From Demequina sp. NBRC 110057 (GTDB lineage Bacteria; Actinomycetota; Actinomycetes; Actinomycetales; Demequinaceae): 64,000 nt of DNA. Of this stretch, positions 1 through 64,000 are shown piece after piece. Below the pieces are notes generated by a model. It worked only from the letters and a program-made list of their open reading frames with translations, was not told the origin of the DNA and did not search any database. The number at the start of each line of letters is the position of its first letter. Within the stretch, counting starts at the first letter, position 1. A program made the position numbers and the translations under genes. The stretch lies in assembly GCF_002090175.1 (NCBI RefSeq), contig NZ_BBRN01000005.1, forward strand, positions 434,001 through 498,000. Reading direction: 5' to 3'.

Positions 1-1317
1 CGAGTAGGAAACGTGGGCAACGTTGTTGTACTGGGTGCGCGACGATCGAGTGATGTACTCGCCCGCCTGGCTCCAGGCCATCATCGTGAGACCCGAGCAG
101 TCGTAGGCAGGGCCGGTGCCACCCAGGAGGTACGACGCCCCGGTCTTCGTCACCGCCCATGCGGCGGCGCTGCGCCCCTGCGCGGCCGTGGAGCTCCACG
201 ACTGCGACGGGGTCTCGGGCTCGGGCTCTGCCGTCTCGGTGGGCTTCGGCTGCGAGGTTTCCGTCGGCTTCGGCGTCGAGGTCTCCGACGGCTCGGGGTC
301 CGACGTCTCGGTTGGCCTGGGCGTGGAGGTCGTCGTCGGCTTCGGCGTGCTGGTGGGCTTGGAGGATGACGTCGGCTTGGGGCTCGAGGTCGACGTCGAG
401 GTCGGCTTCGGCGTCGACGTGGTCGTCGAGTTCGAGCCGCCGGTCGACGAGTCCGTGTCCCCACCCACCTCGTGGTCCACCTCGATCACGTAGTCCTGCG
501 CGGCCAGGCGTTCCTGCTCGGCCTCGAAGGCCGCCTGCTCGCGGGCGGCGCGCTCGGCGGCCAGGCCGTCTTGGCGCTCCTGCTCAAGGTCCTCGGTCAC
601 TCCGCGCAGCTCGGCGAGCTTGGTGACGGCGGCGCCGCGCGCCACCTCGGCGTCGGAGACTGCCTGGTCGGCCGATGCCCTGGCGGCGTTCGCGGTGTCG
701 AGCGCTTCCGCCGCGGCCTTCTCGGCGTCCGCGGCCTTGACGGCGGCCTTGTCGGCGTAGTCGCGGGTGGTGGTGGCGACCAGCTCGGCGGCCGAGACCT
801 CCTGGACGGTCACGTCCGCCTTCGCGGAGGCCTGGTTGACGGCCTCGGTGCGGGAGATGACGTCGTCGAAGCCATCGGCCTGGGTGATCGCCTCGAGCGA
901 GCCCATCGAACCGGCGTTCTTGTACGACTGCATGGCGGAGCCGGCCAAGCCACGGCGGGCGAGCGCGAGGGCGGCGTCGGCGTCGTCTGCGCGCTTCTCG
1001 GCCTCGGCCAGTTCCGACTTCGCGGTGTCGGCGGTGTCGAGGGCCACCTGGTAGTCCTCGGCCGCGGTCATCGAGGCGACCTCGGCGTCCTGCAGCGCGG
1101 ATTCAAGTGAAGCGATGGCGGCGTCAAGGGAGGCGACCGATGCGGCGGCGCCGTCGGCAGCGTCGCGGGCAGCGGCGATCTGGTCCTCGCCGGGGTAGTC
1201 GTCGGCCACGGCGGCGCCACCGGTGGTGATGCTGAAGCCGGTGATGGTCAGGCCGATCACGGCGAAGGGCACCACGGCGCGGTGCGCCGAACGGCGAGCG
1301 GCGGCGTAGCGGGCCAT
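1..1317 (-). CDS. NlpC/P60 peptidoglycan endopeptidase, RipA-like (C-terminus cut by window edge)
   Basis: Secreted cell-wall hydrolase that should cut peptide stems of peptidoglycan during daughter-cell separation. The 439 visible residues begin with an Arg-rich N-terminus and hydrophobic segment (about 12-38, signal peptide). An Ala/Glu/Asp-rich coiled coil follows (about 45-270), then a Thr/Pro/Lys-rich linker of TPKPT-type repeats (about 289-372), then the start of the NlpC/P60 domain with catalytic Cys407 in the motif DCSG. The catalytic His lies beyond the window. The start is the ATG at 1317, just before the signal sequence. The order coiled coil, linker, NlpC/P60 is that of mycobacterial/corynebacterial RipA. 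It is transcribed divergently from metX, and the leader holds tandem TGTCACATG repeats. Confidence 0.9.
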   Translation of the reverse strand, partial: MARYAAARRSAHRAVVPFAVIGLTITGFSITTGGAAVADDYPGEDQIAAARDAADGAAASVASLDAAIASLESALQDAEVASMTAAEDYQVALDTADTAKSELAEAEKRADDADAALALARRGLAGSAMQSYKNAGSMGSLEAITQADGFDDVISRTEAVNQASAKADVTVQEVSAAELVATTTRDYADKAAVKAADAEKAAAEALDTANAARASADQAVSDAEVARGAAVTKLAELRGVTEDLEQERQDGLAAERAAREQAAFEAEQERLAAQDYVIEVDHEVGGDTDSSTGGSNSTTTSTPKPTSTSTSSPKPTSSSKPTSTPKPTTTSTPRPTETSDPEPSETSTPKPTETSQPKPTETAEPEPETPSQSWSSTAAQGRSAAAWAVTKTGASYLLGGTGPAYDCSGLTMMAWSQAGEYITRSSRTQYNNVAHVSYS

Positions 1318-1344
1318 CGTTCTCGCTTCCTGAGTCGTCACGTC

Positions 1345-1362
1345 TGTCACATGTGTCACATG
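1345..1362. promoter_or_regulatory. Tandem 9-bp direct repeat TGTCACATG upstream of the endopeptidase
   Basis: Two perfect, abutting copies of TGTCACATG lie 28 bp upstream of the endopeptidase start, with a further GTCAC a few bases away. The 9-bp period of GTCAC units resembles the direct-repeat sites described for the response regulator MtrA, which controls ripA-type genes in actinobacteria. The regulator assignment is inference. A similar 9-bp-phased array precedes the large secreted protein at 16658. Confidence 0.5.
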
Positions 1363-1482
1363 CGAAGCAATCGCTCACACTATAAACATCTGTCCCACGG
1401 CGCGCCAACCCCCTGTGACGCTTCCGACGCCGCATCCTGAAGTGTCGTGGCGCCTGCGCCCGCGTGCCCTAGGGTGGCGAGC

Positions 1483-2679
1483 ATGGATGACGACGGCATC
1501 GAATCGGACGCCTACGCCGCTGATCAGGGGCCGGGGGAGGGCGTCTTGATCCCCGCCTCGGCCGCGTGGCGCGAGGGCGACCACCCCGGCCACCGCCAGT
1601 TCTTCGCCCTGGGCGACCTGCCGCTTGAGGCGGACCCCATGGGCGTGTTGCCACACGTCACCATGGCCTACGAGACGTGGGGCGAGCTCAACGCCGCCCG
1701 CGATAACGCCGTCTATATTGCGCACGCGCTGACGGGCGACAGTCACGTGTTCGGCCCCGCCGAGCCCGGCCACCACACGGGCGGCTGGTGGCATGCATTC
1801 GTCGGGCCCGGCAAGCCGATCGACCCCGAGCGTCACTTCATCGTGTCCGCGAACGTCATCGGCGGGTGCCAGGGATCGACCGGCCCTGCCTCGGCGCACC
1901 CGGAGGATGGGCAGCCCTGGGGTTCGCGCTTCCCCTACGTGACGATGCGGGACATGGTCGCGGCGGAGATCCGCCTCGCCGACCACCTGGGAATCGACCG
2001 CTGGCGGCTCATCGCCGGACCCTCCATGGGCGGAATGCGCGCCATCGAGTGGGCCGTGACGGTGCCGGAGCGCGTGGGTGCCATCGCTCCCGTGGGATCC
2101 ACCGCAGCCGTCACCGCCGACCAGATCGCGTGGTCCACGGCCCAACTCGCGGCCATCACGGCCGACCCCAAGTTCCGCGACGGCGACTACTACGGAGCTG
2201 CAGACGGCGACGGACCCCACGTGGGCATCGGCATCGCCCGCATGATTGCGCACACCAACTACCGCAGCGAGGGCGAGCTCGCCGACCGTTTCGGACGGCG
2301 CTACCAGGGAGACACGGACCCCCTCGGCAAAGGCGGACTGTTCGCCATCCAGTCGTATCTGCAGCACCACGCGCGCAAGCTTGCGCGGCGCTTCGACGCC
2401 AATACGTATGTGCGTCTGTCGCAGGCAATCCAGTCTCACGACGTGGGCCGTGGACGCGGCGGCGTCGAGACTGCGCTCGCGCGCTATACCGGGCCGGCGC
2501 TCGTGGTGGCTGTCGACTCGGACCGGCTCTATCCACTCAAGAACTCGATCGCGCTGGATCGTGGCTTCGCCGGGTCCAACGGCGTCAAGGTGGTCCACTC
2601 CCCTGTGGGCCACGACGGGTTCTTGGTGGAATCGGGGCAGCTCAACGCTTTCATATCGGAGTTCGAGGTGAGCCTGTAG
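1483..2679 (+). CDS. metX: Homoserine O-acetyltransferase
   Basis: Cytoplasmic alpha/beta-hydrolase-fold enzyme that acetylates L-homoserine from acetyl-CoA, the first committed step of methionine synthesis by direct sulfhydrylation. From the ATG at 1483 it is 398 residues, a normal family length. Visible hallmarks are the nucleophile elbow GPSMGG (Ser about 181), the acid in DSDRLYP (Asp about 347) and the terminal PVGHDGF (His about 377). The ATG has an AGGGTGG site 6 bases upstream; a GTG at 1447 is a less likely alternative. It stands alone, convergent with the EPS genes; metY is not in the window. Confidence 0.93.
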   Translation: MDDDGIESDAYAADQGPGEGVLIPASAAWREGDHPGHRQFFALGDLPLEADPMGVLPHVTMAYETWGELNAARDNAVYIAHALTGDSHVFGPAEPGHHTGGWWHAFVGPGKPIDPERHFIVSANVIGGCQGSTGPASAHPEDGQPWGSRFPYVTMRDMVAAEIRLADHLGIDRWRLIAGPSMGGMRAIEWAVTVPERVGAIAPVGSTAAVTADQIAWSTAQLAAITADPKFRDGDYYGAADGDGPHVGIGIARMIAHTNYRSEGELADRFGRRYQGDTDPLGKGGLFAIQSYLQHHARKLARRFDANTYVRLSQAIQSHDVGRGRGGVETALARYTGPALVVAVDSDRLYPLKNSIALDRGFAGSNGVKVVHSPVGHDGFLVESGQLNAFISEFEVSL

Positions 2680-2728
2680 CCACCCTGGGCACGTCTCGCG
2701 GCACGCTCCATCCTCGCGGCCGCGGCGG

Positions 2729-3961
2729 CTACCGTCCGGGGTTCCACCGCAATGCGGTGCTCACCAACGCATCGACCCGTGCCAGCGCGTGCGCACGTCG
2801 CGTACTCGCGATCACCAGCGCGACATACGCCGTGAGCGCCGCCGCAGAGACCGCGCTCAACCACACGAGAGTGGCGACGCCATGCGCGAGCAGCAGGACC
2901 AGAATGCTCGCACCAGCGCGTGCGACGTCGACCCCGATCCGCAGCGACGACGGCACCATCATGCTGGTCATGCGATCGATGGGAGAGAACGCGACGAGCG
3001 TCGGCAGATACACGCACAGCCCGATGATGACGGCGGCCGCTGTCGTGTCGGGAACGGAAGCCCGGTTCCACCACAGCACGAGCGACAGCGTGCTCGCGTA
3101 GATCGCGAGGACGCCGACCATCGCGAACCCCGCACGCCGAAAGACGTCCCCCGATCCGGCACCGCGACGTCGCATCGACGTCGCGGTCGCGGCATCGATG
3201 CCGACACCAAAGACCTGACCGCCAATGGTTTGAGCGCCAGATGCCATCCTCACAGCGAGCGCCCACGTCTCCGCAAACACACCCAAGCCCGCGGTCGCCA
3301 TCGCGGCGACCTGCGAACTCACCGTCGAGAGCGCTTGCGACACCACCACCCGCGAGACCGCTCGTGGCACACCGCCGTGACCAGCGCCCTCGACGTCACG
3401 CAGAACTTCACCTCGTATTGCCGCGAGGAGAGTCACGGACCCCACCAGGTAGGACACGACGACGACGGCGGCAAACACCGCCATGGATGCCCCAGTCAGC
3501 AATGCGACGAGGGTTCCCGCGAAGAGCACGAGGGCGTACACCAGGCGACCGGACATCACTGCCGTCACGGCGCCCACCCTGACCCCAGCCGTCATCGCCA
3601 ATTGGAACGCGCCCATGGCCCCCGTCAACGAGGCGACGGCGACCAGATAGCTCGCCACACCGCCGAGCCCGACAACACCGAGCACCGCACCGACAGTGAG
3701 CACCCCGATCATCGCCACGCCGGTCACCGTCACCGCGGCACGTACCGCGCGTCGTGCCGCGCCGCCTTCCGCCTCAAGCGGCAACCGCACCGCGGCGCCA
3801 AGCAAAGTCACATGGAGCGCGATGGTCGCCGGCGCCGTCACCCCGAGGAGGTACACGAGCACCTCGGGCTGACGGAGTATCGCGGGCAGTACGCCTGCCA
3901 GGAACGTGACGACCTGAGCGAGGAAACCTATTCCAAGCCCCACCCCAGCGACGGCTCTCAC
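2729..3961 (-). CDS. Polysaccharide flippase-like multi-spanning membrane protein
   Basis: A 410-residue, strongly hydrophobic protein with about 11-13 predicted membrane segments, of the kind that carries undecaprenyl-linked oligosaccharide across the membrane (Wzx/MATE-like). No single signature motif is conclusive, so the role rests on topology and neighbours. The start is the GTG at 3961, which overlaps the TGA of the upstream glycosyltransferase in a GTGA junction; an apparent longer frame reaches back inside that gene and is not used. It is the last gene of the leftward EPS operon and ends convergent with metX. Confidence 0.7.
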   Translation of the reverse strand: MRAVAGVGLGIGFLAQVVTFLAGVLPAILRQPEVLVYLLGVTAPATIALHVTLLGAAVRLPLEAEGGAARRAVRAAVTVTGVAMIGVLTVGAVLGVVGLGGVASYLVAVASLTGAMGAFQLAMTAGVRVGAVTAVMSGRLVYALVLFAGTLVALLTGASMAVFAAVVVVSYLVGSVTLLAAIRGEVLRDVEGAGHGGVPRAVSRVVVSQALSTVSSQVAAMATAGLGVFAETWALAVRMASGAQTIGGQVFGVGIDAATATSMRRRGAGSGDVFRRAGFAMVGVLAIYASTLSLVLWWNRASVPDTTAAAVIIGLCVYLPTLVAFSPIDRMTSMMVPSSLRIGVDVARAGASILVLLLAHGVATLVWLSAVSAAALTAYVALVIASTRRAHALARVDALVSTALRWNPGR

Positions 3962-5103
3962 TGCGGCTCCGGGGTGTCCGTGACTGCTCGCTTGACTGCC
4001 TCGCGCCAGCGCGCCCGCGTGGCGGCGATCGCAGCGTGAGCCGAGGCGCGAATCGAGTCCCTCGCCGCGAGGTCCAACACTGCACCCACCTCCTCCAGGA
4101 GGTCCCTCGGTCCTCCACTCGTCGCGACCCGCCCGCATGCGAGATCACTGACCTGCTCCACGAGCCCGCCGACAGGCGTGACGACAACGGGGACGCCGAG
4201 CTCCGCAGCCAGCGGAATCACCCCGCTCTGGCTCGCTTCCGTGTAGGGAAGCAAGAGCACGTCGAAGCCCTCCAAGACCCGCGCAAGATCCGCGTTCGCC
4301 ACCCAACCGATCTGCCACTGTGCGTGTCGCCCCAGCGCCGTGTCGGCCCACCGGGATTCGGGTCCGTTTCCGACGATGCGGAACTCCCACGGTAGGCCGA
4401 TGCGATGAGCCTCGCGCGCACAGGCAAGGAATTGCGACAGGCCTTTGTATTGCTCCAACCGGCCAAAGAACCCCACCACGGGAGTCGGCCCTGGAGCGCG
4501 GCGCCCCGCCACGCGCGTTCCTGTCGACTCACGCAGCACTGAACTCGGAGGGAGCGCACCCACCACGACGGGCGCCGAGAAGCCCTGCGCCTGCAACTGC
4601 AGCGCCACTGCCCGCGACAGCACGAGCGCACGGTCCGCGCGGCGATACTCGAGGCGCTGTCCGACGGCCGCCACGGGGTGACCGCTACCGGGGTGATCGA
4701 CCGCGTCGTGAACCACGACGACGTACTCATGCGCGCGCCTCACGGCGAGCGGCACCACGAGGGATTGGTAGATCGACGTCATCGCATTGATCACGACGAC
4801 GCGCCGCCCCGGCGGGGCGAGGCGCCGCACCCGCCACCACATCTGAGCGAGCCGCCATCCGTTGCCCACCACGCCCGCGGCCGACCGATACGTTCGCTGA
4901 GTCACCACCCGCACGCCGAGGTCTGCGTACCGATCGACGTTGTCGGCCTCCGCGTTCACGTACACCGCGACGTGCTGCGCCCCCATGAGTGCGACAAGCT
5001 CCGCGGTCAGGTCGAGACAGAATGCCGGCCCACCACCGTGGCGGCCCAAGTGAACCACCACGAAGAGGGGCCCGGCACCAGCATCGCTCTCACCACCAGG
5101 CAT
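3958..5103 (-). CDS. Glycosyltransferase, GT-B fold (GT4-like)
   Basis: A 381-residue transferase likely to add a sugar from a nucleotide donor to the lipid-linked EPS intermediate at the cytoplasmic face. It shows a glycine-rich acceptor-side loop near residue 20 (GRHGGGP), a donor-domain segment beginning with VGFFGRLEQYKG, and a C-terminal PLAAELGVPVV region like the E-x7-E region of GT4 enzymes. The ATG at 5103 directly abuts the TAG of the upstream membrane protein. Acceptor and sugar cannot be told from sequence. Confidence 0.82.
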   Translation of the reverse strand: MPGGESDAGAGPLFVVVHLGRHGGGPAFCLDLTAELVALMGAQHVAVYVNAEADNVDRYADLGVRVVTQRTYRSAAGVVGNGWRLAQMWWRVRRLAPPGRRVVVINAMTSIYQSLVVPLAVRRAHEYVVVVHDAVDHPGSGHPVAAVGQRLEYRRADRALVLSRAVALQLQAQGFSAPVVVGALPPSSVLRESTGTRVAGRRAPGPTPVVGFFGRLEQYKGLSQFLACAREAHRIGLPWEFRIVGNGPESRWADTALGRHAQWQIGWVANADLARVLEGFDVLLLPYTEASQSGVIPLAAELGVPVVVTPVGGLVEQVSDLACGRVATSGGPRDLLEEVGAVLDLAARDSIRASAHAAIAATRARWREAVKRAVTDTPEPQ

Positions 5104-6288
5104 CTAGTGCCGTCCGCTCGGAGAACGACCGTGCGAGTCACGCATCCGCACGTGCCGCCGCGTTCGGCGCCGCCCGAACTCGACGTCCCGATGCCTCGTT
5201 GTCACCACATAAAGCAGCAGAGGCAGGAGGGGTGCGAGATGCCGCACGGCCGATCCGTAATCGGGCTCAAAGATCCCCTGGACGAGCACGAACGCGAGGC
5301 ACAACGCGACCGCGCGGTCGAAGCCAGGCTCGACGCCGCGCCTCCCCGACGTCGTCAACGCCGCACGATAGAACCCCACCCACAACGCGGTGAGGAAACC
5401 TGCCACGCCGACGTACAACAGGCCTCCCCCTATTGCCAGCACGACAGGGAACTGCAGGTTGACCTCCACCAGCAGGAGGTTCGCCACGTCGGCGACGAAA
5501 TTGTCGCCCGGGACTATCGGGTCGATGCGTGATCCAGTGTCGGCGCGCACATCCATGAGATTCACCTGCTCACGAAAATGTTCGACCTCGACACCCAGGA
5601 AAAGGGGAAACAGCCACACCGCGGCGATCACGAAGCCGACAAGCATGACGGCGAGCGACGTGAGCGTGGGACGCACCTTGAAGACGATGGAGGCGACTCG
5701 AATGAGCGCGTAAACGGCAACGACCATCCACCAATAGGTGCGGAAGATGGCCGCATATGCCATGAGCGCGGCCATCACAGCAACCTCGCCCTTCGCCATG
5801 TGGCGACGCGTCGCGAGGAGTGGATACACCACCACGAGCAGCACGAAAATATCCTTCGAGAACCTCCCCAAGTACACCGCGCCGAGGATGACGCAGCCGC
5901 ACATCAGCATCACGAGATAGAGAGAGAACCGGTCGCCCAGCGCGGTGAACTGCGATCCCACGGAAAGCGCGACAGCGAAGGCCACAAAACCCAGCAGCCC
6001 GGCAAGGAGCGGCCTGTCCGCCAGTCCCACATACCGGTAGATCTCGCCCACGCGTTGAAACGAAGGGTCATGCGCATAACTTTGAGTGCCTTGAGCGACG
6101 CCCTGAATCTTCACCTCATCGAACGAATAGTGATCGGGGAGCAGGTTCTGCCCGGCGAGCACGAACGCGATGGCGAATCCCGCAAGAACCATCAGGCCGC
6201 CAAGCCACAATCCTTGGACCTGCGCGGCGCCGCGACCGCTCGCCGCCACCGGCCGCCATGAGCGGCGCGTCATCGCGTCACTACGCAT
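5104..6288 (-). CDS. Polymerase-like integral membrane protein of the EPS locus
   Basis: A hydrophobic protein of about 394 residues with ten or so predicted transmembrane helices and a larger extracytoplasmic loop after the middle helices. This layout and its position between two glycosyltransferase genes suggest an O-antigen/EPS polymerase (Wzy-like); no catalytic motif can be confirmed. The start is uncertain. ATG 6288 overlaps the upstream stop by 8 nt; GTG 6291, ATG 6297 and ATG 6273 are alternatives. The basic C-terminal tail (many Arg/His) is probably cytoplasmic. Confidence 0.62.
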   Translation of the reverse strand: MRSDAMTRRSWRPVAASGRGAAQVQGLWLGGLMVLAGFAIAFVLAGQNLLPDHYSFDEVKIQGVAQGTQSYAHDPSFQRVGEIYRYVGLADRPLLAGLLGFVAFAVALSVGSQFTALGDRFSLYLVMLMCGCVILGAVYLGRFSKDIFVLLVVVYPLLATRRHMAKGEVAVMAALMAYAAIFRTYWWMVVAVYALIRVASIVFKVRPTLTSLAVMLVGFVIAAVWLFPLFLGVEVEHFREQVNLMDVRADTGSRIDPIVPGDNFVADVANLLLVEVNLQFPVVLAIGGGLLYVGVAGFLTALWVGFYRAALTTSGRRGVEPGFDRAVALCLAFVLVQGIFEPDYGSAVRHLAPLLPLLLYVVTTRHRDVEFGRRRTRRHVRMRDSHGRSPSGRH

Positions 6289-7312
6289 CACGTCCATATG
6301 CCCTTCGAAGTGCCTCGTCGAGCTCGACGCGAGTCGGCACGTGCCCGCCGCCGCCGACGACGGTTTCGGGTTCCGCCAGAGCCCGAGCAATGGCCTGTGC
6401 CGCCTCGTCCACTGAATGGACCTTGGTCATCGTCTCCCACGCGAAGCACCTAATATCGCGCACCACCACCGGCACCCGACGCGCGCGAGCATCAAGGACA
6501 GCGATGGGATATCCCTCGAACGCCGCGCAATGGAAATACACCGACGCGGCGTCAAGTTCACGCCGGACTCCGTCTGGCTTGAGCCATCCGGTCACCCGCA
6601 CGCCTGCGTGCGCGAGCACCTCGCGATGACGCGGTTCCCCGTCTCCCACCCACACAAACTCAAGAGTGCTGCCCGACCCCACCAGACACCGGGTGGCTCG
6701 CGCGACCGACGCAAAGAACTGCGGGTCCTTCTGCGGAGCAATGCGGCCAATCATCACGATCCGCCGGCCCGTCGTCCTGTCCTCAAGCTCGGAGCGCGGG
6801 TTCGTGCGAATCGGCACGGTAGGGACATTGGGCACGACGACCACGCTCCGATTGCCCAGCCGTGCGGCGGCGTCCGCCTCCGCCCTCCCGACGACGGCGC
6901 ACACCTGCCGATCACGCCCCACGCGGGCCAGAATGCGTTCCGCCATACGGTAGACGTGCCGTGCAGCGACCCCTCGAGTCTCATCTTCATGCGCGTAGCC
7001 GTGCGGCTGGTAGACGACGACTCGGGCGGTGCCCCATAAGGCGATGCGGCCGACCGCGCCCGCGAGACTCGAATGAAGGTGCACGACATCCGGATTCGCG
7101 GCGCGCGCCGCTCGACGGACCTGGAGTGCGGCACGCACCGGGCCGTTGCCCAACCGGGCGGCCCTGCCCGCGAAAACTCCGGGAGGCTCCTCTGGCCCGC
7201 TCCACAGCAAGTGATGCTCGGCCCACGGCGTCGCCTCGACAATATTGGCGACCGCGCGTGCCACGCCGCCGCCATGCGCACGCGTCACATGAAGCACTGA
7301 CATCGGTGGCAC
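6281..7312 (-). CDS. Glycosyltransferase family 4
   Basis: A 343-residue GT-B transferase of EPS assembly. It opens with the acceptor-domain pattern SVLHVTRAHGGGVARAV, contains HLHSSLAG and a donor-domain segment starting IVMIGRIAPQKDP, and has the FEGYPIAVLDA region matching the E-x7-E motif of GT4. The start is the GTG at 7312 behind GAGGA with 7-nt spacing. It is the first gene of the leftward operon 7312-2729 and is divergent from the tyrosine-kinase gene at 7563; the 250 bp between them should carry both promoters. Confidence 0.88.
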   Translation of the reverse strand: MPPMSVLHVTRAHGGGVARAVANIVEATPWAEHHLLWSGPEEPPGVFAGRAARLGNGPVRAALQVRRAARAANPDVVHLHSSLAGAVGRIALWGTARVVVYQPHGYAHEDETRGVAARHVYRMAERILARVGRDRQVCAVVGRAEADAAARLGNRSVVVVPNVPTVPIRTNPRSELEDRTTGRRIVMIGRIAPQKDPQFFASVARATRCLVGSGSTLEFVWVGDGEPRHREVLAHAGVRVTGWLKPDGVRRELDAASVYFHCAAFEGYPIAVLDARARRVPVVVRDIRCFAWETMTKVHSVDEAAQAIARALAEPETVVGGGGHVPTRVELDEALRRAYGRDA

Positions 7313-7562
7313 AGGGCGTTCCTCCTCGAACCGTTCCGAGTTCCGCCCCCTCCGCGGTGGAACCGGCTACCTGGAAACTGCGGTTTCAGACTAACGTCCG
7401 GAATCCCCGCTGCCCAGGGCGAATGTGCGCTTCCGGCGACTTCGAGTAAGGCCACAGGAATGCCATACGCCGCAGACAGCGGCGCGTGTCATGCACATGA
7501 ACGCCGCACCGTCGCCTGGCACAATGGCGTCCACCAATCGCTTTAGGGGAGAGAGTGTCGGC

Positions 7563-8918
7563 GTGGATATCCAGGAATACCTCAAGGCACTCCGCAAAAG
7601 CTGGATCATCATCGTCGCATTCACGGTGCTCGGAACCGCCTTGGGAGTGACGTTCGGCCTCGTTGCGACGCCGACATATACGGCGTCGTCCAAGGTCTTT
7701 GTCTCGACCTCCCACACGGACTCCGTCTCCGACCTCCAACAGGGAAACAGCTTTACCACGCAACGCGTGGCGACATACATCGATCTGATTCACACGACTG
7801 CGGTGCTGCAACCCACCGCAGAGGCGCTCGGCATCGACATCTCGACCAGCGGATTGCGCGAGATGATTTTCGCCTCGGCGCCGATCAATACGTCAGTGAT
7901 CGACATTACGGCCACGAACGAAGACCCGGCCTTTGCCGCATCACTCGCTACCGAGACCGCGCGCTCGCTGATCGCGCTGGTCGAGGAGATCGAGGCGAAC
8001 GACTCGACTGCCGAATCACCCATCCGTTTGTCGCTGGTCGAGGAAGCGTCGGTTCCGGACTCACCCACATCGCCGCGTCTGCCCTTGAATATCGCCGTGG
8101 GTTTCATCATCGGGCTATCGCTCGGAGTCGGCACCGCACTCGCCCGGCGCGCGCTCGACACGCGAGTCCACAATGAATTCGACGTGGAGTCGATGACGTC
8201 GGCGCCGGTCGTCGGGGGAATCGTTTACGACGCGAAGGCGTCGGAGGTTCCTCTAGCCGTCAGCGCCGACCCGCACAGCCCGCGCGCCGAGAGTTTCCGC
8301 ACCATGCGTTCGAATCTCCAGTTTCTCGATGCCGGCCGCCACCGAACCTTTGTCGTGACGAGCGCCCTGCCTGGCGAGGGCAAGAGCACCACCGCCGCGA
8401 ACCTCGCGATCGCGCTGGCTGACGCTGGAGCGCGGGTGCTGTTGGTGGGCGCGGACCTTCGCAAACCTCGCATGGCTGAGTACATGGGCATCGAGGGAGG
8501 CCTGGGCCTGACCGACGTCCTTGTCGGACACGTCGCGCTGGCCGACGCGACGCAACGGTGGGGTCGGACCGACCTCCATCTCCTCCCTGCGGGAGCCGTT
8601 CCGCCGAACCCTTCCGAACTCTTAGGGTCAACGGCCATGGCCGAACTCATCGAGCACATGCAGGCGGAGTATGACGCGGTGCTGTTCGACGGTGCACCCA
8701 TCCTCCCGGTCACCGACTCCGCAGTACTCGCCAGGCTCGCGGGAGGCACGCTTGTCCTCTGCGCTGCGGGACGAACAAAGATGCGTCAACTTGAGGGCGC
8801 GCTCGGCGCCCTCGAGAACGTCGGTGCGCCGGTGTCAGGCATCGCCCTCACCATGCTGCCGACGAAGGGGCCGGATGCACATGGCTACGGCCGCTATGGC
8901 TACGCGTCGGTGACGTAG
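7563..8918 (+). CDS. Chain-length regulator / bacterial tyrosine (BY) kinase fusion
   Basis: Membrane protein of 451 residues joining a Wzz-type chain-length domain to a P-loop tyrosine autokinase, controlling EPS polymer length and export. TM1 is at about 15-34 and TM2 at about 175-195. The kinase has Walker A (ALPGEGKST, about 268-276), Walker A' (LLVGADLRKPR) and a Walker B-like stretch (VLFDGAPILPVTD), and ends in a Tyr cluster (GYGRYGY) suited to autophosphorylation. The GTG at 7563 has AGGGGAGAGA 9 nt upstream and gives the typical family N-terminus; a longer frame starting at 7425 lacks these features. The cognate phosphatase is probably at 10748. Confidence 0.9.
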   Translation: MDIQEYLKALRKSWIIIVAFTVLGTALGVTFGLVATPTYTASSKVFVSTSHTDSVSDLQQGNSFTTQRVATYIDLIHTTAVLQPTAEALGIDISTSGLREMIFASAPINTSVIDITATNEDPAFAASLATETARSLIALVEEIEANDSTAESPIRLSLVEEASVPDSPTSPRLPLNIAVGFIIGLSLGVGTALARRALDTRVHNEFDVESMTSAPVVGGIVYDAKASEVPLAVSADPHSPRAESFRTMRSNLQFLDAGRHRTFVVTSALPGEGKSTTAANLAIALADAGARVLLVGADLRKPRMAEYMGIEGGLGLTDVLVGHVALADATQRWGRTDLHLLPAGAVPPNPSELLGSTAMAELIEHMQAEYDAVLFDGAPILPVTDSAVLARLAGGTLVLCAAGRTKMRQLEGALGALENVGAPVSGIALTMLPTKGPDAHGYGRYGYASVT

Positions 8919-8937
8919 CGCGGCACTCCGGCGCCGC

Positions 8938-10707
8938 TCAGCAGCGCCCCTGAGAGACGCCCCGGCGCACCGTGGGAGTGTCGGCATGTGCCCCGGGAGT
9001 CACCACAACGTCGCCGCGCCGCAGGTCCGCAGTCGTCGCCGTCAAGCCATACGACAGGACGACAGACTCCCCTGGAGACAAGGTGACCGTCGTGGAGAGG
9101 ACCAGGCGCCCATCGTGACTCTCGCTGTTGAGTGATGCCATGGCGTCGTCTTCCTGTGCCGATGCCAGCACGAGGCCCGTTGGCGGGTAGACCAGGACGT
9201 TGACCTGCATGTCACCCTCGGGCACGTACTCGCCGGCTCCCGAGACGTACTTCGGGAGTTCCGTCACGTCTCCGTCGTAGGTGTGGGACAGGCGAATGGT
9301 GACGTCTTGCCCCGAGAGCTCGCCGTCACCACACACCAGTTCTGACACCGATACGTCGTTCCTGAGGTAGTACCCGATCTTCGAGCCCGAACCATCGTTG
9401 ATAAAGACGCCCAAGGCATCGGGCTCGTCGCGCCACGATGCCGCGAGAGGTAACCCACGAAGGATGTCCTGCTCGTCCTCGTGCGCGCTCCACACGAGGA
9501 GGCGCTGCTCGCCGACGGCGCGCGCCGCCCCATCGATGACGGCGGTCTCGCCCGACATCAACGTGTCGAACAACGCCCGCCCCGCCATCGCAAAGAAGGC
9601 ATCCGAGCCCTCGTTGGTGGGGTACTGCCAGTACACCTCGCTCAGCATCACTCGCGCGACGGTCTCGGACGACATCTGGATGTCTCCGATGCTGAACGGA
9701 GTCATTCCTGCGAGCATGTACTCGAGCGCGACCGGATCAACCGAGACCACCCCATCGGGTTGCACGCCCGTCTCCCGTTTCCAGAACGCCGCCATCAACT
9801 GCGCAGCACGAGAAAAGTCGGGGGTAAAGTTCACGTCCTGGGGGAAACGCGCCATCCTCGCCGAAAAGATACGCCTCTCGTCCTCGGTGAGTGCGGCAAC
9901 GTCCTGTGACGTGTCGGCCATGCTCGCGGCCGCCACATACTCGCCGACGGAGAAACGCCCGTCGTCGACGGTCAGCCCCATCACTGCACCGGGGATGCCA
10001 CCAGACGTGCGCGGCTCGGCGTTGTTCTGAATCATCACCACGTATTGGCGCGGCCCCTCCCCTCCGAGCACGGCGGGCAACACCTCGGCGGTCGCGTGGG
10101 CGGCATCGACGAGGCTGGCGACCTCGGAAACCTCTCCCGATAACCGTTCGAAGGGTAACCGGACCCTCGCCAGGGTCGAGTCGAGCTCGGTCGCGGCCAG
10201 CACGGTGGCCTGCTCGTCAAGCACAGCGGCGGCGGCGGCAAGCACGTCACGATAAGGCTCCAGGGCATCGGGGTCGACCCGTCCGTTGACGACCGCGGGC
10301 GACTCGAGGAGCGCGAGCCCACCGGCGTCGACGAGTGGGACCGCAGCATCGTCGGCAATCGCGCGAACCGCCTGGGATGCGCGCTGGAGCGGGACGACCT
10401 GGTCACCGAGCCACGGCACGCGAGCAGCGACCCACCAATGCGGTCCGTGGACGGCAGCGTCGAATTGCTGCGCCGATTCCTGCAACCCCTCCACGGCTTC
10501 GAGGAGCGAACCCTCGTCGCGCGCCTCGACCGCATCGGACAGCGCGCTCGCGCGAGCCTCAAGATCGGCCGTCGCGACGGCCGCACGGTACCCGTCGTAC
10601 GCCGTGACCCCGATGATCACGGCAACGCCCAGCCCCAAGGCCGCCCCGACCCATCGACGACGCGGGCTCTTGGTACGCGGCTCGCGAGCGACTAGGTTGG
10701 GCACCAT
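8938..10707 (-). CDS. DUF4012 domain membrane-anchored protein
   Basis: A 589-residue protein with a basic N-terminus, one membrane helix (about 20-40) and a large extracytoplasmic region. The DUF4012 hallmark is visible in the middle as QNNAEPRTSGG followed by a conserved lobe. DUF4012 proteins are common next to actinobacterial exopolysaccharide genes, but their biochemical role is not established. The ATG at 10707 has AGGAGCAGGAGA immediately upstream. It is convergent with the kinase gene (20 bp apart) and divergent from the phosphatase gene, so it is a separate unit inside the EPS locus. Confidence 0.85.
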   Translation of the reverse strand: MVPNLVAREPRTKSPRRRWVGAALGLGVAVIIGVTAYDGYRAAVATADLEARASALSDAVEARDEGSLLEAVEGLQESAQQFDAAVHGPHWWVAARVPWLGDQVVPLQRASQAVRAIADDAAVPLVDAGGLALLESPAVVNGRVDPDALEPYRDVLAAAAAVLDEQATVLAATELDSTLARVRLPFERLSGEVSEVASLVDAAHATAEVLPAVLGGEGPRQYVVMIQNNAEPRTSGGIPGAVMGLTVDDGRFSVGEYVAAASMADTSQDVAALTEDERRIFSARMARFPQDVNFTPDFSRAAQLMAAFWKRETGVQPDGVVSVDPVALEYMLAGMTPFSIGDIQMSSETVARVMLSEVYWQYPTNEGSDAFFAMAGRALFDTLMSGETAVIDGAARAVGEQRLLVWSAHEDEQDILRGLPLAASWRDEPDALGVFINDGSGSKIGYYLRNDVSVSELVCGDGELSGQDVTIRLSHTYDGDVTELPKYVSGAGEYVPEGDMQVNVLVYPPTGLVLASAQEDDAMASLNSESHDGRLVLSTTVTLSPGESVVLSYGLTATTADLRRGDVVVTPGAHADTPTVRRGVSQGRC

Positions 10708-10747
10708 TCTCCTGCTCCTTCGCGGGGCCGCTCAAGGGGGCCGAACC

Positions 10748-11287
10748 GTGGTCAAGATCGTCGCCGTGTGCACCGGCAATCTCTGCCGTTCACCCGTCGC
10801 TGCTCTGTTGCTCAGACACTACCTGGAGGGTGTGGCGAGCGTCTCGAGCGCCGGCACGCACGCGCTGATCGGGGAGCCGATACCCGTGACCTTGCTCGGT
10901 TTGCTTCGCGCTGACGGAGTGGACGGTGACCACCATCGCGCACGACAACTGTCGCTCTCGGACGTCGAGGAGGCGGACCTGGTGATCGCTTTGGCGGCTG
11001 AGCATCGGAGGCGCATCGTCCGTGAATTCCCGCGCGTGCTCCGTCGGACCTTCTTGCTCGACGAGATCGCGCGCGCTGCTCGGGCGAACGCTGAGCTCGA
11101 TGGCGCCTCGCTCGAGACGCGACTCGCGACGATTCCCCTAGCGCTTGAGGCGTTTCGCCCCCGGCTGGCAGGAGCGCCCGTGCTCGACATTCCCGATCCT
11201 TACGGCGGGAGCCGAGACGCCTACCGCCATGCGTACGATGCCATCGCCGAACGCGCGCGTGCCATCTCCGCGTGGGTTGCGGACTGA
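10748..11287 (+). CDS. Low-molecular-weight protein-tyrosine phosphatase (Wzb-like)
   Basis: Cytoplasmic phosphatase of 179 residues that would dephosphorylate the BY-kinase tail and so cycle EPS assembly. The P-loop CTGNLCRS (Cys8, Arg14) is at the very N-terminus as expected, and the general-acid motif DIPDPYGG is near the C-terminus. The GTG at 10748 is set by an AAGGGGG site 7 nt upstream and by the P-loop position; the longer open frame upstream is antisense to the DUF4012 gene and is not coding. It sits 1.8 kb from the kinase, separated by DUF4012. Confidence 0.92.
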   Translation: MVKIVAVCTGNLCRSPVAALLLRHYLEGVASVSSAGTHALIGEPIPVTLLGLLRADGVDGDHHRARQLSLSDVEEADLVIALAAEHRRRIVREFPRVLRRTFLLDEIARAARANAELDGASLETRLATIPLALEAFRPRLAGAPVLDIPDPYGGSRDAYRHAYDAIAERARAISAWVAD

Positions 11288-11294
11288 CGTCCGC

Positions 11295-11765
11295 TCAACC
11301 GGCATCAACGGGCGGCCCCTGGCCCAGCCACGAACAGGCCCATCGGGAGTCGTCTGCGGCACAACCGACCGCACCAGTGATGTAGGCGTCAGACATGATG
11401 TTCGCCTCGTGCCCGGGCGACTCCATCCACCGCGCCACCACCTCTGCGGCCGTGGCGCTGGACAGCGACAGGTTCTCGCCGGCCATCGCCTTCGCCGCAC
11501 ACGGCGCCTGCAGAGGTTGATGCTCTAGCGTGCCGGAATCCCTCACGGCTTCCGCGCGCTCGACCGCCACGCTCGCGACGCAGTCCTGCCACTCGAGGGG
11601 CGCAAGGCCTCCAGCGACGCGCTCGGCATTGGCGCCGTCAAACAGCTCGCGGGCAAACGTCCCTGCCTCCGAGGCCTGGGGGGCCGCCGCCTGACCAGCA
11701 CATGAGGCCGTCGAGGCCGCCACGATCACGGCCACGAGGCACCCTCGCAGCGCCCTCTTCGTCAC
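11295..11765 (-). CDS. CAP-domain (SCP/PR-1-like) secreted protein
   Basis: A 156-residue extracellular protein. A hydrophobic signal segment ends at a Cys (TASC, an imperfect lipobox), then a short linker and a CAP domain with FDGANAERVAGGL, a GENLS motif and W-x-x-SPGHEANIM, the typical conserved His/Glu-bearing blocks. CAP proteins are secreted; their function in bacteria is poorly defined. The GTG at 11765 overlaps the TGA of the upstream CAP gene as GTGA. It is the second gene of a two-gene tandem, probably from duplication, and ends 7 bp from the phosphatase gene. Confidence 0.8.
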   Translation of the reverse strand: MTKRALRGCLVAVIVAASTASCAGQAAAPQASEAGTFARELFDGANAERVAGGLAPLEWQDCVASVAVERAEAVRDSGTLEHQPLQAPCAAKAMAGENLSLSSATAAEVVARWMESPGHEANIMSDAYITGAVGCAADDSRWACSWLGQGPPVDAG

Positions 11766-12259
11766 GGACTGTATCCCTGGAAGATCATCGAACACGCCAT
11801 TCCCGCCACGTCTTCATCGCCTTCCGCCACGCGCGAGTTGTCGGCCGCGGCTACCGGCACGCATCCCACCCCCGCGACGACGAATGCGGGATCGACGAGA
11901 TTAGGCTGTTGCGTCGCTTCCCCAGCCCACATGTCCACCACCTGCGACGGGCTCTGGTCCGACCGTGCGATGTTCTCGCCGGCATAGTCGTAGTCACCGC
12001 AGTCGGCAGGGAGGTCCTCCTGCGGCACCTCGGTGGCGCCCGGCAGGCTCGCGGCGCGGGAACGCGCGTGGCCGACGAGACAGTCGCTCAACTCAAGGGA
12101 CGACACATTCTCGGCGAATCTCAAGGCGTTCACCTGGTCGAGGACCTGCGTCTCGAATTCCGCAGCGGACGGCAAATCGACCGCAGCGGACGACTGGGTA
12201 CACGCAGTGAGCGCGGCAGCCGCGGTCAGAACCATAAGGAGACGGGCACGGTGAGGCAC
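11762..12259 (-). CDS. CAP-domain lipoprotein
   Basis: A 165-residue predicted lipoprotein with lipobox LTAC near residue 20. The CAP domain includes LDQVNALRFAENV, a YAGENIARS block and paired cysteines likely to form disulfides outside the cell. It resembles the downstream 156-residue CAP protein in size and motif order and is translationally coupled to it. One conserved block differs: the second protein has SPGHEANIM where this one has ATQQPNLVD, so the CAP histidine appears lost here. Confidence 0.78.
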   Translation of the reverse strand: MPHRARLLMVLTAAAALTACTQSSAAVDLPSAAEFETQVLDQVNALRFAENVSSLELSDCLVGHARSRAASLPGATEVPQEDLPADCGDYDYAGENIARSDQSPSQVVDMWAGEATQQPNLVDPAFVVAGVGCVPVAAADNSRVAEGDEDVAGMACSMIFQGYSP

Positions 12260-12299
12260 CGCCCTAGCCTACGGCCCTACCCGTGTCGAGCGATGGCCC

Positions 12300-12869
12300 T
12301 TACGCGCGCCGGCGCGCGGCCACCAGCACCGCTCCGGCTCCCGCGACCAGCAGCAACCCAGCACCCGCGGCAACGCCGGGGTGAGCGAACCCGGTCGCCG
12401 TGAGGCCGTCGTCAAGAGCGGTTCCATCGCCATCGGTTCCCGCCTCGTCGACGGGCACTGACGCTGCGCCGGAAATATCGGCGGCGAACGTATCGAGCAC
12501 AACGTCGGCGGAATTCACCGAGCCTGACACCGACGTGTCCGCCTCAGGCAAGGTGGCACTGAAACTCACCGTCGTCCCCGCCGCAGACTTCACCTCCGAC
12601 GTAAACGACCCGGCGATGGTCACGTCTCCGGAGCCCACTGTCACCTGCAGGTAGACGCCATTGTCGCGAACAAAGTCGATGACCTCTTGCGGAATGCGAT
12701 CGACGTTGACGGTGACACCAATGGTGCCGCCGGGAACGAACGCTCCGGAAATCGTGAGCACATCGCCCGCACTCGGATACGAATCGGTGGCGGCCGAAGC
12801 CGTCGTCGCGGGCGCGACTCCTACGGTGACGGCCACTGCGGCCGCAACAAGCGTCTTGCGGAGCTTCAT
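12300..12869 (-). CDS. Sortase-anchored surface protein, LTATG type
   Basis: A 189-residue secreted protein. It has a Sec signal (MKLRKTLVAAAVAVTVG, cleavage near ASAA at about 26) and a small Thr/Ser/Val-rich beta-type domain without cysteines. The C-terminal sorting signal is LTATG, a hydrophobic stretch and an RRRA tail. The motif fits LAxTG-like signals used by class E sortases in actinobacteria. Function of the domain is unknown. It is monocistronic, following the YdcF-like gene by 112 bp. Confidence 0.75.
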   Translation of the reverse strand: MKLRKTLVAAAVAVTVGVAPATTASAATDSYPSAGDVLTISGAFVPGGTIGVTVNVDRIPQEVIDFVRDNGVYLQVTVGSGDVTIAGSFTSEVKSAAGTTVSFSATLPEADTSVSGSVNSADVVLDTFAADISGAASVPVDEAGTDGDGTALDDGLTATGFAHPGVAAGAGLLLVAGAGAVLVAARRRA

Positions 12870-12981
12870 GATGTCCCCTCAAATTCACGAGTCCTGACGA
12901 ACGCCATCGTCCTTCGTGGCGACTGTAACAGGAGCCTTCCCCGTCGGGAAGGGTGAATGAAGGGCCGACCATCCGGGAGGA

Positions 12982-13533
12982 TCAGCAGCCGAGCGCGAGC
13001 CCCGCCTTCACGAACGCGCCCGTCTGATAGGCGTACTGGTACGCCCAGTACCACGGCGTGAGCGGCTCGTCGGAGTCGATCATGGCCAGGTCACCGCCGA
13101 AGCAGCGCTCCACGTACAGCTCGGCGCGCTTCAGGTGAGGGGTGAAGGTGATGACCGCTGCCGACGTCCAGTCGTGCTCGGCGACCTCGCTCGCGAGCCA
13201 CTCGGCCTCGCCGCGTGTGGTGAAGGGTTCGGGGCGGTCGCACAGGACCGTGTATTCGGAGAACGGGGTGCCGCCCGCGCAGGCCGCCTGGGCCAGGGAG
13301 TACTCCGTGGCCGCGGGGTCGAGCGACACCATCAGCGTGGAGGTGTGGCCCTCCTCAAGCATGGCGAGTGCCATCTCCATGCGGGCGTCGGTGGGCGGGC
13401 CGATCACGTAGGCCACGTCCGTGGCGGCGGGCTGGTCCGAGCCGGGACTCACGTACAGCGGCCACCCGGCTGCCGCGACGGCGATGACCAGCACGCCGAG
13501 CCATGCGAAGCGGCGGACCCACGCCTTCGACAC
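12982..13533 (-). CDS. YdcF/DUF218-like membrane-anchored protein
   Basis: A 183-residue protein with one N-terminal membrane helix (about 9-28) and an extracytoplasmic DUF218-like domain. Visible conserved blocks are DVAYVIGPPTDARMEMA, VSLDP, an E-A-x-W-L-A helix and TFTPHLKRAELYVERCF, the H-x-x-R-A pattern of ElyC/YdcF/SanA proteins linked to envelope biogenesis. The GTG at 13533 begins 2 nt after the stop of the dehydrogenase gene, so the two are probably co-transcribed. Longer frames run inside that gene and are rejected. Confidence 0.7.
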   Translation of the reverse strand: MSKAWVRRFAWLGVLVIAVAAAGWPLYVSPGSDQPAATDVAYVIGPPTDARMEMALAMLEEGHTSTLMVSLDPAATEYSLAQAACAGGTPFSEYTVLCDRPEPFTTRGEAEWLASEVAEHDWTSAAVITFTPHLKRAELYVERCFGGDLAMIDSDEPLTPWYWAYQYAYQTGAFVKAGLALGC

Positions 13534-13535
13534 GC

Positions 13536-16397
13536 CTAGATCCGCTCGGCGAGCAGCTCTGCCAGATGGCGGCCGCGGGTGCCGTGCAGGTCCTCTGCCT
13601 GGGTGCGGCAGCTGATGCCGTCGGCCAGGTAGATCGCGCCCTCGGGGGCCTCGCGCAGCGCGGGAAGCAGGGAGTTCTCGGCCACCGCGACGGACGTGTC
13701 GTAGTGCCCCTTCTCCGTTCCCCAGTTGCCGGCAAGTCCGCAACAGCCCGCAGTCTCCGTGACCGTCGCGCCGGCGTCCTTCAGCAGCTGCCGGTCGGCG
13801 GCGAAGCCGGTGACCGAGTACTGGTGGCAGTGCGGCTGCACCACCGCCGTGACGTCGTCCAGTCGCGGCACGCTCCACCCCTCACGTGGCTTGGCGGGCG
13901 CTCGCCCCGTGAGCACCTCGGCCAGGGAAAACGTGCCGCGCGCCACCGCGTGAGCGCGAGGGTCATCGGGCAAGAGCTCGGTGAGGTCACCGCGCAGGGT
14001 GGCAGTGCAGGACGGCTCGACCCCGATGATCGGGATGCCGTTGACCGCGTACGGCCCCAGCACCGTGAGGAGGTCCTGGAGGCGGCGGCGCGCGGCGTCG
14101 AGCTGACCGGTGGAGATCCAGGTGACGCCGCAGCAGGCGCTCGCCTCCGGGATGACCACGTCGAAGCCGGCGTCCTCGAGCACCGTCACGATCGCCTCGG
14201 GGATCTGCGCGTCCAGCCCGTCCGTGAACGAGTCCGCCCACAGCACCACGCGGTTCTCCGTGCGGGCGGCCGATGCCCCGGCGGGCGAGGCGGCGCGCCT
14301 CGCCTTGGCGGCATCGGACTTCCTGAAGGGAGTGGTGGAGAAGCGCGGCAGGGTGCGGCGCGTGTCCATGCCCGCGAGGGACACGGCGGTCTTCTGGATC
14401 CAGCGCGGCTTGAGGGCGGCGTTGACGAGTCCCGGCGCGATGCCGATGGCCCTCAGCCACCGCGGCAGCCAGCCGATCGAGTAGTGCGTGACCGGGCGCA
14501 GCCTGTTCTTGTAGGTGCGGTGCAGCGCCTCGGACTTGTAGGCGGCCATGTCGACGCCGCTGGGGCAGTCAGACGAGCACGCCTTGCAGCTCAGGCACAG
14601 GTCGAGGCTCTCGCGCACCTCGGGGGCCTTCAGCCCGCCGATGAGCGTGCCGTTGATCGCGTCCTGCAGCACACGGGCGCGGCCGCGCGTCACGTCCTTC
14701 TCGTCCTTGGTGGCCGTGTAGCTGGGGCACATGAAGCCGCTGCCGCCGCCGATGGCATCGGCCCTGCACTTGCCCACGCCGGTGCAGCGGTGGAGCGCCT
14801 CGGTGAGGTCGCCGTGGTCGTGCGCGAAGGCGAAGCCGGTGGTCGCCGGTGTCGCGGGGGCCGCGGGGCGGCGCAGGTCAGCGTCGAGCGGCGCGGGGTC
14901 CACGACGATGCCGGGGTTGAGGTGGCCGGCCGGGTCGAACAGGCGCTTGACCTGCCTCATCACGTCGAGGGCCTCGGCGCTATACATCGTGTGTAGGAGT
15001 TCGCCGCGGGCTCGGCCGTCGCCGTGCTCGCCGGACAGCGAGCCGCCGTGGCGCGCCACCAGCGCGGCGGCGTCCTCCATGAAGGCGCGCAGGGGGCGGC
15101 CGTCGTCCTGCAGCGGGATGTCCAGGCGGACGTGGATGCAGCCGTCGCCGAAGTGGCCGAAGGGCTGGCCGGTGACGCCGTGGCTGTCCATGAGCGTGTC
15201 GAACTCGCGCAGGTAGGTGCCCAGGTGCTCGGGCGGGACGGCCGCGTCCTCCCAGCCGGGCCAGCACTCCTTGTTGTCCGCGCTGCGGCCGGCGAGGCCG
15301 GCGCCATCGGCACGGATGGCCCACAGGCTTGCCGCCTCCCTCGGATCCTCGAGGTCGCGGACGGAGGTGGTGCCGGCATCGGCCGTGATGGCGGCGAGGA
15401 TGGCGCGCGCCTCCTCCTCGGTGTCCGCTCCCACCTCGACGAACAGCCAGCCGGCGCCCGGCGGCAGCGCCGGGATGGCCTGGTCGCCCTTGGCCGTCCT
15501 GATGCGCTCGATGAGGCGGGCGTCGAGGCCCTCCACCGCGTGGGGCTTGTGGGCCATGATGGGGACCACGGCATCGGCCGCCGCCGGCATGTCCTCGTAG
15601 CCGAACGCGACGGTGAGGCGGATGGGGGCGATGGGGACCAGCCGCACCGTCGCCTCGAGCGTGGTGGCGAGCGTGCCCTCGGTGCCCACCAGGAACTTGG
15701 CGAGGTCGCCCCCCAGCTCGGGAAGCAGGTGCTGGAGGGAGTAGCCGCTCACCTGGCGCTCGAAACGTCCGAACTCGGTGCGGATGAGCGCGAGGTTGGC
15801 GCGGATGATGTCGTCGAGGCCGTCGACTGCGCTGACGCCCTTGCGGCCGGCGGCGATGCGGCGGCCATCGCCGGTGATGACGTCGAGGCCGATGACGTTG
15901 TCGCTGGTCTTGCCGTGCGCCACCGCGTGGGGGCCGCAGGCGTTGTTGCCGATCACCCCGCCGAGGGTGGCACGGTTGGTGGTCGACGGGTCGGGGCCGA
16001 ACCTGAGGTTGTGGGGCGCGGCGGCCTTCTGCAGCTCGCTGAGGACCAGGCCCGGCTGGACGCGCGCCGTGCGCTCCTCGACGTTGAGGTCGAGGACGCG
16101 GTTCATGTGGCGGCTGGTGTCGATGACGACGCCGGGGCCGATGCCGTTGCCGGCAACGGAGGTGCCGCCGCCGCGCATCGTGACGGGGGCATCGAGGTCG
16201 CGGGCGGCCGCGAGCGCGGCGGCGAGGTCGTCGGCGTCGCGGGGGAAGACCACCACCTGGGGAGGCACCCGGTAGTTCGAGGCGTCGGTCGAATACTCGG
16301 CGCGGCGGCGGGCTGAGGCGTCCACCTCTCCGTCGACGCGCGCGTCGAGATGCGCGGCGAGGTCGGCGATCTCCGGGGCGATGGTCACGCGCGCCAT
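13536..16397 (-). CDS. FAD-binding and Fe-S-binding oxidoreductase (D-lactate dehydrogenase-like)
   Basis: A 953-residue enzyme that should oxidise a 2-hydroxy acid such as D-lactate, passing electrons from FAD through Fe-S and CCG modules to the membrane chain. The N-terminal half is the FAD_binding_4/GlcD domain, with TMRGGGTSVAGN and FGHFGDGCIHVRL visible. A ferredoxin-like region has CTGVGKC (about 539) and LCLSCKACSSDCP (about 600-612). Two CCG motifs follow, ACCG (about 754) and CCGLAGNWG (about 886). The ATG at 16397 has GGTGGA just upstream. The two-domain fusion length is usual for the family. Substrate is not provable from sequence. Confidence 0.88.
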   Translation of the reverse strand: MARVTIAPEIADLAAHLDARVDGEVDASARRRAEYSTDASNYRVPPQVVVFPRDADDLAAALAAARDLDAPVTMRGGGTSVAGNGIGPGVVIDTSRHMNRVLDLNVEERTARVQPGLVLSELQKAAAPHNLRFGPDPSTTNRATLGGVIGNNACGPHAVAHGKTSDNVIGLDVITGDGRRIAAGRKGVSAVDGLDDIIRANLALIRTEFGRFERQVSGYSLQHLLPELGGDLAKFLVGTEGTLATTLEATVRLVPIAPIRLTVAFGYEDMPAAADAVVPIMAHKPHAVEGLDARLIERIRTAKGDQAIPALPPGAGWLFVEVGADTEEEARAILAAITADAGTTSVRDLEDPREAASLWAIRADGAGLAGRSADNKECWPGWEDAAVPPEHLGTYLREFDTLMDSHGVTGQPFGHFGDGCIHVRLDIPLQDDGRPLRAFMEDAAALVARHGGSLSGEHGDGRARGELLHTMYSAEALDVMRQVKRLFDPAGHLNPGIVVDPAPLDADLRRPAAPATPATTGFAFAHDHGDLTEALHRCTGVGKCRADAIGGGSGFMCPSYTATKDEKDVTRGRARVLQDAINGTLIGGLKAPEVRESLDLCLSCKACSSDCPSGVDMAAYKSEALHRTYKNRLRPVTHYSIGWLPRWLRAIGIAPGLVNAALKPRWIQKTAVSLAGMDTRRTLPRFSTTPFRKSDAAKARRAASPAGASAARTENRVVLWADSFTDGLDAQIPEAIVTVLEDAGFDVVIPEASACCGVTWISTGQLDAARRRLQDLLTVLGPYAVNGIPIIGVEPSCTATLRGDLTELLPDDPRAHAVARGTFSLAEVLTGRAPAKPREGWSVPRLDDVTAVVQPHCHQYSVTGFAADRQLLKDAGATVTETAGCCGLAGNWGTEKGHYDTSVAVAENSLLPALREAPEGAIYLADGISCRTQAEDLHGTRGRHLAELLAERI

Positions 16398-16514
16398 TGT
16401 TCCACCGTCCTCAGGCGCGGCCGTGCGCCCGGGCGTGTGTGCGTGGCGCGTGCCGGCCCGTAGCCGGGCCCCTCGCCCGAGGTGGGCGTCGAGGATCACG
16501 GTTGTGTGACTTTC

Positions 16515-16557
16515 GTCACATGGCGATTCTCTTGTCACATCCTTCACATCTGTCACA
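16515..16557. promoter_or_regulatory. Phased GTCACA repeats upstream of the large secreted protein
   Basis: GTCACA occurs at 16515, 16534 and 16552, and TTCACA at 16543. The last three form consecutive 9-bp units GTCACATCC, TTCACATCT and GTCACACGT. This matches the 9-bp tandem TGTCACATG before the RipA-like gene. It lies about 100-140 bp upstream of the start at 16658 and about 120-160 bp upstream of the divergent dehydrogenase, so it could serve either. MtrA-type control is inferred from similarity only. Confidence 0.45.
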
Positions 16558-16657
16558 CGTTCCAGTTGACGGTGTGAGAAATCTCACTACCGTCGAGTTA
16601 TGCGTCGCGGCGCTGAGGGGTGCCAGGGGGGTACCAGCCGCGGCGTGGGAGGTAGCA

Positions 16658-19600
16658 ATGAAGCTGAGGACTCGTATTGCGGCTGTCGCCACCGTGGTGT
16701 GCTTGGCGTTCGTGGGGTGGGCCGCTCCGGCGGCCGTCGCGGACGACGGTAACCCGGGCAACACCAACAACACTCGCTACTGGGAGGAACGCAACCCCGG
16801 CCTCACCTGCACCAAGGTCGATCCGCCAGGAGGGGCATCGGCCGTGGGCCATCTGGTGGCCGACGGCAAGGCCGTGCAGCTGGACAAGGACGTCTCGCTA
16901 CTGGTCGTCAAGGGCGGCAACGATGGCTACCGCGACTACCAGTACGCGCAGGCCGGCGGCTCCTACACCTCCGCCCCCAACACCTCCAATGGCCGCTACC
17001 CCGACGTGTCCCACTGGATCTACTGCCTGCCCAAGGATGACGTGCCCGTCTGCTACGACGAGGTCAAGGAGTACGAGTACCAGTACATCCGCGAATGGGA
17101 GGGCACCGAGGGCGTCAAGGAGTACCGCTGGGAGGCGATCTTCAAGAAGGGCAAGGAGCTCAAGGGTTGGTACGTCGAGGGCGACAACACCTGGGTCAAG
17201 GGCGACGCCAACACGTGGTACGAGCTCCCCGAGCACAAGCAACCCGAGCGCTTCGACGGCATCGCCCCCACGGGCACCGTGAACCTGTCCGTGTACGGCG
17301 GGCCGAGCGGCAAGTCCGCCCCGTACCGCTACGGCGAGACCTACACCGTCTACTACCCGGGCCCCACGGCCTCCACCTGGACGACCGACGGCACCGAGCC
17401 CGCAGCTCCGAAGGGCTCCGACTGGGGCGACAGGAAGTCGCAGTGGAAGGTCGCCCCCACCGAGGGCGGCTCCGAGACCAAGTGGTCGGTGACCGATCCT
17501 GGCGGCGACTGGGTGAAGGTGTCCCCGGAGAAGAAGAGGGAGACGGGCAAGGTCACCAAGGTTCCTGCCGACGACTGCTACGGAAACAACACCGTCGACG
17601 TTTGCCGCGACGGCAAGAAGGTGACCATCAACGCCGATACCTTCAACCCGCAGTCGGACAAGCTCTACGACCCCGCCACCTGTGGCGAGACCCGCGGCGA
17701 GGTGACCTGCACCACCGTCACCGCCTACTGGCCCGCCGGGTTCGACGGCCAGCACATCAACATGACGCTGACGGCACTCGACTCCTCGGGCCAGCCCACG
17801 GGCGACACCCTGTCGCTCAGCTGGCACCAAGACTCGAACACCACGCCGCAGTGGGGCACCAGCCACACCGTCGACTTCACCGAGACTGGCCAGTTCAAGG
17901 CCTGGTACGGCAAGGACAACTACCGCGTGTCCTTCCTCCAGGTGAATAACTTCGACGACTGGCCCAAGGTCGACTGCGACTCGCGCGTCATCGACATCTG
18001 CGTGGAGAAGTCGGGCGGCGGCTACGAGAAGCTCACCGACATCCCCGTGAAGGATGTTGACGACTACACCGTGGTGGCCGACTCGCTGTGCGAGCCGCCG
18101 GTCTGCGCCGACTTCACGGCCGACGAGATCGCGGCCGCCGAGGCGCTGGGCTACGAGATCCGATTCGAATCCGGCTCCGTGACCAACTGCTACTACTACG
18201 TGTTCGTGTGCTGGGAGATCGAGAACTCCACCGGGCTCGTGGCCGGCTACCAGAAGCCCGTGTGGGACATCCACTTCCCGCAGTACTGGTTGGCCGAGGG
18301 CGTCAGCTACGACGCCGTCCTCGCCGACCCGGCGTGCGGCGAGCCGGTGTGCGAGGCGGACCAGTGGCGCCAGATCGATCGCTACAAGATCGAGGGATCC
18401 ACAGACCACGCCACGCTTGCCGCCCACCGCTCCTCTGGCAAGCTGACGTGGCTTCCCGGCAAGGACCCCTCCGACACCACCATCTGGAACCCCGACCAGC
18501 AGCACTGGATCGTGAAGATCGCCAACTCCGGGCCATGCGCGCCTCCGCCGATGGAGATCTGCGTCGAGACCGAGGGCGGCTGGGGTGAAGGCTCCATGGA
18601 GGTCGCCGACTACCAGGCGCTCCCCGTCTCCGAGCGGCCCGCCCTGTGGACCGGCCACCCCGAGGACTGCTTCGACGCCTCCGGCACGACCGAGGTCTGC
18701 ACGGCCGACGGCCAGGGCGGCTGGATGCTCGGAGCCGTCGGGTGGAGCGCCGTGTGGGAGGACGGGGCCTGGGTGCTCACGTTCGACCCGGGCGTCGACC
18801 CCGACGACATCGTGGCGCCGTTCTCGGTGACCCAGTACGGCTCGGTCATCTCCTACCCCGGGCAGAACCTCGGGGACGGAGGCCAGGCACTGCTGGACTC
18901 CGACTGCGAGCAGACGCCCATCTGCGTCATGACGGATGGCGAGGAGCCCACCTACGAGATGGCTGTCATCCCCAGCAGCGAGTACTCGGAGGGTGAGCAC
19001 ACCCTTTGGACGGGCGACTCCCGCTCCTGCTTCACGCCGTCCGGCGAGGTGGACCTGTGCCACGCCATCGACGACGACACCTGGGAGATGCTCACCACCG
19101 CGTGGACCGCCACCTGGAACGACGAGGCCGAGCAGTGGGACTTCGCCTTCGAGGGTGACCACGGCGAGCACGCCCAGGACATCATCGACGCGATCGACGA
19201 GGTCTTCTACGGTTTCCCGGTCACGTTCGACGGGACGCAGGGCTGGCAGCACTACCTGCTGAGCCAGTTCGACTGCGAGCCGGTGATCCCCGAGGTGGAC
19301 ATCGACGTAGACAGTTCGGAGATCTGCACCGAGGAGGGTGGCACCTTCAGCTACGACGTGCTGTTGTCCTCCGCTCACGAGCGCGTCGGGTTCCGGCTCG
19401 AGCGTCTCGACGATGAGACCTGGACCGACCTCGGGCAGATCGGCGAGATCCTCACGCGCGGCGCCGGCGGCACCTTCGGCGGCAGCGTCGACCAGGCCGG
19501 CCAGTACCGGGTGGTCGCACAGTGGCTGCCGAGCGAGCTGAGCGGCGTCGAGGCATCGGCCGTCGAGAGCGGGCTGGGAATCTACACGGCGGAGTTCACC

Positions 19601-20842
19601 GTGGACGAGCCCACCGGCTGCGCCGACGTGGATGGCACCGTACTGACCGGGGTCTGCGAGGACGGCGTGCCCTTCCTGGGTTACACCGTGCAGCTGAACG
19701 ACCCCTACGGCGAGGTGACCATCCCCGAGACGGCGACCCTGACCTTCGCCAACGACACCGAGGGCGATGGCGGCGCCGACTACGTCCGCGAGATCCCGCT
19801 CCAGACTCCGGAGGGCGGCGGGACCTACGAGGACCCCAGCGCGACGGCTCCGTACGCCACCATCACCTACGCGTACGCCAATGGCGTGCACACCTGGACC
19901 GGCTACACGCTGTGGCCCGGCGGTGAGGTCGACTCCGAGGGCAACGCCATCGGCTGGCCCGGCTGGGAGGTCCTGGCCGACGGCTCGTACCAGTCCGTGG
20001 GGCTCGACAACTACGGCTGGACCCGCTCGGGCGACGGGGTCGAGGTGCTGATCCAGGTCAACCCGGCCACCACCACCGAGGCCGCCTACCCGCTCGCCAG
20101 CCCCGAGTGCGATGGCCCCCCGCCCGTGGAGATCTGCCAGGCCACGGACGACGGTGGCTGGGAGGCCGGTGAGATCACAGCGGCCGAGTACGACGCCAAC
20201 CGTGACGCGTACATCCTGTGGGACGAGTCGATGGAGAACAACGGCTGCCCCACCCCCACCGAGCCGACCCTCGCGGGATCCGTCATCAACTCGGTCTGCG
20301 TGGCTGACTCCCCGTGGGTCCGCTACTCGGTCCAGCTGAACGACCCCGACGACCAGGCCGACTACGACCGCGACGACCCGACACCGGTGACCATCCGCTG
20401 GGTCCACCCCGACAACGAAGGCATGGACCCCGGCGACGCCGGCTACGACGACTCGCTCGACTACATCGTCGAGGTGGCGTTCGGCGAGGGCTACCTGCTG
20501 TGGCCGGGAGCCGAGGTCACGCCGACCGAGGAGGGCGTCGAGGTGGATCCCACCGACTCGTCGACCTTCACCGCGACCAACTGGCCCGGATGGCGACTCG
20601 ACGAGTCGGGCGAGTGGGTCGAGATTGAGGACCCGAACATCAACTACGGGTGGACCCGTGACGGCGTCACGGTGAGGGCGGACGTCAACCCGACGTTCTC
20701 CGTCACCGTCGCCTACCCGCCGCCCACCGCGACCTGCGTCGCCGGACCCGTGACCACCCAGGTTCTCGACGCACCCCCTGTGGTGTCCGAGGCGCCGGCG
20801 CCCACCGCGGCCCGGGTCGACGACATCACCTACACCGGCTGA
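16658..20842 (+). CDS. Large secreted multi-repeat, Cys-containing protein of unknown function
   Basis: A 1394-residue secreted protein with a clear Sec signal (cleavage near AVADD, about residue 28) and no membrane helix after it. The body is acidic and rich in Trp, Tyr, Gly and paired Cys. Short modules of the form EICV...G...Y...LW...C recur at about 443-483, 631-671, 753-793 and 1157-1198. A longer domain beginning GVCEDGVPFLGYTVQLND (about 990-1150) is repeated as SVCVADSPWVRYSVQLND (about 1205-1362), each ending with a YGWTR...VNP block. The C-terminus stops at ITYTG, like a sorting motif without its membrane tail. ATG 16658 has GGGAGGT just upstream. No enzymatic domain was recognised; adhesion or surface-layer roles are guesses. 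Confidence 0.8.
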   Translation: MKLRTRIAAVATVVCLAFVGWAAPAAVADDGNPGNTNNTRYWEERNPGLTCTKVDPPGGASAVGHLVADGKAVQLDKDVSLLVVKGGNDGYRDYQYAQAGGSYTSAPNTSNGRYPDVSHWIYCLPKDDVPVCYDEVKEYEYQYIREWEGTEGVKEYRWEAIFKKGKELKGWYVEGDNTWVKGDANTWYELPEHKQPERFDGIAPTGTVNLSVYGGPSGKSAPYRYGETYTVYYPGPTASTWTTDGTEPAAPKGSDWGDRKSQWKVAPTEGGSETKWSVTDPGGDWVKVSPEKKRETGKVTKVPADDCYGNNTVDVCRDGKKVTINADTFNPQSDKLYDPATCGETRGEVTCTTVTAYWPAGFDGQHINMTLTALDSSGQPTGDTLSLSWHQDSNTTPQWGTSHTVDFTETGQFKAWYGKDNYRVSFLQVNNFDDWPKVDCDSRVIDICVEKSGGGYEKLTDIPVKDVDDYTVVADSLCEPPVCADFTADEIAAAEALGYEIRFESGSVTNCYYYVFVCWEIENSTGLVAGYQKPVWDIHFPQYWLAEGVSYDAVLADPACGEPVCEADQWRQIDRYKIEGSTDHATLAAHRSSGKLTWLPGKDPSDTTIWNPDQQHWIVKIANSGPCAPPPMEICVETEGGWGEGSMEVADYQALPVSERPALWTGHPEDCFDASGTTEVCTADGQGGWMLGAVGWSAVWEDGAWVLTFDPGVDPDDIVAPFSVTQYGSVISYPGQNLGDGGQALLDSDCEQTPICVMTDGEEPTYEMAVIPSSEYSEGEHTLWTGDSRSCFTPSGEVDLCHAIDDDTWEMLTTAWTATWNDEAEQWDFAFEGDHGEHAQDIIDAIDEVFYGFPVTFDGTQGWQHYLLSQFDCEPVIPEVDIDVDSSEICTEEGGTFSYDVLLSSAHERVGFRLERLDDETWTDLGQIGEILTRGAGGTFGGSVDQAGQYRVVAQWLPSELSGVEASAVESGLGIYTAEFTVDEPTGCADVDGTVLTGVCEDGVPFLGYTVQLNDPYGEVTIPETATLTFANDTEGDGGADYVREIPLQTPEGGGTYEDPSATAPYATITYAYANGVHTWTGYTLWPGGEVDSEGNAIGWPGWEVLADGSYQSVGLDNYGWTRSGDGVEVLIQVNPATTTEAAYPLASPECDGPPPVEICQATDDGGWEAGEITAAEYDANRDAYILWDESMENNGCPTPTEPTLAGSVINSVCVADSPWVRYSVQLNDPDDQADYDRDDPTPVTIRWVHPDNEGMDPGDAGYDDSLDYIVEVAFGEGYLLWPGAEVTPTEEGVEVDPTDSSTFTATNWPGWRLDESGEWVEIEDPNINYGWTRDGVTVRADVNPTFSVTVAYPPPTATCVAGPVTTQVLDAPPVVSEAPAPTAARVDDITYTG

Positions 20843-20864
20843 TTCCCCCCACGTTCAGCCGAAG

Positions 20865-20903
20865 GACGCCCGCTCGCGAGTCTCAGCCTCGCGGGCGGGC
20901 GTC
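20865..20903 (+). terminator. Strong hairpin after the large secreted protein
   Basis: A 16-bp stem (20865-20880 with 20888-20903) with one G-T wobble and a 7-nt loop begins 22 bp after the stop codon. It is very GC-rich and has no long T-run, as is common for actinobacterial terminators. It may also serve the convergent L,D-transpeptidase gene. Confidence 0.75.
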
Positions 20904-20952
20904 GCCTTGTGCGGGGCTAGCGCATGGCGTGGGGCGCGCGAAGCCACGCGGC

Positions 20953-21762
20953 TCAGGCGGCGGTGCCGGCGGCCGAGCCGTCGGCGATATACACCGGGGT
21001 GCCCAGCGGCACCCCGTAGTCCACGACCATCTCGGTGATCACGTCGTTGTCGACGCGGAGGCAGCCGGAGGAGACATCGGAGCCCAGAGACTCGGGCTCG
21101 TTGGTCCCGTGAATGCCGATGATCGGGTCGCCGCCCTTGAACGAATCGAGCACCGGCTGGTACCCCGATAGCCCGTAGGCATACGGCCCATACGGGCCAT
21201 CGGGGTTGGGCGGCTGCAAGAGCTCGCGCACGTAGTAGACGCCGCCCGGAGTCGGGCGGTCCTCGCGGCCGACCCCGACCTCGGTGGTGACCACCGCATC
21301 GGCCCCGTCGAAGAGGGTCAGCGTGTAGTCGTCGAGGGAGACCTCGATGCGGAAGTCGGTGGTCGCGATGTCCACGGCGGCCGCGGGAACCCAGCCGGTC
21401 GAGCCGTTGGGCATGATCGGCAAGTACACCTCGAGCCAGTCGTCGACGTGCTTCTTCACCAGGAAGACGAGCGGCGTCTGATCGGGGGCGGACAGGACGT
21501 CCGCCCCATCGATGGTGTCTGCGAGCGTCCCGCCGGGGCCGTCGTAGAGGTCAAGGCTGCCGCTCGGGGCCGTGGCGATCTCGCTGGTCACCGCGACGGA
21601 CGCGATGCCCGAGTCGGGGCTCGTCGAGACCTCGGGGGCGGTGACGCTGGGAATGGCGGAGGACGAGGCGCTCGGCGCGGGGTCGGTGTCCGACGTGCAG
21701 GAGGCGAGGGTCAGGGCGGCGACTCCGACGAGTGCCGCGCCCCACAGTGGGCGTCCGCGCAT
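20953..21762 (-). CDS. L,D-transpeptidase (YkuD) lipoprotein
   Basis: A 269-residue predicted lipoprotein that cross-links peptidoglycan through meso-diaminopimelate 3-3 bonds or anchors proteins. It has a signal with lipobox LASC (about residue 22), a Ser/Pro/Thr-rich spacer, a small SH3-like segment ending TGWVPAAAV, then the YkuD domain with the catalytic blocks IIGIHGTN and SSGCLRVDN (active Cys). The ATG at 21762 starts the signal sequence properly; an upstream ATG at 21798 is possible but gives a poor N-terminus. It is convergent with the large secreted protein. Confidence 0.9.
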   Translation of the reverse strand: MRGRPLWGAALVGVAALTLASCTSDTDPAPSASSSAIPSVTAPEVSTSPDSGIASVAVTSEIATAPSGSLDLYDGPGGTLADTIDGADVLSAPDQTPLVFLVKKHVDDWLEVYLPIMPNGSTGWVPAAAVDIATTDFRIEVSLDDYTLTLFDGADAVVTTEVGVGREDRPTPGGVYYVRELLQPPNPDGPYGPYAYGLSGYQPVLDSFKGGDPIIGIHGTNEPESLGSDVSSGCLRVDNDVITEMVVDYGVPLGTPVYIADGSAAGTAA

Positions 21763-21860
21763 GTTCCCCTCCAGGCCGGCGCCGCCCTCACGGCGCACCC
21801 CTTCAGACTAATGAGCGACGCCACCCACGGCTACACCGTCACTTCGATCCACACGACGGT

Positions 21861-23306
21861 TCAGTAGGCGCCGCGGCCCGCAAGGACCGCCCACACCGTG
21901 CGGAAGATGATCACCACGTCACCGGCGATAGACCAGTTCTCGGCGTAATAGGCATCGAGCCGGATCGACTCCTCATAGGAAAGCGCCGAGCGTCCGGAAA
22001 CCTGCCACAGACCTGTGATGCCGGGCCTCACCAAGAGTCGCCGGTAGGCAGCATCGTCGTACTGGGCGACTTCGGCCGCGACCTGAGGACGTGGGCCCAC
22101 GATAGACATATCACCCTTCAACGCATTGACGAGCTGCGGCAACTCGTCAATCGAGTAGCGGCGAATGAACCGGCCAAACGGCGTCACTCGTGGGTCCGCG
22201 TCGTTCTTGTAAAAGACCGTCACCTCGCCCCCCATGGCCTCCTCCAGGCGGGACTCAGCATTGGGCACCATCGAGCGGAACTTGTACATCCAAAACGGTT
22301 GACCATCGCGACCGATGCGTTCTTGCTTGAAGAGCACCGGTCCCGGACTCGTCGCCTTGACGAGGACGGCGACAGCCCCCATAGGTATCGCGAGCACCGT
22401 CAAAAAGAGGAAGGCCAACACACGATCAACGGTCTCCTTCATGACGTATCGGCCGCCGCGAAAGCGAGGCGCGTCGACGTGCATGAGCGGCAGTCCTTGG
22501 ACAGGGCTGAAGGAGACGCGGGGGCCGGCCACGTCCAAAATCGATGGCACGACCACGAGCCCGATACCCGTGCCTTCGAGTTGCCAACCCAGATGCTGAG
22601 TCTCACGCAGCGACAGCGCGTCGGTGCCCGCGAGGATGACGTACTCGGCCCCCGCCGCCTTCGCAACCTCCGCGGATTGCGCGGCCGGGCCCAGCACGGT
22701 GATGCCCTCGAGGTCGTCGCGACGTCCCAAGACGTCCCCCGAAAGACAGACTCCGATGACGGCGTACCCGGCACGCGGCTGCGCGTGGAGGCGTGTCACC
22801 ATCTGCTGCGCCGTCGCGGGCGGGCCCACCACGATGCACTGTGCCTGCAGCTCACCCCGGTCCCGTTGGGCATGCATGAAAAAACGCCATGCCGCGCGAT
22901 ACACGACGAGAGCGCACGTCCCCAAGGGAAGCGCAAAGAGGAGATATCCCCGGCTGATCTGCCATTGGGTCAGGAATCCGGCGACTGCCACGAACGCAAA
23001 AGTGAGCCACGAGGCTTGTAGCACCCTTTGAAATTCCTGCGGACCATGACCCAGCACCGCTGCGTCTCGCGAACGGATCCACCCCAAGAGCAGGATCCAC
23101 ACCGTCGCGATCACGAAGATCACCAGGACATATGCCGGCGCATTGTCGCCCGACACCGGTACGAGTGGTTCCCATCCGAAACGAACTCCGTACGCGATCA
23201 CCATGGTGAGCGTGACGACGAAGGCATCTGTCCATGCAAGCCGCCGCTCGTAGGTTTTCGCCCACCCCGTTTCCCCGCGCATGGGCTGGCGGTGTGTGTG
23301 CACCAC
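21861..23306 (-). CDS. Exopolysaccharide priming glycosylphosphotransferase (WbaP/CpsE-like)
   Basis: Membrane enzyme of 481 residues that would transfer a sugar-1-phosphate to undecaprenyl phosphate, starting each EPS repeat unit. It has four N-terminal membrane helices (about 28-150), a Rossmann-like middle domain, a further helix (about 275-300) and the bacterial sugar transferase domain. Conserved blocks there are KFRSMV, FIRRYSIDELPQL, KGDMSIVGPRPQ and RPGITGLWQVSGR. The GTG at 23306 has GAGGGGGA 6 nt upstream. It is a single gene 9 kb from the other EPS genes but would supply their initiating step. Confidence 0.92.
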   Translation of the reverse strand: MVHTHRQPMRGETGWAKTYERRLAWTDAFVVTLTMVIAYGVRFGWEPLVPVSGDNAPAYVLVIFVIATVWILLLGWIRSRDAAVLGHGPQEFQRVLQASWLTFAFVAVAGFLTQWQISRGYLLFALPLGTCALVVYRAAWRFFMHAQRDRGELQAQCIVVGPPATAQQMVTRLHAQPRAGYAVIGVCLSGDVLGRRDDLEGITVLGPAAQSAEVAKAAGAEYVILAGTDALSLRETQHLGWQLEGTGIGLVVVPSILDVAGPRVSFSPVQGLPLMHVDAPRFRGGRYVMKETVDRVLAFLFLTVLAIPMGAVAVLVKATSPGPVLFKQERIGRDGQPFWMYKFRSMVPNAESRLEEAMGGEVTVFYKNDADPRVTPFGRFIRRYSIDELPQLVNALKGDMSIVGPRPQVAAEVAQYDDAAYRRLLVRPGITGLWQVSGRSALSYEESIRLDAYYAENWSIAGDVVIIFRTVWAVLAGRGAY

Positions 23307-23465
23307 GAGCGATCCCCCTCACGATCGACCCTGACTTTCACACACTACCGCCATATCGCCCTCGCGAAAGGGATCAAAAATGGCGCGGAAAAGCACGACA
23401 AATGCCTCATCGCGCGCCCGCCGAGCCCGCGCCATACGATGTGCCACAAGCGGAGGGGGAGGCCG

Positions 23466-25136
23466 ATGCCGGACCGGCGACTCGCGCAGGACTCCCTGCG
23501 GGCGCGCGCCCGCACAGGCCTCACCGCCCTCGCGCATCCGGTCGCCATCAAGGGCCTGGTGGCGACCATCGCCGGGGTCGCCGTGCTCGTCATGCCGGGA
23601 GTCTCGACCCTCGCCGCCGGCGTGGTGGTGTGCCTGGCCGTCGCGACATCGGGCATCGCCGAGCTGTGGTTTGCGCTGACGGGGCGCCGCCGCCTCGCGC
23701 GTGCCCGCAACCGTGCGGTCGCGATCGCTCGCGGCGTCTCGACGCTCGCCCTCGCGATCGCGCTCGGCACCATCACGGTGTTCGTCGAGGATGGCGCAGG
23801 AATCGAGCTCGCGCTCGTCATCATGGCGGCCGGGGTCTACGTCGTGGTGCGCGGCCTCATCGTCATCGTCGCCGCGCTGGTGCGCCGCCACGTGACCCAT
23901 CGCGGGCTGCGCGTCACCGGCGGCATCACCGCCGTGGCAGTGGGCACCCTGGGCGTCATCGCGCCCCGCACCGTCAGCTCGACGGCCATCGCCGCCACGG
24001 CCGTCGCCGCCGTGGTCTTCGGGCTGGTGCTCATCACCTGGAGCCTGCGCCGCGTCGAGGGCGAGATCGTCACCGACGTGGACCCGGCGACCGCCCCCGT
24101 CACCGCCGTGCTGTGGGATTCCATCAGGACGGCCGATGTGGGCGTCGAGCGCCGTACCGAGCTCGCCGAGTCGCTCTACTTTGAGTCCCCCGAGCGCCTG
24201 TCCAAGCGGGCCGCCTGGTGGGTGATGCTGGTGTTGTCCGTCGCCATCGCAACGTACGCGGTACTGGCGGATTCGACGGCCGTGGTCATCGGCGCCATGC
24301 TCGTCGCGCCGCTCATGGCCCCCATCCTGGGGCTCGCCGGCGCGATCGTCAACGGGTGGCGGCGCCGCGCCGTGGACTCGGCGCTTCACGTTGTTCTCGG
24401 CGCCAGCGTCGCCGTGGGGCTCGCGTATGCGCTGGCCGCCTGGGCTCCCGTGGCCATCGCCTTCGACACCAACTCTCAGATCACCTCTCGGGTGAACCCC
24501 ACGCTGCTCGACATGCTCATCGCCCTCGCGGCAGGAGCGGCGGGGGCCTTCGCCACGGTCGACCGACGGGTCGCCTCGGGCATCGCCGGCGTGGCGATCG
24601 CGGTGGCGTTGGTGCCGCCGCTCGCGGTCGTCGGGATCTGCCTGGGAGGCGGGCGGGCGGACGATGCGGTGGGCGCACTCGTGCTGTTCCTCACCAACTT
24701 CGTGGCGATCGTCCTCGCGGCGTGCGTGGTGTTCGTCTTGTCGGGATTCGCGCACCCCAGCGTCCTCGCTCGGCGCGCCCCCGGCATCCTCACCACGGTG
24801 GTCCCGTTCGTCGCCCTCGCCGCGGTGATCCTCGTGCCTCTCATCTTCACCTCGCAGGGACTGCTCGCCACCGCGCAGACGCAGGCCCGCGCCCAGAGCG
24901 TCGTCGACGACTGGCTGGGCGAGGACTCGGCCATCGCCGTGCAGTCCATCACCGTCGAGGACGCCGAGGTGACCGTCGCGCTCATCGGCGAGGGCGACCC
25001 ACCCGCCATCGAGGACCTGCAGCAGGCATTGGTCGACGAGCTCTTCCTGCCGCTGGCCGTCACCGTGCAGATGACGCCCATCGAGGTCACCTCGGTGCCC
25101 GCGGCCTCCGTGACGCCGCACTGGCGGCGCGACTAG
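23466..25136 (+). CDS. DUF389 multi-spanning membrane protein with HdeD-like N-terminus
   Basis: A 556-residue membrane protein. Residues 1 to about 190 contain paired hydrophobic helices resembling HdeD/DUF308 repeats (IKGLVATIAGVAVLVMPG and the like). From about 233 the DUF389 domain begins with SLYFESPERL and continues through GAMLVAPLMAPILG with several further helices; the last ~90 residues are soluble. The function of DUF389 is unknown. The ATG at 23466 follows GGAGGGGGAGG closely. The gene is divergent from the priming transferase and ends 5 bp from the convergent hpaI. Confidence 0.85.
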   Translation: MPDRRLAQDSLRARARTGLTALAHPVAIKGLVATIAGVAVLVMPGVSTLAAGVVVCLAVATSGIAELWFALTGRRRLARARNRAVAIARGVSTLALAIALGTITVFVEDGAGIELALVIMAAGVYVVVRGLIVIVAALVRRHVTHRGLRVTGGITAVAVGTLGVIAPRTVSSTAIAATAVAAVVFGLVLITWSLRRVEGEIVTDVDPATAPVTAVLWDSIRTADVGVERRTELAESLYFESPERLSKRAAWWVMLVLSVAIATYAVLADSTAVVIGAMLVAPLMAPILGLAGAIVNGWRRRAVDSALHVVLGASVAVGLAYALAAWAPVAIAFDTNSQITSRVNPTLLDMLIALAAGAAGAFATVDRRVASGIAGVAIAVALVPPLAVVGICLGGGRADDAVGALVLFLTNFVAIVLAACVVFVLSGFAHPSVLARRAPGILTTVVPFVALAAVILVPLIFTSQGLLATAQTQARAQSVVDDWLGEDSAIAVQSITVEDAEVTVALIGEGDPPAIEDLQQALVDELFLPLAVTVQMTPIEVTSVPAASVTPHWRRD

Positions 25137-25141
25137 CGCGA

Positions 25142-25960
25142 CTAGTACGACGCTGTCGGCTCGGCCGATGCCCCGGCCGGGTCCTCGGGCTCGCCCCACT
25201 CGGCAGCGACGGCCTCGGTGGCGCGGGCGAGGATCGCGACGTCGGCGGCGTGCAGCACGAACCGCGCGCCGGCCTCGACATACTCGCGCGCCTGGGACGG
25301 CACGAACGCGTTGACCCCCACGGGGGTGCCCGCCTCGCTCACCGAGGCGAACGCGCGCAGCACCGCCGCGACCACGTCGGGGTGCGACTGCTGGCCCAGC
25401 AGCCCCATCGACGCGGCGAGGTCGGACGGCCCCACGAAGACGCCGTCCACGCCCTCGACGGCGGCGATGTCACGGGCGGCGGCCACGGCATCGGCCGTCT
25501 CCACCTGGACCACCACAGAAATATGCGAGGCGGCATCGGCCAGATACCCCTCCACCCGATTCCAGCGCGCCGAGCGCGCGAGCGCGGAGCCCACGCCGCG
25601 GATGCCCCCAGGCGGATAGCGCGTCGCTGCCACCGCCGCTGCAGCCTCCGCCGCTGAGCCGACCATGGGGATCATGAGGTTCTGCGCGCCGAGGTCGAGC
25701 ACCTGCTTGATGAGGACGGGGTCGTTCTTGGGCACGCGCACCACGGGGGTGACGTCGTACGCGGCCACGGCCTGCAGCTGCGCGAGAACGGACTCGAGCC
25801 CGTTGGGGCTGTGCTCCATGTCGATGAGCAGCCAATCCACGCCCGACCCGGCGCAGATCTCCGCCACCAGCGGCGAGCCCGAGCACACCCACACGCCCGC
25901 GAGCGCGCGGTCGGTGGCTGCCAGGCGGTCGCGCAGGGTAGGGCTCAGACGATGCTGCAT
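25142..25960 (-). CDS. hpaI: HpcH/HpaI-type class II pyruvate aldolase
   Basis: A 272-residue metal-dependent aldolase expected to split 4-hydroxy-2-oxoheptane-1,7-dioate into pyruvate and succinic semialdehyde, the last step of homoprotocatechuate meta-cleavage. Family blocks visible are DWLLIDMEHSPN, VRVPKND, GAQNLMIPMV, VQVETADAV and VDGVFVGPSDLAASMG, carrying the metal-binding Glu/Asp and pyruvate-binding Arg. The ATG at 25960 overlaps the end of hpaH by 16 nt. It is the last gene of the operon hpaD-rraA-hpaH-hpaI. The exact hydroxy-oxoacid is inferred from neighbours. Confidence 0.88.
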   Translation of the reverse strand: MQHRLSPTLRDRLAATDRALAGVWVCSGSPLVAEICAGSGVDWLLIDMEHSPNGLESVLAQLQAVAAYDVTPVVRVPKNDPVLIKQVLDLGAQNLMIPMVGSAAEAAAAVAATRYPPGGIRGVGSALARSARWNRVEGYLADAASHISVVVQVETADAVAAARDIAAVEGVDGVFVGPSDLAASMGLLGQQSHPDVVAAVLRAFASVSEAGTPVGVNAFVPSQAREYVEAGARFVLHAADVAILARATEAVAAEWGEPEDPAGASAEPTASY

Positions 25961-26733
25961 GTGATCACTCCCAGGTCTCCGTAGTCGCAGGTCACCTCGT
26001 CGCCCGCCTGGACCCACACGGGCCGCGTGAAGGAGCCGGCGAGGATTGTCTCGCCGGCCTCGAGGCGGTCGCCGTGCGGGTGGATCTTGTTGGCCAGCCA
26101 GGCGACGCCCGTGGCGGGGTGGCCGAGGACGCCGGCGGCGACGCCGGTCTCCTCGATGACGCCGTTGCGGGCGAGCAGCGCGGCCACCCAGCGCAGGTCC
26201 ACGTCGCCGGGAGCGACGCGGGTGTCGCCCAGCACCATGGCGCCGTACGCGGCGTTGTCGGCGATGGTGTCGACGATGGTGCGGCCCTCGAGCGCGATGT
26301 GGCTGTTGAGGACCTCGAGCGCGGGGGTGACGTACTCGGTGGCGGTCAGCACGTCCTCGAGGGTGCAGTCGGGCCCTTCGAGGGGCTCCTTGAGCACGAA
26401 GGCGAGCTCGACCTCAATGCGCACGTTCGAGTACTCGGCGGAGCGGATCTCCCCGCCGCTCGCGACGACGGTGTCCGCGAACATGATCCCGTAGTCGGGT
26501 TCAGTGATGCCCGTCGCTGCCTGCATGGCGCGCGAGGTGAGGCCGATCTTGCGGCCCGCGATCACGCGGCCGGCGGCCAGGCCCTGGTCGCGCCACACGC
26601 GCTGGATCGCGTACGAGTCCTCGACCGTCGCGTCCGGGTAGCGCGCGGTGATGCGGTCGATGACGCCGTGCTCGCGGTCGGCTGCGGCGAGTTCGGCGGC
26701 GAGCGAGGAGATGGTGGCGGGGTCGAGGCTCAC
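25945..26733 (-). CDS. hpaH: 2-oxo-hept-4-ene-1,7-dioate hydratase (HpaH/MhpD family)
   Basis: A 262-residue hydratase adding water to the 2-hydroxydienoate product of meta-cleavage before aldol cleavage. Visible family blocks are RKIGLTSRAMQ, PDYGIMFAD, RIEVELAFVL with the metal-binding acids, and HPATGVAWLANKI near the C-terminus. The GTG at 26733 overlaps the TGA of the upstream gene (GTGA); a much longer open frame upstream is a shadow of the RraA and HpaD genes. HpaH and MhpD share this fold; HpaH is preferred because HpaD and HpaI flank it. Confidence 0.86.
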   Translation of the reverse strand: MSLDPATISSLAAELAAADREHGVIDRITARYPDATVEDSYAIQRVWRDQGLAAGRVIAGRKIGLTSRAMQAATGITEPDYGIMFADTVVASGGEIRSAEYSNVRIEVELAFVLKEPLEGPDCTLEDVLTATEYVTPALEVLNSHIALEGRTIVDTIADNAAYGAMVLGDTRVAPGDVDLRWVAALLARNGVIEETGVAAGVLGHPATGVAWLANKIHPHGDRLEAGETILAGSFTRPVWVQAGDEVTCDYGDLGVITCSIV

Positions 26734-27497
26734 GCGCCCTCCCCTGCAGCCGCCGAGGCGTCCCTGCTGGAGTCGACCTCGCGCGCGTAGCGCGCCTTCC
26801 ACTCCTCGTTCATGGGGAACAGGCCCACGAGGGGGTGCCCCTCGGCCACCCGCGCCGCGATCCAGGCGTCCTTGTCCTCCTGGGCGAGGGCTGCATCGGC
26901 CACCTCTTGGGCGAGGCCGGGAGGGATGACGACCACGCCATCGGCGTCCCCCACCAGGATGTCGCCGGGCTGGATGGCGACCCCGCCGCACGCGACGGTC
27001 ACGTCGAAGTCCCACGGGACGTGGCGGCGCCCCAGGACGGACGGATGCGGCCCCGCCGCGTAGACCGGCAGGCCGGTGCCGGCGACGGCGTCCCAGTCGC
27101 GCACCCCGCCGTCGGAGACGATGCCGGCCGCCCCGCGGGTCCTGGCGCGGATCGCGAGGATGTCGCCCAGGGTGCCCGAGCCGGTCTCGCCGCGCGCCTC
27201 GATCACGATGACCTCGCCCTCGCCCACCGAGTCGAACAGGCGCTTCTGAGCGTTGTACCCGCCAGCGTGCTCGGCGAACAGGTCCTCGCGCAGCGGGATG
27301 AACCTGAGGGTGCGGGCCACGCCGACCAGCTTCTCGCCGGGGTTGAGGGCCGTGAGCCCCTCGATGACGGTGTGCTCGAGGCCGCGCTTGCGCAGCTCGG
27401 TGGACAGCGCCGCAGTGGGTGCGGCGTGGAGGCTCTCGCGCAGCCGGCCTGGCAGGCGGGTGGCCGATGCCGGGGTCGAGGCGGACGTCGGTGTCAT
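26730..27497 (-). CDS. RraA/HMG-aldolase family protein in the hpa operon
   Basis: A 255-residue protein of the RraA-like superfamily, whose enzymatic members are 4-hydroxy-4-methyl-2-oxoglutarate aldolases and oxaloacetate decarboxylases. The family signature is present: GGxR-D as SDGGVRD and GDILVGDADGVVVIP near residue 200. In this operon it may supply a decarboxylase/aldolase step on a dicarboxylic oxo-intermediate, possibly replacing a canonical Hpa enzyme; that is inference. ATG 27497 follows GGAGAGGC. The last ~25 residues are Ala/Gly-rich and overlap hpaH by 4 nt. Confidence 0.8.
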   Translation of the reverse strand: MTPTSASTPASATRLPGRLRESLHAAPTAALSTELRKRGLEHTVIEGLTALNPGEKLVGVARTLRFIPLREDLFAEHAGGYNAQKRLFDSVGEGEVIVIEARGETGSGTLGDILAIRARTRGAAGIVSDGGVRDWDAVAGTGLPVYAAGPHPSVLGRRHVPWDFDVTVACGGVAIQPGDILVGDADGVVVIPPGLAQEVADAALAQEDKDAWIAARVAEGHPLVGLFPMNEEWKARYAREVDSSRDASAAAGEGA

Positions 27498-27518
27498 GGC
27501 TTCCTCTCCGTGCCTCTC

Positions 27519-28517
27519 CTAGTGGAGCTGCAGGTAGTCCTCGAGGGTATCGGGGTTGGCGGTCAGGGTCGGGTCCAGCACGTTCTCGCCGGGGAACTCG
27601 CTGGCCTCGAAGAACCAGCGGCGGCTCGCGGGCATGCCCCACTGCTGGGCGCGGCGCGGGTTGGACACGTCCCAGCGGATCGGCTCGTCCTCGAGGTCGA
27701 TGAACTGGTAGTGAGTGGTGAACAGCTCGATGCGGTGCTGGTCGGGGTCGCGCAGGTACAGGAACAGGGCGTTGGAGATGCCGTGACGGCCGGGGCCGCG
27801 GTCGATCTCCTGGCCGAAGCCGCGGGCGCCGGCCACGTCGGCGGCGTGGATGAGGTGGGTGGCGTCGGGCACCGTGAACGCGAAGTGGTGGAGGCGTGGG
27901 CCGCGGCCGTTGGTGAAGACGAGGTCGTGCGTGTTGCCCTTGACCTCCATCCACGAACCCCACAGCTCGTCGGTGCCGTCCTTTGCGGTGTACTCGGACA
28001 TGCGCATGCCCAGGCCGGTCCAGAAGTCGGTCGCCTCCTGCACGTCGTAGGTGACCACCTGGTAATGGTCGAGTCGCTGCGGGGCGCCGGCGACGAACTC
28101 GTCGAACGCGGCCATCTTGCGCTCCACGAGGCTCATCTCGGAGGTGATCTCCATAAGGGTGCCGACGGGGTCGCGGAACCACAGGGTGGGGCCCTGGTGC
28201 TCCAGCTCGACGCGCTCGTGCTCCACGCCCACGGCCTTGAAGTACTTTTCGGCATTCAGGACGTCCTGCGCCTCGCGAACCCTGAGGCCGACGCGGTGGG
28301 CCTTGGCCTCGCCGCTGCGCTCGAGCACGAGCGAGTGGTGGGCCGACTCCTCGAGGCCGCGCAGGTAGATGGCGTGGTCGGTCTCCTCGGTGACCACCAG
28401 GCCGATGGTGTCGCGGTAGAAATCGCGGCTCGCCTCGAGGTCGGTGCACCCCAGGCGCACGTGGGAGGCGCGGGTGATGTCGAAGGCGGGGTCATGGTTG
28501 GTCACGGGCAGCGTCAT
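27519..28517 (-). CDS. hpaD: 3,4-dihydroxyphenylacetate 2,3-dioxygenase (extradiol, VOC fold)
   Basis: A 332-residue extradiol ring-cleavage enzyme that should open homoprotocatechuate between C2 and C3 using Fe(II) or Mn(II). It matches the Brevibacterium/Arthrobacter HPCD type, with blocks RLDHYQVV (metal His about 151), NGRGPRLHHFAF (second His about 210/211), RGPGRHGISNA and HRIELF (metal Glu about 264). Spacing of the ligands fits the H155/H214/E267 triad of the characterised enzyme. The ATG at 28517 has AAGGAG 6 nt upstream. It is the first gene of the four-gene operon, divergent from the LysR gene. Related catechols could be substrates. Confidence 0.9.
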   Translation of the reverse strand: MTLPVTNHDPAFDITRASHVRLGCTDLEASRDFYRDTIGLVVTEETDHAIYLRGLEESAHHSLVLERSGEAKAHRVGLRVREAQDVLNAEKYFKAVGVEHERVELEHQGPTLWFRDPVGTLMEITSEMSLVERKMAAFDEFVAGAPQRLDHYQVVTYDVQEATDFWTGLGMRMSEYTAKDGTDELWGSWMEVKGNTHDLVFTNGRGPRLHHFAFTVPDATHLIHAADVAGARGFGQEIDRGPGRHGISNALFLYLRDPDQHRIELFTTHYQFIDLEDEPIRWDVSNPRRAQQWGMPASRRWFFEASEFPGENVLDPTLTANPDTLEDYLQLH

Positions 28518-28607
28518 CACTGGCTCCTTTGCTGATCGACGGTGATCTCTGGGTCCAGTGTGGGCGCGGGACTCCATATGCGGAACTTCGTCTTTGCTCG
28601 CGCTGCG

Positions 28608-28622
28608 ATAGTTTTTCGCTAT
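28608..28622. promoter_or_regulatory. LysR-box-like dyad between hpaD and the LysR gene
   Basis: The sequence ATAG-N7-CTAT at 28608-28622 is a small inverted repeat of the T-N11-A kind bound by LysR regulators. It lies 57 bp before the LysR start and about 90 bp before hpaD. Its spacer includes GTTTTTCGCT, a 10-mer that recurs 12 bp upstream of the amidohydrolase start at 46778. Confidence 0.5.
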
Positions 28623-28678
28623 AAGTTAACGTCTTCACGGTTCGCCGTGAGAGCACCGCCGCCGAGAGGAGCACCGCA

Positions 28679-29602
28679 GTGGAACTGCGCCACCTTCGCT
28701 ACTTCGTCGCCGTCGTCGAGCACGGCTCGCTGACCGCCGCCGCGGCCGCGCTGCACATGTCGCAGCCCCCACTCTCGGTCGCCATCCGCAAGCTCGAGGC
28801 CGACCTCCGCGTGCGCCTCCTGGATCGCTCCGGCCGCGGCGTCGAACCCACCGACGCCGGCCGCGCCCTCGTGGAGCGCGCCCACCGCCTCCTGGCCGAG
28901 GTCGACGACATCGCCGCCGACCTCTCCCGCTACGAGGCCGGGCTAGCCGGCACCCTGACGCTCGCCGCCGTGCCCACTCTCCTGTGGGGGCCCATCCCGG
29001 AACTCATCGCCGGCCACGCCGCCGCCGCCCCCGAGGTGGACCTCCACCTCGTCGCGCCCGCCCCGTGGACGGCCCTCGACATGCTGCGCGAACGCAAGGC
29101 CGACGTGGCCGCCATCCAGGTGGCCGATGCCGCGCGCTTCGCCGCCCGCTACGCCGACGAGTTCGCCGTCACGCCGTGGCGCCAGATCCCCCTCGTAGCC
29201 GTCCTGCCCCCCGGCATGGCCGAGGCGCCGATGCCACTCCCCCTGGGCGAGTTCGCCGGCCGCACGCTCGTGCTGCCTCGCCGAGCGCCGGGCGTCGCGA
29301 GCCTTCCCGAGGCGGTCGACGCAGCGCTCGAGCGCCACGGCGTCGTCCCCGGCCGCGTCCGCACCGCCGAGACCATCCAGACCTCGCTGCCGCTGATCGA
29401 GACCGGCCTCGCCTGGGGAATCCTGCCGAGCCCCACCCCCACGGCGCTCAGCCGCTTCGCGGTGGCGACCCGGCCCCTCGACCCGGCCCCCACGCCGCTC
29501 ACCGCCCTGCTCGTGACGCGCGCGGGATCGCAGGGCGACGCGCGCATCGGCCGCCTGCTGGAGACCGCCGCTCCCCCGGATCTCACACGATCTGCGATAT
29601 GA
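28679..29602 (+). CDS. LysR-family transcriptional regulator
   Basis: A 307-residue regulator with the LysR HTH at residues 1-60 (MELRHLRYFVAVVEHGSLT, AAALHMSQPPLSVAIRKLE) and an effector-binding domain after about 90. Being divergent from hpaD it is the likely activator of the meta-cleavage operon, with a pathway aromatic or ring-cleavage product as effector. The start is a GTG at 28679 with AGAGGAG 8 nt upstream; this puts the HTH at the extreme N-terminus as is normal. The effector cannot be deduced. Confidence 0.9.
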   Translation: MELRHLRYFVAVVEHGSLTAAAAALHMSQPPLSVAIRKLEADLRVRLLDRSGRGVEPTDAGRALVERAHRLLAEVDDIAADLSRYEAGLAGTLTLAAVPTLLWGPIPELIAGHAAAAPEVDLHLVAPAPWTALDMLRERKADVAAIQVADAARFAARYADEFAVTPWRQIPLVAVLPPGMAEAPMPLPLGEFAGRTLVLPRRAPGVASLPEAVDAALERHGVVPGRVRTAETIQTSLPLIETGLAWGILPSPTPTALSRFAVATRPLDPAPTPLTALLVTRAGSQGDARIGRLLETAAPPDLTRSAI

Positions 29603-29687
29603 TCCCTGCCAGGCATGACGGCGGCCGATGCAGGGTCGCCGGGACCCGACGGTCGCCTCAAGGACGAGGCGAGAGAAGAGGCACAGC

Positions 29688-30356
29688 GTGGCCGTGAGCA
29701 AGGCCGACCAGGCGTACGACATCCTCAAGGCGAAGATCATGGACGGGACCTACGGGCCCGGATACCGCCTGGTGATCGACCAGTTGGCGCGCGAGCACGG
29801 CATCTCTTCGGTCCCCTGGCGCGAGTCGCTGCGTCGCCTCGAGGCCGAGGGCTGGGTGGACATCGTCCCCAACGTCGGCGCGCTCGTGAAGACCTTCGAC
29901 ACTCACTCGTGGGAGCGCACCATGCGTCTGCTCGCGCGGCTCGAGGGACTCGCGACGGCGCTATCGGCGGAGAAGCTCACGGCCGAGGACATCGGCCACG
30001 CCCGCAGCCTCAACGCTCAGATGCGGGACGCGCTTGCCAACTTCGACACCGTCCGCTTCGGCAAGCTCAACCGCGAGTTCCACGAGCACCTGTGCTCGCG
30101 CTGCGACGACGACCGCCTCAACACCCTTGTCCACCATGAGTGGACGCGGCTCGAGCTGATCCGCCGCTCGGCGTTCTTCTACGCGCCCGGGCGCGCGCTC
30201 GCGTCGCTGTCCGAGCACGACTCGATCCTCGACCTCATCGAGGGCGGCGCCGACTTCGACATGATCGAGACCGCCGCGCGCCGCCACGAGGTCAACAACC
30301 TCGTGGCAGTCATGGAGGACGACAAGAAGCGCGCCGCGGAGGCTGCCGAGGCGTAG
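29688..30356 (+). CDS. GntR-family regulator with FCD domain
   Basis: A 222-residue regulator with an N-terminal winged helix (QAYDILKAKIMDGTYGPGYRL, EHGISSVPWRESLRRLEAEG) and an all-helical FCD ligand domain (about 80-210). The metal/ligand residues typical of FCD are present in NREFHEHL, SEHDSIL and ARRHEV. FCD regulators usually repress catabolic genes for organic acids or aromatics. The GTG at 29688 has AGAAGAGG about 7 nt upstream; GTG 29694 is an alternative. It lies 85 bp after the LysR gene and ends convergent with the MetE-like gene. Target operon is unknown. Confidence 0.85.
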   Translation: MAVSKADQAYDILKAKIMDGTYGPGYRLVIDQLAREHGISSVPWRESLRRLEAEGWVDIVPNVGALVKTFDTHSWERTMRLLARLEGLATALSAEKLTAEDIGHARSLNAQMRDALANFDTVRFGKLNREFHEHLCSRCDDDRLNTLVHHEWTRLELIRRSAFFYAPGRALASLSEHDSILDLIEGGADFDMIETAARRHEVNNLVAVMEDDKKRAAEAAEA

Positions 30357-30393
30357 CCGCCCCGGCAGCCGCTGGCTTCGCCGGGCCGCGCCG

Positions 30394-31455
30394 CTAGCTC
30401 AGCGGCGCCGCCACCTCGGCGTGGATGGCAAACAGGCCGGCCACAGCATCGGCCGGCGCACGGCCGATGCCGCACTCGGTGGCGATGCCGAAGCCCGTCA
30501 CCGCCGACTGGGCCGCGGCGATGCGCCGGCGCGCGCCCTCGGTGCCGTCCTGGCGGTGCACCAGGCCCAGGTAGAGGCGGGTCTCGGCGGGAAGCTCGAG
30601 GCTCGCGAGCGGGGCGAAGTAGGCCTCGTCGTCACGCTCGATCGGCACGGGAAGGTGGATCCAGTCGATGCGGCGCTCGACGGCGTCGATAAGGCCGCGC
30701 GCGAAGTCGGCGAGGAAGCCGGCGTCCGTGGGCTCCACGTAGTGCTTCTCGCCGATGTCGCCGTAGCAAAGGTGGTAACCCAGCTGGACGGCGTCGGGAA
30801 CCTGGGCGGCCTGGCGGACGGCGCGCTCGCGCAGCGCGCCCAGGATGTCGTCGCCGAACCAGCCGCGGTCGGTGGAGCCGCGGTAGCCCGCTCCCTCGAG
30901 GTAGCCGAACTCGAGGGCGTTGTCCCACTGGACCGCGAGACGCTCGTGCGGGATGGCGGCGAGGATCTGGGCGAGCTCGGCGAACAGCGCGCGCTCGTAG
31001 ACGGGCTCGAAGCGCTCACGGTCGTCCTTGGCGACCATGGAGCCGACGACGCCGACGGGCGTGGGCAGCGACACCTGGAAGCGCGTGGCGGCGGGGATGA
31101 CGCCCTCGGCCTGGAGGCGCTGGAAGGTCTCCCAGGAGGACAGTGCGGCCTCGGCGTAGCCCAGCGGCTCGAGGGTCAGGGTCTCGAGGTCGGTGCCGTC
31201 GAGGACTGTGACCTTCCGCACGTCGAGGGGGCCGACCATGATCGGCTGGTCACCCTCGCGACCGAGCCCGGCGGTGCGCGCGATGCGGTCGGGCTGGAAA
31301 GCGACCCAGTGGAAGCGCTCGCCCACCTCACCGTCGGGGATGCGCTCCAGGTGCGCGCCGAGCTCGGCGGCGGTGGTGCGCATCACGGTCTCGGCATCGG
31401 GAAGGTTGATGGATCCCACCAGGTGGGCGCCGCGGACAACGGTGTTCTTGGTCAT
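30394..31455 (-). CDS. MetE/UROD-superfamily protein (methionine synthase II catalytic-core homologue)
   Basis: A 353-residue TIM-barrel protein matching only the catalytic half of cobalamin-independent methionine synthase. Zinc-ligand positions appear kept as H-x-C in GYHLCYGD (His228, Cys230) and a later Cys in ATECGIG (Cys328). It lacks the N-terminal domain that binds polyglutamylated methyl-THF in full MetE (about 750 residues). Such short homologues can be methyltransferases with unusual donors or acceptors. It lies 10 bp after a MarR gene, within a cluster that also has methyl-THF chemistry, so a role in methyl transfer from an aromatic is conceivable but unproven. The ATG at 31455 fits the family N-terminus. 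Confidence 0.75.
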   Translation of the reverse strand: MTKNTVVRGAHLVGSINLPDAETVMRTTAAELGAHLERIPDGEVGERFHWVAFQPDRIARTAGLGREGDQPIMVGPLDVRKVTVLDGTDLETLTLEPLGYAEAALSSWETFQRLQAEGVIPAATRFQVSLPTPVGVVGSMVAKDDRERFEPVYERALFAELAQILAAIPHERLAVQWDNALEFGYLEGAGYRGSTDRGWFGDDILGALRERAVRQAAQVPDAVQLGYHLCYGDIGEKHYVEPTDAGFLADFARGLIDAVERRIDWIHLPVPIERDDEAYFAPLASLELPAETRLYLGLVHRQDGTEGARRRIAAAQSAVTGFGIATECGIGRAPADAVAGLFAIHAEVAAPLS

Positions 31456-31465
31456 GAGGGCGAGC

Positions 31466-31888
31466 CTAGCGGCGCAGCGAACGCGACAGGGCGGCGAGCG
31501 CGGGGCCCGCCTCGGCCGCCGCGGCGAGCACCTCGGGAGGCGCGCCGTGCAGCAGATCCGCCCAGTGCGCGCGCAGCCGCGCGTAGTTCTCGTGGGCAAG
31601 GTCGCTGGGCGCGAAGCCGACCCCGCGCCCGCCCGACGGGGGCGAGACGCGCTCCAGCAGGTCGCGCTCCTCGAGGGCGTGCGCGACGGCGGACACGTTG
31701 GAGCGCTGCAGGCCCGTCATGGCCGCCAGCCGCGTGGCGGTGGCGCCGGGCTCCCGATGGATCTCGCGAATCACGGTGATCTCGGTGTGCGTGAGCTGCA
31801 CCGCGTGCCCGCTCGCGGGGCCGCGCATCTCGAGGTGCTGCGCGAGGGCGAGCACGGCATCGGCCAGGTCCGCGGCGGTCTCATCCAT
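31466..31888 (-). CDS. MarR-family transcriptional regulator
   Basis: A 140-residue winged-helix regulator. The recognition region reads THTEITVIREIHREPGATA, followed by a MTGLQRSNVSAVAHALEERDLL helix pair and a wing with Arg/Gly. It is co-directional with the MetE-like gene 10 bp downstream and divergent from the MFS gene at 32075. A perfect inverted repeat begins 13 bp before its ATG and is the obvious autoregulatory operator. It probably controls both sides in response to an aromatic ligand. Confidence 0.87.
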   Translation of the reverse strand: MDETAADLADAVLALAQHLEMRGPASGHAVQLTHTEITVIREIHREPGATATRLAAMTGLQRSNVSAVAHALEERDLLERVSPPSGGRGVGFAPSDLAHENYARLRAHWADLLHGAPPEVLAAAAEAGPALAALSRSLRR

Positions 31889-31900
31889 GACCCGACTCTA

Positions 31901-31918
31901 GTGTATGGTTTCATACAC
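31901..31918. promoter_or_regulatory. Perfect inverted repeat, probable MarR operator
   Basis: GTGTATGGTTTCATACAC has 7-bp perfect arms (GTGTATG/CATACAC) around a 4-nt spacer. It lies between the divergent MarR (start 31888) and MFS (start 32075) genes, where binding would block the MarR promoter. AT-rich sequence is unusual in this window, which makes the site stand out. Confidence 0.8.
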
Positions 31919-32074
31919 AAGGGGGCGCCGGGCACGAGGGCCCGCCGCCCGTGCAGTCCCCACGCTGTCACTTCGGTCCTTGGCTCCGACGCGCTCCTCG
32001 CGAGGAACCGGACCAGGGCCGCCCCGTCGCGCGTCGCATCGGCCATCCCCTCCGAATGCGAAAGCGAGCGACGC

Positions 32075-33607
32075 ATGTCCTCACCCACCCGCGCCCTGCG
32101 CGGCAATCCCACGGCGACCCTCATCGCCGTCTCCTTTGGCCTGTTCATGGTGGGCCTCGACGCGACCGTCGTGTCCATCGCCAACCCCGCGATCTCCGCC
32201 GGGCTCGGCACGTCCTTTGCCGAGCTGCAGTGGATCACCAACGTCTACCTGCTGGGCCTCGCGGTGTTCCTCATCCTGGGAGGCAAGATCGGCGACAAGT
32301 TCGGCCGCCGCCGCACCTACATCGCCGGCGTGATCGCCTTCGCTCTGACCTCGGTGGCCATCGGCCTGGTGGGAACCGCCACCGGCGTCATCGTCTTCCG
32401 CGCCCTGCAGGGAGCGAGCGCGGCGATGCTCATGCCGCAGACCCTCGCGCTGCTGCGCGCCACCTTCCCGCGCGAGAAGTTCGGCATGGCGGTCGGCATC
32501 TGGGGCGGAGTGTCCTCCGTCGCGATCGCCGCGGGACCCATCGTGGGCGGCGCGCTCGTCGCGGGCCTGGGCTGGGAATCCATCTTCTACATCAACGCGC
32601 CCATCGCCGTGATCGGCGTCGCGGTGTCCGCGCTGGTGCTGCGCGAGTCCGTCGCCGAGCACTCGACGGGCCGCTTCGACGTCGCCGGCGTGGTGCTGCT
32701 CGCGCTGGGCCTCGCGGCCATCCTGGTCGGCATCGTCCAGGCGGAGTCGTGGGGTTGGGGCTCCGCGGCGACCATCGGCGCCTTCGTGGCCGGCCTCGCG
32801 CTACTCGCCGCCTTCGTGGGGGTCGAGGCCCGCGTGGAGCACCCGCTGCTGCCGCTCAGCCTGTTCCGCTCGCCCGGCTTCTCCGTGGGCGGGCTCGCGA
32901 TTGGCACCAACTTCTTCACCCTGCTGGGAGTGACGTTCTTCCTCACGCTGTACCTCATGAATCTGCGCGGCTACGAGGGGCTTCAGACCGGCATCATGCT
33001 GCTGCCGCTGTCCGGCGTGTCCATCATCGCGTCGCCGCTGGGAGCGGTGGCGGTCAGCCGCATCGGGACGCGTCTCACGATGGCGCTCGGCATGGGCCTC
33101 ATCACCGTGTCCTTCCTGGCGCTGCTCACCACCGGCATCGACTCGCCCTACTGGGCCATGGCCGTGGCGTTCGTCATCCTGTCGTTCGGCGTGGGCTTCA
33201 CCATGACGTCGGCCGCGGACTCGATCGTGGGCTCCGCCCCCGTGCATCTCGCGGGCGTCGCGGGCGGCTTCCAGGCGACCATGCTGCAGCTGGGCGGCGC
33301 GCTCGGCACCGCGGTGTTCGCCGCGGTGGTGTCCTCGTCCGTGTCCTCCGCGGCGCCGGGCCTGGGACTCGACGAGACGGCCGCGGACGGCCTCGCCCAG
33401 GGCATCGTGCCCGGTGACCTGTCGGCGGCCGATGCCGTGGTCGCCCAGGATGCCTTCCTCGACGGCTTCCACTCGGCCCTCGTGGTGGGCGCCGTCGTGG
33501 CGGCGATCGTGTGCGTCCTCGCGCTCACGGTGATCCGCTCGCAGCGGCGCCCGTCCGTGGCGACGGTGCTCGAGGAGACCGTCGAGGCCGAGGCGGCGCA
33601 CGCATAG
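32075..33607 (+). CDS. MFS transporter, DHA2 (EmrB/QacA) family, 14 TM
   Basis: A 510-residue drug:proton antiporter-type protein with about 14 predicted membrane segments. Family motifs are LDATVVSIANPAI in TM1 (motif D1), GGKIGDKFGRRR in the first loop (motif A) and a motif C-like GPIVGGAL. Placed next to a MarR regulator and aromatic genes it may export a toxic aromatic or act in solvent tolerance; import cannot be excluded. The ATG at 32075 begins the normal family N-terminus. A palindromic repeat follows its stop codon by 10 bp. Confidence 0.9.
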   Translation: MSSPTRALRGNPTATLIAVSFGLFMVGLDATVVSIANPAISAGLGTSFAELQWITNVYLLGLAVFLILGGKIGDKFGRRRTYIAGVIAFALTSVAIGLVGTATGVIVFRALQGASAAMLMPQTLALLRATFPREKFGMAVGIWGGVSSVAIAAGPIVGGALVAGLGWESIFYINAPIAVIGVAVSALVLRESVAEHSTGRFDVAGVVLLALGLAAILVGIVQAESWGWGSAATIGAFVAGLALLAAFVGVEARVEHPLLPLSLFRSPGFSVGGLAIGTNFFTLLGVTFFLTLYLMNLRGYEGLQTGIMLLPLSGVSIIASPLGAVAVSRIGTRLTMALGMGLITVSFLALLTTGIDSPYWAMAVAFVILSFGVGFTMTSAADSIVGSAPVHLAGVAGGFQATMLQLGGALGTAVFAAVVSSSVSSAAPGLGLDETAADGLAQGIVPGDLSAADAVVAQDAFLDGFHSALVVGAVVAAIVCVLALTVIRSQRRPSVATVLEETVEAEAAHA

Positions 33608-33617
33608 TCGCTCCCCT

Positions 33618-33683
33618 GCGTTCCGGGAGTCACTGGGTGCGCGGATCCGTGCGGATCACCGCCCTCAGTGGCTCCCGGGGCGC
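33618..33683. repeat. Intergenic palindromic repeat, family B copy 1
   Basis: A 66-bp imperfect palindrome between the convergent MFS and second MarR genes. Arms share the core CCGGGAGTCACTG / CAGTGGCTCCCGG, with GCGGATC repeats in the centre. The same element occurs at 37473-37536, and one arm of it at 61091-61116. It may act as a bidirectional terminator or be a mobile REP-like unit. Confidence 0.85.
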
Positions 33684-33703
33684 TGTGCGCGACGGCGCGG
33701 CGC

Positions 33704-34189
33704 TTAGCGCTCGTCGTCGCGTGGGCCGCCCAGCGTGCGGTCCACGACCTCGAGCCGCTCCACCAGCTGCGCGCGAAGGTCCTCGCCCAGGAGTTCGTCG
33801 AGGCGGGCGTTGACCCTGGCGAGCCGCTGCTGGGCGTCCCGCGCGGCCTCGACGCCGTCCTCAGTGGGCCGATGCAGCACCACCCGCCCGTGCGTCGGAT
33901 GCGGGAAGGCCTCCACCCACCCGCGCGCGGCCATGACCTGCAGCGCCGTCGAAGCGCTCTGCGGGGTGATGCGGAACCGGCGCGCGAGCTCCGAGGCCGA
34001 GCGCGGGCCCTCGCTGTCGAGGTGGACGAGGATGCCGATCTGGTTGATCGTCACGCCAGCGCTCTCGAGCTCGGCAGTCACCACGCGCTGTACCACCTGG
34101 TGGGCGCGCCACAGGGCGTACGGGAGGCTCTCGTCCCACTCGGGCAGCGTCACCGCGGCCTCCCTCCGACTCGTCTGGGCACCCATCAT
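33704..34189 (-). CDS. MarR-family transcriptional regulator
   Basis: A 161-residue regulator with a winged helix containing NQIGILVHLDSEGPRSASELARR and RITPQSASTALQVMAARG, then a dimerisation helix. It is divergent from the metF-ligM-purU-metF unit and is the likely repressor of it, by analogy with MarR control of methoxy-aromatic genes. The start is one of two adjacent ATGs (34189 or 34186) after GAGGTG. A 31-bp imperfect palindrome lies 24 bp upstream. Confidence 0.86.
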   Translation of the reverse strand: MMGAQTSRREAAVTLPEWDESLPYALWRAHQVVQRVVTAELESAGVTINQIGILVHLDSEGPRSASELARRFRITPQSASTALQVMAARGWVEAFPHPTHGRVVLHRPTEDGVEAARDAQQRLARVNARLDELLGEDLRAQLVERLEVVDRTLGGPRDDER

Positions 34190-34213
34190 GCCGGACACCT
34201 CGCAGCAAAGGTC

Positions 34214-34244
34214 ACAGTTGACAGAAATGATTTCAGTTGACTGT
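34214..34244. promoter_or_regulatory. 31-bp imperfect palindrome, candidate operator of the ligM unit
   Basis: The site is an imperfect dyad centred on GAAAT-G-ATTTC with outer ends ACAGT and ACTGT; it also contains the octamer CAGTTGAC twice in direct orientation (34215-34222 and 34234-34241). It falls between the divergent MarR and metF genes and is followed by TAATAAG, a possible -10-like stretch for metF. Confidence 0.65.
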
Positions 34245-34293
34245 AATAAGGGAGGCGACGACGCCACCTCTCCCCGGACCCCTGGAGGCCCCG

Positions 34294-35136
34294 ATGCTCA
34301 GCACCGAAGCTGCGCTCGACGACTACTCGTTCGAGATCACCGCCCGGGACCTCCCGGCCCTGGCCTCCACGGCCGACCGCTTCCCCGCCGGAACGCGCGT
34401 CAACGTCACGTACCTGGGCACCGAGGACGCCGCGGACAGGCTCGCCGCCGCGCGCGCCGTGGCCGACCACGGCCTCACCCCCGTGCCGCACATCTCGGCC
34501 CGGCGCCTCCTCAGCGAAGCCGACCTCACCTCCTTCCTCGACGGCCTCGCCGCGCAGGGCACGCACCGCCGCGTATTCGCGGTCGGCGGCGACCCCGCGC
34601 AGCCTCACGGCCCCTACTCGGAGGCGGCGCAGGTCATCGCATCCGGACACCTGGCGGCCGCCGGCGTGCGCGAGGTGGGCATCGGCGGCTACCCCGAGGG
34701 CCACCCCGACATCGACGACGCCGCCCTCTGGGACGCCCTGACGCTCAAGACCCGGCTGATCGCGGAGCAGGGAATGAACGCCGCGATCGCCACCCAGTTC
34801 TCCTTCGACACCGACGCCGTCCTGACCTGGATCCGCCGCGTGCGCGACGCTGGCGTCGACGCCCCCATCCGCGTGGGTGTGCCCGGGCCCGCCGGCGTCA
34901 AGCGCCTGCTGGGCTTCGCGCGTCGCTGCGGCGTCGCCTCGAGCGCGACGCTCGCCCGCAAGTACGGCTTCTCGCTAGGAAACCTGCTGGGCACCGCGGG
35001 ACCCGACGCGTTCATCGAGGACCTCGCCGCCGGGATCGACCACGGCGTCCACGGCGAGGTCCGCCTGCACTTCTTTACTTTTGGCGGCCTCGACGCGACG
35101 GCGTCGTGGCTCGAGAGGCGACCCGTCGCTGCCTGA
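34294..35136 (+). CDS. metF: Methylenetetrahydrofolate reductase-family protein (first copy)
   Basis: A 280-residue TIM-barrel flavoenzyme of the MetF family that interconverts 5-methyl- and 5,10-methylene-THF. Visible blocks are GLTPVPHISARR, VFAVGGDPAQPHGPY, GGYPEGHPD and TQFSFDTDAV. Beside ligM it should run in the oxidative direction, returning methyl-THF made by O-demethylation to methylene-THF. The ATG at 34294 follows GGAGG by 6 nt. It is paralogous to the copy at 37603, sharing all these blocks; why two copies exist is unclear. Confidence 0.85.
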   Translation: MLSTEAALDDYSFEITARDLPALASTADRFPAGTRVNVTYLGTEDAADRLAAARAVADHGLTPVPHISARRLLSEADLTSFLDGLAAQGTHRRVFAVGGDPAQPHGPYSEAAQVIASGHLAAAGVREVGIGGYPEGHPDIDDAALWDALTLKTRLIAEQGMNAAIATQFSFDTDAVLTWIRRVRDAGVDAPIRVGVPGPAGVKRLLGFARRCGVASSATLARKYGFSLGNLLGTAGPDAFIEDLAAGIDHGVHGEVRLHFFTFGGLDATASWLERRPVAA

Positions 35137-35210
35137 AGCCCTCCACGGCCGGCGCACCGACGCATCGGCCACCCGCAGTACCCCACTCAACGATGAGAGG
35201 AAGTCCCCCC

Positions 35211-36554
35211 ATGAACCACCCCATGCCCCAGAGCCTCCAGCAGGCCATCGACGCGGCGGGCAACGCCGTGGACCTCGTGTGGCACGGCGAGAAGGCGACG
35301 TGGAAGGTGCCCGTCGTGCCGTCCGAGTTCGTCGGCTGGGCCGCCGAGCAGGAGGCGTGGCGCTCCGGCGTCGCCATCTCCGACCTGTCGTTCCACATGT
35401 CCGACACCACCATCGTCGGCTCCGACGCGAGACGCCTGCTCGAGGCCGTGAGCGCCAACAACTACGACCGCTTTGCGACCGGCCAGGCCAAGCAGTTCAT
35501 CCCCGTCGCCCCCGACGGGAACATCATCACCGACGGCATCCTGCTCAAGGAGGCCGAGGACCGCTACGTGCTGTCCGGCGTCCCCGCGGCTCAGAGCTGG
35601 GTGACCTATCACGCAGAGGCGGGCCACTACGACGTCGACCTCGCCACCAACCTCGACTCGGCAGTGCGCCGCGAGGGCGACCCGTGGTTCTTCCGCTTCC
35701 AGGTGCAGGGGCCGCACGCGCTCGACCTCATCGAGCGCGCCTACGGACGCGCCCTCCCCGAGACGAGGTTCTTCCACTCGCAGATGACGGAGCTCGCAGG
35801 CCGCCCGGTGCGTGCCCTGCGTCACGGCATGGCCGGCCAGGCGGGCTTCGAACTCATCGGCGACTTCGCCGACTACCAGGCCGTGAAGGACGCGCTGCTC
35901 GCCGCGGGCGAGGCCCTGGGCGTGGTGCAGGTGGGAGGCATGGCGTACTTCACCAACGGCGTCGAGTCCGGCTGGATCCCCACCCCGACCCCCGCGATCT
36001 ACGCCGCCCCCGAGCTGCGCGGCTACCGCGAGTGGCAGTCAGCGTTCTCCTACGAGGGCAAGAAGCCGATGCACGGGTCGTTCTACTCGCCGCGCATCGA
36101 GGACTACTACGCCTCACCGTGGGAGCTGGGCTACGGCCGGTCCATCCACCTGGGCCACGACTTCATCGGCCGCGACGCCCTGGCCGCGGCGAAGGACGCA
36201 CCCAAGCGCACCCGCGTGACCCTCGAGTGGGACGCGGAGGACGCGCGCCGCGCCTTCGGCGGCGACCCCGACTACTTCCTGTCCTACGGCCGCTACCGGA
36301 TCGAGAACGCCCACGGCCTGGCGGGCGTGACGTTCTACACCGCGAACATCGGCCCCGTGGGCAAGGTGCTGTCGCTGTCGCTCGTCGACGAGTGGCAGGC
36401 CGAGCCCGGCTCGCAGGTGGAGATCGTGTTCGGCGAGCACCCCGGCGCCGGCACCGCGCCCGAAGCCGACCTCGGCTTCCCGCGCATCCGCGCCACCGTG
36501 CAGCCCTCGCCCTACGACGAGTACGCCCGCACGCAGTACCGGGTCAACGCATGA
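35211..36554 (+). CDS. ligM: THF-dependent aromatic O-demethylase (LigM/DesA-like, GCV_T fold)
   Basis: A 447-residue aminomethyltransferase-fold protein. Its N-terminus (WRSGVAISDLSFHMSD, then a TDGILLKEAEDRYVLSG block) and length are like LigM, the sphingomonad enzyme that moves the methyl of vanillate or 3-O-methylgallate to tetrahydrofolate, rather than GcvT of about 370 residues. The flanking metF and purU genes give exactly the cofactor recycling such an enzyme needs. The ATG at 35211 has GAGAGG 11 nt upstream; ATG 35223 is an alternative. DmdA-like or other demethylation is the main competing idea. The actual methoxylated substrate is unknown. Confidence 0.78.
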   Translation: MNHPMPQSLQQAIDAAGNAVDLVWHGEKATWKVPVVPSEFVGWAAEQEAWRSGVAISDLSFHMSDTTIVGSDARRLLEAVSANNYDRFATGQAKQFIPVAPDGNIITDGILLKEAEDRYVLSGVPAAQSWVTYHAEAGHYDVDLATNLDSAVRREGDPWFFRFQVQGPHALDLIERAYGRALPETRFFHSQMTELAGRPVRALRHGMAGQAGFELIGDFADYQAVKDALLAAGEALGVVQVGGMAYFTNGVESGWIPTPTPAIYAAPELRGYREWQSAFSYEGKKPMHGSFYSPRIEDYYASPWELGYGRSIHLGHDFIGRDALAAAKDAPKRTRVTLEWDAEDARRAFGGDPDYFLSYGRYRIENAHGLAGVTFYTANIGPVGKVLSLSLVDEWQAEPGSQVEIVFGEHPGAGTAPEADLGFPRIRATVQPSPYDEYARTQYRVNA

Positions 36555-37450
36555 GCGCGCCGGCGCTCGCCAGGCCGGCCCCGGCATCGGCCGTCGACGA
36601 CGAGGCCGTGCTGCTTGTGGACGGCCCCGACCGCCCGGGGCTCGTGGCGGCCATCTCCTCCATCCTGTCCGCGATGGGCGCGAACATCCTCACGCTCGAC
36701 CAGTACTCGGCGGATCCGGACGGCGGGCGTTTCTACCAGCGCACCGTCGTGTCCCTACCGGGGCTGCGCGCGGAGCGGCCCGCCATCGAGGCGCGGCTGG
36801 ACGCGGAGATCCGCGACGGGCTGGGGCTCACGTGGCGACTCACGCTGCGCTCCGAGCCCAAGCGCGTCGCGATCCTCGCGTCCAAGGCCGACCACTGCCT
36901 GCTGGATCTGCTCTGGCGCCAGCGCCGCGGCGAGATCCCCATGACGGTGCCGATGGTCATCGCCAACCACGCCGACGTGGCCGACGACGTGCGCGGCTTC
37001 GGCGTGCCGTTTGTCCACGTGCCGTCGGTCAAGGGCCCGGACAAGTCGGCCGCCGAGGCGGAGATCCTGCGCCTGCTCGACGGCAACGTCGACGCCGTGG
37101 TGCTGGCGCGCTACATGCAGATCCTGTCCGAGGACTTCCTGGACCGCCTGGGCGTGCCCGTCATCAACATTCACCACTCGTTCCTGCCGGCGTTCATCGG
37201 CGCGGGGCCGTACCGCAAGGCCAAGGAGCGCGGCGTGAAGCTCATCGGCGCCACCGCGCACTACGTGACGCCCGACCTCGACGAGGGGCCGATCATCGAG
37301 CAGGACGTGGTGCGCGTCACCCACGCCGACAGCGCCGACGACCTGCAGCGTCGCGGCGCCGACGTGGAGCGCGCCGTGCTGTCCCGCGCAGTGCTGTGGC
37401 ACTGCGAGGACCGCGTGGTGCGCGACGGGTCGCAGACGGTGGTGTTTTAG
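36551..37450 (+). CDS. purU: Formyltetrahydrofolate deformylase
   Basis: A 299-residue enzyme hydrolysing 10-formyl-THF to THF and formate. An N-terminal ACT domain (about 18-95, LLVDGPDRPGLVAAIS) precedes a formyltransferase-fold domain with the catalytic Asn/His in VINIHHSFLPAF and Asp in TAHYVTPDLDEGPI. The ATG overlaps the ligM stop as ATGA, so it is translationally coupled to it. That coupling implies it disposes of the aromatic methyl carbon as formate and regenerates THF, instead of serving purine synthesis. Confidence 0.92.
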   Translation: MSAPALARPAPASAVDDEAVLLVDGPDRPGLVAAISSILSAMGANILTLDQYSADPDGGRFYQRTVVSLPGLRAERPAIEARLDAEIRDGLGLTWRLTLRSEPKRVAILASKADHCLLDLLWRQRRGEIPMTVPMVIANHADVADDVRGFGVPFVHVPSVKGPDKSAAEAEILRLLDGNVDAVVLARYMQILSEDFLDRLGVPVINIHHSFLPAFIGAGPYRKAKERGVKLIGATAHYVTPDLDEGPIIEQDVVRVTHADSADDLQRRGADVERAVLSRAVLWHCEDRVVRDGSQTVVF

Positions 37451-37472
37451 GGCCGCGCTGCCGCTTCAGCCA

Positions 37473-37536
37473 CGCCCCGGGAGCCACAGAGTGCCGCGAT
37501 CCGCACGGATCCGCGCACTCAGTGACTCCCGGGGCG
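37473..37536. repeat. Intergenic palindromic repeat, family B copy 2
   Basis: A 64-bp imperfect palindrome between purU and the second metF. The arms match over about 29 bp with three mismatches and one indel, sharing CCCCGGGAG, CACTCAGTGACTCCCGGGG and GCGGATC blocks with the copy at 33618. It lies in inverted orientation to that copy. Confidence 0.87.
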
Positions 37537-37602
37537 TTGCGTAGAGTGGGCGGGCGCATTTCGCGCGCCCGATGCCGTCCACCACCGCCCAAGGAGGTTC
37601 CG

Positions 37603-38439
37603 ATGACCGGCCACGACGCCGTCCTCGCGGACCTCTCGCTCGAGATCTCGGCGGCCGACCTCCCGCGAGTGGCCGATGCCGCGGCCCGCCTCCCGCGCGG
37701 CGCGCGCGTCCACGTGACCGCGCTCAGCACGGAAACCGCCGCCGACCGCGTCGCCACGGCATCGGAGCTCGTCACCCACGGGCTGACGCCGGTGCCGCAC
37801 CTGTCCGCCCGTCGGCTCGCGTCACGCGAGGACCTGGAGTCGACAGTGGCGGCGCTCGCCCACGCTGCGGCGCAGGAGTCCGTCTTCGTCATCGGCGGCG
37901 ACCCCCGCACGCCGGCCGGGCCGTACGCGAGCGCGCTCGCGGTGATCGAATCCGGCGTGCTCGCGCGCCACGGGGTGCGCCAGGCGGGCATCGGCGGCTA
38001 TACCGAGGGACACCCGGACATCCCCGACGACGTCCTGTGGGAGGCGTTGGCCGCGAAGTCAGGCGCGCTCGCCTCGCAGGGCATCGCCGGGTCGATCGTC
38101 ACGCAAGTGTCCTTCGACGCCGATGCCGTGCTCGCCTGGATCGCCGTGGTCCGCGAGCGCGGCATCCACCTGCCCATCCGGGTGGGAGTGCCGGGGCCGA
38201 TGGGAGTGGCGCGGCTGCTCTCGTTCGGGCGCCGCCTGGGCATCGCGTCGGCGGCGGGACTCGCGCGCAAGTACGGGGCACAGCTGGGCGGGATGCTCGG
38301 CTCCGCGGGGCCGGACGACTTCCTCGACCAGCTGGTCGCGGGGCTCGACCCCGCCGCGCACGGGGACGTCAGCGCTCACCTGTACACGTTCGGCGGGCTC
38401 GACGCGACGCTCGACTGGCTCTCCCACCGGACAGTTTGA
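37603..38439 (+). CDS. metF: Methylenetetrahydrofolate reductase-family protein (second copy)
   Basis: A 278-residue MetF paralogue of the gene at 34294, sharing HGLTPVPHLSARRL, VFVIGGDPRTPAGPY, GGYTEGHPDIPDD and TQVSFDADAV. The ATG at 37603 has a near-perfect AAGGAGG at 6 nt. It ends the ligM unit, and its TGA is inside the arm of a family C palindrome. Two MetF copies flanking ligM-purU may have split directions or substrates; alternatively one is a dedicated partner of the demethylase. Confidence 0.85.
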   Translation: MTGHDAVLADLSLEISAADLPRVADAAARLPRGARVHVTALSTETAADRVATASELVTHGLTPVPHLSARRLASREDLESTVAALAHAAAQESVFVIGGDPRTPAGPYASALAVIESGVLARHGVRQAGIGGYTEGHPDIPDDVLWEALAAKSGALASQGIAGSIVTQVSFDADAVLAWIAVVRERGIHLPIRVGVPGPMGVARLLSFGRRLGIASAAGLARKYGAQLGGMLGSAGPDDFLDQLVAGLDPAAHGDVSAHLYTFGGLDATLDWLSHRTV

Positions 38440-38519
38440 ACCAGTGCGCCGGGAGACACGCCGGGACCGGACGCTGAACGGGCCGGAACGCCGGCGTGTC
38501 GGGCCGAAACTGGTTCAAA
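38435..38519. repeat. Intergenic palindromic repeat, family C copy 1
   Basis: An 85-bp palindromic element with perfect 10-bp outer arms (TTTGAACCAG/CTGGTTCAAA) and perfect 10-bp inner arms (GACACGCCGG/CCGGCGTGTC). It starts inside the last codons of the second metF and ends 41 bp before the convergent DUF3500 gene. A related copy lies at 53704-53789. Confidence 0.9.
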
Positions 38520-38559
38520 GTGAGGGGCTTGCGGGGCCGGCGGAGCGGGCAGGCGCGGG

Positions 38560-39861
38560 TCAGCGGGCGCGGAACGCCTTCCCGTAGTCGGCGCCGTGTG
38601 GCAGGCGCAGCGTGGTGTGCACGTGGAAGCGCTGCGGCACCTCGTTGCTCAGCCACACGCCGGCATGGTGGTCAAGCTCGGCAATGATCGACGGCCCGTG
38701 AATCCGCAGGTAGAACAGCTGCGAGCCGTCGGTCGCGCCGTACCAGGACAGGTGCGTCTGACCCCACCAGCGCTCCACGTCCGCGAGCGCGAGCCCTCGC
38801 TGGTCCGCGGGGAGCAGCAGCAGGAAGTCCTCGACGATCGCGAGCAGCAAGCCGGCCTGAGCGGAGTCGAGCGCCGCCACCGCCAGCCCCTCGAACGGCA
38901 CCACACGGTTGTCGCGGAACGCTCCCGCCACGTGACGCTCGTCGGCGGGGTGCACGCGGCCAGGAGGCATCGCGGGGTCCAGCACGGACGCGAACACCAC
39001 GGCCTCGGACCTCTGCACCTCAGACAGCGACCCCATCAGCCGCAGCGCCAGCTCCTCGCGCGCCTCGAACAGCGCCGGACGCGCCCCGTCGGACAGCGCC
39101 GGCTCCGCGCCGATGAAGGCCGGCGCGATCACCTGCCGCCCGCCGGCGAACACGCAGTTGAGGTCCACATGGTGGCCGAACAGCTGCCAGCCCCAGTCCC
39201 CCTCGCCCGGCACGCCGAAGATCGAGAACCAGTATGAGCGGTCGTTCATGATCCCCGGCAGCTCGGTGAGATCCCCCAGGAACCCATTGAGCGCCATGGC
39301 CTCACCCACGCGCGCCACCCCCTCGGGGCTGAGCGACTCGCGCACCACGGCGAGCGCCGCATCGGTCGCCTCCGCCGAGAGCTCCTCGAGCCGAAGCCCT
39401 ACCTCGTGGATGACGAACTCGGGGTTGGACCACGCGCGCCACTCGGGGGCGTCCATGTCGTAGGTGACGGCCTCGACCTGGGCGGGGCTCAGCTGTCCCA
39501 GGAACGCCTGGGCGGCCGATGCGGCACCCGCCTCAGCGGCCGGCGCTCCTCCCGTACGGGCGGCGGCGATGGCATCGGCCCACACCTCGGGGCGCACCTC
39601 GCCGGACTCGGTGAGGCCGCGGAAGGGCTCGTCGTAGAGCGCGCGCCAGTCGGCGAGGAGCTCCTGCACGAACGACAGCGAGCGCTTGGCCACCGAGAAG
39701 TCCCTGAACGACATGCCGCGCCACTGGGCGAGCTCGGCGTCGGCGGGGTCGGTGACGAACTCCCGGTAGGACTCGGCAAGCGCCACCGCCTCATCCCGCG
39801 CCTCGACGCGCGACGAGGTGAAGAAGCCGTCGAGGTCCTCACCCGCGGTCTCGCGCGCCAT
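38560..39861 (-). CDS. DUF3500 domain protein
   Basis: A 433-residue cytoplasmic-looking protein without signal or membrane helix. It matches DUF3500 proteins, with blocks RSYWFSIFG, WQLFGHHVDLNCVFAGG and AELDHHAGVWL rich in His/Asp, which suggests metal binding. No activity is established for this family. Its ATG overlaps the stop of the ABC ATPase (TGATG), so it belongs to the importer operon and may process the imported compound. Conserved histidines resemble a hydrolase or oxygenase site, but this is speculative. Confidence 0.8.
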   Translation of the reverse strand: MARETAGEDLDGFFTSSRVEARDEAVALAESYREFVTDPADAELAQWRGMSFRDFSVAKRSLSFVQELLADWRALYDEPFRGLTESGEVRPEVWADAIAAARTGGAPAAEAGAASAAQAFLGQLSPAQVEAVTYDMDAPEWRAWSNPEFVIHEVGLRLEELSAEATDAALAVVRESLSPEGVARVGEAMALNGFLGDLTELPGIMNDRSYWFSIFGVPGEGDWGWQLFGHHVDLNCVFAGGRQVIAPAFIGAEPALSDGARPALFEAREELALRLMGSLSEVQRSEAVVFASVLDPAMPPGRVHPADERHVAGAFRDNRVVPFEGLAVAALDSAQAGLLLAIVEDFLLLLPADQRGLALADVERWWGQTHLSWYGATDGSQLFYLRIHGPSIIAELDHHAGVWLSNEVPQRFHVHTTLRLPHGADYGKAFRAR

Positions 39862-40676
39862 CAGGCGGCCAGGGTCGCGGGACGGCGGCGGTCGCGAGGG
39901 TGGGCGGCGGGGGTCGCGGCGAGCAGCGCGCGGGTGTACTCGTGCTGCGGGTTGCCGAACACCTGCTCGGCGTCGCCTTGCTCCACCAGGCGGCCCTTCT
40001 TCAGGACGCCGATGCGGTGGGAGATGTGCTTGACCACCGCGAGGTCGTGCGCAATGAACAGGTAGCTCATGCCGGACTCCTCCTGGAGCCGCTCCAGCAG
40101 GTCGATGATCTGCGACTGCGTCGACAGGTCCAGCGCTGACAGCGCCTCGTCGCACACCAGCAGGCGCGGCTCGAGCGCCACGGCGCGGGCGATCGACACG
40201 CGCTGCAGCTGGCCGCCCGAGAGCTGCGACGGGTAGCGGTCAAGGTGCCCCTCGCGCAGGCCCACCTGCTCGAACACCTCGACGGCGGCGCGCCGCCTGC
40301 TCTTCGTATCGCCGATGCCGTGGCGCTTCAGCGCGTCCGTCACCGAGCGTCCCACGGTGTGGCGAGGGTTCTGCGACGCGATGGGGTCCTGGAAGACGGC
40401 CTGCACGTCCGAGCGGTACGACAGCGGGGTGTGCTTGCCGAACGTGGAGATGTCGGTGCCGTCGAAGCGCACGGTGCCGGAGGCGATGTCCGCGAGGCGC
40501 AGCACCGCCTTGCCGGTGGTGGACTTGCCGGAGCCGGACTCCCCCACCAGGCCGTAGGTCTCGCCGGCGCCGATGGTGAAGGACACGTCCTCCACGACGG
40601 TGACCGACTTCTTGCGCCAGCCGGCCCCCACCTCGTAGGAGATCGACAGGTTCTCGACCTCGAGTAGCGCGGTCAT
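39861..40676 (-). CDS. ABC transporter ATPase, DppF/OppF type
   Basis: A 271-residue cytoplasmic ATPase of a dipeptide/nickel-type importer. Walker A is GESGSGKST (45-53), the signature LSGGQ is at about 152-156 and Walker B is LLVCDEALSALD. The C-terminus carries the oligopeptide ATPase tail (QHEYTRALL). Its ATG is 1 nt after the stop of the permease-ATPase fusion, and its own stop overlaps the DUF3500 start. It would pair with the ATPase domain of that fusion. Confidence 0.93.
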   Translation of the reverse strand: MTALLEVENLSISYEVGAGWRKKSVTVVEDVSFTIGAGETYGLVGESGSGKSTTGKAVLRLADIASGTVRFDGTDISTFGKHTPLSYRSDVQAVFQDPIASQNPRHTVGRSVTDALKRHGIGDTKSRRRAAVEVFEQVGLREGHLDRYPSQLSGGQLQRVSIARAVALEPRLLVCDEALSALDLSTQSQIIDLLERLQEESGMSYLFIAHDLAVVKHISHRIGVLKKGRLVEQGDAEQVFGNPQHEYTRALLAATPAAHPRDRRRPATLAA

Positions 40677-40677
40677 G

Positions 40678-42540
40678 TCACACCTCCAGGGAGTGGTCGG
40701 AGCGGTCGCCGGCCGCGGGATGCGAGGCGAGCAGGCGTGCGGTGTACTCGTGGCTCGGGTGGTCGAAGATGTCCGTGACCGGCGCCGTCTCGACGACCTC
40801 GCCCTGGTACACGACGGCGACGCGGTCGCAGATCTCCGCCGCGACGCCGAGGTCGTGGGTGATCGCGATGATCGACATCCCCATCTGCTCGCGCAGATCC
40901 ATGAGCAGGTCGAGCACCTGCGCCTGCGTGGTGACGTCCAGCGCGCTCGTGGCCTCGTCCGCGATGAGCACCTCGGGCTCGCCCGCGAGGGCCAGGCCGA
41001 TGGCCACGCGCTGCGCCATGCCGCCCGAGAACTGCCAGGGGTACTGGGTCAGGCGACGGGTCGCGTCGTCCACCCCCACCAGGTCAAGCAGCTCCGCGGC
41101 GCGGGCCTTGGCGGCCGCGCGGGACATCTGGTGGTGGGCATGCAGCACCTCGGTCATCTGGCGGCCGACGGTGTGGACCGGCGACAGGTTGGCCTGAGGG
41201 TTCTGGAAGACGACTCCCAGCTTGCCGCCGAGCACCGCGTGGTGGTCCTTCTGGCTGCCTGCCGCGAGGTCGACGCCATCGAGCACCACCTGGCCGCCCG
41301 CGAGCCGCACCCCAGCAGGGAGCATGCCGAGGGCGGACTTGGCGATCATCGACTTGCCCGAGCCGGACTCTCCCAGGATGCCCAGGATCTCGCCCTTGGC
41401 CACGTGCAGGTTGGCGCCGTGGACCAGCGTGGTGACGCCGCCGTCGGGGCTGTCGGCCACCACGGTGAGGTCGCGCAAATCGAGCAGGGCCGATGCCGGG
41501 GCGGGCTGGGCGGTGCCGCTCGCCGCCGCATCGGCCGGACGCTCGCTCGCCTCGGTACGCGAGGCGACCTCCGTACGGGAGCCCACGGCGGCATCGGCCA
41601 TCACCACCTTCTTGCCCAGCAGCGAGCGCTTGAGCGTGGTGGGGCGGCGGCCGGTGAGGGCGTCGTTGAGCCCGTCGCCGAGGAGGTTGAACGCGAGGAC
41701 GGTGAAGACGATGGCGAGGCCGGGAGCGATGACCAGCCAGCCGTGGTCCGCCTGGTTCTCGGCGGCGAAGCGGAGCATGCCGCCCCACGAGGGCTGGTCG
41801 TCGGACAGGCCAAGGCCAAGGAAGGACAGGGCCGCCTCGAGCTTGATGGCCGATCCGAGGAACACCGCCCCCTGCACGGCCATGGGGCCGGCGAGGTTGG
41901 GGAGGATCTGGCGGAAGATGATCTGGCTCGTGCTGAGGCCCACGACGGTGGCGGAGTCGACGTAGAGCTTCTGGCGCTCGCCGAGCGTGATGGCGCGGGC
42001 GATGCGGGCGAAGTTCATGCAGAACACCAGGCCGATCGCGATGATCAGGGTGGTCATGCCGCGACCCAGGATGGCGATCACCACGAACCCAACCATGAGG
42101 CCGGGAAGGGCATCGGCCATGTCCATGACGCGCGAGCCGAGCCGGTCGTACCAGCCGCCCTTGTAGCCCAGGATGAGGCCCATCGGGATGCCGATGAGCA
42201 TCGCGACCACCACGGAGCCGACCGCGACGATGAGCGCGGTGCGGGCGCCGTAGATGAGCTGGCTGAGCAGGTCGCGGCCCAGGGTGTCGGCGCCCAGCAG
42301 GTGCTCGGACGTGGGGCCGGACATGGACGCGGTGACGTCGGTGGCGTCGGGCGCGTACGGGGCGATGAGCGGGGCGAAGACCGCGCACACCAGCACGATC
42401 GCGATGATGACGAGCGCGAAGACTGTCGACGGCTGCTGGCGCAGGCGGTGAAGCGCCTGCCTGGCGCCGCTGGCCTGCTTGCCAGGGGCGGACGTGGCCG
42501 CGGGATCGCCGACGGTGACGGCGGTGACGGAGGTACTCAC
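40678..42540 (-). CDS. ABC transporter permease-ATPase fusion (DppC-DppD type)
   Basis: A single 620-residue protein in which a DppC-like permease (about 1-300, six helices, ending with the EAALSFLGLG and GDGLNDAL regions) is fused to a DppD-like ATPase (about 365-620). The ATPase has Walker A GESGSGKS, a signature-like FSGGM and Walker B VLIADEATSALD. A flexible Ala/Glu-rich linker joins the halves. The GTG at 42540 overlaps the stop of the upstream permease as GTGA. Such fusions occur in some actinobacterial importers. It completes a two-permease, two-ATPase transporter with its neighbours. Confidence 0.92.
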   Translation of the reverse strand: MSTSVTAVTVGDPAATSAPGKQASGARQALHRLRQQPSTVFALVIIAIVLVCAVFAPLIAPYAPDATDVTASMSGPTSEHLLGADTLGRDLLSQLIYGARTALIVAVGSVVVAMLIGIPMGLILGYKGGWYDRLGSRVMDMADALPGLMVGFVVIAILGRGMTTLIIAIGLVFCMNFARIARAITLGERQKLYVDSATVVGLSTSQIIFRQILPNLAGPMAVQGAVFLGSAIKLEAALSFLGLGLSDDQPSWGGMLRFAAENQADHGWLVIAPGLAIVFTVLAFNLLGDGLNDALTGRRPTTLKRSLLGKKVVMADAAVGSRTEVASRTEASERPADAAASGTAQPAPASALLDLRDLTVVADSPDGGVTTLVHGANLHVAKGEILGILGESGSGKSMIAKSALGMLPAGVRLAGGQVVLDGVDLAAGSQKDHHAVLGGKLGVVFQNPQANLSPVHTVGRQMTEVLHAHHQMSRAAAKARAAELLDLVGVDDATRRLTQYPWQFSGGMAQRVAIGLALAGEPEVLIADEATSALDVTTQAQVLDLLMDLREQMGMSIIAITHDLGVAAEICDRVAVVYQGEVVETAPVTDIFDHPSHEYTARLLASHPAAGDRSDHSLEV

Positions 42541-43481
42541 TGGGGCCTCGCTTGGGGGTTGATCAGGCCGTAACAGACGTCGAGCAGCAGGTTCACGGCG
42601 ACCACGATGATCGCCGTGACCAGCACGACTCCCTGCACGACCGGGAAGTCCTGGCCGATGACGGAGGTGAGCATCAGCCCGCCCACGCCCGGCACGGAGA
42701 ACACGGACTCGATGACGAAGCTCACGCCGATGAGGATCGCGAAGGTGACGCCCGCGGAGGCGAGCACCGGCACCAGCGCGTTCTTGATGCCGTAGCGCAG
42801 CACGATGGTGCGGCGCTTCACGCCAGCGGCCGTGAGGGTGTCGACGTAGGGAGAGGCCATCGCCTTCACCATCGCCGCGCGCGTCTGGCGAGCGATCATC
42901 GCGCCTCCGGTGATGCCCAGCGCGAGCGAGGGGAGTATGAGGCCGCGCAGCCACAGCAGCGGGTCGTCCGTGATGGGGGTCCACGCGACGATGGGGACCC
43001 AGCCGAGCTGGATCGCGAACACCGACACCAGGATGAGGCCCATCCAGAATTCGGGGATCGCGAGGCCCACGACGGTGCCGCCGGTGACGATGCGGTCCGC
43101 GAGCGTGCCCGGGCGGGTGCCGGTGTAGACGCCGGCCGAGACACCCAGGATGAGCGAGACCACCATGCCGCCCAGCACCAGCGACAGCGTGGCGCCCACC
43201 CGCTCGGACAGCAGGTCCGTCACGGGAAGGCCCAGGCGGATCGAGGTGCCGAGGTCGCCGTGAAGCACCCCGGCGAACCACTCACCGAGCTGGGTGAAGA
43301 ACGGCTGGTCGAGCCCCAGCTGCGCCTCGATCTGGGCGATCGCCTCGGGCGTGGCCGAGGGACCCAGGATCGCGGCGGCGGGGCTGCCGGGGACCAGGAA
43401 GGTCAGGGAGAACACCAGGAGGCTGACGATCAACAGCTGTGGAAGCGTGAAGAGCAACCGGTAGGCGACGAGCTTGCCCAA
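42537..43481 (-). CDS. ABC transporter permease, DppB type
   Basis: A 314-residue membrane permease with six predicted helices. Family features are the N-terminal RLLFTLPQLLIVSLLVF helix, the LGLDQPFFTQLGEWF periplasmic start, and the cytoplasmic EAA-like loop with MASPYVDTLTAAGVKRR. The start codon is TTG (43481) with AAGGA 9 nt upstream. It follows the binding-protein gene after 109 bp and is coupled to the fusion gene by a GTGA overlap. Confidence 0.91.
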   Translation of the reverse strand: MGKLVAYRLLFTLPQLLIVSLLVFSLTFLVPGSPAAAILGPSATPEAIAQIEAQLGLDQPFFTQLGEWFAGVLHGDLGTSIRLGLPVTDLLSERVGATLSLVLGGMVVSLILGVSAGVYTGTRPGTLADRIVTGGTVVGLAIPEFWMGLILVSVFAIQLGWVPIVAWTPITDDPLLWLRGLILPSLALGITGGAMIARQTRAAMVKAMASPYVDTLTAAGVKRRTIVLRYGIKNALVPVLASAGVTFAILIGVSFVIESVFSVPGVGGLMLTSVIGQDFPVVQGVVLVTAIIVVAVNLLLDVCYGLINPQARPQ

Positions 43482-43590
43482 GGTGGTCCGTCCTTACGTC
43501 GTCGTAGGGGTGGGGGGGATACGGGTGCGGGGCCGGCCCGCGCGGCGTCGGTGCCGCGCGAGCCGACCCCCCGGTGCGGCTAGCGTCGGG

Positions 43591-45162
43591 TCACTCGACC
43601 GGGCGCAGGTCGCGGTAGTTGATGAGGTTGGTCTCCCAGGTCTCCGCGGGGGCAGCGGCACCGCTCACGGTGTCGCTGTTCCACGCGACCAGCTCCTCGC
43701 CGGCCACGTGGGCGCAGGTGAGGGCCTCGTCGGAGATGATCTGCGTGACCTCGCCCCACAGGGCGTCGGCCTCGTCAGAGGTGCCCGCGGCGATGGCAGC
43801 ATCGGCCGCCGCCTTGAGCTCGTCGGACTCGACACCCGAGGGGTTACCGGGGGCATCGGCCGCGAACCAGGCCTTGTACCAGTCGTAGGCCGTCTGCTCG
43901 TCGTTCGAGCCCAGGCCCAGCGGGTACGCGCCCGAGTTCCACTCGGAGAAGTACTGCGGCGGCGGCGCCTCCGTGACGGTCACCGTCATGCCGATCTCGC
44001 TGACCTGGTCCGCGTAGAGCTGCATCTGGGTGGTGTTGAACACCGTCGACATCATCTCGGCGTTGACGGCCGGGGTGCCGGCGGCGTCGTAGAGCTCCTG
44101 CGCCATCGCTGTGTCGTTCTCGTAGCCCACGATGTCCGCGTTGTAGCCGGACTCGCCCTCGACGAAGTGCTGCGTCATGGGCTTCCAGTCGGACTCGATG
44201 CCCGCGAGCACCTCGGTGTCCAGGGCGTAACAGAACGCCTGGCGCACCTCCACGTCCTCGAACATGCCGCCGGGGCCGCGGTCGAAGAAGATGGGGTTGT
44301 TGCGCAGCGCCGGGTAGGACAGGTACGGCGTGTGGCCCGACGAGTCCAGCGTGGACAGCTGAGTGGTCTCGGTGTCGGTGATGTCGATCTCGCCGTTGGC
44401 GAGCGCTGCCGCGGCGGCCGCGTCGTCATCGATGGCCACCACCTGGACGGTCTCGAAGCCCGGCAGGTCGCCCCAGTAGTCGGCGTTGGGCGAGAACGTC
44501 ATGCGCGTGCCGGCCACCGAGGACGCCTCGTCGTACTTCCACGGCCCGGTACCCACCGGGGTAGTGGCGATGGAACCGTCCGCGATGGCGGTCGGCGAGG
44601 CGATGGGAAGCGCACGCGTGGTCATCGCGTTCAGCAGCGACGGCGTGGGCTCGGACAGGTTGAGGGTGACAGTGACGTCGTCGACCACGTCGATGGACTC
44701 GATCGAGGAGAACGTGCCCGCGTACTCGCCGGGGGTGTCACGCACGTACTCGATGTTCGCCTTCACGGCCTCCGCGTTGAACGGGGTGCCGTCGTGGAAG
44801 GTGACGTCGTCACGCAGGGTCAGGGTCAGCGACGCGTCGTCCTGCTCCCAGCTGGCGACGAGGTGGGGCTGGATCTCGCCGTTGGCGTCCTTCACCACGA
44901 GGTTCTCGTAGGGGACGCGCATGAAGCCCGCCTCCATCGAGGCGCCCGGGGCCCAGGACTCGGGGAACCCGCCCCAGTTCACGGTGAGGACCGAGCCGGC
45001 GACCTGGCCGGAGCCGGCCGCGGCCGCGCTGGACTGGCTGGAGCTCGAGGTGGACGGGTCCGCGGACGTGGCGTCATCGGAATCTCCGCTGCAGGCGGTG
45101 AGCAGCAGGGTGAGCGCCGCGATCGGCGCGGCGGTTCGCGCGAATCGAGTGTTCATCTTCAT
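43591..45162 (-). CDS. ABC transporter substrate-binding lipoprotein, SBP_bac_5 family
   Basis: A 523-residue lipoprotein that captures the substrate for the importer. Its signal ends in lipobox LTAC (21-24), then a Ser/Ala-rich tether to about residue 55, then the type 5 solute-binding fold with LTLTLRDDVTFHDGTPFNAEAV. Family members bind peptides, nickel, opines or other organic solutes. With catabolic genes on both sides, an aromatic conjugate or lignin-related oligomer is conceivable but unproven. ATG 45162 has AGGAGG 10 nt upstream; an in-frame ATG lies at 45156. Confidence 0.92.
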   Translation of the reverse strand: MKMNTRFARTAAPIAALTLLLTACSGDSDDATSADPSTSSSSQSSAAAAGSGQVAGSVLTVNWGGFPESWAPGASMEAGFMRVPYENLVVKDANGEIQPHLVASWEQDDASLTLTLRDDVTFHDGTPFNAEAVKANIEYVRDTPGEYAGTFSSIESIDVVDDVTVTLNLSEPTPSLLNAMTTRALPIASPTAIADGSIATTPVGTGPWKYDEASSVAGTRMTFSPNADYWGDLPGFETVQVVAIDDDAAAAAALANGEIDITDTETTQLSTLDSSGHTPYLSYPALRNNPIFFDRGPGGMFEDVEVRQAFCYALDTEVLAGIESDWKPMTQHFVEGESGYNADIVGYENDTAMAQELYDAAGTPAVNAEMMSTVFNTTQMQLYADQVSEIGMTVTVTEAPPPQYFSEWNSGAYPLGLGSNDEQTAYDWYKAWFAADAPGNPSGVESDELKAAADAAIAAGTSDEADALWGEVTQIISDEALTCAHVAGEELVAWNSDTVSGAAAPAETWETNLINYRDLRPVE

Positions 45163-45267
45163 TGTTCTGGCGCCTCCTTGCGCCGGCGAACGTCGGGGAC
45201 TGTGGTGGCCGTGGGCCGCTCCCGTGCGGGGTCTCCGTCGGGGCTGCGGCCGGTGTCCGTGACCCGG

Positions 45268-45435
45268 TCAGCGGTGACCCGGCTCCTGATCCGGTCGCGA
45301 GGCCGCGCGCCACTCCCTGGCGCGTTTTCGCGGGGCCGGTGAGGCGCCCCCGACGATGCGGGGGCGGGGCACGAGGGTCTCCTCGGATGCGACGGCGCTC
45401 GCGGCCCGGGCTGTGATCCGGTCTCCTCGCGTCAT
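45268..45435 (-). CDS. Possible leader ORF of 55 codons upstream of the binding-protein gene
   Basis: A short frame with an excellent GAGGAGGT site 5 nt before the ATG at 45435. It encodes a basic, Arg/Ala/Pro-rich 55-residue peptide with no recognised domain. It lies in the 5' leader of the importer operon, just downstream of two phased operator-like repeats, so it could be a translated leader that affects expression. Composition resembles random high-GC sequence, so it may not be a gene. Confidence 0.25.
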   Translation of the reverse strand: MTRGDRITARAASAVASEETLVPRPRIVGGASPAPRKRAREWRAASRPDQEPGHR

Positions 45436-45484
45436 GCGACACCTCCTCGCCGATTCCGCTTTGAATCGGCTCCCTCGTGGCTCG

Positions 45485-45529
45485 AAATCGTATAGGACTA
45501 CATGATCGCGCGCAAGATCGTGTAGGACT
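45485..45529. promoter_or_regulatory. Two 15-bp direct repeats phased by 30 bp
   Basis: AAATCGTATAGGACT (45485-45499) and AGATCGTGTAGGACT (45515-45529) match at 13 of 15 positions and start exactly 30 bp apart, about three helical turns. They lie upstream of the importer operon. The half-site AAATCG-NATA recurs in the palindrome at 47179 before the dienelactone hydrolase operon, so one regulator, possibly the GntR protein at 29688, may bind both. Confidence 0.55.
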
Positions 45530-45625
45530 TTTGGCCCGGGTGGCGGGTCACGATCCGGTCACGGCATTCTCAGCCGGCCCCGGCATCGGCCCACCGACGC
45601 GCCACTCCCTCACTCACCCCTCCCC

Positions 45626-45693
45626 GGGGCGCCGCAAATGGCCACATTTGCGGCGCCCCAGGCACGGACGAGCCGCAAATGTAGCCATGTGCG
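45626..45693. repeat. Intergenic palindromic repeat, family A copy 1
   Basis: A perfect hairpin with 15-bp arms and 4-nt loop (45626-45659, core GCAAATG/CATTTGC) is followed after 12 bp by a second, imperfect GCAAATG dyad (45672-45693). The two dyads are also inverted relative to each other. The same two-dyad design occurs at 52039-52105. It lies 39 bp past the amidohydrolase stop and may end its transcript. Confidence 0.9.
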
Positions 45694-45731
45694 ACAGGCC
45701 GCAGGGGAGGGAGTGGGGGCCACGCGTTCCG

Positions 45732-46778
45732 CTAGATCGGCAGGTTGAACATCTCCTTGGCGTTCTTCCACAGGATCTTCTCGCGGGTCTCGTCGTCGAC
45801 CTCGATCTCGTTCTTGAGGAACTCCACGCCCTGGCTCATCCACGAGTAGAAGACGGGGAACGACGAGCCGAACATGAAGTGGTCGGCACCGTTAATGCGG
45901 ATCGCCGCCTCCACCTGCTCCTTGCCCCACGAGTGCGGGTGGGTCATGTCGAAGAAGATGTTCTCGTCAAGGTACTTGCGGATCGCGTCGCCGCCCGTGG
46001 GGTCGAGGCGCTGCATGGCCTCCTTCTTGTGGGTGGCATGCGGCGTCATGAGCGCGGTGTTGGCGAACCAGTTGCCGCCGAACATCGTGTGCGTGAACTT
46101 GAGGTTGGGCCAGCGGTCGAACATTCCCGAGAACAGCTCGCGCCCCACGGCCGTCGCCTGGTCCACGATGCGCCCGTACTCGCGCCGCAGGTTCGTGTAG
46201 TCGATGACCGAGCGCCACTCCACGGGCAGCGGGGTGTGGTGCACGATCACCGGCACGTTGAGCTCGTTGATCGCGTCGAGGTAGGGGGCGAAGGCCTCGT
46301 CGTCGAGGTAGAGCTGGCCGTAGTGGCACGCGAGCTGAACGGCCACGGCGCCGTTGTCGAGGCAGCGCTTCAGCTCGTCGATGTTCTCCTTGCCGCCCCA
46401 CGGCGGGACGCACGCGGTCGAGAACAGGCGGCCGCCCGAGCGCTTCACGATCTCGTGCGCGTTGTCATTGACCACCTTGCAGGTGTCGAGGCGCAGCCAC
46501 TCCTGCCACACGGGCACGCGCATGATGCCGTAGTCGACGCCCGCCTCGTCCATGGCGGCCAGCTTGGCGTCGACGTTGTAGTCGCCCTCGACGTAGTTGA
46601 GGTTCTGGTAGCCCGCGGGCTTCTCGAGGATGAGCTGGCGGCGCCCGTCCTCCATGGTCTTGACGGTGGCGATCTCGCCGAACCCGCGCGGGGCGGTCGA
46701 AAGGAAGCCGTTCAGGGTCTGCTCGTTGTCGAACAGATCCTCGGGGAGGTGGTGGATGTTGATGTCGACGACGGTCAT
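45732..46778 (-). CDS. Amidohydrolase-2 family protein with altered metal ligands
   Basis: A 348-residue TIM-barrel protein of the family that includes aminocarboxymuconate-semialdehyde decarboxylase, gamma-resorcylate decarboxylase and LigW. Conserved blocks include an N-terminal DINIHHLPEDL, VPVIVHHTPLP, KFTHTMFGGNW and a terminal FGSSFPVFYSW. Two expected metal ligands look replaced: the first His of HxH by Asn7, and the usual Asp of the G[ST]D[YF]P motif by Ser. It may decarboxylate or hydrolyse a pathway intermediate by a changed mechanism. ATG 46778 has TTGGAG 6 nt upstream. It is divergent from the operon at 47271. Confidence 0.82.
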   Translation of the reverse strand: MTVVDINIHHLPEDLFDNEQTLNGFLSTAPRGFGEIATVKTMEDGRRQLILEKPAGYQNLNYVEGDYNVDAKLAAMDEAGVDYGIMRVPVWQEWLRLDTCKVVNDNAHEIVKRSGGRLFSTACVPPWGGKENIDELKRCLDNGAVAVQLACHYGQLYLDDEAFAPYLDAINELNVPVIVHHTPLPVEWRSVIDYTNLRREYGRIVDQATAVGRELFSGMFDRWPNLKFTHTMFGGNWFANTALMTPHATHKKEAMQRLDPTGGDAIRKYLDENIFFDMTHPHSWGKEQVEAAIRINGADHFMFGSSFPVFYSWMSQGVEFLKNEIEVDDETREKILWKNAKEMFNLPI

Positions 46779-47032
46779 GGTCGCTCCAAGTTTTTCGCTC
46801 TGACGTGGGGTGTGGCGCGCGCGGGCGCGCCTGGATGGCCGATGCTGCGGCCGGGTGGGTGCGGCGCCTCACGCGGGTGACGCGGGGGCGGCCGATGCCG
46901 GGGTCAGGCTGGCGGGGCGAGTGAGCGCCCAGGGTGCACGCCGCCGAAGGGGCGGCGGGTGCGCGGCGCGGGAGCGGCGACCCGCGGTGCCCGGTGCGGT
47001 CGATTCTGACTCGCGAAGGCCCTTAAACGAGC

Positions 47033-47048
47033 CAAGTGGATCCATTTG
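47033..47048. promoter_or_regulatory. Operator-like palindrome in the divergent region
   Basis: CAAGTGGATCCATTTG is a 16-bp dyad with 7 of 8 paired positions. Its low GC in a GC-rich spacer and its place between divergent operons suggest a repressor or activator site. The regulator is unknown. Confidence 0.45.
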
Positions 47049-47178
47049 ACGGGGAGTGGGGGTGTCGTCACCTCGCTGTCCTCCTCGCGTCGTCGCGGAA
47101 CGTGCACCGCGCTCACTGTAACCCCTTCTGGCAGCAGGATTCACCCCTGTCGCCACACTTTCCTCACCGTCACACTTG

Positions 47179-47194
47179 AAATCGCATACGATTT
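47179..47194. promoter_or_regulatory. Operator-like palindrome before the dienelactone hydrolase operon
   Basis: AAATCGCATACGATTT has perfect 6-bp arms AAATCG/CGATTT around CATA, 77 bp before the start at 47271. One half closely matches AAATCGTATA in the repeats before the importer operon, which suggests joint control. Confidence 0.6.
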
Positions 47195-47270
47195 AGGGCT
47201 ACATTCATCGCCAGGCTCAAGGTCGAGCGATGGTGCGCGACCGCGACTTCTTTCCCCGGAGGAGACACGC

Positions 47271-48008
47271 ATGGGCGCACTCGTCGAGCGCGATATCGAC
47301 TACTCCCACGAGGGAACCGCCATGAGCGGCTTCCTCGCCGCCCCCGCCGGCGCCACCGATGCGCCGGCGCTGCTGCTGATCCACGACGCCTTCGGACTCA
47401 CCCCCGCGGTGCAGGACGAGGCCCGCCGCCTCGCGGACAGCCACGGCCTCGCCGTGCTCGCTGCCGATGTCTGGGGCGGCCGCACGCAGCCCCGGTCCGA
47501 GGACGAGATCGGCCCGCTCATCGGCGCCGCCGTCGCCGACCGCACGCACTGGATGGGCCGCATCCGCGCCGCCCAGGCCGCCCTCACGGCCCAGCCGGAG
47601 GCCGACGCCACGCACGTCGCCGCCATCGGCTGGTGCGTGGGAGGCTCCGGGGTGCTCGAGCACCTGCGCACCGGGGGCGACCTCGTGGGCGCCATCGCCA
47701 TCCACGCCGGGCTCGACCTCCTCGCCGAGGGCTGGGAGGACTACGCGAGCAGCGCCAAGGTCCTCGTCGCCACCGGCGCCGACGACCCCATGGCGACCGC
47801 AGCCCAGCGCGACGCGCTCACCACAGCGCTGAGCGCCGCCGGCCTGTACTGGGAACTCGATCTGTACGCGGACACCGTCCACGCCTTCACCAGCCCCGGC
47901 GCCGCGCACTCGCCCCACCCCGACGTCATCGCGTATCACCCGGTCAGCGCCGCCCGGGCCCGCGCCGCCGCGGACCGCTTCCTCACGGAGCTCGTCGCGA
48001 CGCCGTAG
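47271..48008 (+). CDS. Dienelactone hydrolase family protein
   Basis: A 245-residue alpha/beta-hydrolase with the dienelactone hydrolase Cys-His-Asp triad: nucleophile in GWCVGG (Cys122), Asp171/172 in GADDPM and His204 in DTVHAFTSPG. The family opens lactones from ring-cleavage products, although many members have other ester substrates. The ATG at 47271 follows CGGAGGAGA by 6 nt. It is first in a seven-gene rightward run that ends with the aldehyde dehydrogenase. Confidence 0.88.
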   Translation: MGALVERDIDYSHEGTAMSGFLAAPAGATDAPALLLIHDAFGLTPAVQDEARRLADSHGLAVLAADVWGGRTQPRSEDEIGPLIGAAVADRTHWMGRIRAAQAALTAQPEADATHVAAIGWCVGGSGVLEHLRTGGDLVGAIAIHAGLDLLAEGWEDYASSAKVLVATGADDPMATAAQRDALTTALSAAGLYWELDLYADTVHAFTSPGAAHSPHPDVIAYHPVSAARARAAADRFLTELVATP

Positions 48009-48070
48009 GCGCGCCACCCACGTCAGCCGGCCGTCGCATCGGCCGCATCTCATCCCCGGAAAGGACAACC

Positions 48071-49399
48071 ATGCTGGACATCGCCATCATCGGAGCTGGC
48101 CCCGCAGGACTGGCCACGGCCCTGCGCCTGCACCAGAAGGGCTTCCGCCCGCGCATCTACGAGACCGTCGAGGAGCTGCGCCCGCTCGGCGTCGGCATCG
48201 ACGTCAAGGTGTACGGCACCAAGGAACTCATCGAGCTCGGCATCTACGACGAGTTCAAGGACATCTCCGTCGACGCCAAGCACTCGATCTTCTACAACAA
48301 CCACGGCCAGGAGATCTACGCCGAGCTGTGCGGTGTCCACATGGGCTACGTGCACGAGCAGCGCTTTGTGCACCGCGGCTACCTGCAGATGCTGCTGTTC
48401 GACAAGGTCGTGGAGCGCATGGGCGCCGACACCGTCCGGCAGGGCGCGCGCTTCCTCGGGTACCGCAACGTGGACGGCGGCGTCGAGTTCGACCTGCGCC
48501 TCGCGGACGGCACCACCGAGACCCAGCGCGCCGACGTGCTCATCGCCGCCGACGGCATCAAGTCGCTGGCCCGCAAGCAGATGCACCCCACGCAGGCCGA
48601 GCCGCACTACTCGGGCATCACGATGTACCGCGGCACCACCCTCATGGAGCCGTACGCGGACGGGCACACCATCCTGCACATCGGGGCCCCGCAGATCGCG
48701 TCGATGATTGTCTACCCCATCGCCGAGAACTTCGAGGGCACCGGCAAGACCCTCGTCAACTGGGTGGTGGAGCGCGAGCGCGACCAGACGGTCGAGGACT
48801 GGAATGCCACGGGCGACGTCGACGAGATCGTGCCGCTGTTCGACTCCGTGAAGATCCCCTTCCTCGACGTCCAGGAGATGCTCCGCAACAACCGCGAGGT
48901 CTACCTCTTCCCGCTGATCCGTCACGACCCGCTGGAGAACTGGATCGACGGCCGAGTGGTGCTGATCGGCGACGCCGCGCACGCGATGTACCCCCGCGGC
49001 GGCAACGGCGCCTGCCAGGCGATCGTGGACGGCGGCGTGATCGCCGAGAAGCTGAACTCGATCCTCGACGTGGACGCCGCCCTGAAGGAGTTCCAGGACG
49101 AGCGCCTGCCGCGCGTCAACGGCATGGTGATGGCACACCGCGGCGAGGGCTACGAGGTCATTCGCCGCATGGTGGGCGACCGCACCGACTGCCAGCCGTT
49201 CACCGACATCGAGGACGTCCTCCCCCTCGAGGAGGCCGACGAGATTTTCTCGAAGTACCACGCCATGGTGGGCCAGCCCCGCCCCGGCTTCGAGGCAGGC
49301 GAGCCCACCGGCTTCCGCACCTGGGAGCTCGACGGCGAGGACGCGCGCTTCTTCCGTCCCGCCGGATCGCCCCACCCCACCCAGCCCGCGAGCGCGTGA
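48071..49399 (+). CDS. FAD-dependent aromatic monooxygenase (PHBH/salicylate hydroxylase group)
   Basis: A 442-residue class A flavin monooxygenase. It has the N-terminal dinucleotide fold IGAGPAGLATAL, a middle segment with ADVLIAADGIKS (DG motif) and the second FAD motif GDAAHAMYPRGGNG. Such enzymes hydroxylate phenolic acids, sometimes with decarboxylation. In this operon it would make the ring ready for cleavage. It resembles PhzS-like members in layout; the substrate is not deducible. The ATG at 48071 has GGAAAGGA 6-8 nt upstream. Confidence 0.87.
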   Translation: MLDIAIIGAGPAGLATALRLHQKGFRPRIYETVEELRPLGVGIDVKVYGTKELIELGIYDEFKDISVDAKHSIFYNNHGQEIYAELCGVHMGYVHEQRFVHRGYLQMLLFDKVVERMGADTVRQGARFLGYRNVDGGVEFDLRLADGTTETQRADVLIAADGIKSLARKQMHPTQAEPHYSGITMYRGTTLMEPYADGHTILHIGAPQIASMIVYPIAENFEGTGKTLVNWVVERERDQTVEDWNATGDVDEIVPLFDSVKIPFLDVQEMLRNNREVYLFPLIRHDPLENWIDGRVVLIGDAAHAMYPRGGNGACQAIVDGGVIAEKLNSILDVDAALKEFQDERLPRVNGMVMAHRGEGYEVIRRMVGDRTDCQPFTDIEDVLPLEEADEIFSKYHAMVGQPRPGFEAGEPTGFRTWELDGEDARFFRPAGSPHPTQPASA

Positions 49400-49417
49400 G
49401 CCGGTAGGAAGGACGTC

Positions 49418-50200
49418 ATGGACCTTGGGATCAGGGGACGGCGCGCGATGGTGGCGGCGTCCTCGCAGGGCCTCGGCCTCGCGTGCGCGGTATCCCTCGC
49501 ACGCGAGGGCACCCTCGTCACGCTCAACGGGCGTGACGAGGGGCGGCTCTCCCGTGCGGCCGATGCTGTGGTCGCCGCGGTCCCCGACGCTTCCGTCGCG
49601 TGGGTGGTGGGCGACCTCACCACCACCGCCGGGCGCGCGGCGATCCTGGCCGCCGTGCCCGAGGCCGACATCCTTGTCACCAACAACGCCGGCCCCCACC
49701 CTGGCGGCTACGAGGAGTGGGACGCGCCGTCGCTCCACGCCGCCGCCGATGCCAACCTGGTGCCGGCGATCGAGCTGATGCGGGCGTACCTGCCCGGCAT
49801 GCGCGCACGCCGCTGGGGGCGCATCGTCAACATCACGTCCGCGATGGTGACGTCACCCGCGCCTGACATGGGCCTGTCGGCGTCGGCGCGGGCGGCGCTC
49901 ACCGCCGCGGCGAAGGCGATCTCCAAGGAGATCGCCGCCGACGGCGTGACCGTCAACAACCTGCTGCCCGAGAAGATCGACACGCCCCGGATCGCGTTCA
50001 TGGCCCAGCGCCGCGCGCGCCACGAGGGGATCAGCGTCGACAAGGCCTACGAGCGGATCGCGGGAACCGTCGCCGCGCGCCGCCTGGGCCGGCCCGAGGA
50101 GCTGGGGGACGCGTGCGCGTTCCTGTGCTCCGAGCGCGCCGGCTACATCTCCGGCCAGAACCTTCACCTCGACGGAGGAAGCTACGAGGGAGTCATATGA
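49418..50200 (+). CDS. SDR-family protein lacking the usual Tyr-x3-Lys catalytic pair
   Basis: A 260-residue Rossmann-fold protein. The nucleotide loop is AASSQGLGLA in place of TGxxxGxG, NNAG is kept as TNNAGP, and the catalytic Ser block is NITSAMV. Where YxxxK should follow, the sequence is GLSASARAALTAAAKAIS, with Ser and Arg at the expected Tyr/Lys places. A subgroup of SDR proteins shares this change. The C-terminus GQNLHLDGG is typical. It ends as ATGA overlapping the SnoaL-like gene. It may be a reductase with a shifted mechanism or an isomerase. Confidence 0.82.
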   Translation: MDLGIRGRRAMVAASSQGLGLACAVSLAREGTLVTLNGRDEGRLSRAADAVVAAVPDASVAWVVGDLTTTAGRAAILAAVPEADILVTNNAGPHPGGYEEWDAPSLHAAADANLVPAIELMRAYLPGMRARRWGRIVNITSAMVTSPAPDMGLSASARAALTAAAKAISKEIAADGVTVNNLLPEKIDTPRIAFMAQRRARHEGISVDKAYERIAGTVAARRLGRPEELGDACAFLCSERAGYISGQNLHLDGGSYEGVI

Positions 50201-50649
50201 CCCACGTCACCATCGCCGACGACGCGACGCGCGGGGAGATCCTCGCGCTCGAGGAGCGTCGCCGCCAGGCCCTGCTCCACCTCGACGAGGCAGCGCTGCG
50301 GGACATCTACGACGAGGCGCTGATTCACATTCATGCGCCCGGCCTGACCCACACCAAGGAGCAGCTCATCGAGCACGCGCTCACGCGCAGCCCCTACCTC
50401 GACATGACCCGCGGCGAGCTGCTGATCCGCGTCATCGGCGACGTCGCCGTCGTGACCGGCCCGCTCACCAACCGCCTGCGCAACCCCGACGGCACGGAGC
50501 GCACCGTCAACGGCCAGGTCACCCAGGTGGTGCGCCGCGACGACGACGGCCGGTGGCGGTTCCTGTCGTTCCAGATGACCCCCATCGGCGAAGAGGTGTG
50601 GGGGAAGCTCGCCTCCGAGTCCCACACCCCCGCAACCCAGGAGAACTGA
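50197..50649 (+). CDS. SnoaL-like/NTF2-fold protein (DUF4440 type)
   Basis: A 150-residue cone-shaped alpha+beta barrel protein. The N-terminal helix pair (EILALEERRRQALLHLDEAALRDIYDEALIHIHAPG) and the closing VVRRDDDGRWRFLSFQ strand are typical of SnoaL/DUF4440 domains. Members act as small isomerases, cyclases or dehydratases, or bind ligands. The ATG overlaps the SDR stop. It could supply the missing isomerase step of the meta-cleavage branch; this is only an inference from position. Confidence 0.75.
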   Translation: MTHVTIADDATRGEILALEERRRQALLHLDEAALRDIYDEALIHIHAPGLTHTKEQLIEHALTRSPYLDMTRGELLIRVIGDVAVVTGPLTNRLRNPDGTERTVNGQVTQVVRRDDDGRWRFLSFQMTPIGEEVWGKLASESHTPATQEN

Positions 50650-50653
50650 ACCC

Positions 50654-51520
50654 ATGAAGCTTGCCCGCTACCGCATCGGCGACGGCCCCATCCGCATCGG
50701 CCGCGTCGACGGCGACCGCATCACCAACGTGTCCGCCGTGCCCGGCGTCGGCACCTCGCTGCGCGCCATCCTGCCGCGGCTCAAGGCGCTGCGCTCCTCG
50801 ATCGAGGCGGCGCGCGGGGAGTCCCGCCCCGTGTCTTCGGTGACCCTGCTCGCCCCCATCGACGACCCGCAGAAGTACCTCGGCATCGGCATGAACTACG
50901 CCGCCCACGCCGAGGAGGCCCGCCAGGCCGGCATCCCCATCCCCGACAACCAGCTGTGGTTCAACAAGCAGGTGTCCTGCCTCACCGGGCCGTTCGACGA
51001 GGTGGTCCGCCCGCGGGTGTCGACGGCGCTGGACTACGAGGTGGAGCTCGCCGTGGTCATCGGCCGCGAGTGCCGTCACGTGAGCGAGGCCGATGCCCTG
51101 GGCGTCGTCGCCGGCTACATGGTCGCCAACGACGTGTCGGTGCGCGACTGGCTGGCCAAGCGCTCCCCCACCTTCACGCTCGGCAAGTCGTTCGACACCC
51201 ACGGACCCGTCGGCCCGTGGCTCACGACGGCCGACGAGGTTCCGGACCCCCACGCCCTCGAGCTGTCGCTGTCCGTCAACGGCGAGGAGCGCCAGCGCGC
51301 CCGCACCGACGACATGATCTACGACATCCGCGCCCAGATCGCCGAGCTCACCACCGTCATGACCCTCATGCCGGGCGACATCATCGCGACCGGCACCCCC
51401 GCCGGCATCGGCGCCCCCACCCAGAACTGGCTGAAGCCGGGCGACGTGGTGCGCGCCGAGGTCGAGGGCCTCGGATTCATCGAGAACACGGTGGTCGACG
51501 ACACCGTGACGGAGGACTGA
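50654..51520 (+). CDS. Fumarylacetoacetate hydrolase family protein
   Basis: A 288-residue metal-dependent enzyme of the FAH superfamily, which contains HpaG isomerase/decarboxylases, acylpyruvate hydrolases and fumarylacetoacetases. Hallmarks are YLGIGMNYAAHAEE, DYEVELAVVIG with metal-binding acids, a VSVRDW block, FTLGKSFDTHGPVGPWL and TGTPAGIG. It fits the decarboxylase/isomerase role between HpaD and HpaH, but a hydrolase of another ring-cleavage product is equally possible. It begins 4 nt after the SnoaL gene and ends 1 nt before the RidA gene. Confidence 0.88.
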   Translation: MKLARYRIGDGPIRIGRVDGDRITNVSAVPGVGTSLRAILPRLKALRSSIEAARGESRPVSSVTLLAPIDDPQKYLGIGMNYAAHAEEARQAGIPIPDNQLWFNKQVSCLTGPFDEVVRPRVSTALDYEVELAVVIGRECRHVSEADALGVVAGYMVANDVSVRDWLAKRSPTFTLGKSFDTHGPVGPWLTTADEVPDPHALELSLSVNGEERQRARTDDMIYDIRAQIAELTTVMTLMPGDIIATGTPAGIGAPTQNWLKPGDVVRAEVEGLGFIENTVVDDTVTED

Positions 51521-51521
51521 C

Positions 51522-51920
51522 GTGGCGCGCCGCGTGAGCGTCGACCTGCCCGGCTTCTCGCACGCCAACCCCATCCCCGCCGCCTCGCGCATCGGCTCGC
51601 TGCTGTGCTCGGGAGTGCTCACCGGGCGGTCCGCGTCCGGCGAGATGCCGCAGGGGTTGGACGCGCAGATGACGGCGGTGTTCGGTCACGTGCGCGCGCT
51701 CATGGCGGCCGCCGGCGGGTCCACGGACGACATCGTGAAGATGACGTTCTGGCTCGCCGACTACCGCGACCGCGAGGCCCTCAACCGTGAGTGGCTCGCC
51801 ATGTTTCCCGACTCGTCGAGCCGGCCCGCGCGGCAGGCCATGCACGCCTCACTCGACGGGGGCTGCCTGGTGCAGTGCGACCTCATGGCCGTGCTCGACG
51901 CCCCCACGGCAGCGCCGTGA
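51522..51920 (+). CDS. RidA/YjgF-family protein
   Basis: A 132-residue trimeric-type protein. Family members hydrolyse reactive enamines/imines; one branch is 2-aminomuconate deaminase. Visible blocks are SHANPIPAASRIGSLLCSG, MTAVFGHVRALMAAAGGSTDDIVKMTFWLAD and the terminal CLVQCDLMAV. The conserved Arg of active RidA (R in a position like NRxR) seems replaced by Ser/Arg in SSRPARQAM. The GTG at 51522 has GGAGG 6 nt upstream. The gene hints at nitrogen-bearing intermediates or detoxification in the pathway. Confidence 0.82.
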   Translation: MARRVSVDLPGFSHANPIPAASRIGSLLCSGVLTGRSASGEMPQGLDAQMTAVFGHVRALMAAAGGSTDDIVKMTFWLADYRDREALNREWLAMFPDSSSRPARQAMHASLDGGCLVQCDLMAVLDAPTAAP

Positions 51921-52038
51921 GCGCGCAGGGTCGCGCACTCCCGCCGGGGCGATCCCCCGGCGTGCGACTCCTCCCGCTCCTCGCCGTGCTCACGGCGCTG
52001 TCAACTTTTCCGTCCGCCTCCCCCTCCCCCTCCCGCAG

Positions 52039-52105
52039 TGGCGCAAATGGGGACATTTGCGGCACCAACGGCCCTTTCGAGCCGCAAATGTCCCCATTTG
52101 CGCCA
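52039..52105. repeat. Intergenic palindromic repeat, family A copy 2
   Basis: A perfect 25-bp inverted repeat (52039-52063 and 52081-52105) with a 17-nt loop. Each arm is itself a near-dyad GCAAATG...CATTTGC, so the DNA could also form two small hairpins. It shares this design and the GAGCCGCAAATG block with 45626-45693. It separates the RidA gene from the aldehyde dehydrogenase, 93 bp before the latter. Confidence 0.92.
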
Positions 52106-52197
52106 GCGAGCGGGGGCGGGGGCGCGGATGGATCCGCACCCGCTCACCGTTGACGCCTCACGTGACCCATCCTCGACTCCCCAGCGAAGGAGCTGAC

Positions 52198-53667
52198 ATG
52201 ACCGACGAGTCCACCCTCATCGCCTCCGTCCCCACCGGGCTGCTCATTGGCGGCCAGTGGCGCGACGCCTCCGACGGCGCCACCCTGGACGTCGAGGACC
52301 CGGCGACGGGAGAGCGGCTGGCGACCATCGCATCGGCCACCGCCGATGACGCGCGCGCGGCGATGGATGCCGCGGCCGATGCGTTCCCGGCCTGGTCCCG
52401 CACCCCCGCCAGGGAACGCGGCGAGATCCTGCGCCGGGCCTTCGACCTGCTCACCGAGCGTGCCGACGACTTCGCGCTGCTGATGACCCTCGAGATGGGC
52501 AAGCCGCTCGCCGAGGGGCGCGGCGAGGTGAAGTACGGCGGCGAGTTCCTGCGCTGGTTCTCCGAGGAGGCCGCCCGCATCTCCGGCCGCTACGGAGCCA
52601 ACCCCGAGGGCACCGGCCGCACCATCGTGTCGCAGCACGCCGTGGGCCCGTGCTTCCTCATCACGCCGTGGAACTTCCCGCTCGCGATGGCCACCCGCAA
52701 GATCGCTCCCGCGCTCGCCGCCGGCTGCACCGTCATCATCAAGCCCGCCTCGCTCACCCCGCTCACCACGCTCGCCTTCGCGGCGCTACTCGAGGAGGCC
52801 GGGGTCCCGGCGGGCGTCGTGAACGTGCTGACCACGGCGTCGTCGTCGAAGGTCTCCACGCCCATCCTCGAGGACCCGCGCCTGCGCAAGCTGTCGTTCA
52901 CGGGCTCCACCGGCGTGGGAGTGAGGCTCATGCAGCAGGCCGCGGACGGGGTGCTGCGCACGTCGATGGAGCTGGGCGGCAACGCGCCGTTCGTGGTGTT
53001 CGACGACGCCTCGCTCGACGATGCCGTGGACGGCGCGATCGCGGCCAAGTTCCGCAACATCGGCCAGGCGTGCACGGCGGCCAACAGGTTCATCGTGCAC
53101 TCGTCCGTCGCCGAGGAGTTCGCTGAGCGGGTGACCGCGCGCGTGCGCGAGATGAAGGTCGGGCGGGGTACTGAAGACGGCGTGAGCATCGGCCCCCTCA
53201 TCGACGCCAAGGCCGTCGACAAGGCCGCCTCCCTGGTGGCCGATGCCGTGGACCGCGGCGCCAGCCTTCTCACCGGAGGGTCGCGCATCGAGGGGCCGGG
53301 CACGTTCTTCGAGCCCACCGTCCTCGCGGACGTGCCCGCCGACGCGGACCTCATGCGTGAGGAGATCTTTGGCCCCGTGCTCGCCATCACCACGTTCGAC
53401 ACGGAGGACCAGGCGGTCGCGCTGGCCAACGACACCGAGTACGGCCTGGTGTCCTACGTCTACACGCGGTCCCTGGCGCGCGGCCAGCGCATGATCGAGG
53501 CGCTCGAGACCGGGATGATGGGACTCAACGTGGGGGTGGTGTCGAACGCGTCGGCGCCCTTCGGCGGCTGGAAGATGTCCGGGCTGGGCCGCGAGGGCGG
53601 CGCCGAGGGCATCCACGAGTACCTGCAGACCAAGTACACGATGACGGCGGACCCGTTCGGGGCGTAG
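52198..53667 (+). CDS. Aldehyde dehydrogenase, succinate-semialdehyde dehydrogenase type
   Basis: A 489-residue NAD(P)-dependent dehydrogenase. Conserved blocks are ITPWNFPLAMATRKIAPA, KLSFTGSTGVG, MELGGNAPF (catalytic Glu) and NIGQACTAANRF (catalytic Cys), followed by EEIFGPVL. The overall pattern is closest to GabD-type succinate-semialdehyde dehydrogenases. That fits, because HpaI would release succinic semialdehyde. A carboxymethyl-hydroxymuconate semialdehyde dehydrogenase role (HpaE) is the alternative. ATG 52198 has GAAGGAG 6 nt upstream; the open frame before it is not coding. Confidence 0.9.
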   Translation: MTDESTLIASVPTGLLIGGQWRDASDGATLDVEDPATGERLATIASATADDARAAMDAAADAFPAWSRTPARERGEILRRAFDLLTERADDFALLMTLEMGKPLAEGRGEVKYGGEFLRWFSEEAARISGRYGANPEGTGRTIVSQHAVGPCFLITPWNFPLAMATRKIAPALAAGCTVIIKPASLTPLTTLAFAALLEEAGVPAGVVNVLTTASSSKVSTPILEDPRLRKLSFTGSTGVGVRLMQQAADGVLRTSMELGGNAPFVVFDDASLDDAVDGAIAAKFRNIGQACTAANRFIVHSSVAEEFAERVTARVREMKVGRGTEDGVSIGPLIDAKAVDKAASLVADAVDRGASLLTGGSRIEGPGTFFEPTVLADVPADADLMREEIFGPVLAITTFDTEDQAVALANDTEYGLVSYVYTRSLARGQRMIEALETGMMGLNVGVVSNASAPFGGWKMSGLGREGGAEGIHEYLQTKYTMTADPFGA

Positions 53668-53703
53668 CTCCCCCTGCCCTGCCTGGCCCTCTGCCCCAGT
53701 CAC

Positions 53704-53789
53704 TGTGAACCGGATCCGGGCCCGACACGCCGGGCCGGCCACCGCATCGGCCGTCCGAGACGGCGTGTCGCCGGGCGCACTGGTTCACA
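53704..53789. repeat. Intergenic palindromic repeat, family C copy 2
   Basis: An 86-bp element with perfect outer 8-bp arms (TGTGAACC/GGTTCACA) and perfect inner 10-bp arms (CGACACGCCG/CGGCGTGTCG). It corresponds to the element at 38435 in opposite orientation. The central loop holds one GCATCGGCC word. It sits between the convergent aldehyde dehydrogenase and GH43 genes. Confidence 0.9.
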
Positions 53790-53919
53790 TCGAGGGGAGC
53801 GTGGCGCGGGCGTCCGTGTGGCCCACGCCTGGTGCTGATGTGACATGAGTGACGGGTGCGGTTCCCCCAGGAGCCCCACCCGTCACATACGTCCCAAGCG
53901 TGGGCTCAACGGTCCGCGA

Positions 53920-54951
53920 TCAGGCCGCGGCGTCACCCTCCGGGAGGCCCGATGCCGGCAGCACGTCCGTCGCCGTGGGCGCCGGGCGCTGGAGCGGGGC
54001 GGGCGTTCCCCACTGGGGCTCGCCGTCGACGAACGGCAGCACCTGCGCGCACGCCTGACGGTTGGGCTCCCACAACGGGTCACCCACGATGGTCGTGTAG
54101 GTGCGGGCGTGGTAGACGAGCACGGTGTTGCCGTCGGCGTCCTCGGTGAACGAGTTGTGGCCCGGGCCGTAGATGCCGACCGAGGGGTCCGAGGTGAAGA
54201 CCGGCTCGGGCGACTTCTGCCAGGACGCGGGGTCCAGGAGGTCGGCATCGGCCGATGCCGTGAGCAGGCCCATCGCGTACTCGATCCCCGTGCCGGAGGC
54301 CGAGTAGGTGAGGAAGATGCGGCCGTCGCGGATGAGCACCGAGGCACCCTCGTTGACGGAGAAGACCTGGCACTCCCAGTCGAACTCGGGGCGCGTGAGC
54401 AGCACCGCGGGGGTGCCGAGCGTCCACGGGTTCTCCATGCGGGCGATGTACAGGTTGGAGTTGCCCTCGATCGCGAGGTCCTGCTGCGCCCACACCAGGT
54501 ACTGCTCGCCGCCGTGGACAAAGCTGGTGGCGTCCAGCGCGAACGACTCCCAGCCGGTGTCGACCTGGCCGCGCTCGACCCAGGTACCCGTGAGCGGGTC
54601 GGCGTCGGTGCACTCGAGGCAGTAGACGCGGTGGTTGAAGGTCTCGGCGGTGCCGGGCTCGTCTGCGCTGGGCGCGCCGTTGGGGGCGGCTGCGTAGTAG
54701 ATGTACCAGGCGCCATTGACGCGGTGAATCTCGGGGGCCCAGATGAGGTGCGACTGCGGGCCGGCCTCATGCTTGGTCCAGATGGTGACCTCGTCGGCGG
54801 CCTGCAGGTCCTCGAGGCTCGAGGCGCGGCGCAGCACGATGCGGTCGTACAGCGGGTGCGATCCCGTGAAGTAGTACTGGTCGTCCACGCGCAGGACGCA
54901 CGGGTCGGCGCGCTGCAGCACGATGGGGCTCGGGATGCTCGGGTTCGTCAT
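53920..54951 (-). CDS. Glycoside hydrolase family 43
   Basis: A 343-residue five-bladed beta-propeller glycosidase, most often an alpha-L-arabinofuranosidase or beta-xylosidase. The catalytic base is likely Asp16 in RADPCVLR; other blocks are LIWAPEIHRVNGAWYIYYAA, GWESFALDATSFV and GIYGPGHNSFTEDADGN. There is no signal peptide, so it acts on imported oligosaccharides. The symporter gene upstream supports that. The ATG at 54951 follows GAGGCAG; a 16-bp LacI-like dyad lies 54 bp upstream. Confidence 0.87.
   Translation of the reverse strand: MTNPSIPSPIVLQRADPCVLRVDDQYYFTGSHPLYDRIVLRRASSLEDLQAADEVTIWTKHEAGPQSHLIWAPEIHRVNGAWYIYYAAAPNGAPSADEPGTAETFNHRVYCLECTDADPLTGTWVERGQVDTGWESFALDATSFVHGGEQYLVWAQQDLAIEGNSNLYIARMENPWTLGTPAVLLTRPEFDWECQVFSVNEGASVLIRDGRIFLTYSASGTGIEYAMGLLTASADADLLDPASWQKSPEPVFTSDPSVGIYGPGHNSFTEDADGNTVLVYHARTYTTIVGDPLWEPNRQACAQVLPFVDGEPQWGTPAPLQRPAPTATDVLPASGLPEGDAAA
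54244..54259. repeat. 16-bp palindrome formed by two overlapping GGCCGATGC words
   Basis: GGCATCGGCCGATGCC is a perfect palindrome inside the GH43 gene and is made of one copy of the over-represented 9-mer in each orientation. It encodes part of an Ala-Asp-Ala-Asp stretch. Confidence 0.8.
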
Positions 54952-55392
54952 GGCTGCCTCAGTCTCACGGGTCGCGCGCGGCCGGGTTGGCCGGCGACGC
55001 CACTTTTCTAACGTTGTAAAGCCTAACCGACCAGGACCCTCACTTCCAAGTGACCTGGGTCCCAGGATGTGCGGAGGGCGGGCCGGGCGGGCCGGGTGGG
55101 GCGGGTGGGGCGGGTGGGCCGGCGGACTGAGCACCGACTGTGCACCCCGAGCGCCCACCATGATGCACGCACGCCCGCAATCGCGCCCTCAGCGTCCACT
55201 GAGACGCCCGGTCAGAGGGCGTGCGGCAGCGGGCAGCCAGGGCGCGTTCCCGCATGCGCGTGCGCCGCAGTGGGCAGCCAGGGCGCGCGGATCACCCAGC
55301 CCAGCCCAACCCACCCCAGACACACAAGCGCCGCGCCCGGAACGTCGCTCGCCATCGATGCGACGTGCCGGGCGCGGCACGGGTGCGAGGGG
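54952..55392. other. 441-bp intergenic region between GH43 and the symporter
   Basis: It contains a LacI-like dyad (55005-55020), a hairpin at 55034-55062 (GGACCC and TCACTT arms), a G-run tract at 55076-55122 and a 21-bp near-perfect direct repeat at 55226-55246 and 55267-55287 with core GGGCAGCCAGGGCGCG. No coding region was recognised. Confidence 0.7.
55005..55020. promoter_or_regulatory. LacI-like operator before GH43
   Basis: TTTCTAACGTTGTAAA is a 16-bp dyad centred on AACGTT with 12 of 16 positions symmetric, typical of LacI-family sites in actinobacterial sugar genes. It lies 54 bp upstream of the GH43 start and is AT-rich in a GC-rich region. Confidence 0.5.
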
Positions 55393-56763
55393 TTAGTGGC
55401 GCAGCGTGGACTCCGCGACCGACTTCAGGCCGGGGTCGATCTCCGCCATGGAGTCGTCGGCCGGGTCGATCTCGCCATCCTCCCCGGGGGCACGCAGTCC
55501 GAAGTCGTTGCGCATCAGGAAGCTCGCGATGACGGTCACGACCACGATCACGCCGGTCATCACCAGGTAGGTGTTGGAGAACCCGATCGAGTCATAGGCC
55601 GCACCGAAGGGCAGCGAGAACGCCGCGACACCGAGCGACTTCGCGACTCCGAAGCCCAGCATGTAGGCCGTCGCGGAGATCCTCACGTCGAAGACGCGGG
55701 TGATGTACTTCATGACGGACACGAGCATCAGCGGCATCTCGATGGCGGCCAGCAGCCTCCAGGCGATGAGCGCCTCGGTGGTGGTGACGAGGGCCGAGCC
55801 CAGGACGCGCACCACGAGGATCGCGGCGAACAACTGCAGGCCGCGCTTGGCGCCGATCTTGTTGATGAACCACGGCGCGAACAGCATCACCACGGCCTCG
55901 GAGAAGATTTGGATGGTCACCACGTAGGAGAACAGCTGCTCGGGGTTGCCGTGCGAGACGTGCTGCGCGAAGTAGATCGAGAACTGCTGGTCGAACACGT
56001 CATACAGCGCCGCCGTGCCGAACATCAGCACCACGAAGCCGATGAAGCTACGGTCGGTCACCAGGCGCATGATGGTCGCCTTGGTGATGGTGGTGCCGCT
56101 GGGGCCGTCGGCCGATGCCGCGGCGTCCTTGGCACCCTCCGGCACCTTGGCGACGAAGAGCAGGACGCCGAGCACGATCGCGCAGAACGAGGCAGCCCAC
56201 CAGATGCTGTCCGGGTTGACGTTGGCCCACATCCAGCCGGCGACAAGGGTGATGGTTCCACCGGCGATGGAGCCGAACAGGCGCGCGTGGCCGTACTCGA
56301 AGTGGTTGGCGCGGGAGGCGCGCTCGTTGTAAGCCTCGACGACGGAGACGCCGGCGAGCAGCACGAGTGCCATGAACATTCCGCCCACGACGGCGGCGCC
56401 GGTCATGTTCCAGTCCATCAGCGGGGGGAACGCGAACGCGAAGAACGGCCCGACCATCGCGCCGCACAGGACGACGAACGAGAAAAGGTGCTTCTTCAGC
56501 CCCAGGCGGTCCTGAAGGTAGCCGTACAGGGGCTGGAGGCACAGGGCGGTGACGGCCATCACGGTGTTGATGAGGCCGATGTCGCTGCCGCTCATCCCCT
56601 TCTCGTCGAACCACAGGCCGTGGAACGAGAAGAAGATCTGCCAGATGGCGAAGTAGAAGAAGTACAGGCCGCCGTAGTTCCAGAAGACGGCGCGCTTGAG
56701 CGAGGCTCCGAGCGTCGACGATGACGGGGTGGCGGAGGCGGTCGATGAGGTGGGGGCGCTCAT
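55393..56763 (-). CDS. MFS oligosaccharide:H+ symporter-like transporter
   Basis: A 456-residue 12-helix MFS protein of the LacY/RafB-like group (FWNYGGLYFFYFAIWQIFFSF start, DRLGLKKHL loop). It should import oligosaccharides for hydrolysis by the GH43 enzyme encoded next in the same direction. The C-terminal ~40 residues are acidic and cytoplasmic. The ATG at 56763 has AAGGAAGGC nearby. A 16-bp perfect palindrome 136 bp upstream suggests LacI-type sugar control. Confidence 0.83.
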   Translation of the reverse strand: MSAPTSSTASATPSSSTLGASLKRAVFWNYGGLYFFYFAIWQIFFSFHGLWFDEKGMSGSDIGLINTVMAVTALCLQPLYGYLQDRLGLKKHLFSFVVLCGAMVGPFFAFAFPPLMDWNMTGAAVVGGMFMALVLLAGVSVVEAYNERASRANHFEYGHARLFGSIAGGTITLVAGWMWANVNPDSIWWAASFCAIVLGVLLFVAKVPEGAKDAAASADGPSGTTITKATIMRLVTDRSFIGFVVLMFGTAALYDVFDQQFSIYFAQHVSHGNPEQLFSYVVTIQIFSEAVVMLFAPWFINKIGAKRGLQLFAAILVVRVLGSALVTTTEALIAWRLLAAIEMPLMLVSVMKYITRVFDVRISATAYMLGFGVAKSLGVAAFSLPFGAAYDSIGFSNTYLVMTGVIVVVTVIASFLMRNDFGLRAPGEDGEIDPADDSMAEIDPGLKSVAESTLRH

Positions 56764-57073
56764 GCTGCCTTCCTTTCGTACAGGGGCGCGCACGGGCGTC
56801 CGGGGTTCGGGTATGCCGGGCGCGAAGCCGGCCCCGGAGGGCGGCCCCGCGCGGGGGCGGGCCCTCCTTCGGGTCCGACGTGTCATTCCACCATGCCATT
56901 GGGACCGGTCCCAAACCCGGGCGCTTGGTCCCGGTCCGTGTCCGAAATGTGACGCAACCGCAACCCGGCCGATGCCGAAAACGGCCTGGCAGTCGGCCCG
57001 CCCATGTGACGATGGACGCTCACCGACGCATCGAGGCGTGCCTGATCACACGCCCCTGACCGAAAGGACCTCG
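56764..57073. other. 310-bp divergent region between symporter and lipoprotein
   Basis: It holds the symporter promoter region, the palindrome at 56899-56914 with a degenerate second copy at 56925-56940, and the ribosome-binding site GAAAGGACC before 57074. Nothing else was recognised. Confidence 0.65.
56899..56940. promoter_or_regulatory. Perfect 16-bp palindrome plus degenerate copy, LacI-like operator
   Basis: TTGGGACCGGTCCCAA (56899-56914) is perfectly symmetric with a central CG pair in the LacI-family manner. TTGGTCCCGGTCCGTG (56925-56940) matches it at 11 of 16 positions, 26 bp away. No LacI gene is in the window, so the regulator lies elsewhere. Confidence 0.7.
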
Positions 57074-57715
57074 ATGCGACGCCTTCTTCCCGCCCTGCTT
57101 GCCTCCGCACTTCTGTGCGCCGGCTGCACCGCCGCGGGAGGGGACGCGGACACCTCGCAGGCCTCCGCCTCGAGCCCGGCCACCGCTCCCGTGGCCGCCA
57201 CCTCGAGCCCGTCGGGGGCCTTCTGGGCCACCGTCGCCGCGACGCAGGGCGAGATCACCGCGATCATCACCGGGGACATCGGCCGCAGCTTCCACGAGCG
57301 GGTGGGAAGCCAGGACACCGCCGTGGCCCTGTCGACCGTCGCCGAGACGGAACTGGGCTGGCAGCTCGACGCGCCGTTCGAGGTTTCCCCCGAGGTTTCC
57401 GAGGACGAGGCCACACTCACCGCCACGCTCGACGATCCCGCGAGCATCGGCGAGGACTCCTCCGAGGCAGTGAGGCGCGGCGCGTTCCTGCGCTACGGCT
57501 CCGACGACGCTCGCGACTTTGCGCGCGACATGTGCCGCGCGCTCACCGAGGGCACGCGCGCGGACCTAATTGCAGCGGTGGCCGATGCCTCGGACGCCTC
57601 GCGTACGGACCCCGCCTCCCCCGCGGCGGCCGGCGCCGGACTTGCCGTCGTGGTGTGCCCCGAGATGACGGACGAGTACCTCGACGCCCTGCACGAGCTG
57701 GCGACTACCGCGTAG
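57074..57715 (+). CDS. Hypothetical lipoprotein
   Basis: A 213-residue secreted protein with a short signal and lipobox CAGC (about residue 18), a Ser/Ala/Thr-rich linker to about 47 and a small acidic domain with two Cys (CRALTEG and VVVCPEM) that may pair. The fold is not recognised; the spacing of cysteines is reminiscent of small DUF732-like mycobacterial proteins but that is weak. ATG 57074 follows GAAAGGACC. It ends 14 bp from the convergent tocopherol cyclase-like gene. Confidence 0.75.
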   Translation: MRRLLPALLASALLCAGCTAAGGDADTSQASASSPATAPVAATSSPSGAFWATVAATQGEITAIITGDIGRSFHERVGSQDTAVALSTVAETELGWQLDAPFEVSPEVSEDEATLTATLDDPASIGEDSSEAVRRGAFLRYGSDDARDFARDMCRALTEGTRADLIAAVADASDASRTDPASPAAAGAGLAVVVCPEMTDEYLDALHELATTA

Positions 57716-57729
57716 CCCCGCCGGCGGTG

Positions 57730-58773
57730 CTAGCGCCGCCCGCGCATGGCGACGAGCCTGGCCAGCTCGCCGTGCACCTCAAGCCCGGCCGCCTCGCCGG
57801 TGTCCTCGACGATCACCCTGCCCTCGGCATCGGCCAGCCGCACGTGAATACGCGCGTCGAGGGTCTCCTCGACCCGCCGATGCATCTGCGTGCGGACGGG
57901 CGCGTGGAGCAGCCCGCCGCGGCGACGCTCGGCGACGAGGCTGAGCGTCGCGCCGTCCCGCGAGCGCAGGCTCCACGTCACCGTCTCGTCGCCGATCTCG
58001 AGCGCGGTGGACTCGGCGCCGGTGTAGGTCGCGAAGCGGTGTAGCTCGCCCGGCCCGCCCCCGGCATCGGGAACGCGTAGCCCCACGATGAACCCGCGGA
58101 ACCGCGTGCGCCCCCACGGGATGATCGCGATCGAGGCCGACAGGCTCATGCCGGGCGTCGTGAAGTGGTTGCTTTGCGCCCACACGTACGCGGAGGGGAA
58201 GGCGCGGCCCCAGTCCTTCTCGAGGTAGCCGCTCCCGCCGGTGAAGTCCATCTCGCGACCGCCGAGCGTGAGGGTGCCGGCGAGCTCGTGGCCGAACGAC
58301 AGCAGCCCGTGATAGCACTCCATGACCGGCATCCACCCGAACCGCCCCATGATTCCCGGCTCGGCGAGGGTCACGGGCCAGGGGTCCAGCGGGCTCGTAA
58401 AGTCGACGCGTCCGGCGAGGCCAGAGGCCGCGAGGTCCACGTCGATGCCCCTCTCGCCGAACCGCTGGCGGCCGATGGCTACGTCGAAGCGGCGCGAGTC
58501 CGCCAGGAACTCGGGGGCCGGGAACTGCTCGTACCAGGACTCGCCGGTCACACCGTCGAGGACCTGCACGAAGGCCTCGTCGGCGCCGCCCTTGCCGCCC
58601 AGGAAGATGCCGGGGATGACCGCGATCCGCGCGCCGCGGTCCGCCGACACGAGCTTCACGTACCAGCCCTCGAAGAAGCCCCGTCCGCCCTGGTACGCGC
58701 CGTGATAGCCGGCGGGGTGGCGCGTCGCGGCGAGTGTCTTCGCGGTGCGGGTGAGGGAGCGGCCGATGCTCAT
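57730..58773 (-). CDS. Tocopherol cyclase-like protein
   Basis: A 347-residue soluble protein resembling the tocopherol cyclase family, with blocks HGAYQGGRGFFEGWYVKL, SGYLEKDWGRAFPSAYVWAQSNHF and RTRFRGFIVGL. Plant and cyanobacterial members close the chromanol ring of vitamin E; bacterial relatives lack a known substrate. No tocopherol genes are nearby, so a lipid or quinone-related role is only a guess. The ATG at 58773 starts the family N-terminus. It is divergent, by 54 bp, from a dienelactone hydrolase-like gene. Confidence 0.78.
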   Translation of the reverse strand: MSIGRSLTRTAKTLAATRHPAGYHGAYQGGRGFFEGWYVKLVSADRGARIAVIPGIFLGGKGGADEAFVQVLDGVTGESWYEQFPAPEFLADSRRFDVAIGRQRFGERGIDVDLAASGLAGRVDFTSPLDPWPVTLAEPGIMGRFGWMPVMECYHGLLSFGHELAGTLTLGGREMDFTGGSGYLEKDWGRAFPSAYVWAQSNHFTTPGMSLSASIAIIPWGRTRFRGFIVGLRVPDAGGGPGELHRFATYTGAESTALEIGDETVTWSLRSRDGATLSLVAERRRGGLLHAPVRTQMHRRVEETLDARIHVRLADAEGRVIVEDTGEAAGLEVHGELARLVAMRGRR

Positions 58774-58827
58774 GCTGCCAGCGTACGTGCGGTTGCGCCG
58801 CGTGGGGAGGGAGGCGACGATGGCCGC

Positions 58828-59394
58828 ATGGCAAGCGTCCTCCTCTTCCACCACATCCAGGGCCTCACCGACGGCGTCGTCGCGTTTGCCGACGACCTGC
58901 GCGCCGCGGGCCACCGCGTCGAGACTCCCGACCTGTTCGAGGGCCGGGTGTTCGGCTCCCTCGAGGAGGGCTTCGGCTACGCCCGCGAGGTGGGGCTGGA
59001 GGCCGTGCGCGATCGCGGCAGGCATGCGGCCGATGCCGCGGCCGGGCCCGTCGTCTACGCCGGCTTCTCGTTTGGCGTCACCATCGCGCAGGAGCTGGCG
59101 CAGACCCGGCCCGCCGCCGGGGCGCTCCTCTTGTACTCGTGCATGCCGGTGGCCGAGTACTCGGAGGCGTGGCCCGCGGGCGTGCCCGTGCAGATTCACG
59201 GCAAGGAGGGCGACGAGTTCTTCGACGAGGACCTTCCCGCGGCGCGTGAACTCGCGTCGGCGGTGGCCGACGCCGAGTTGTTTGTCTACCCGGGCACCCA
59301 GCACCTGTTCGCCGACTCCTCGCTGCCGGACTTCGATCCGGACGCGGCCGGGCTCATGACGGAGCGCGTGCTCGCGTTCCTGGCGCGCCTCTAG
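58828..59394 (+). CDS. Dienelactone hydrolase-like alpha/beta hydrolase
   Basis: A 188-residue hydrolase of the DLH superfamily. The nucleophile elbow AGFSFGV has Ser where DLH has Cys; the acid and His are seen in KEGDEFFDED and PGTQHLFAD. It belongs to the small DLH-related group common in actinobacteria, of unknown substrate. The ATG at 58828 begins MASVLLFHHIQG, the normal start of this group, and GGGAGG lies about 12 nt upstream. Its stop shares the tetranucleotide CTAG with the stop of the convergent gene. Confidence 0.8.
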   Translation: MASVLLFHHIQGLTDGVVAFADDLRAAGHRVETPDLFEGRVFGSLEEGFGYAREVGLEAVRDRGRHAADAAAGPVVYAGFSFGVTIAQELAQTRPAAGALLLYSCMPVAEYSEAWPAGVPVQIHGKEGDEFFDEDLPAARELASAVADAELFVYPGTQHLFADSSLPDFDPDAAGLMTERVLAFLARL

Positions 59395-59642
59395 CCCCGC
59401 AGCTCCGTCTGCGCCCGGGACAGCCAGGCGAGCGCTCGCACCGACTCCCACGAGCCCGCCTTGAGTTTCTCGGCGGTGGCGGCCGCACGCTCGAGCAGCA
59501 CCGCCGCATCGGGCGTCCCCTGGGCGGAGATCGCGAGGACCGCGAGGGCCTCCACCGCGTCCCAGGTGCCGGCCTTGTTGGATTCCGCGACCCTGACGGC
59601 GCTCGCGCGCGTCAGGGCTCCGGGGTCGTAACGGGTGTCCAT
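59391..59642 (-). CDS. Small hypothetical protein with two internal repeats
   Basis: An 83-residue cytoplasmic protein with an excellent GGAGGTGAGCC site before the ATG at 59642. It is built from two similar helical units, AESNKAGTWDAVEALAVLA and AEKLKAGSWESVRALAWLS. No function is recognised; the repeat suggests a small helical bundle. The stop codon overlaps that of the convergent hydrolase in CTAG. Confidence 0.7.
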   Translation of the reverse strand: MDTRYDPGALTRASAVRVAESNKAGTWDAVEALAVLAISAQGTPDAAVLLERAAATAEKLKAGSWESVRALAWLSRAQTELRG

Positions 59643-59737
59643 GGCTCACCTCCGCGCGGGCGCCGTGCCCGTCAGACGCATCGTGGCACGGACTCGCCGC
59701 GCGGCGGAAGGGTGCGCCGCGCCGTTAGCATGCGGTC

Positions 59738-59965
59738 ATGGCGAATTCTGGATCGATTGACGACGTCTCCATCGGTGGCGAGGGTATCCGCCTGGGGCAG
59801 TTCCTGCAGCTCGCGGGCCTGGTGGATTCCGGCGGCATCGCCAAGGAGCGCATCCGCGACGGCGAGGTGACCGTGAACGGCGAGGAGGACCTGCGCCGCG
59901 GCCGCCAGCTCGTCGTCGGCGACGTGGTGGAGTTCGGCGGGCGCCGCGCGCGCGTGGCCGAATAA
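59738..59965 (+). CDS. S4 domain RNA-binding protein (YbcJ-like)
   Basis: A 75-residue protein consisting of a single S4 domain. The run RLGQFLQLAGLVDSGGIAKE followed by RIRDGEVTVNGE matches YbcJ-type proteins, which bind structured RNA. Role in ribosome or RNA metabolism is unspecified. The ATG at 59738 is followed directly by coding sequence and the gene is convergent with the membrane-protein gene downstream (13 bp apart). Confidence 0.87.
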   Translation: MANSGSIDDVSIGGEGIRLGQFLQLAGLVDSGGIAKERIRDGEVTVNGEEDLRRGRQLVVGDVVEFGGRRARVAE

Positions 59966-59978
59966 GGCTGGTCGCGCG

Positions 59979-61052
59979 TCACCGCTCGGGGTTCGCTTCG
60001 TAGAAGGCCCAGTTCTCCTCGAACAGGCGCCGCAGCTCCTCGTCATTGATGGGCCGCAGCCCCTCCAGGACAGCCGCGACCTCGTCCGGCGTTCCCGCGT
60101 GCTTCGCACCCGCCGGGGACACGGTCCCGTCGTCGTATGTGTGCACCACGTCCGCGTACTCCGACGTCACGATGAGGTATCCGCTGCCCTCGCGACGGCT
60201 GTACCCCAGCCCGTCGATGCGGTGCGCTCCATCGTCATCGACGGCGCAGGTCGCGGAGTAGTCCTCGGCCGTCAGGGTGTTGTTGCCGTCGTGCGGGTCC
60301 ACGATGCCGGGGTTCGGATCCGCGATCATCCAGCACGGGTAACGGTCCGCATTTTCCTCGGAGGGAGGGTCGAAGTCCTGCCTTACCACCACCACGCCAC
60401 CCTCGGCGGTGACGATGACAGAGGTCGGACCGTTGTAGACCGAGGCCTGCGCGAGGGTCGCCCCCGGCACGTCGGTGGACCAGTTCGCCGCCTGCTCCTC
60501 CAGGTACCTCGCGAGGGCCTCCTCCTTGGTGGGCGGCAGGGTCTCGGGATCGGGCTCCTCGCGTATATCGAAGACCGCGCCGGCGACCACCACCATGGCG
60601 AGGCCCGCGGCGATACCCGCGGCGCGCATCGGCCACCCGCCGACGCAGGCGCCCCATACGAGCGCGGCGCCTGCGGCGACGAGCGGATAGACCAGGTCGA
60701 CGCCGCCCGTTGCCCACCACAGCATCGGGATCTCGCCAAAATGCGTGACTGCCGCCGCGAGCATCACCGCCATCGCTCCGACAGCGACCACGCTGCCGCC
60801 GATGCGTCGCTGACCCGTGAGAGCCACACCGACCACGACGAGCAGGGCCGCGGCGCCCACGAGGGCACCGGCAATGAGCGGCAGCCCGACGATTCCGCCG
60901 AATCCCCAAAGAATGAACCCACCTGTGGTGAGCGAGGCCGCTCCCCACAGGATCGCGAAGGCCGCGACCACGGCCGCCGGCGCACGCCACCACTGCCGAC
61001 GTGGCTGGTCCGTCCGCGGCTGGATGTCTTCTGCGGTCGTCTGCTCGGTCAT
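59979..61052 (-). CDS. Hypothetical membrane protein with soluble C-terminal domain
   Basis: A 357-residue protein. Residues about 25-165 form five predicted membrane helices, and about 175-357 form an acidic, probably extracytoplasmic domain. Two Cys are present there (RYPCWMIAD and YSATCAVDD) and could form a disulfide. No family was recognised. ATG 61052 is preceded by GGGGGGA at 6 nt. It is a single gene near the tRNA-Thr duplication but is outside the duplicated boundaries. Confidence 0.7.
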   Translation of the reverse strand: MTEQTTAEDIQPRTDQPRRQWWRAPAAVVAAFAILWGAASLTTGGFILWGFGGIVGLPLIAGALVGAAALLVVVGVALTGQRRIGGSVVAVGAMAVMLAAAVTHFGEIPMLWWATGGVDLVYPLVAAGAALVWGACVGGWPMRAAGIAAGLAMVVVAGAVFDIREEPDPETLPPTKEEALARYLEEQAANWSTDVPGATLAQASVYNGPTSVIVTAEGGVVVVRQDFDPPSEENADRYPCWMIADPNPGIVDPHDGNNTLTAEDYSATCAVDDDGAHRIDGLGYSRREGSGYLIVTSEYADVVHTYDDGTVSPAGAKHAGTPDEVAAVLEGLRPINDEELRRLFEENWAFYEANPER

Positions 61053-61090
61053 CGAGTCCCCCCGGAGCGAGCCTAGCGAAGGCTATCGTG

Positions 61091-61116
61091 CCCCGGGGAG
61101 TCGCTGAGTGCGGTGA
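61091..61116. repeat. Single arm of palindromic repeat family B
   Basis: CCCCGGGGAGTCGCTGAGTG with flanking bases matches one arm of the family B elements at 33618 and 37473. The second arm is absent, so this is a half-element or remnant. Confidence 0.6.
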
Positions 61117-61146
61117 AGCACGCGGCCGCCACTAGCAGGACGCACA

Positions 61147-61216
61147 CGACAACGACGAAGCCCCGGGGGCTTTTTCGAGCCGCCTAAGGGAATCGGACCC
61201 TTGACCTATTCATGAC
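61147..61216. repeat. 70-bp duplicate of the tRNA-Thr 3' half and downstream hairpin (att-like)
   Basis: This stretch matches 62792-62880 across tRNA-Thr from the anticodon-stem side through the T arm and acceptor 3' strand into the downstream hairpin, with two substitutions and one 19-nt loop deletion. It stops matching at the anticodon region, so no functional tRNA is present. The pattern is that of an attachment-site copy left by integration at a tRNA 3' end. Confidence 0.85.
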
Positions 61217-61315
61217 AAGGGCCTTGGAACACCGAGCCACACGGAGAACCGGTTGTCGCTCGAGGCAGTTCATATGCCTGGAATGCATCACGCGTCGACT
61301 CCTGAGTCAGTGGCG

Positions 61316-61341
61316 GGCAAGTGGACCCTCGCCCACTTGCC
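61316..61341. promoter_or_regulatory. Inverted repeat upstream of the antitoxin-like gene
   Basis: GGCAAGTGG (61316-61324) and CCACTTGCC (61333-61341) form perfect 9-bp arms with an 8-nt spacer, 30 bp before the start at 61372. Ribbon-helix-helix antitoxins usually bind such sites to repress their own operon. Confidence 0.55.
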
Positions 61342-61371
61342 TCCGCTCAATTCTCGTGTGCCGATCTTCGC

Positions 61372-61797
61372 ATGGCCGACAACGAGACCGTCACTGGCGC
61401 TCCCGTGACGGAGGCGCAGATCGAGGCGTGGGCCGCCGAGGTGGAACGCGGCTACGACGTCGACGCGCTCAAGAGGCGCGACCGCGGCCGCCCCGGCCGC
61501 GGTGCGGAGGCCTCGCAAGTGATCGCGCTGCGGTTGACACCAGACGAGCTTGCCGCGCTCGACGCGAAGGCCTCACGCGAGCAAGAGACGCGGGCGGATC
61601 TGATCCGCGAGGCTTTGACCGCCCTCGACGCGTGGAAGCCCATCCGTCCGCGCTCAAGCACGGCATCACTGCCGAAAACGCCATCCGCGCGGCCGAGTGG
61701 TCAATCCGGATCGAGGACCTCGACGACGAGTCACCCGCGCGGCAGTTGCGCCTTGGCTTCGACACACAGTGTCGCCTGCTCGAGATCGTGGTCCTGA
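61372..61797 (+). CDS. Ribbon-helix-helix antitoxin-like protein
   Basis: A 141-residue frame whose first ~90 residues look like a CopG/RHH antitoxin. An acidic lead segment is followed by a basic RRDRGRPGRG stretch and the RHH unit VIALRLTPDELAALDAKA with SREQETRADLIREALTAL. The remaining ~55 residues are Ser/Arg-rich and overlap the toxin-like frame; they look like read-through of a lost stop or dual coding. The ATG at 61372 has no strong Shine-Dalgarno site. It lies inside the tRNA-flanked cassette. Confidence 0.6.
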   Translation: MADNETVTGAPVTEAQIEAWAAEVERGYDVDALKRRDRGRPGRGAEASQVIALRLTPDELAALDAKASREQETRADLIREALTALDAWKPIRPRSSTASLPKTPSARPSGQSGSRTSTTSHPRGSCALASTHSVACSRSWS

Positions 61798-61871
61798 CAT
61801 TCGATGCGGGGGACGAGCTCGTCATCCACGCCATGAAGCCCCACCCCCAGATGCTCGATCTCCTGCCCTGA
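61632..61871 (+). CDS. Toxin-like protein of the HPxALKHG type (BrnT-like)
   Basis: A 79-residue protein starting at the GTG of 61632. It begins HPSALKHGITAENA, continues with a DDESPARQLRLGFD segment and a LLEIVVLTFDAGDELVIHAMK strand, and ends MLDLLP. This resembles the small proteins commonly coded just after RHH antitoxins in actinobacteria, with a BrnT-like RNase fold as the probable type. It overlaps the antitoxin-like frame by 166 bp in another frame, which is unusually long. Toxic activity is unproven. Confidence 0.55.
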   Translation: MEAHPSALKHGITAENAIRAAEWSIRIEDLDDESPARQLRLGFDTQCRLLEIVVLTFDAGDELVIHAMKPHPQMLDLLP

Positions 61872-61889
61872 TCGCACTGCGGCACGCCT

Positions 61890-62726
61890 CTACCGAACAG
61901 GCACCGACTCGACCTTGTAGGCCGGGCGGCGCTCAATCCAACGGTCGAACCGTGTCTCGCTGCGCGAGGCTTGTGGCGACCATCCCTCCGCGTCGACGAG
62001 GAAGCACCCGCTCAACACACCCCAGCGCCAGTACCGTGCCATGAGCTCACCGCGTCCGAAAGCCGCCAGCAGTCGAGCCAGCTCGACGTCATCCACCGCC
62101 TCGATCACATGGTCTCCGTCTCCGAAGGTGACGAGGATCATCCCACTCCAGTCCTCGAGCTCCAGCGCGGTCCCGGTGGCGGTGCGGCGCATGCGCCAGA
62201 CCGAGGCGTCCTCTTCGAGGCTGGTCTCCTCGAGATCGGACGACACATCCAGAAGGCGCGCACGGAACGCAGCGTCGGCAAACACGCTGGGGAGCGGGTC
62301 CAGCCCGCGCCGAGGTGCGGGTCGCTCGCCAAGCGCCGCCTCCGCAACATCGCGCCACCGCGGCGCGTTGCGCGCCCCCGTGTCCTGGCAGATGAAACTC
62401 GTGAAGCTCAACCCCACGGAGTCCACGAAGCGGAGGCCCCATGCGGTCGGAGCCACCTCGACGAGCGCGGTCTTCGCGAACACCCGGCGGCGGAGCGCGC
62501 CTTGGATGATCACCCGGTCCGGCTCAACTGCGATATACGGACGGAACGTGAGCGCCCAGATCGCCAACGCGAAGGCGACGACGAACAACCAACCATCGCG
62601 GATCTCGGCTGGGTCCATCTCGCCGGCGGCTACGAAGCCGTAGTCCCAGTAGAGCTGGCAGGCCATGAGCGCCCAGAAGGCGATCAGCACAAGCCTGACC
62701 CACCACTGCACGCGCCAGACGCGCAC
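61890..62726 (-). CDS. Membrane protein with two N-terminal helices, PH-like soluble part
   Basis: A 278-residue protein. Two hydrophobic segments lie near the N-terminus (RLVLIAFWALMACQLYW and WLFVVAFALAIWALTF), followed by a beta-rich segment YIAVEPDRVIIQGALRRRVF that resembles bacterial PH domains. The rest is soluble, with no recognised motif. The GTG at 62726 has GGTGG 7 nt upstream; longer frames run into the hairpin near the tRNA. It lies between the two tRNA-Thr repeats and so may be cargo of an integrated element. Confidence 0.6.
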   Translation of the reverse strand: MRVWRVQWWVRLVLIAFWALMACQLYWDYGFVAAGEMDPAEIRDGWLFVVAFALAIWALTFRPYIAVEPDRVIIQGALRRRVFAKTALVEVAPTAWGLRFVDSVGLSFTSFICQDTGARNAPRWRDVAEAALGERPAPRRGLDPLPSVFADAAFRARLLDVSSDLEETSLEEDASVWRMRRTATGTALELEDWSGMILVTFGDGDHVIEAVDDVELARLLAAFGRGELMARYWRWGVLSGCFLVDAEGWSPQASRSETRFDRWIERRPAYKVESVPVR

Positions 62727-62791
62727 TTCAGCGCCACCGAGGATCACGGCAAGAGCATAGAGCGACGCCCCGCGTAGCCGAGTAGCGAACT

Positions 62792-62880
62792 CGACAACGA
62801 CGAAGCCCCCGGGCACCTGACGGTGACCGGGGGCTTTTTCGAGCCGCCTAAGGGAATCGAACCCTTGACCTATTCATTAC
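62792..62880. repeat. Parental copy of the tRNA-Thr 3' repeat
   Basis: This segment spans the hairpin downstream of tRNA-Thr and the tRNA 3' half. It corresponds to 61147-61216, with 18 bp matched before the hairpin loop (62792-62809), a 19-nt loop unique to this copy (62810-62828) and 52 bp after it (62829-62880) with two substitutions. Confidence 0.85.
62803..62839 (+). terminator. Hairpin with T-run next to tRNA-Thr
   Basis: Perfect 10-bp arms AAGCCCCCGG/CCGGGGGCTT (62803-62812 and 62827-62836) enclose a 14-nt loop and are followed by TTT on the plus strand. The T-run faces rightward transcription; on the minus strand it would still form a stem downstream of the tRNA. Confidence 0.75.
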
Positions 62881-62914
62881 GAGTGAATCGCTCTGCCGAC
62901 TGAGCTAAGGCGGC
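62842..62914 (-). tRNA. tRNA-Thr (anticodon CGT)
   Basis: A 73-nt cloverleaf on the minus strand. The acceptor stem pairs GCCGCCT with AGGCGGC, the D arm has GCTC/GAGC, the anticodon stem ATTCA/TGAAT encloses CTCGTAA, and the T arm AAGGG/CCCTT encloses TTCGATT. The discriminator is T and CCA is not encoded. Its 3' half is duplicated at 61147-61216. Confidence 0.95.
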
Positions 62915-62955
62915 GTGCACCCCCGCGAGGAGGTGCGGTCCACCATGATAGCGGG

Positions 62956-64000
62956 TCAGCAGCGAGTTCCCGAATCCGGCAGGTTGCCGTCCACCATGAA
63001 GCCGTCGACGTTGTCCACGATGCACGCGTTGGAGCGGCCGTAGGCGGTGTGGCCCTCGCCCTCGTAGGTCAGGAGCGGGGCGCCCAGCTGGTCGGCCATC
63101 GCCTCCGCCCACGCGTACGGGGTGGCGGGGTCGTTGGTCGTGCCGACCACGACGATCTTGTCGGCAGCGCCGGCGGCGGCCTCGTCGAGGCTCGTCACCG
63201 TCTGGGCATCGGACTCGGGCCAGCCGTCGCAGCCGGTGCCGGAGGCGAACCACCAACCGAACGTGGGCGACACCTCCTCGGCCTCGGCGGTGAAGTCCTC
63301 GATGTCCGCGTACGTGGTCGCCTCGCGGTCCACGCTATCGGCGCAGTTGATCGCCGTGAATGCCCACGTGGAGTTGGCGCTGTAGCTGTCCGACGACGGC
63401 TCGCGGTCGAAGTAGAAGTTCGCCAGCTGATACATGATCGCGCCGGTGCTCTGCTGCTCGAGCTCCTCGAACCCCTGCGTGAGGAAGCCCCAGGACTCCT
63501 CCGAGTACAGCGTCACGATGATCCCGTACAGCAGCAGGTTGCGGTTGAGGTCATACGTCTGCGCCGTATAGAACGGCTCCTCGAGCGCCCGGTCGAGCAG
63601 TGCAGTGGTCTCCTCGAGCCCCTCCTCGACGGTGTCGCCGAGGGGACAGTCGCCTTGCGCGATGCACCACGTGAGGTAGTTGCGGTACGCGTTCTCAAAG
63701 CCACCCGCCTGGCCCAGCGTGAGGTCCTCGTCGCTCAGCGTGAGGTCCAGCGCGCCGTCGAGCACCATGCGCCCCACGTTCTCCGGGTACAGCTCGGCGT
63801 AGGTCGCCCCCAGCTGCGTGCCGTACGAGAAGCCCATGTAGTACAGCTCTTCGTCACCCAGCAGCGAGCGCAGCAGGTCCATGTCCCGTGCGGCGCTCAC
63901 CGTGTCGACCTCCGTCAGGAAGTCGCCGGTCGCGTCCTCGCACCCGGCCGCGAAGTCCTGGGTGCGCGCCACCTCAGCGTCGACGTCGTCCTGGCTCTCG
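62956..64000 (-). CDS. TAP-type alpha/beta hydrolase (tripeptidyl aminopeptidase-like), N-terminus beyond window
   Basis: The last ~348 residues of a secreted S33/SlpD-type peptidase are visible; the N-terminus with any signal peptide lies past position 64000. The nucleophile elbow is MGFSYGTQ, the acid lies in GTTNDPATPY and the His in EGEGHTAYG. The TAP C-terminal domain contains paired cysteines, including CADSV, GCDGWP and a final Cys. Enzymes of this group release peptides or act as esterases outside the cell. It follows tRNA-Thr in the same direction on the minus strand. Confidence 0.88.
   Translation of the reverse strand, partial: ESQDDVDAEVARTQDFAAGCEDATGDFLTEVDTVSAARDMDLLRSLLGDEELYYMGFSYGTQLGATYAELYPENVGRMVLDGALDLTLSDEDLTLGQAGGFENAYRNYLTWCIAQGDCPLGDTVEEGLEETTALLDRALEEPFYTAQTYDLNRNLLLYGIIVTLYSEESWGFLTQGFEELEQQSTGAIMYQLANFYFDREPSSDSYSANSTWAFTAINCADSVDREATTYADIEDFTAEAEEVSPTFGWWFASGTGCDGWPESDAQTVTSLDEAAAGAADKIVVVGTTNDPATPYAWAEAMADQLGAPLLTYEGEGHTAYGRSNACIVDNVDGFMVDGNLPDSGTRC

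Follow-up and report, generated by a model that had tools for sequence, protein, structure and literature searches.

Uptake words have been described for Pasteurellaceae and Neisseriaceae (PMC3630211, PMC1939737, PMC3868556, PMC12616744, PMC2346458). The DUS 10-mer of N. meningitidis occurs about 1900 times, and in related species the word is spelled differently around an inner core that does not vary (PMC3630211); one DUS variant sits on two separate branches (PMC3868556). Neither USS nor DUS favors one orientation, and both occur outside genes at a higher density than expected (PMC1939737); a bias toward gene ends is reported for Pasteurellaceae, not for Neisseria (PMC2346458). In the literature we found neither a report of such a self-recognition tag in the phylum of Demequina nor any uptake or transformation data for Demequina. 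Here we describe a 9-mer of this genus that is, in our judgement, probably the core of a putative directional DNA uptake sequence of about 15 bp, read by a pilus protein and subject to drive, with dialects.

Results

Excess of the word in the window and the genome

The window (the whole 64-kb stretch of DNA analysed) has as its commonest 9-mer GCATCGGCC/GGCCGATGC, present in 57 copies (30 and 27, respectively; Table 1); the next non-overlapping 9-mer has 28. Base composition alone would give 1.8 copies. An earlier account made from the letters alone, hereafter the sequence-only reading, had placed about 55 copies (26 and 29 by orientation) between 670 and 60634 and had expected about two, all close to the exact values.

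As with DUS and USS, the excess is extreme and genome-wide. The Demequina genome of 2.73 Mb holds 2,018 copies (0.74/kb; 1,004 and 1,014 on the two strands), comparable to the roughly 2,000 copies of the short non-palindromic DUS in genomes of 2-3 Mb (PMC3630211). The reversed word, a crude control (in other genera of the order the word reaches up to ten times its own reversed control, as in G073 with 227 vs 22), occurs 110 times. When a sample of 398,605 b of the genome was compared with a third-order Markov model, a check proposed in the sequence-only reading, 299 copies were found vs 23.6 expected, or about 3.8 expected per 64 kb. Far fewer copies per Mb were present in 148 genomes from other families of the order.

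Table 1. Exact matches to the 9-mer in the window, with context from called ORFs, and the longest interval without the word in the 398.6-kb sample.
Feature	Position	Strand	Context
Word	670..678	-	in ORF 1-1317
Word	4395..4403	-	inside ORF 3958-5103 (glycosyltransferase)
Longest word-free stretch	4404..14267		GC 0.669
Word	14268..14276	-	in ORF 13539-16397
Word	14755..14763	+	in ORF 13539-16397
Word	15376..15384	+	in ORF 13539-16397
Word, full 5' extension (ACCACG)	15571..15579	+	
Word	16136..16144	-	in ORF 13539-16397
Word	16835..16843	+	in ORF 16694-20839
Word	19553..19561	+	in ORF 16694-20839
Word, full 5' extension (ACCACC)	21296..21304	+	
Word	23461..23469	-	straddles called ORF start
Word	25163..25171	-	in ORF 25145-25960
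Word, full 5' extension (GCCACG)	25488..25496	+	
Word	25533..25541	+	in ORF 25145-25960
Word	26893..26901	+	in ORF 26733-27497
Word	27462..27470	-	in ORF 26733-27497
Word	29122..29130	-	in ORF 28679-29599
Word	29544..29552	+	in ORF 28679-29599
Word	29623..29631	-	outside called genes
Word	30446..30454	+	in ORF 30397-31455
Word	30462..30470	-	in ORF 30397-31455
Word	31857..31865	+	in ORF 31469-31888
Word	32036..32044	+	outside called genes
Word, full 5' extension (ACCACG)	33427..33435	-	
Word	33867..33875	-	in ORF 33707-34153
Word	35162..35170	+	outside called genes
Word	36584..36592	+	in ORF 36551-37447
Word	37671..37679	-	in ORF 37603-38436
Word	39514..39522	-	in ORF 38563-39861
Word	39572..39580	+	in ORF 38563-39861
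Word	41488..41496	-	in ORF 40681-42540
Word	41528..41536	+	in ORF 40681-42540
Word	41591..41599	+	in ORF 40681-42540
Word	42110..42118	+	in ORF 40681-42540
Word	43799..43807	+	in ORF 43594-45162
Word	43853..43861	+	in ORF 43594-45162
Word	45583..45591	+	outside called genes
Word	46837..46845	-	outside called genes
Word	46890..46898	-	outside called genes
Word	48036..48044	+	outside called genes
Word, full 5' extension (ACCACA)	49558..49566	-	
Word	50694..50702	+	in ORF 50654-51517
Word	51088..51096	-	in ORF 50654-51517
Word	52330..52338	+	in ORF 52198-53664
Word	52374..52382	-	in ORF 52198-53664
Word	53186..53194	+	in ORF 52198-53664
Word	53238..53246	-	in ORF 52198-53664
Word, 5' extension (GCCACC)	53744..53752	+	outside called genes
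Word	54245..54253	+	palindromic pair, overlaps copy 54250..54258
Word	54250..54258	-	overlaps copy 54245..54253
Word	56110..56118	-	in ORF 55396-56763
Word	56967..56975	-	outside called genes
Word	57580..57588	-	in ORF 57074-57712
Word	57827..57835	+	in ORF 57733-59025
Word	58761..58769	-	in ORF 57733-59025
Word	59028..59036	-	outside called genes
Word	60626..60634	+	in ORF 59982-60971

Selection on the DNA word

The sequence-only reading had proposed that selection acts on the DNA word itself, and this is supported by an excess over synonymous shuffles, a larger excess outside genes and the use of several frames. Within genes of the 398.6-kb sample 243 copies were found vs 27.9 ± 4.1 in the shuffles; non-coding DNA held 55 vs 1.5 expected. 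Coding copies were read as Ala-Asp-Ala (134), Ala-Ser-Ala (71), X-Ile-Gly (32) or in other frames (6), so that the first two make up 205 of the 243, as the sequence-only reading had noted along with the minority frames. Neither of the outcomes that would have spoken against the proposal, a match to codon-shuffled counts or confinement to one frame with no non-coding copies, was seen. Genes were called with a home-made caller that missed some atypical ones. In the window 11 copies fall entirely outside called genes, and a further one spans the start of a called gene; because the copy at 4395 is inside a missed ORF matching a glycosyltransferase, at most ten are outside genes. This agrees with the earlier figure of about nine, whereas the claim that non-coding copies are proportional to length fails: in the sample the density is 1.19/kb outside genes (counting 2.5 kb of masked N as non-coding length) vs 0.69/kb inside. 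Higher density outside genes and the absence of orientation bias are both shared with the USS (PMC1939737).

Extended site and arrangement of copies

The core is non-palindromic and carries an extended flank, as in DUS and USS. The site is directional and extends 5' to about RCCVCN-GCATCGGCC, resembling the 9-mer core and longer one-sided flank of the USS (PMC12616744, for the flank). The RCCVC flank was already seen when the 55 non-coding copies were taken by themselves (C at -5, 0.80; C at -4, 0.76) and was weaker around near-miss control words in genes (n=121; 0.45 and 0.42). C was preferred at -5 in all six dialect sets examined. One-mismatch forms were above expectation mainly at the outer positions 1, 8 and 9, which we count against the uptake reading.

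Even spacing, inverted pairs and gene-end bias have been reported for some uptake sequences. The Demequina word differs from the USS in these respects: copies were spaced no more evenly than by chance (CV 1.08; variance/mean in 4-kb bins, 0.90), only 5 of 281 neighbour pairs were in opposite orientation and no more than 40 b apart, and quintiles of genes showed no bias toward the ends (p=0.28). The two words are also unrelated. Intergenic density was highest between tandem genes (1.64/kb), above that between convergent genes (1.14/kb), and thus gave no sign of terminators. GC-poor bins held fewer words (Spearman 0.25, p=0.012), which we count in favor of uptake, though the word itself is GC-rich. 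The longest word-free stretch encodes glycosyltransferases and a Wzz/Wzc-type chain-length protein and is plausibly a polysaccharide locus of foreign origin.

Dialects within the genus

Among 44 genomes of Demequina, 18 carry GCATCGGCC (dialect A; 584-2,018 copies) and 16 carry GCATCGTCC (dialect B; 929-1,864 copies). One genome, G037, has AGCGTCGGGC-type words (1,302 copies), three have 316-553 of these words, and in the remaining six no word exceeds 472 copies; a weaker dialect is spelled AGCGTCGGCG. De novo searches for words covered 37 of the 44, while G033, G035, G036 and G038-G041 were classed from their genome-wide counts. Selection on the DNA was also apparent for the other spellings: GCATCGTCC in 15 genomes gave 251 coding copies vs 38.5 in synonymous shuffles and 70 non-coding vs 1.6, and AGCGTCGGGC in G037 gave 22 vs 1.1 and 10 vs 0.1. 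The weak word of G034 was not denser outside genes (0.20/kb inside, 0.08/kb outside).

Related species share dialects in a manner consistent with phylogeny, as described for DUS and USS. On a tree of a single gene (ComEC, 30 of the 44 genomes) the dialect labels need 5 changes, compared to a shuffled mean of 13.2. Dialect B arises on two branches of this tree, like the DUS variant noted above (PMC3868556).

At homologous sites, A-A pairs had the exact word at 140/360 and control words at 16/315, and for B-B pairs the figures were 196/430 and 102/599; the pairs are not independent, the denominators include gapped sites, and the comparison covered alignments of at least 300 b between genomes with an assigned dialect (of those sampled, G004, G013 and G043 fell outside). 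Exchange of one dialect for the other at the same site was little above control. B-sites in A genomes held the A word at 15/131 (control-word sites, 21/331), and A-sites in B genomes held the B word at 15/324 (control-word sites, 0/272). This too we count against uptake.

Competence and pilus genes

The genome from which the window comes encodes comEA-comEC-holA and a pilB-pilT-pilC-pilin-pilD-like cluster, in which pilC and pilD are named by resemblance; at the cluster the word is absent over 10.7 kb, a further point against uptake. Models for ComEC, type IV pilin and DprA found matches in 44/44 genomes, 38 of those for DprA lying over the cut-off and none of those for ComEC passing the curated one. 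With ComEA, which was read in that first genome, the predicted machinery (pili, ComEA, ComEC, DprA) corresponds to that of DUS and USS systems, and type IV pilin, ComEC and DprA are shared with Neisseriaceae. In three dialect-bearing genomes (G037, G011 and G023) the comEC match is divided between two open frames. Competence genes occur in all 44 genomes, the six poor in every word among them, so that having these genes cannot be linked to having the word, and the matches to ComEC, pilin and DprA offered no gene loss that could serve as a natural experiment.

Neisseriaceae differ in having the ComP receptor and an unrelated word (GCCGTCTGAA vs GCATCGGCC in Demequina, an actinobacterium). A pilin encoded outside the cluster was tried as a ComP analogue and rejected: it was acidic (pI 4.1-5.8 in the 18 genomes read; 18 of 28 loci gave a readable pilin) and did not track dialect. 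Its nearest relatives cross dialects, that of G029 (B) being nearest to G004 (no word) and that of G016 (A) equally near to G009 (B) and G001 (A); the first genome shares its dialect with the three whose pilins are closest to its own. The one pilin family examined thus held no ComP-like basic pilin, and no cognate receptor was found in it.

Transformation through a Flp/Tad pilus in Micrococcus luteus is a case of actinobacterial competence with ComEA/ComEC (PMC4322843), which Demequina is also predicted to encode. In that species tad-like (Flp pilus) genes are required, whereas Demequina has the pilB/T/C/D-like cluster; the main text of that paper does not use the term 'uptake sequence' (PMC4322843).

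Discussion

In the mechanism that we favor, 5'-RCCVCN-GCATCGGCC-3' would be the uptake sequence. The word may be bound by a DNA receptor exposed on the cell surface as part of the competence type IV pilus, and DNA of the same species would then be taken up preferentially. Through recombination of this DNA into the chromosome the word would build up at all sites where the encoded proteins allow it (molecular drive). A shift in the taste of the receptor in one lineage would make the whole genome drift to a new spelling, which may account for GCATCGGCC, GCATCGTCC, AGCGTCGGGC and the weaker AGCGTCGGCG. Among the kinds of word considered in the sequence-only reading, a protein-binding word fits this mechanism; an uptake sequence with dialects was not on its list.

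It is unlikely, in our estimate, that the word is instead read inside the cell for chromosome maintenance by a nucleoid, repair or segregation protein, lacks strand polarity and happens to differ between species. Such a role would suit a directional, protein-like site that is spread genome-wide and conserved at homologous positions, as well as the words of Microbacteriaceae, and it might accommodate the finding, unexplained by uptake, that neighboring copies lie more often in opposite than in the same orientation (165 vs 116, p=0.004). However, one to two thousand sites have been respelled between lineages of one genus, which would be hard for a fixed intracellular reader, and the known polar words Chi and KOPS are strand-biased while GCATCGGCC is not.

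That the word marks self as a target of methylation or another modification, recognized by a methyltransferase or a defence system, we regard as quite improbable. The dialect words contain GCATC or GCGTC, which we take to resemble short type IIS sites, and the first genome has one PF01555 methyltransferase; yet this family, the only one searched, was present in just 7 of the 44 genomes, that one included. Moreover, restriction sites tend to be avoided and this word is enriched, and at about 9 to 15 bp the site exceeds the usual length. The methylation target suggested by the sequence-only reading therefore gains no support, and its other two suggestions, a Chi-like and a HIP1-like motif, are opposed by the data. 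A Chi-like word for recombination or a KOPS-like word for segregation is very improbable: like Chi and KOPS the word is short, frequent, non-palindromic and over-represented genome-wide, but those words are strand-biased with respect to replication and this one is balanced, both in 17 stretches of its own genome with at least 8 copies (chi-square 10.8, 17 df, p=0.87) and in 29/33 stretches of 15 GCATCGTCC genomes, at a threshold of at least 6 copies (p=0.99), the tests being made on stretches rather than on whole replichores. HIP1 of cyanobacteria, also over-represented genome-wide, is a palindromic octamer, whereas the Demequina word with its 5' extension is directional. A by-product of codon usage, amino-acid usage or base composition, to which the prevalence of Ala-Asp-Ala and Ala-Ser-Ala might point, is refuted by the shuffled, non-coding and Markov comparisons and by the low counts in other families, and remnants of a small mobile repeat, suggested by the many interspersed copies, are rejected on the grounds that flank conservation is weak (at its highest in a one-sided segment of about 6 bp) and that other spellings occur in like numbers in relatives.

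More tentatively, and at somewhat less than even confidence, sequence-specific uptake with dialects might extend across actinobacteria to the words of both Demequina and Microbacteriaceae, one monoderm receptor family driving thousands of self-tags in parallel to Neisseria and Haemophilus. A third, unrelated case in an actinobacterium would in itself mean that self-tagging by uptake evolves repeatedly, and there would be a new receptor to find. The reason that uptake words exist would become testable, with 44 sequenced species and at least three dialects here, and there would be hints as to where among actinobacteria natural transformation occurs and by what means such strains could be transformed. 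In Microbacteriaceae a kindred word, CGGCATCC, is enriched. One comparison covered 14/17 Microbacterium loci (L045, L048 and L079, with GGCATCC at 1.2- to 2.0-fold, were set aside), 6/7 loci of the Cryobacterium group and 5/6 of Arthrobacter; a per-locus comparison, with a second-order expectation for GGCATCC, covered all 17. Demequina GGCATCGGCC and its respellings share GGCATC with CGGCATCC.

Abundance and selection at the DNA level

The first word was found 27 times as GGCCGATGC and 30 times as its reverse complement GCATCGGCC in the window, where no 9-mer is commoner, close to the 55 or so near-balanced copies (26 and 29) of the sequence-only reading. Across the whole assembly (2,731,261 b in 7 contigs) the two orientations occurred 1,004 and 1,014 times, about 0.7 copies per kb, compared with 60 and 50 copies by strand for the control, the word read backwards. 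Protein relatives agree with a Demequina (Micrococcales) source: that genus supplies the two best among the named relatives of a window protein, and pilin relatives at 69-72% bear the names Demequina litorisediminis and Demequina sp. NBRC 110051. The third-order Markov comparison called for in that reading gave 299 observed copies against 23.6 expected in a 398,605-b sample of the genome made up of the window and 19 further stretches, two stretches being all N. Strand bias, also to be checked, was not seen across the stretches (chi-square 10.8, 17 df). Adjacent copies in this sample lay in opposite orientation in 165 of 281 neighbour pairs and in the same orientation in 116 (p = 0.004), a surplus that uptake would not account for.

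Genes in the sample were called with a home-made caller (348 genes, 88% coding). Genic copies numbered 243, compared to 27.9 ± 4.1 under within-gene synonymous codon shuffles, and 55 copies lay outside genes, where a second-order model predicted 1.5. Three reading frames were dominant among the genic copies (134, 71 and 32) and two more were used (4 and 2). Because the excess persists over synonymous shuffles, extends to non-coding DNA and involves several frames, protein sequence and codon usage do not account for the word, and the earlier proposal of selection on the DNA word itself is supported.

Anatomy of the site

One-mismatch forms of the first word were near or below expectation for positions 2 to 6, slightly above it for position 7, and in excess for positions 1, 8 and 9. 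On the 5' side the word is extended by R at -6, C at -5 and -4, any base except T at -3 and C at -2 (0.84, 0.80, 0.76, 0.98 and 0.60, respectively, in the 55 non-coding copies); the same positions were weaker around 121 near-miss control words in genes (0.47, 0.45, 0.42, 0.74 and 0.45). The site is directional. C at -5 was favoured in every other dialect set examined too, and C at -4 in most, with G in one first-dialect subgroup and a weak preference in the third-word genome G034. The base preceding the word varies by subgroup within the first dialect (G, C or A).

Dialects within Demequina

Copies of GGCCGATGC, GCATCGTCC and AGCGTCGGSS were counted in each of the collection's 44 Demequina genomes. 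Eighteen carry the first dialect, with 584 to 2,018 copies of GGCCGATGC and at most 275 of GCATCGTCC, and sixteen the second, with 929 to 1,864 copies of GCATCGTCC and up to 664 of GGCCGATGC. The third word reached 1,302 copies in G037 (control 62) and was weaker in G034, G027 and G033 (553, 412 and 316; controls 58, 115 and 60, respectively). By counts of these three words there was no dominant one in G004, G012, G013, G036, G039 and G043 (GGCCGATGC 68 to 472, GCATCGTCC 49 to 245, AGCGTCGGSS 163 to 246 with controls of 55 to 107); GGCCGATGC exceeded its reversed control in G012 (409 vs 46) and G013 (472 vs 74). A de novo search of 37 of the 44 genomes recovered the same words unprompted in most dialect genomes, and in a few cases with low counts in 40 kb (e.g. 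G002, G003, G028, G032) the whole word or a piece of it was in excess without ranking top at each length.

The pattern of the first word recurs for the second and third: GCATCGTCC was found 251 times in genes against 38.5 under synonymous shuffling and 70 times outside against 1.6, and the third word 22 against 1.1 and 10 against 0.1. For AGCGTCGGCG in G034 the genic count was 17 against 1.9, with only 1 copy outside genes. As genic controls in our own genome, GCATCGTCC gave 21 against 16.4 and AGCGTCGGGC 1 against 0.6 (about half the sample). A palindrome, ATCGCGAT, was about four-fold in excess in samples of G004 (32 vs 7.2), G043 (30 vs 7.0) and G009 (26 vs 6.1), reminiscent of HIP1.

Dialect labels clustered on a tree built from ComEC of 30 genomes (5 changes; mean after shuffling, 13.2). 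The second word sat on two branches apart from each other, and the four third-word rows grouped with G013. Homologous sites retained the exact word in 140 of 360 cases between first-dialect genomes (control words, 16 of 315) and in 196 of 430 between second-dialect genomes (102 of 599); seven control words were used, and the pairs, being related by descent, do not count as independent. Between dialects, 44 of 324 first-word sites had their word preserved and 15 of 324 showed the second, while control words kept themselves in 16 of 272. The first word stood at 15 of 131 second-word sites compared to 21 of 331 control-word sites, so a position-by-position swap of dialect words is at most weakly supported.

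Range of the word and a kindred word

Of 159 genomes drawn evenly from the order, 10 belong to the genus (ours included), one more to the family and 148 to other families. The latter held 7 to 564 copies of the first word, with a maximum near 144 per Mb (G125), compared to about 230 to 740 per Mb in first-dialect Demequina; elsewhere in the order the ratio of word to reversed control reached ten (G073, 227 vs 22). Among the 47 genomes of the family, GCATCGKCC numbered 227, 143 and 27 in the three members of two other genera (controls 33, 48 and 13).

A word sharing GGCATC with that of Demequina was in excess in other genera: CGGCATCC in Microbacterium (404 vs 60.7 expected; 17 loci, 354,670 b) and in a Cryobacterium, Agreia and Salinibacterium set (87 vs 17.3; 7 loci), and CGGATGCC in Agromyces (132 vs 16.3; 7 loci). 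Genic and non-coding counts of CGGCATCC were 353 vs 75.5 shuffled and 39 vs 2.4 in Microbacterium (14 of its 17 loci), and 76 vs 17.0 and just 8 vs 2.2 in 6 loci of the Cryobacterium set. No clear excess was seen in Curtobacterium (9 vs 5.6), Arthrobacter (21 vs 15.9) or Demequina. GGCATCC reached three times its expectation or more in 41 of 80 loci, the six Demequina loci (0.34 to 1.41) not being among them; all these loci surround one homologous gene and are therefore no random sample. Among L030-L107, named loci of other genera, CGGCATCC was several-fold in excess in, for example, L037, L041, L054, L057 and L058.

Competence genes and the uptake-sequence reading

Our own genome carries comEA-comEC-holA (comEA and holA named by resemblance, ComEC by model match) and a pilus cluster encoding two T2SSE ATPases (pilB, pilT), a pilin with three further pilus-type proteins, and a pilC-like protein and pilD-like peptidase, both named by resemblance only. 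ComEC was matched in 44 of 44 Demequina genomes, none over the curated cut-off; N-methyl pilins were present in all 44, as was DprA (38 over the cut-off). Two open frames share the ComEC match in G037, G011 and G023, which may reflect decay or an assembly error.

PMC3630211, PMC3868556, PMC1939737, PMC7811141, PMC12616744 and PMC2346458 report for the DUS and USS uptake sequences features that match the Demequina set: about 0.7 copies per kb, absence of strand bias, a preference for non-coding DNA, a directional core with a flank, dialects that follow phylogeny with one used twice, and the presence of pili and com genes. On this likeness we read the word as a probable uptake sequence, which would have spread through the genome by uptake bias and recombination. 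Against this reading, com genes are also present in word-poor genomes, the copies are about randomly rather than evenly spaced (mean 1,224 b, CV 1.08, own-genome sample), and no receptor was found: the one candidate pilin examined, encoded outside the cluster, failed as an analogue of ComP on charge and on dialect. A search of one open-access library, at the level of titles, abstracts and text passages, turned up no published uptake word from actinobacteria.

Loci with unusual word content or gene structure
Feature	Location	Observation
Split comEC match	G037:C1:2039404-2041001	Genome with the strongest AGCGTCGGGC dialect
Type IV pilus cluster, own genome	L261:1283-12000	Zero first-word copies; GC 0.65
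Polysaccharide locus	window 4404-14267	Zero first-word copies; lower GC; plausibly acquired
Microbacterium mitrae locus	L079, whole locus	27 copies of GCGGAACCA over 21 kb (0.41 expected), perhaps a further word or a locally repeated element

In the 398.6-kb sample of our own genome CAAATGGATCC, part of a longer palindrome-like word, occurred 8 times against 0.01 expected and is possibly an operator or a small repeat.
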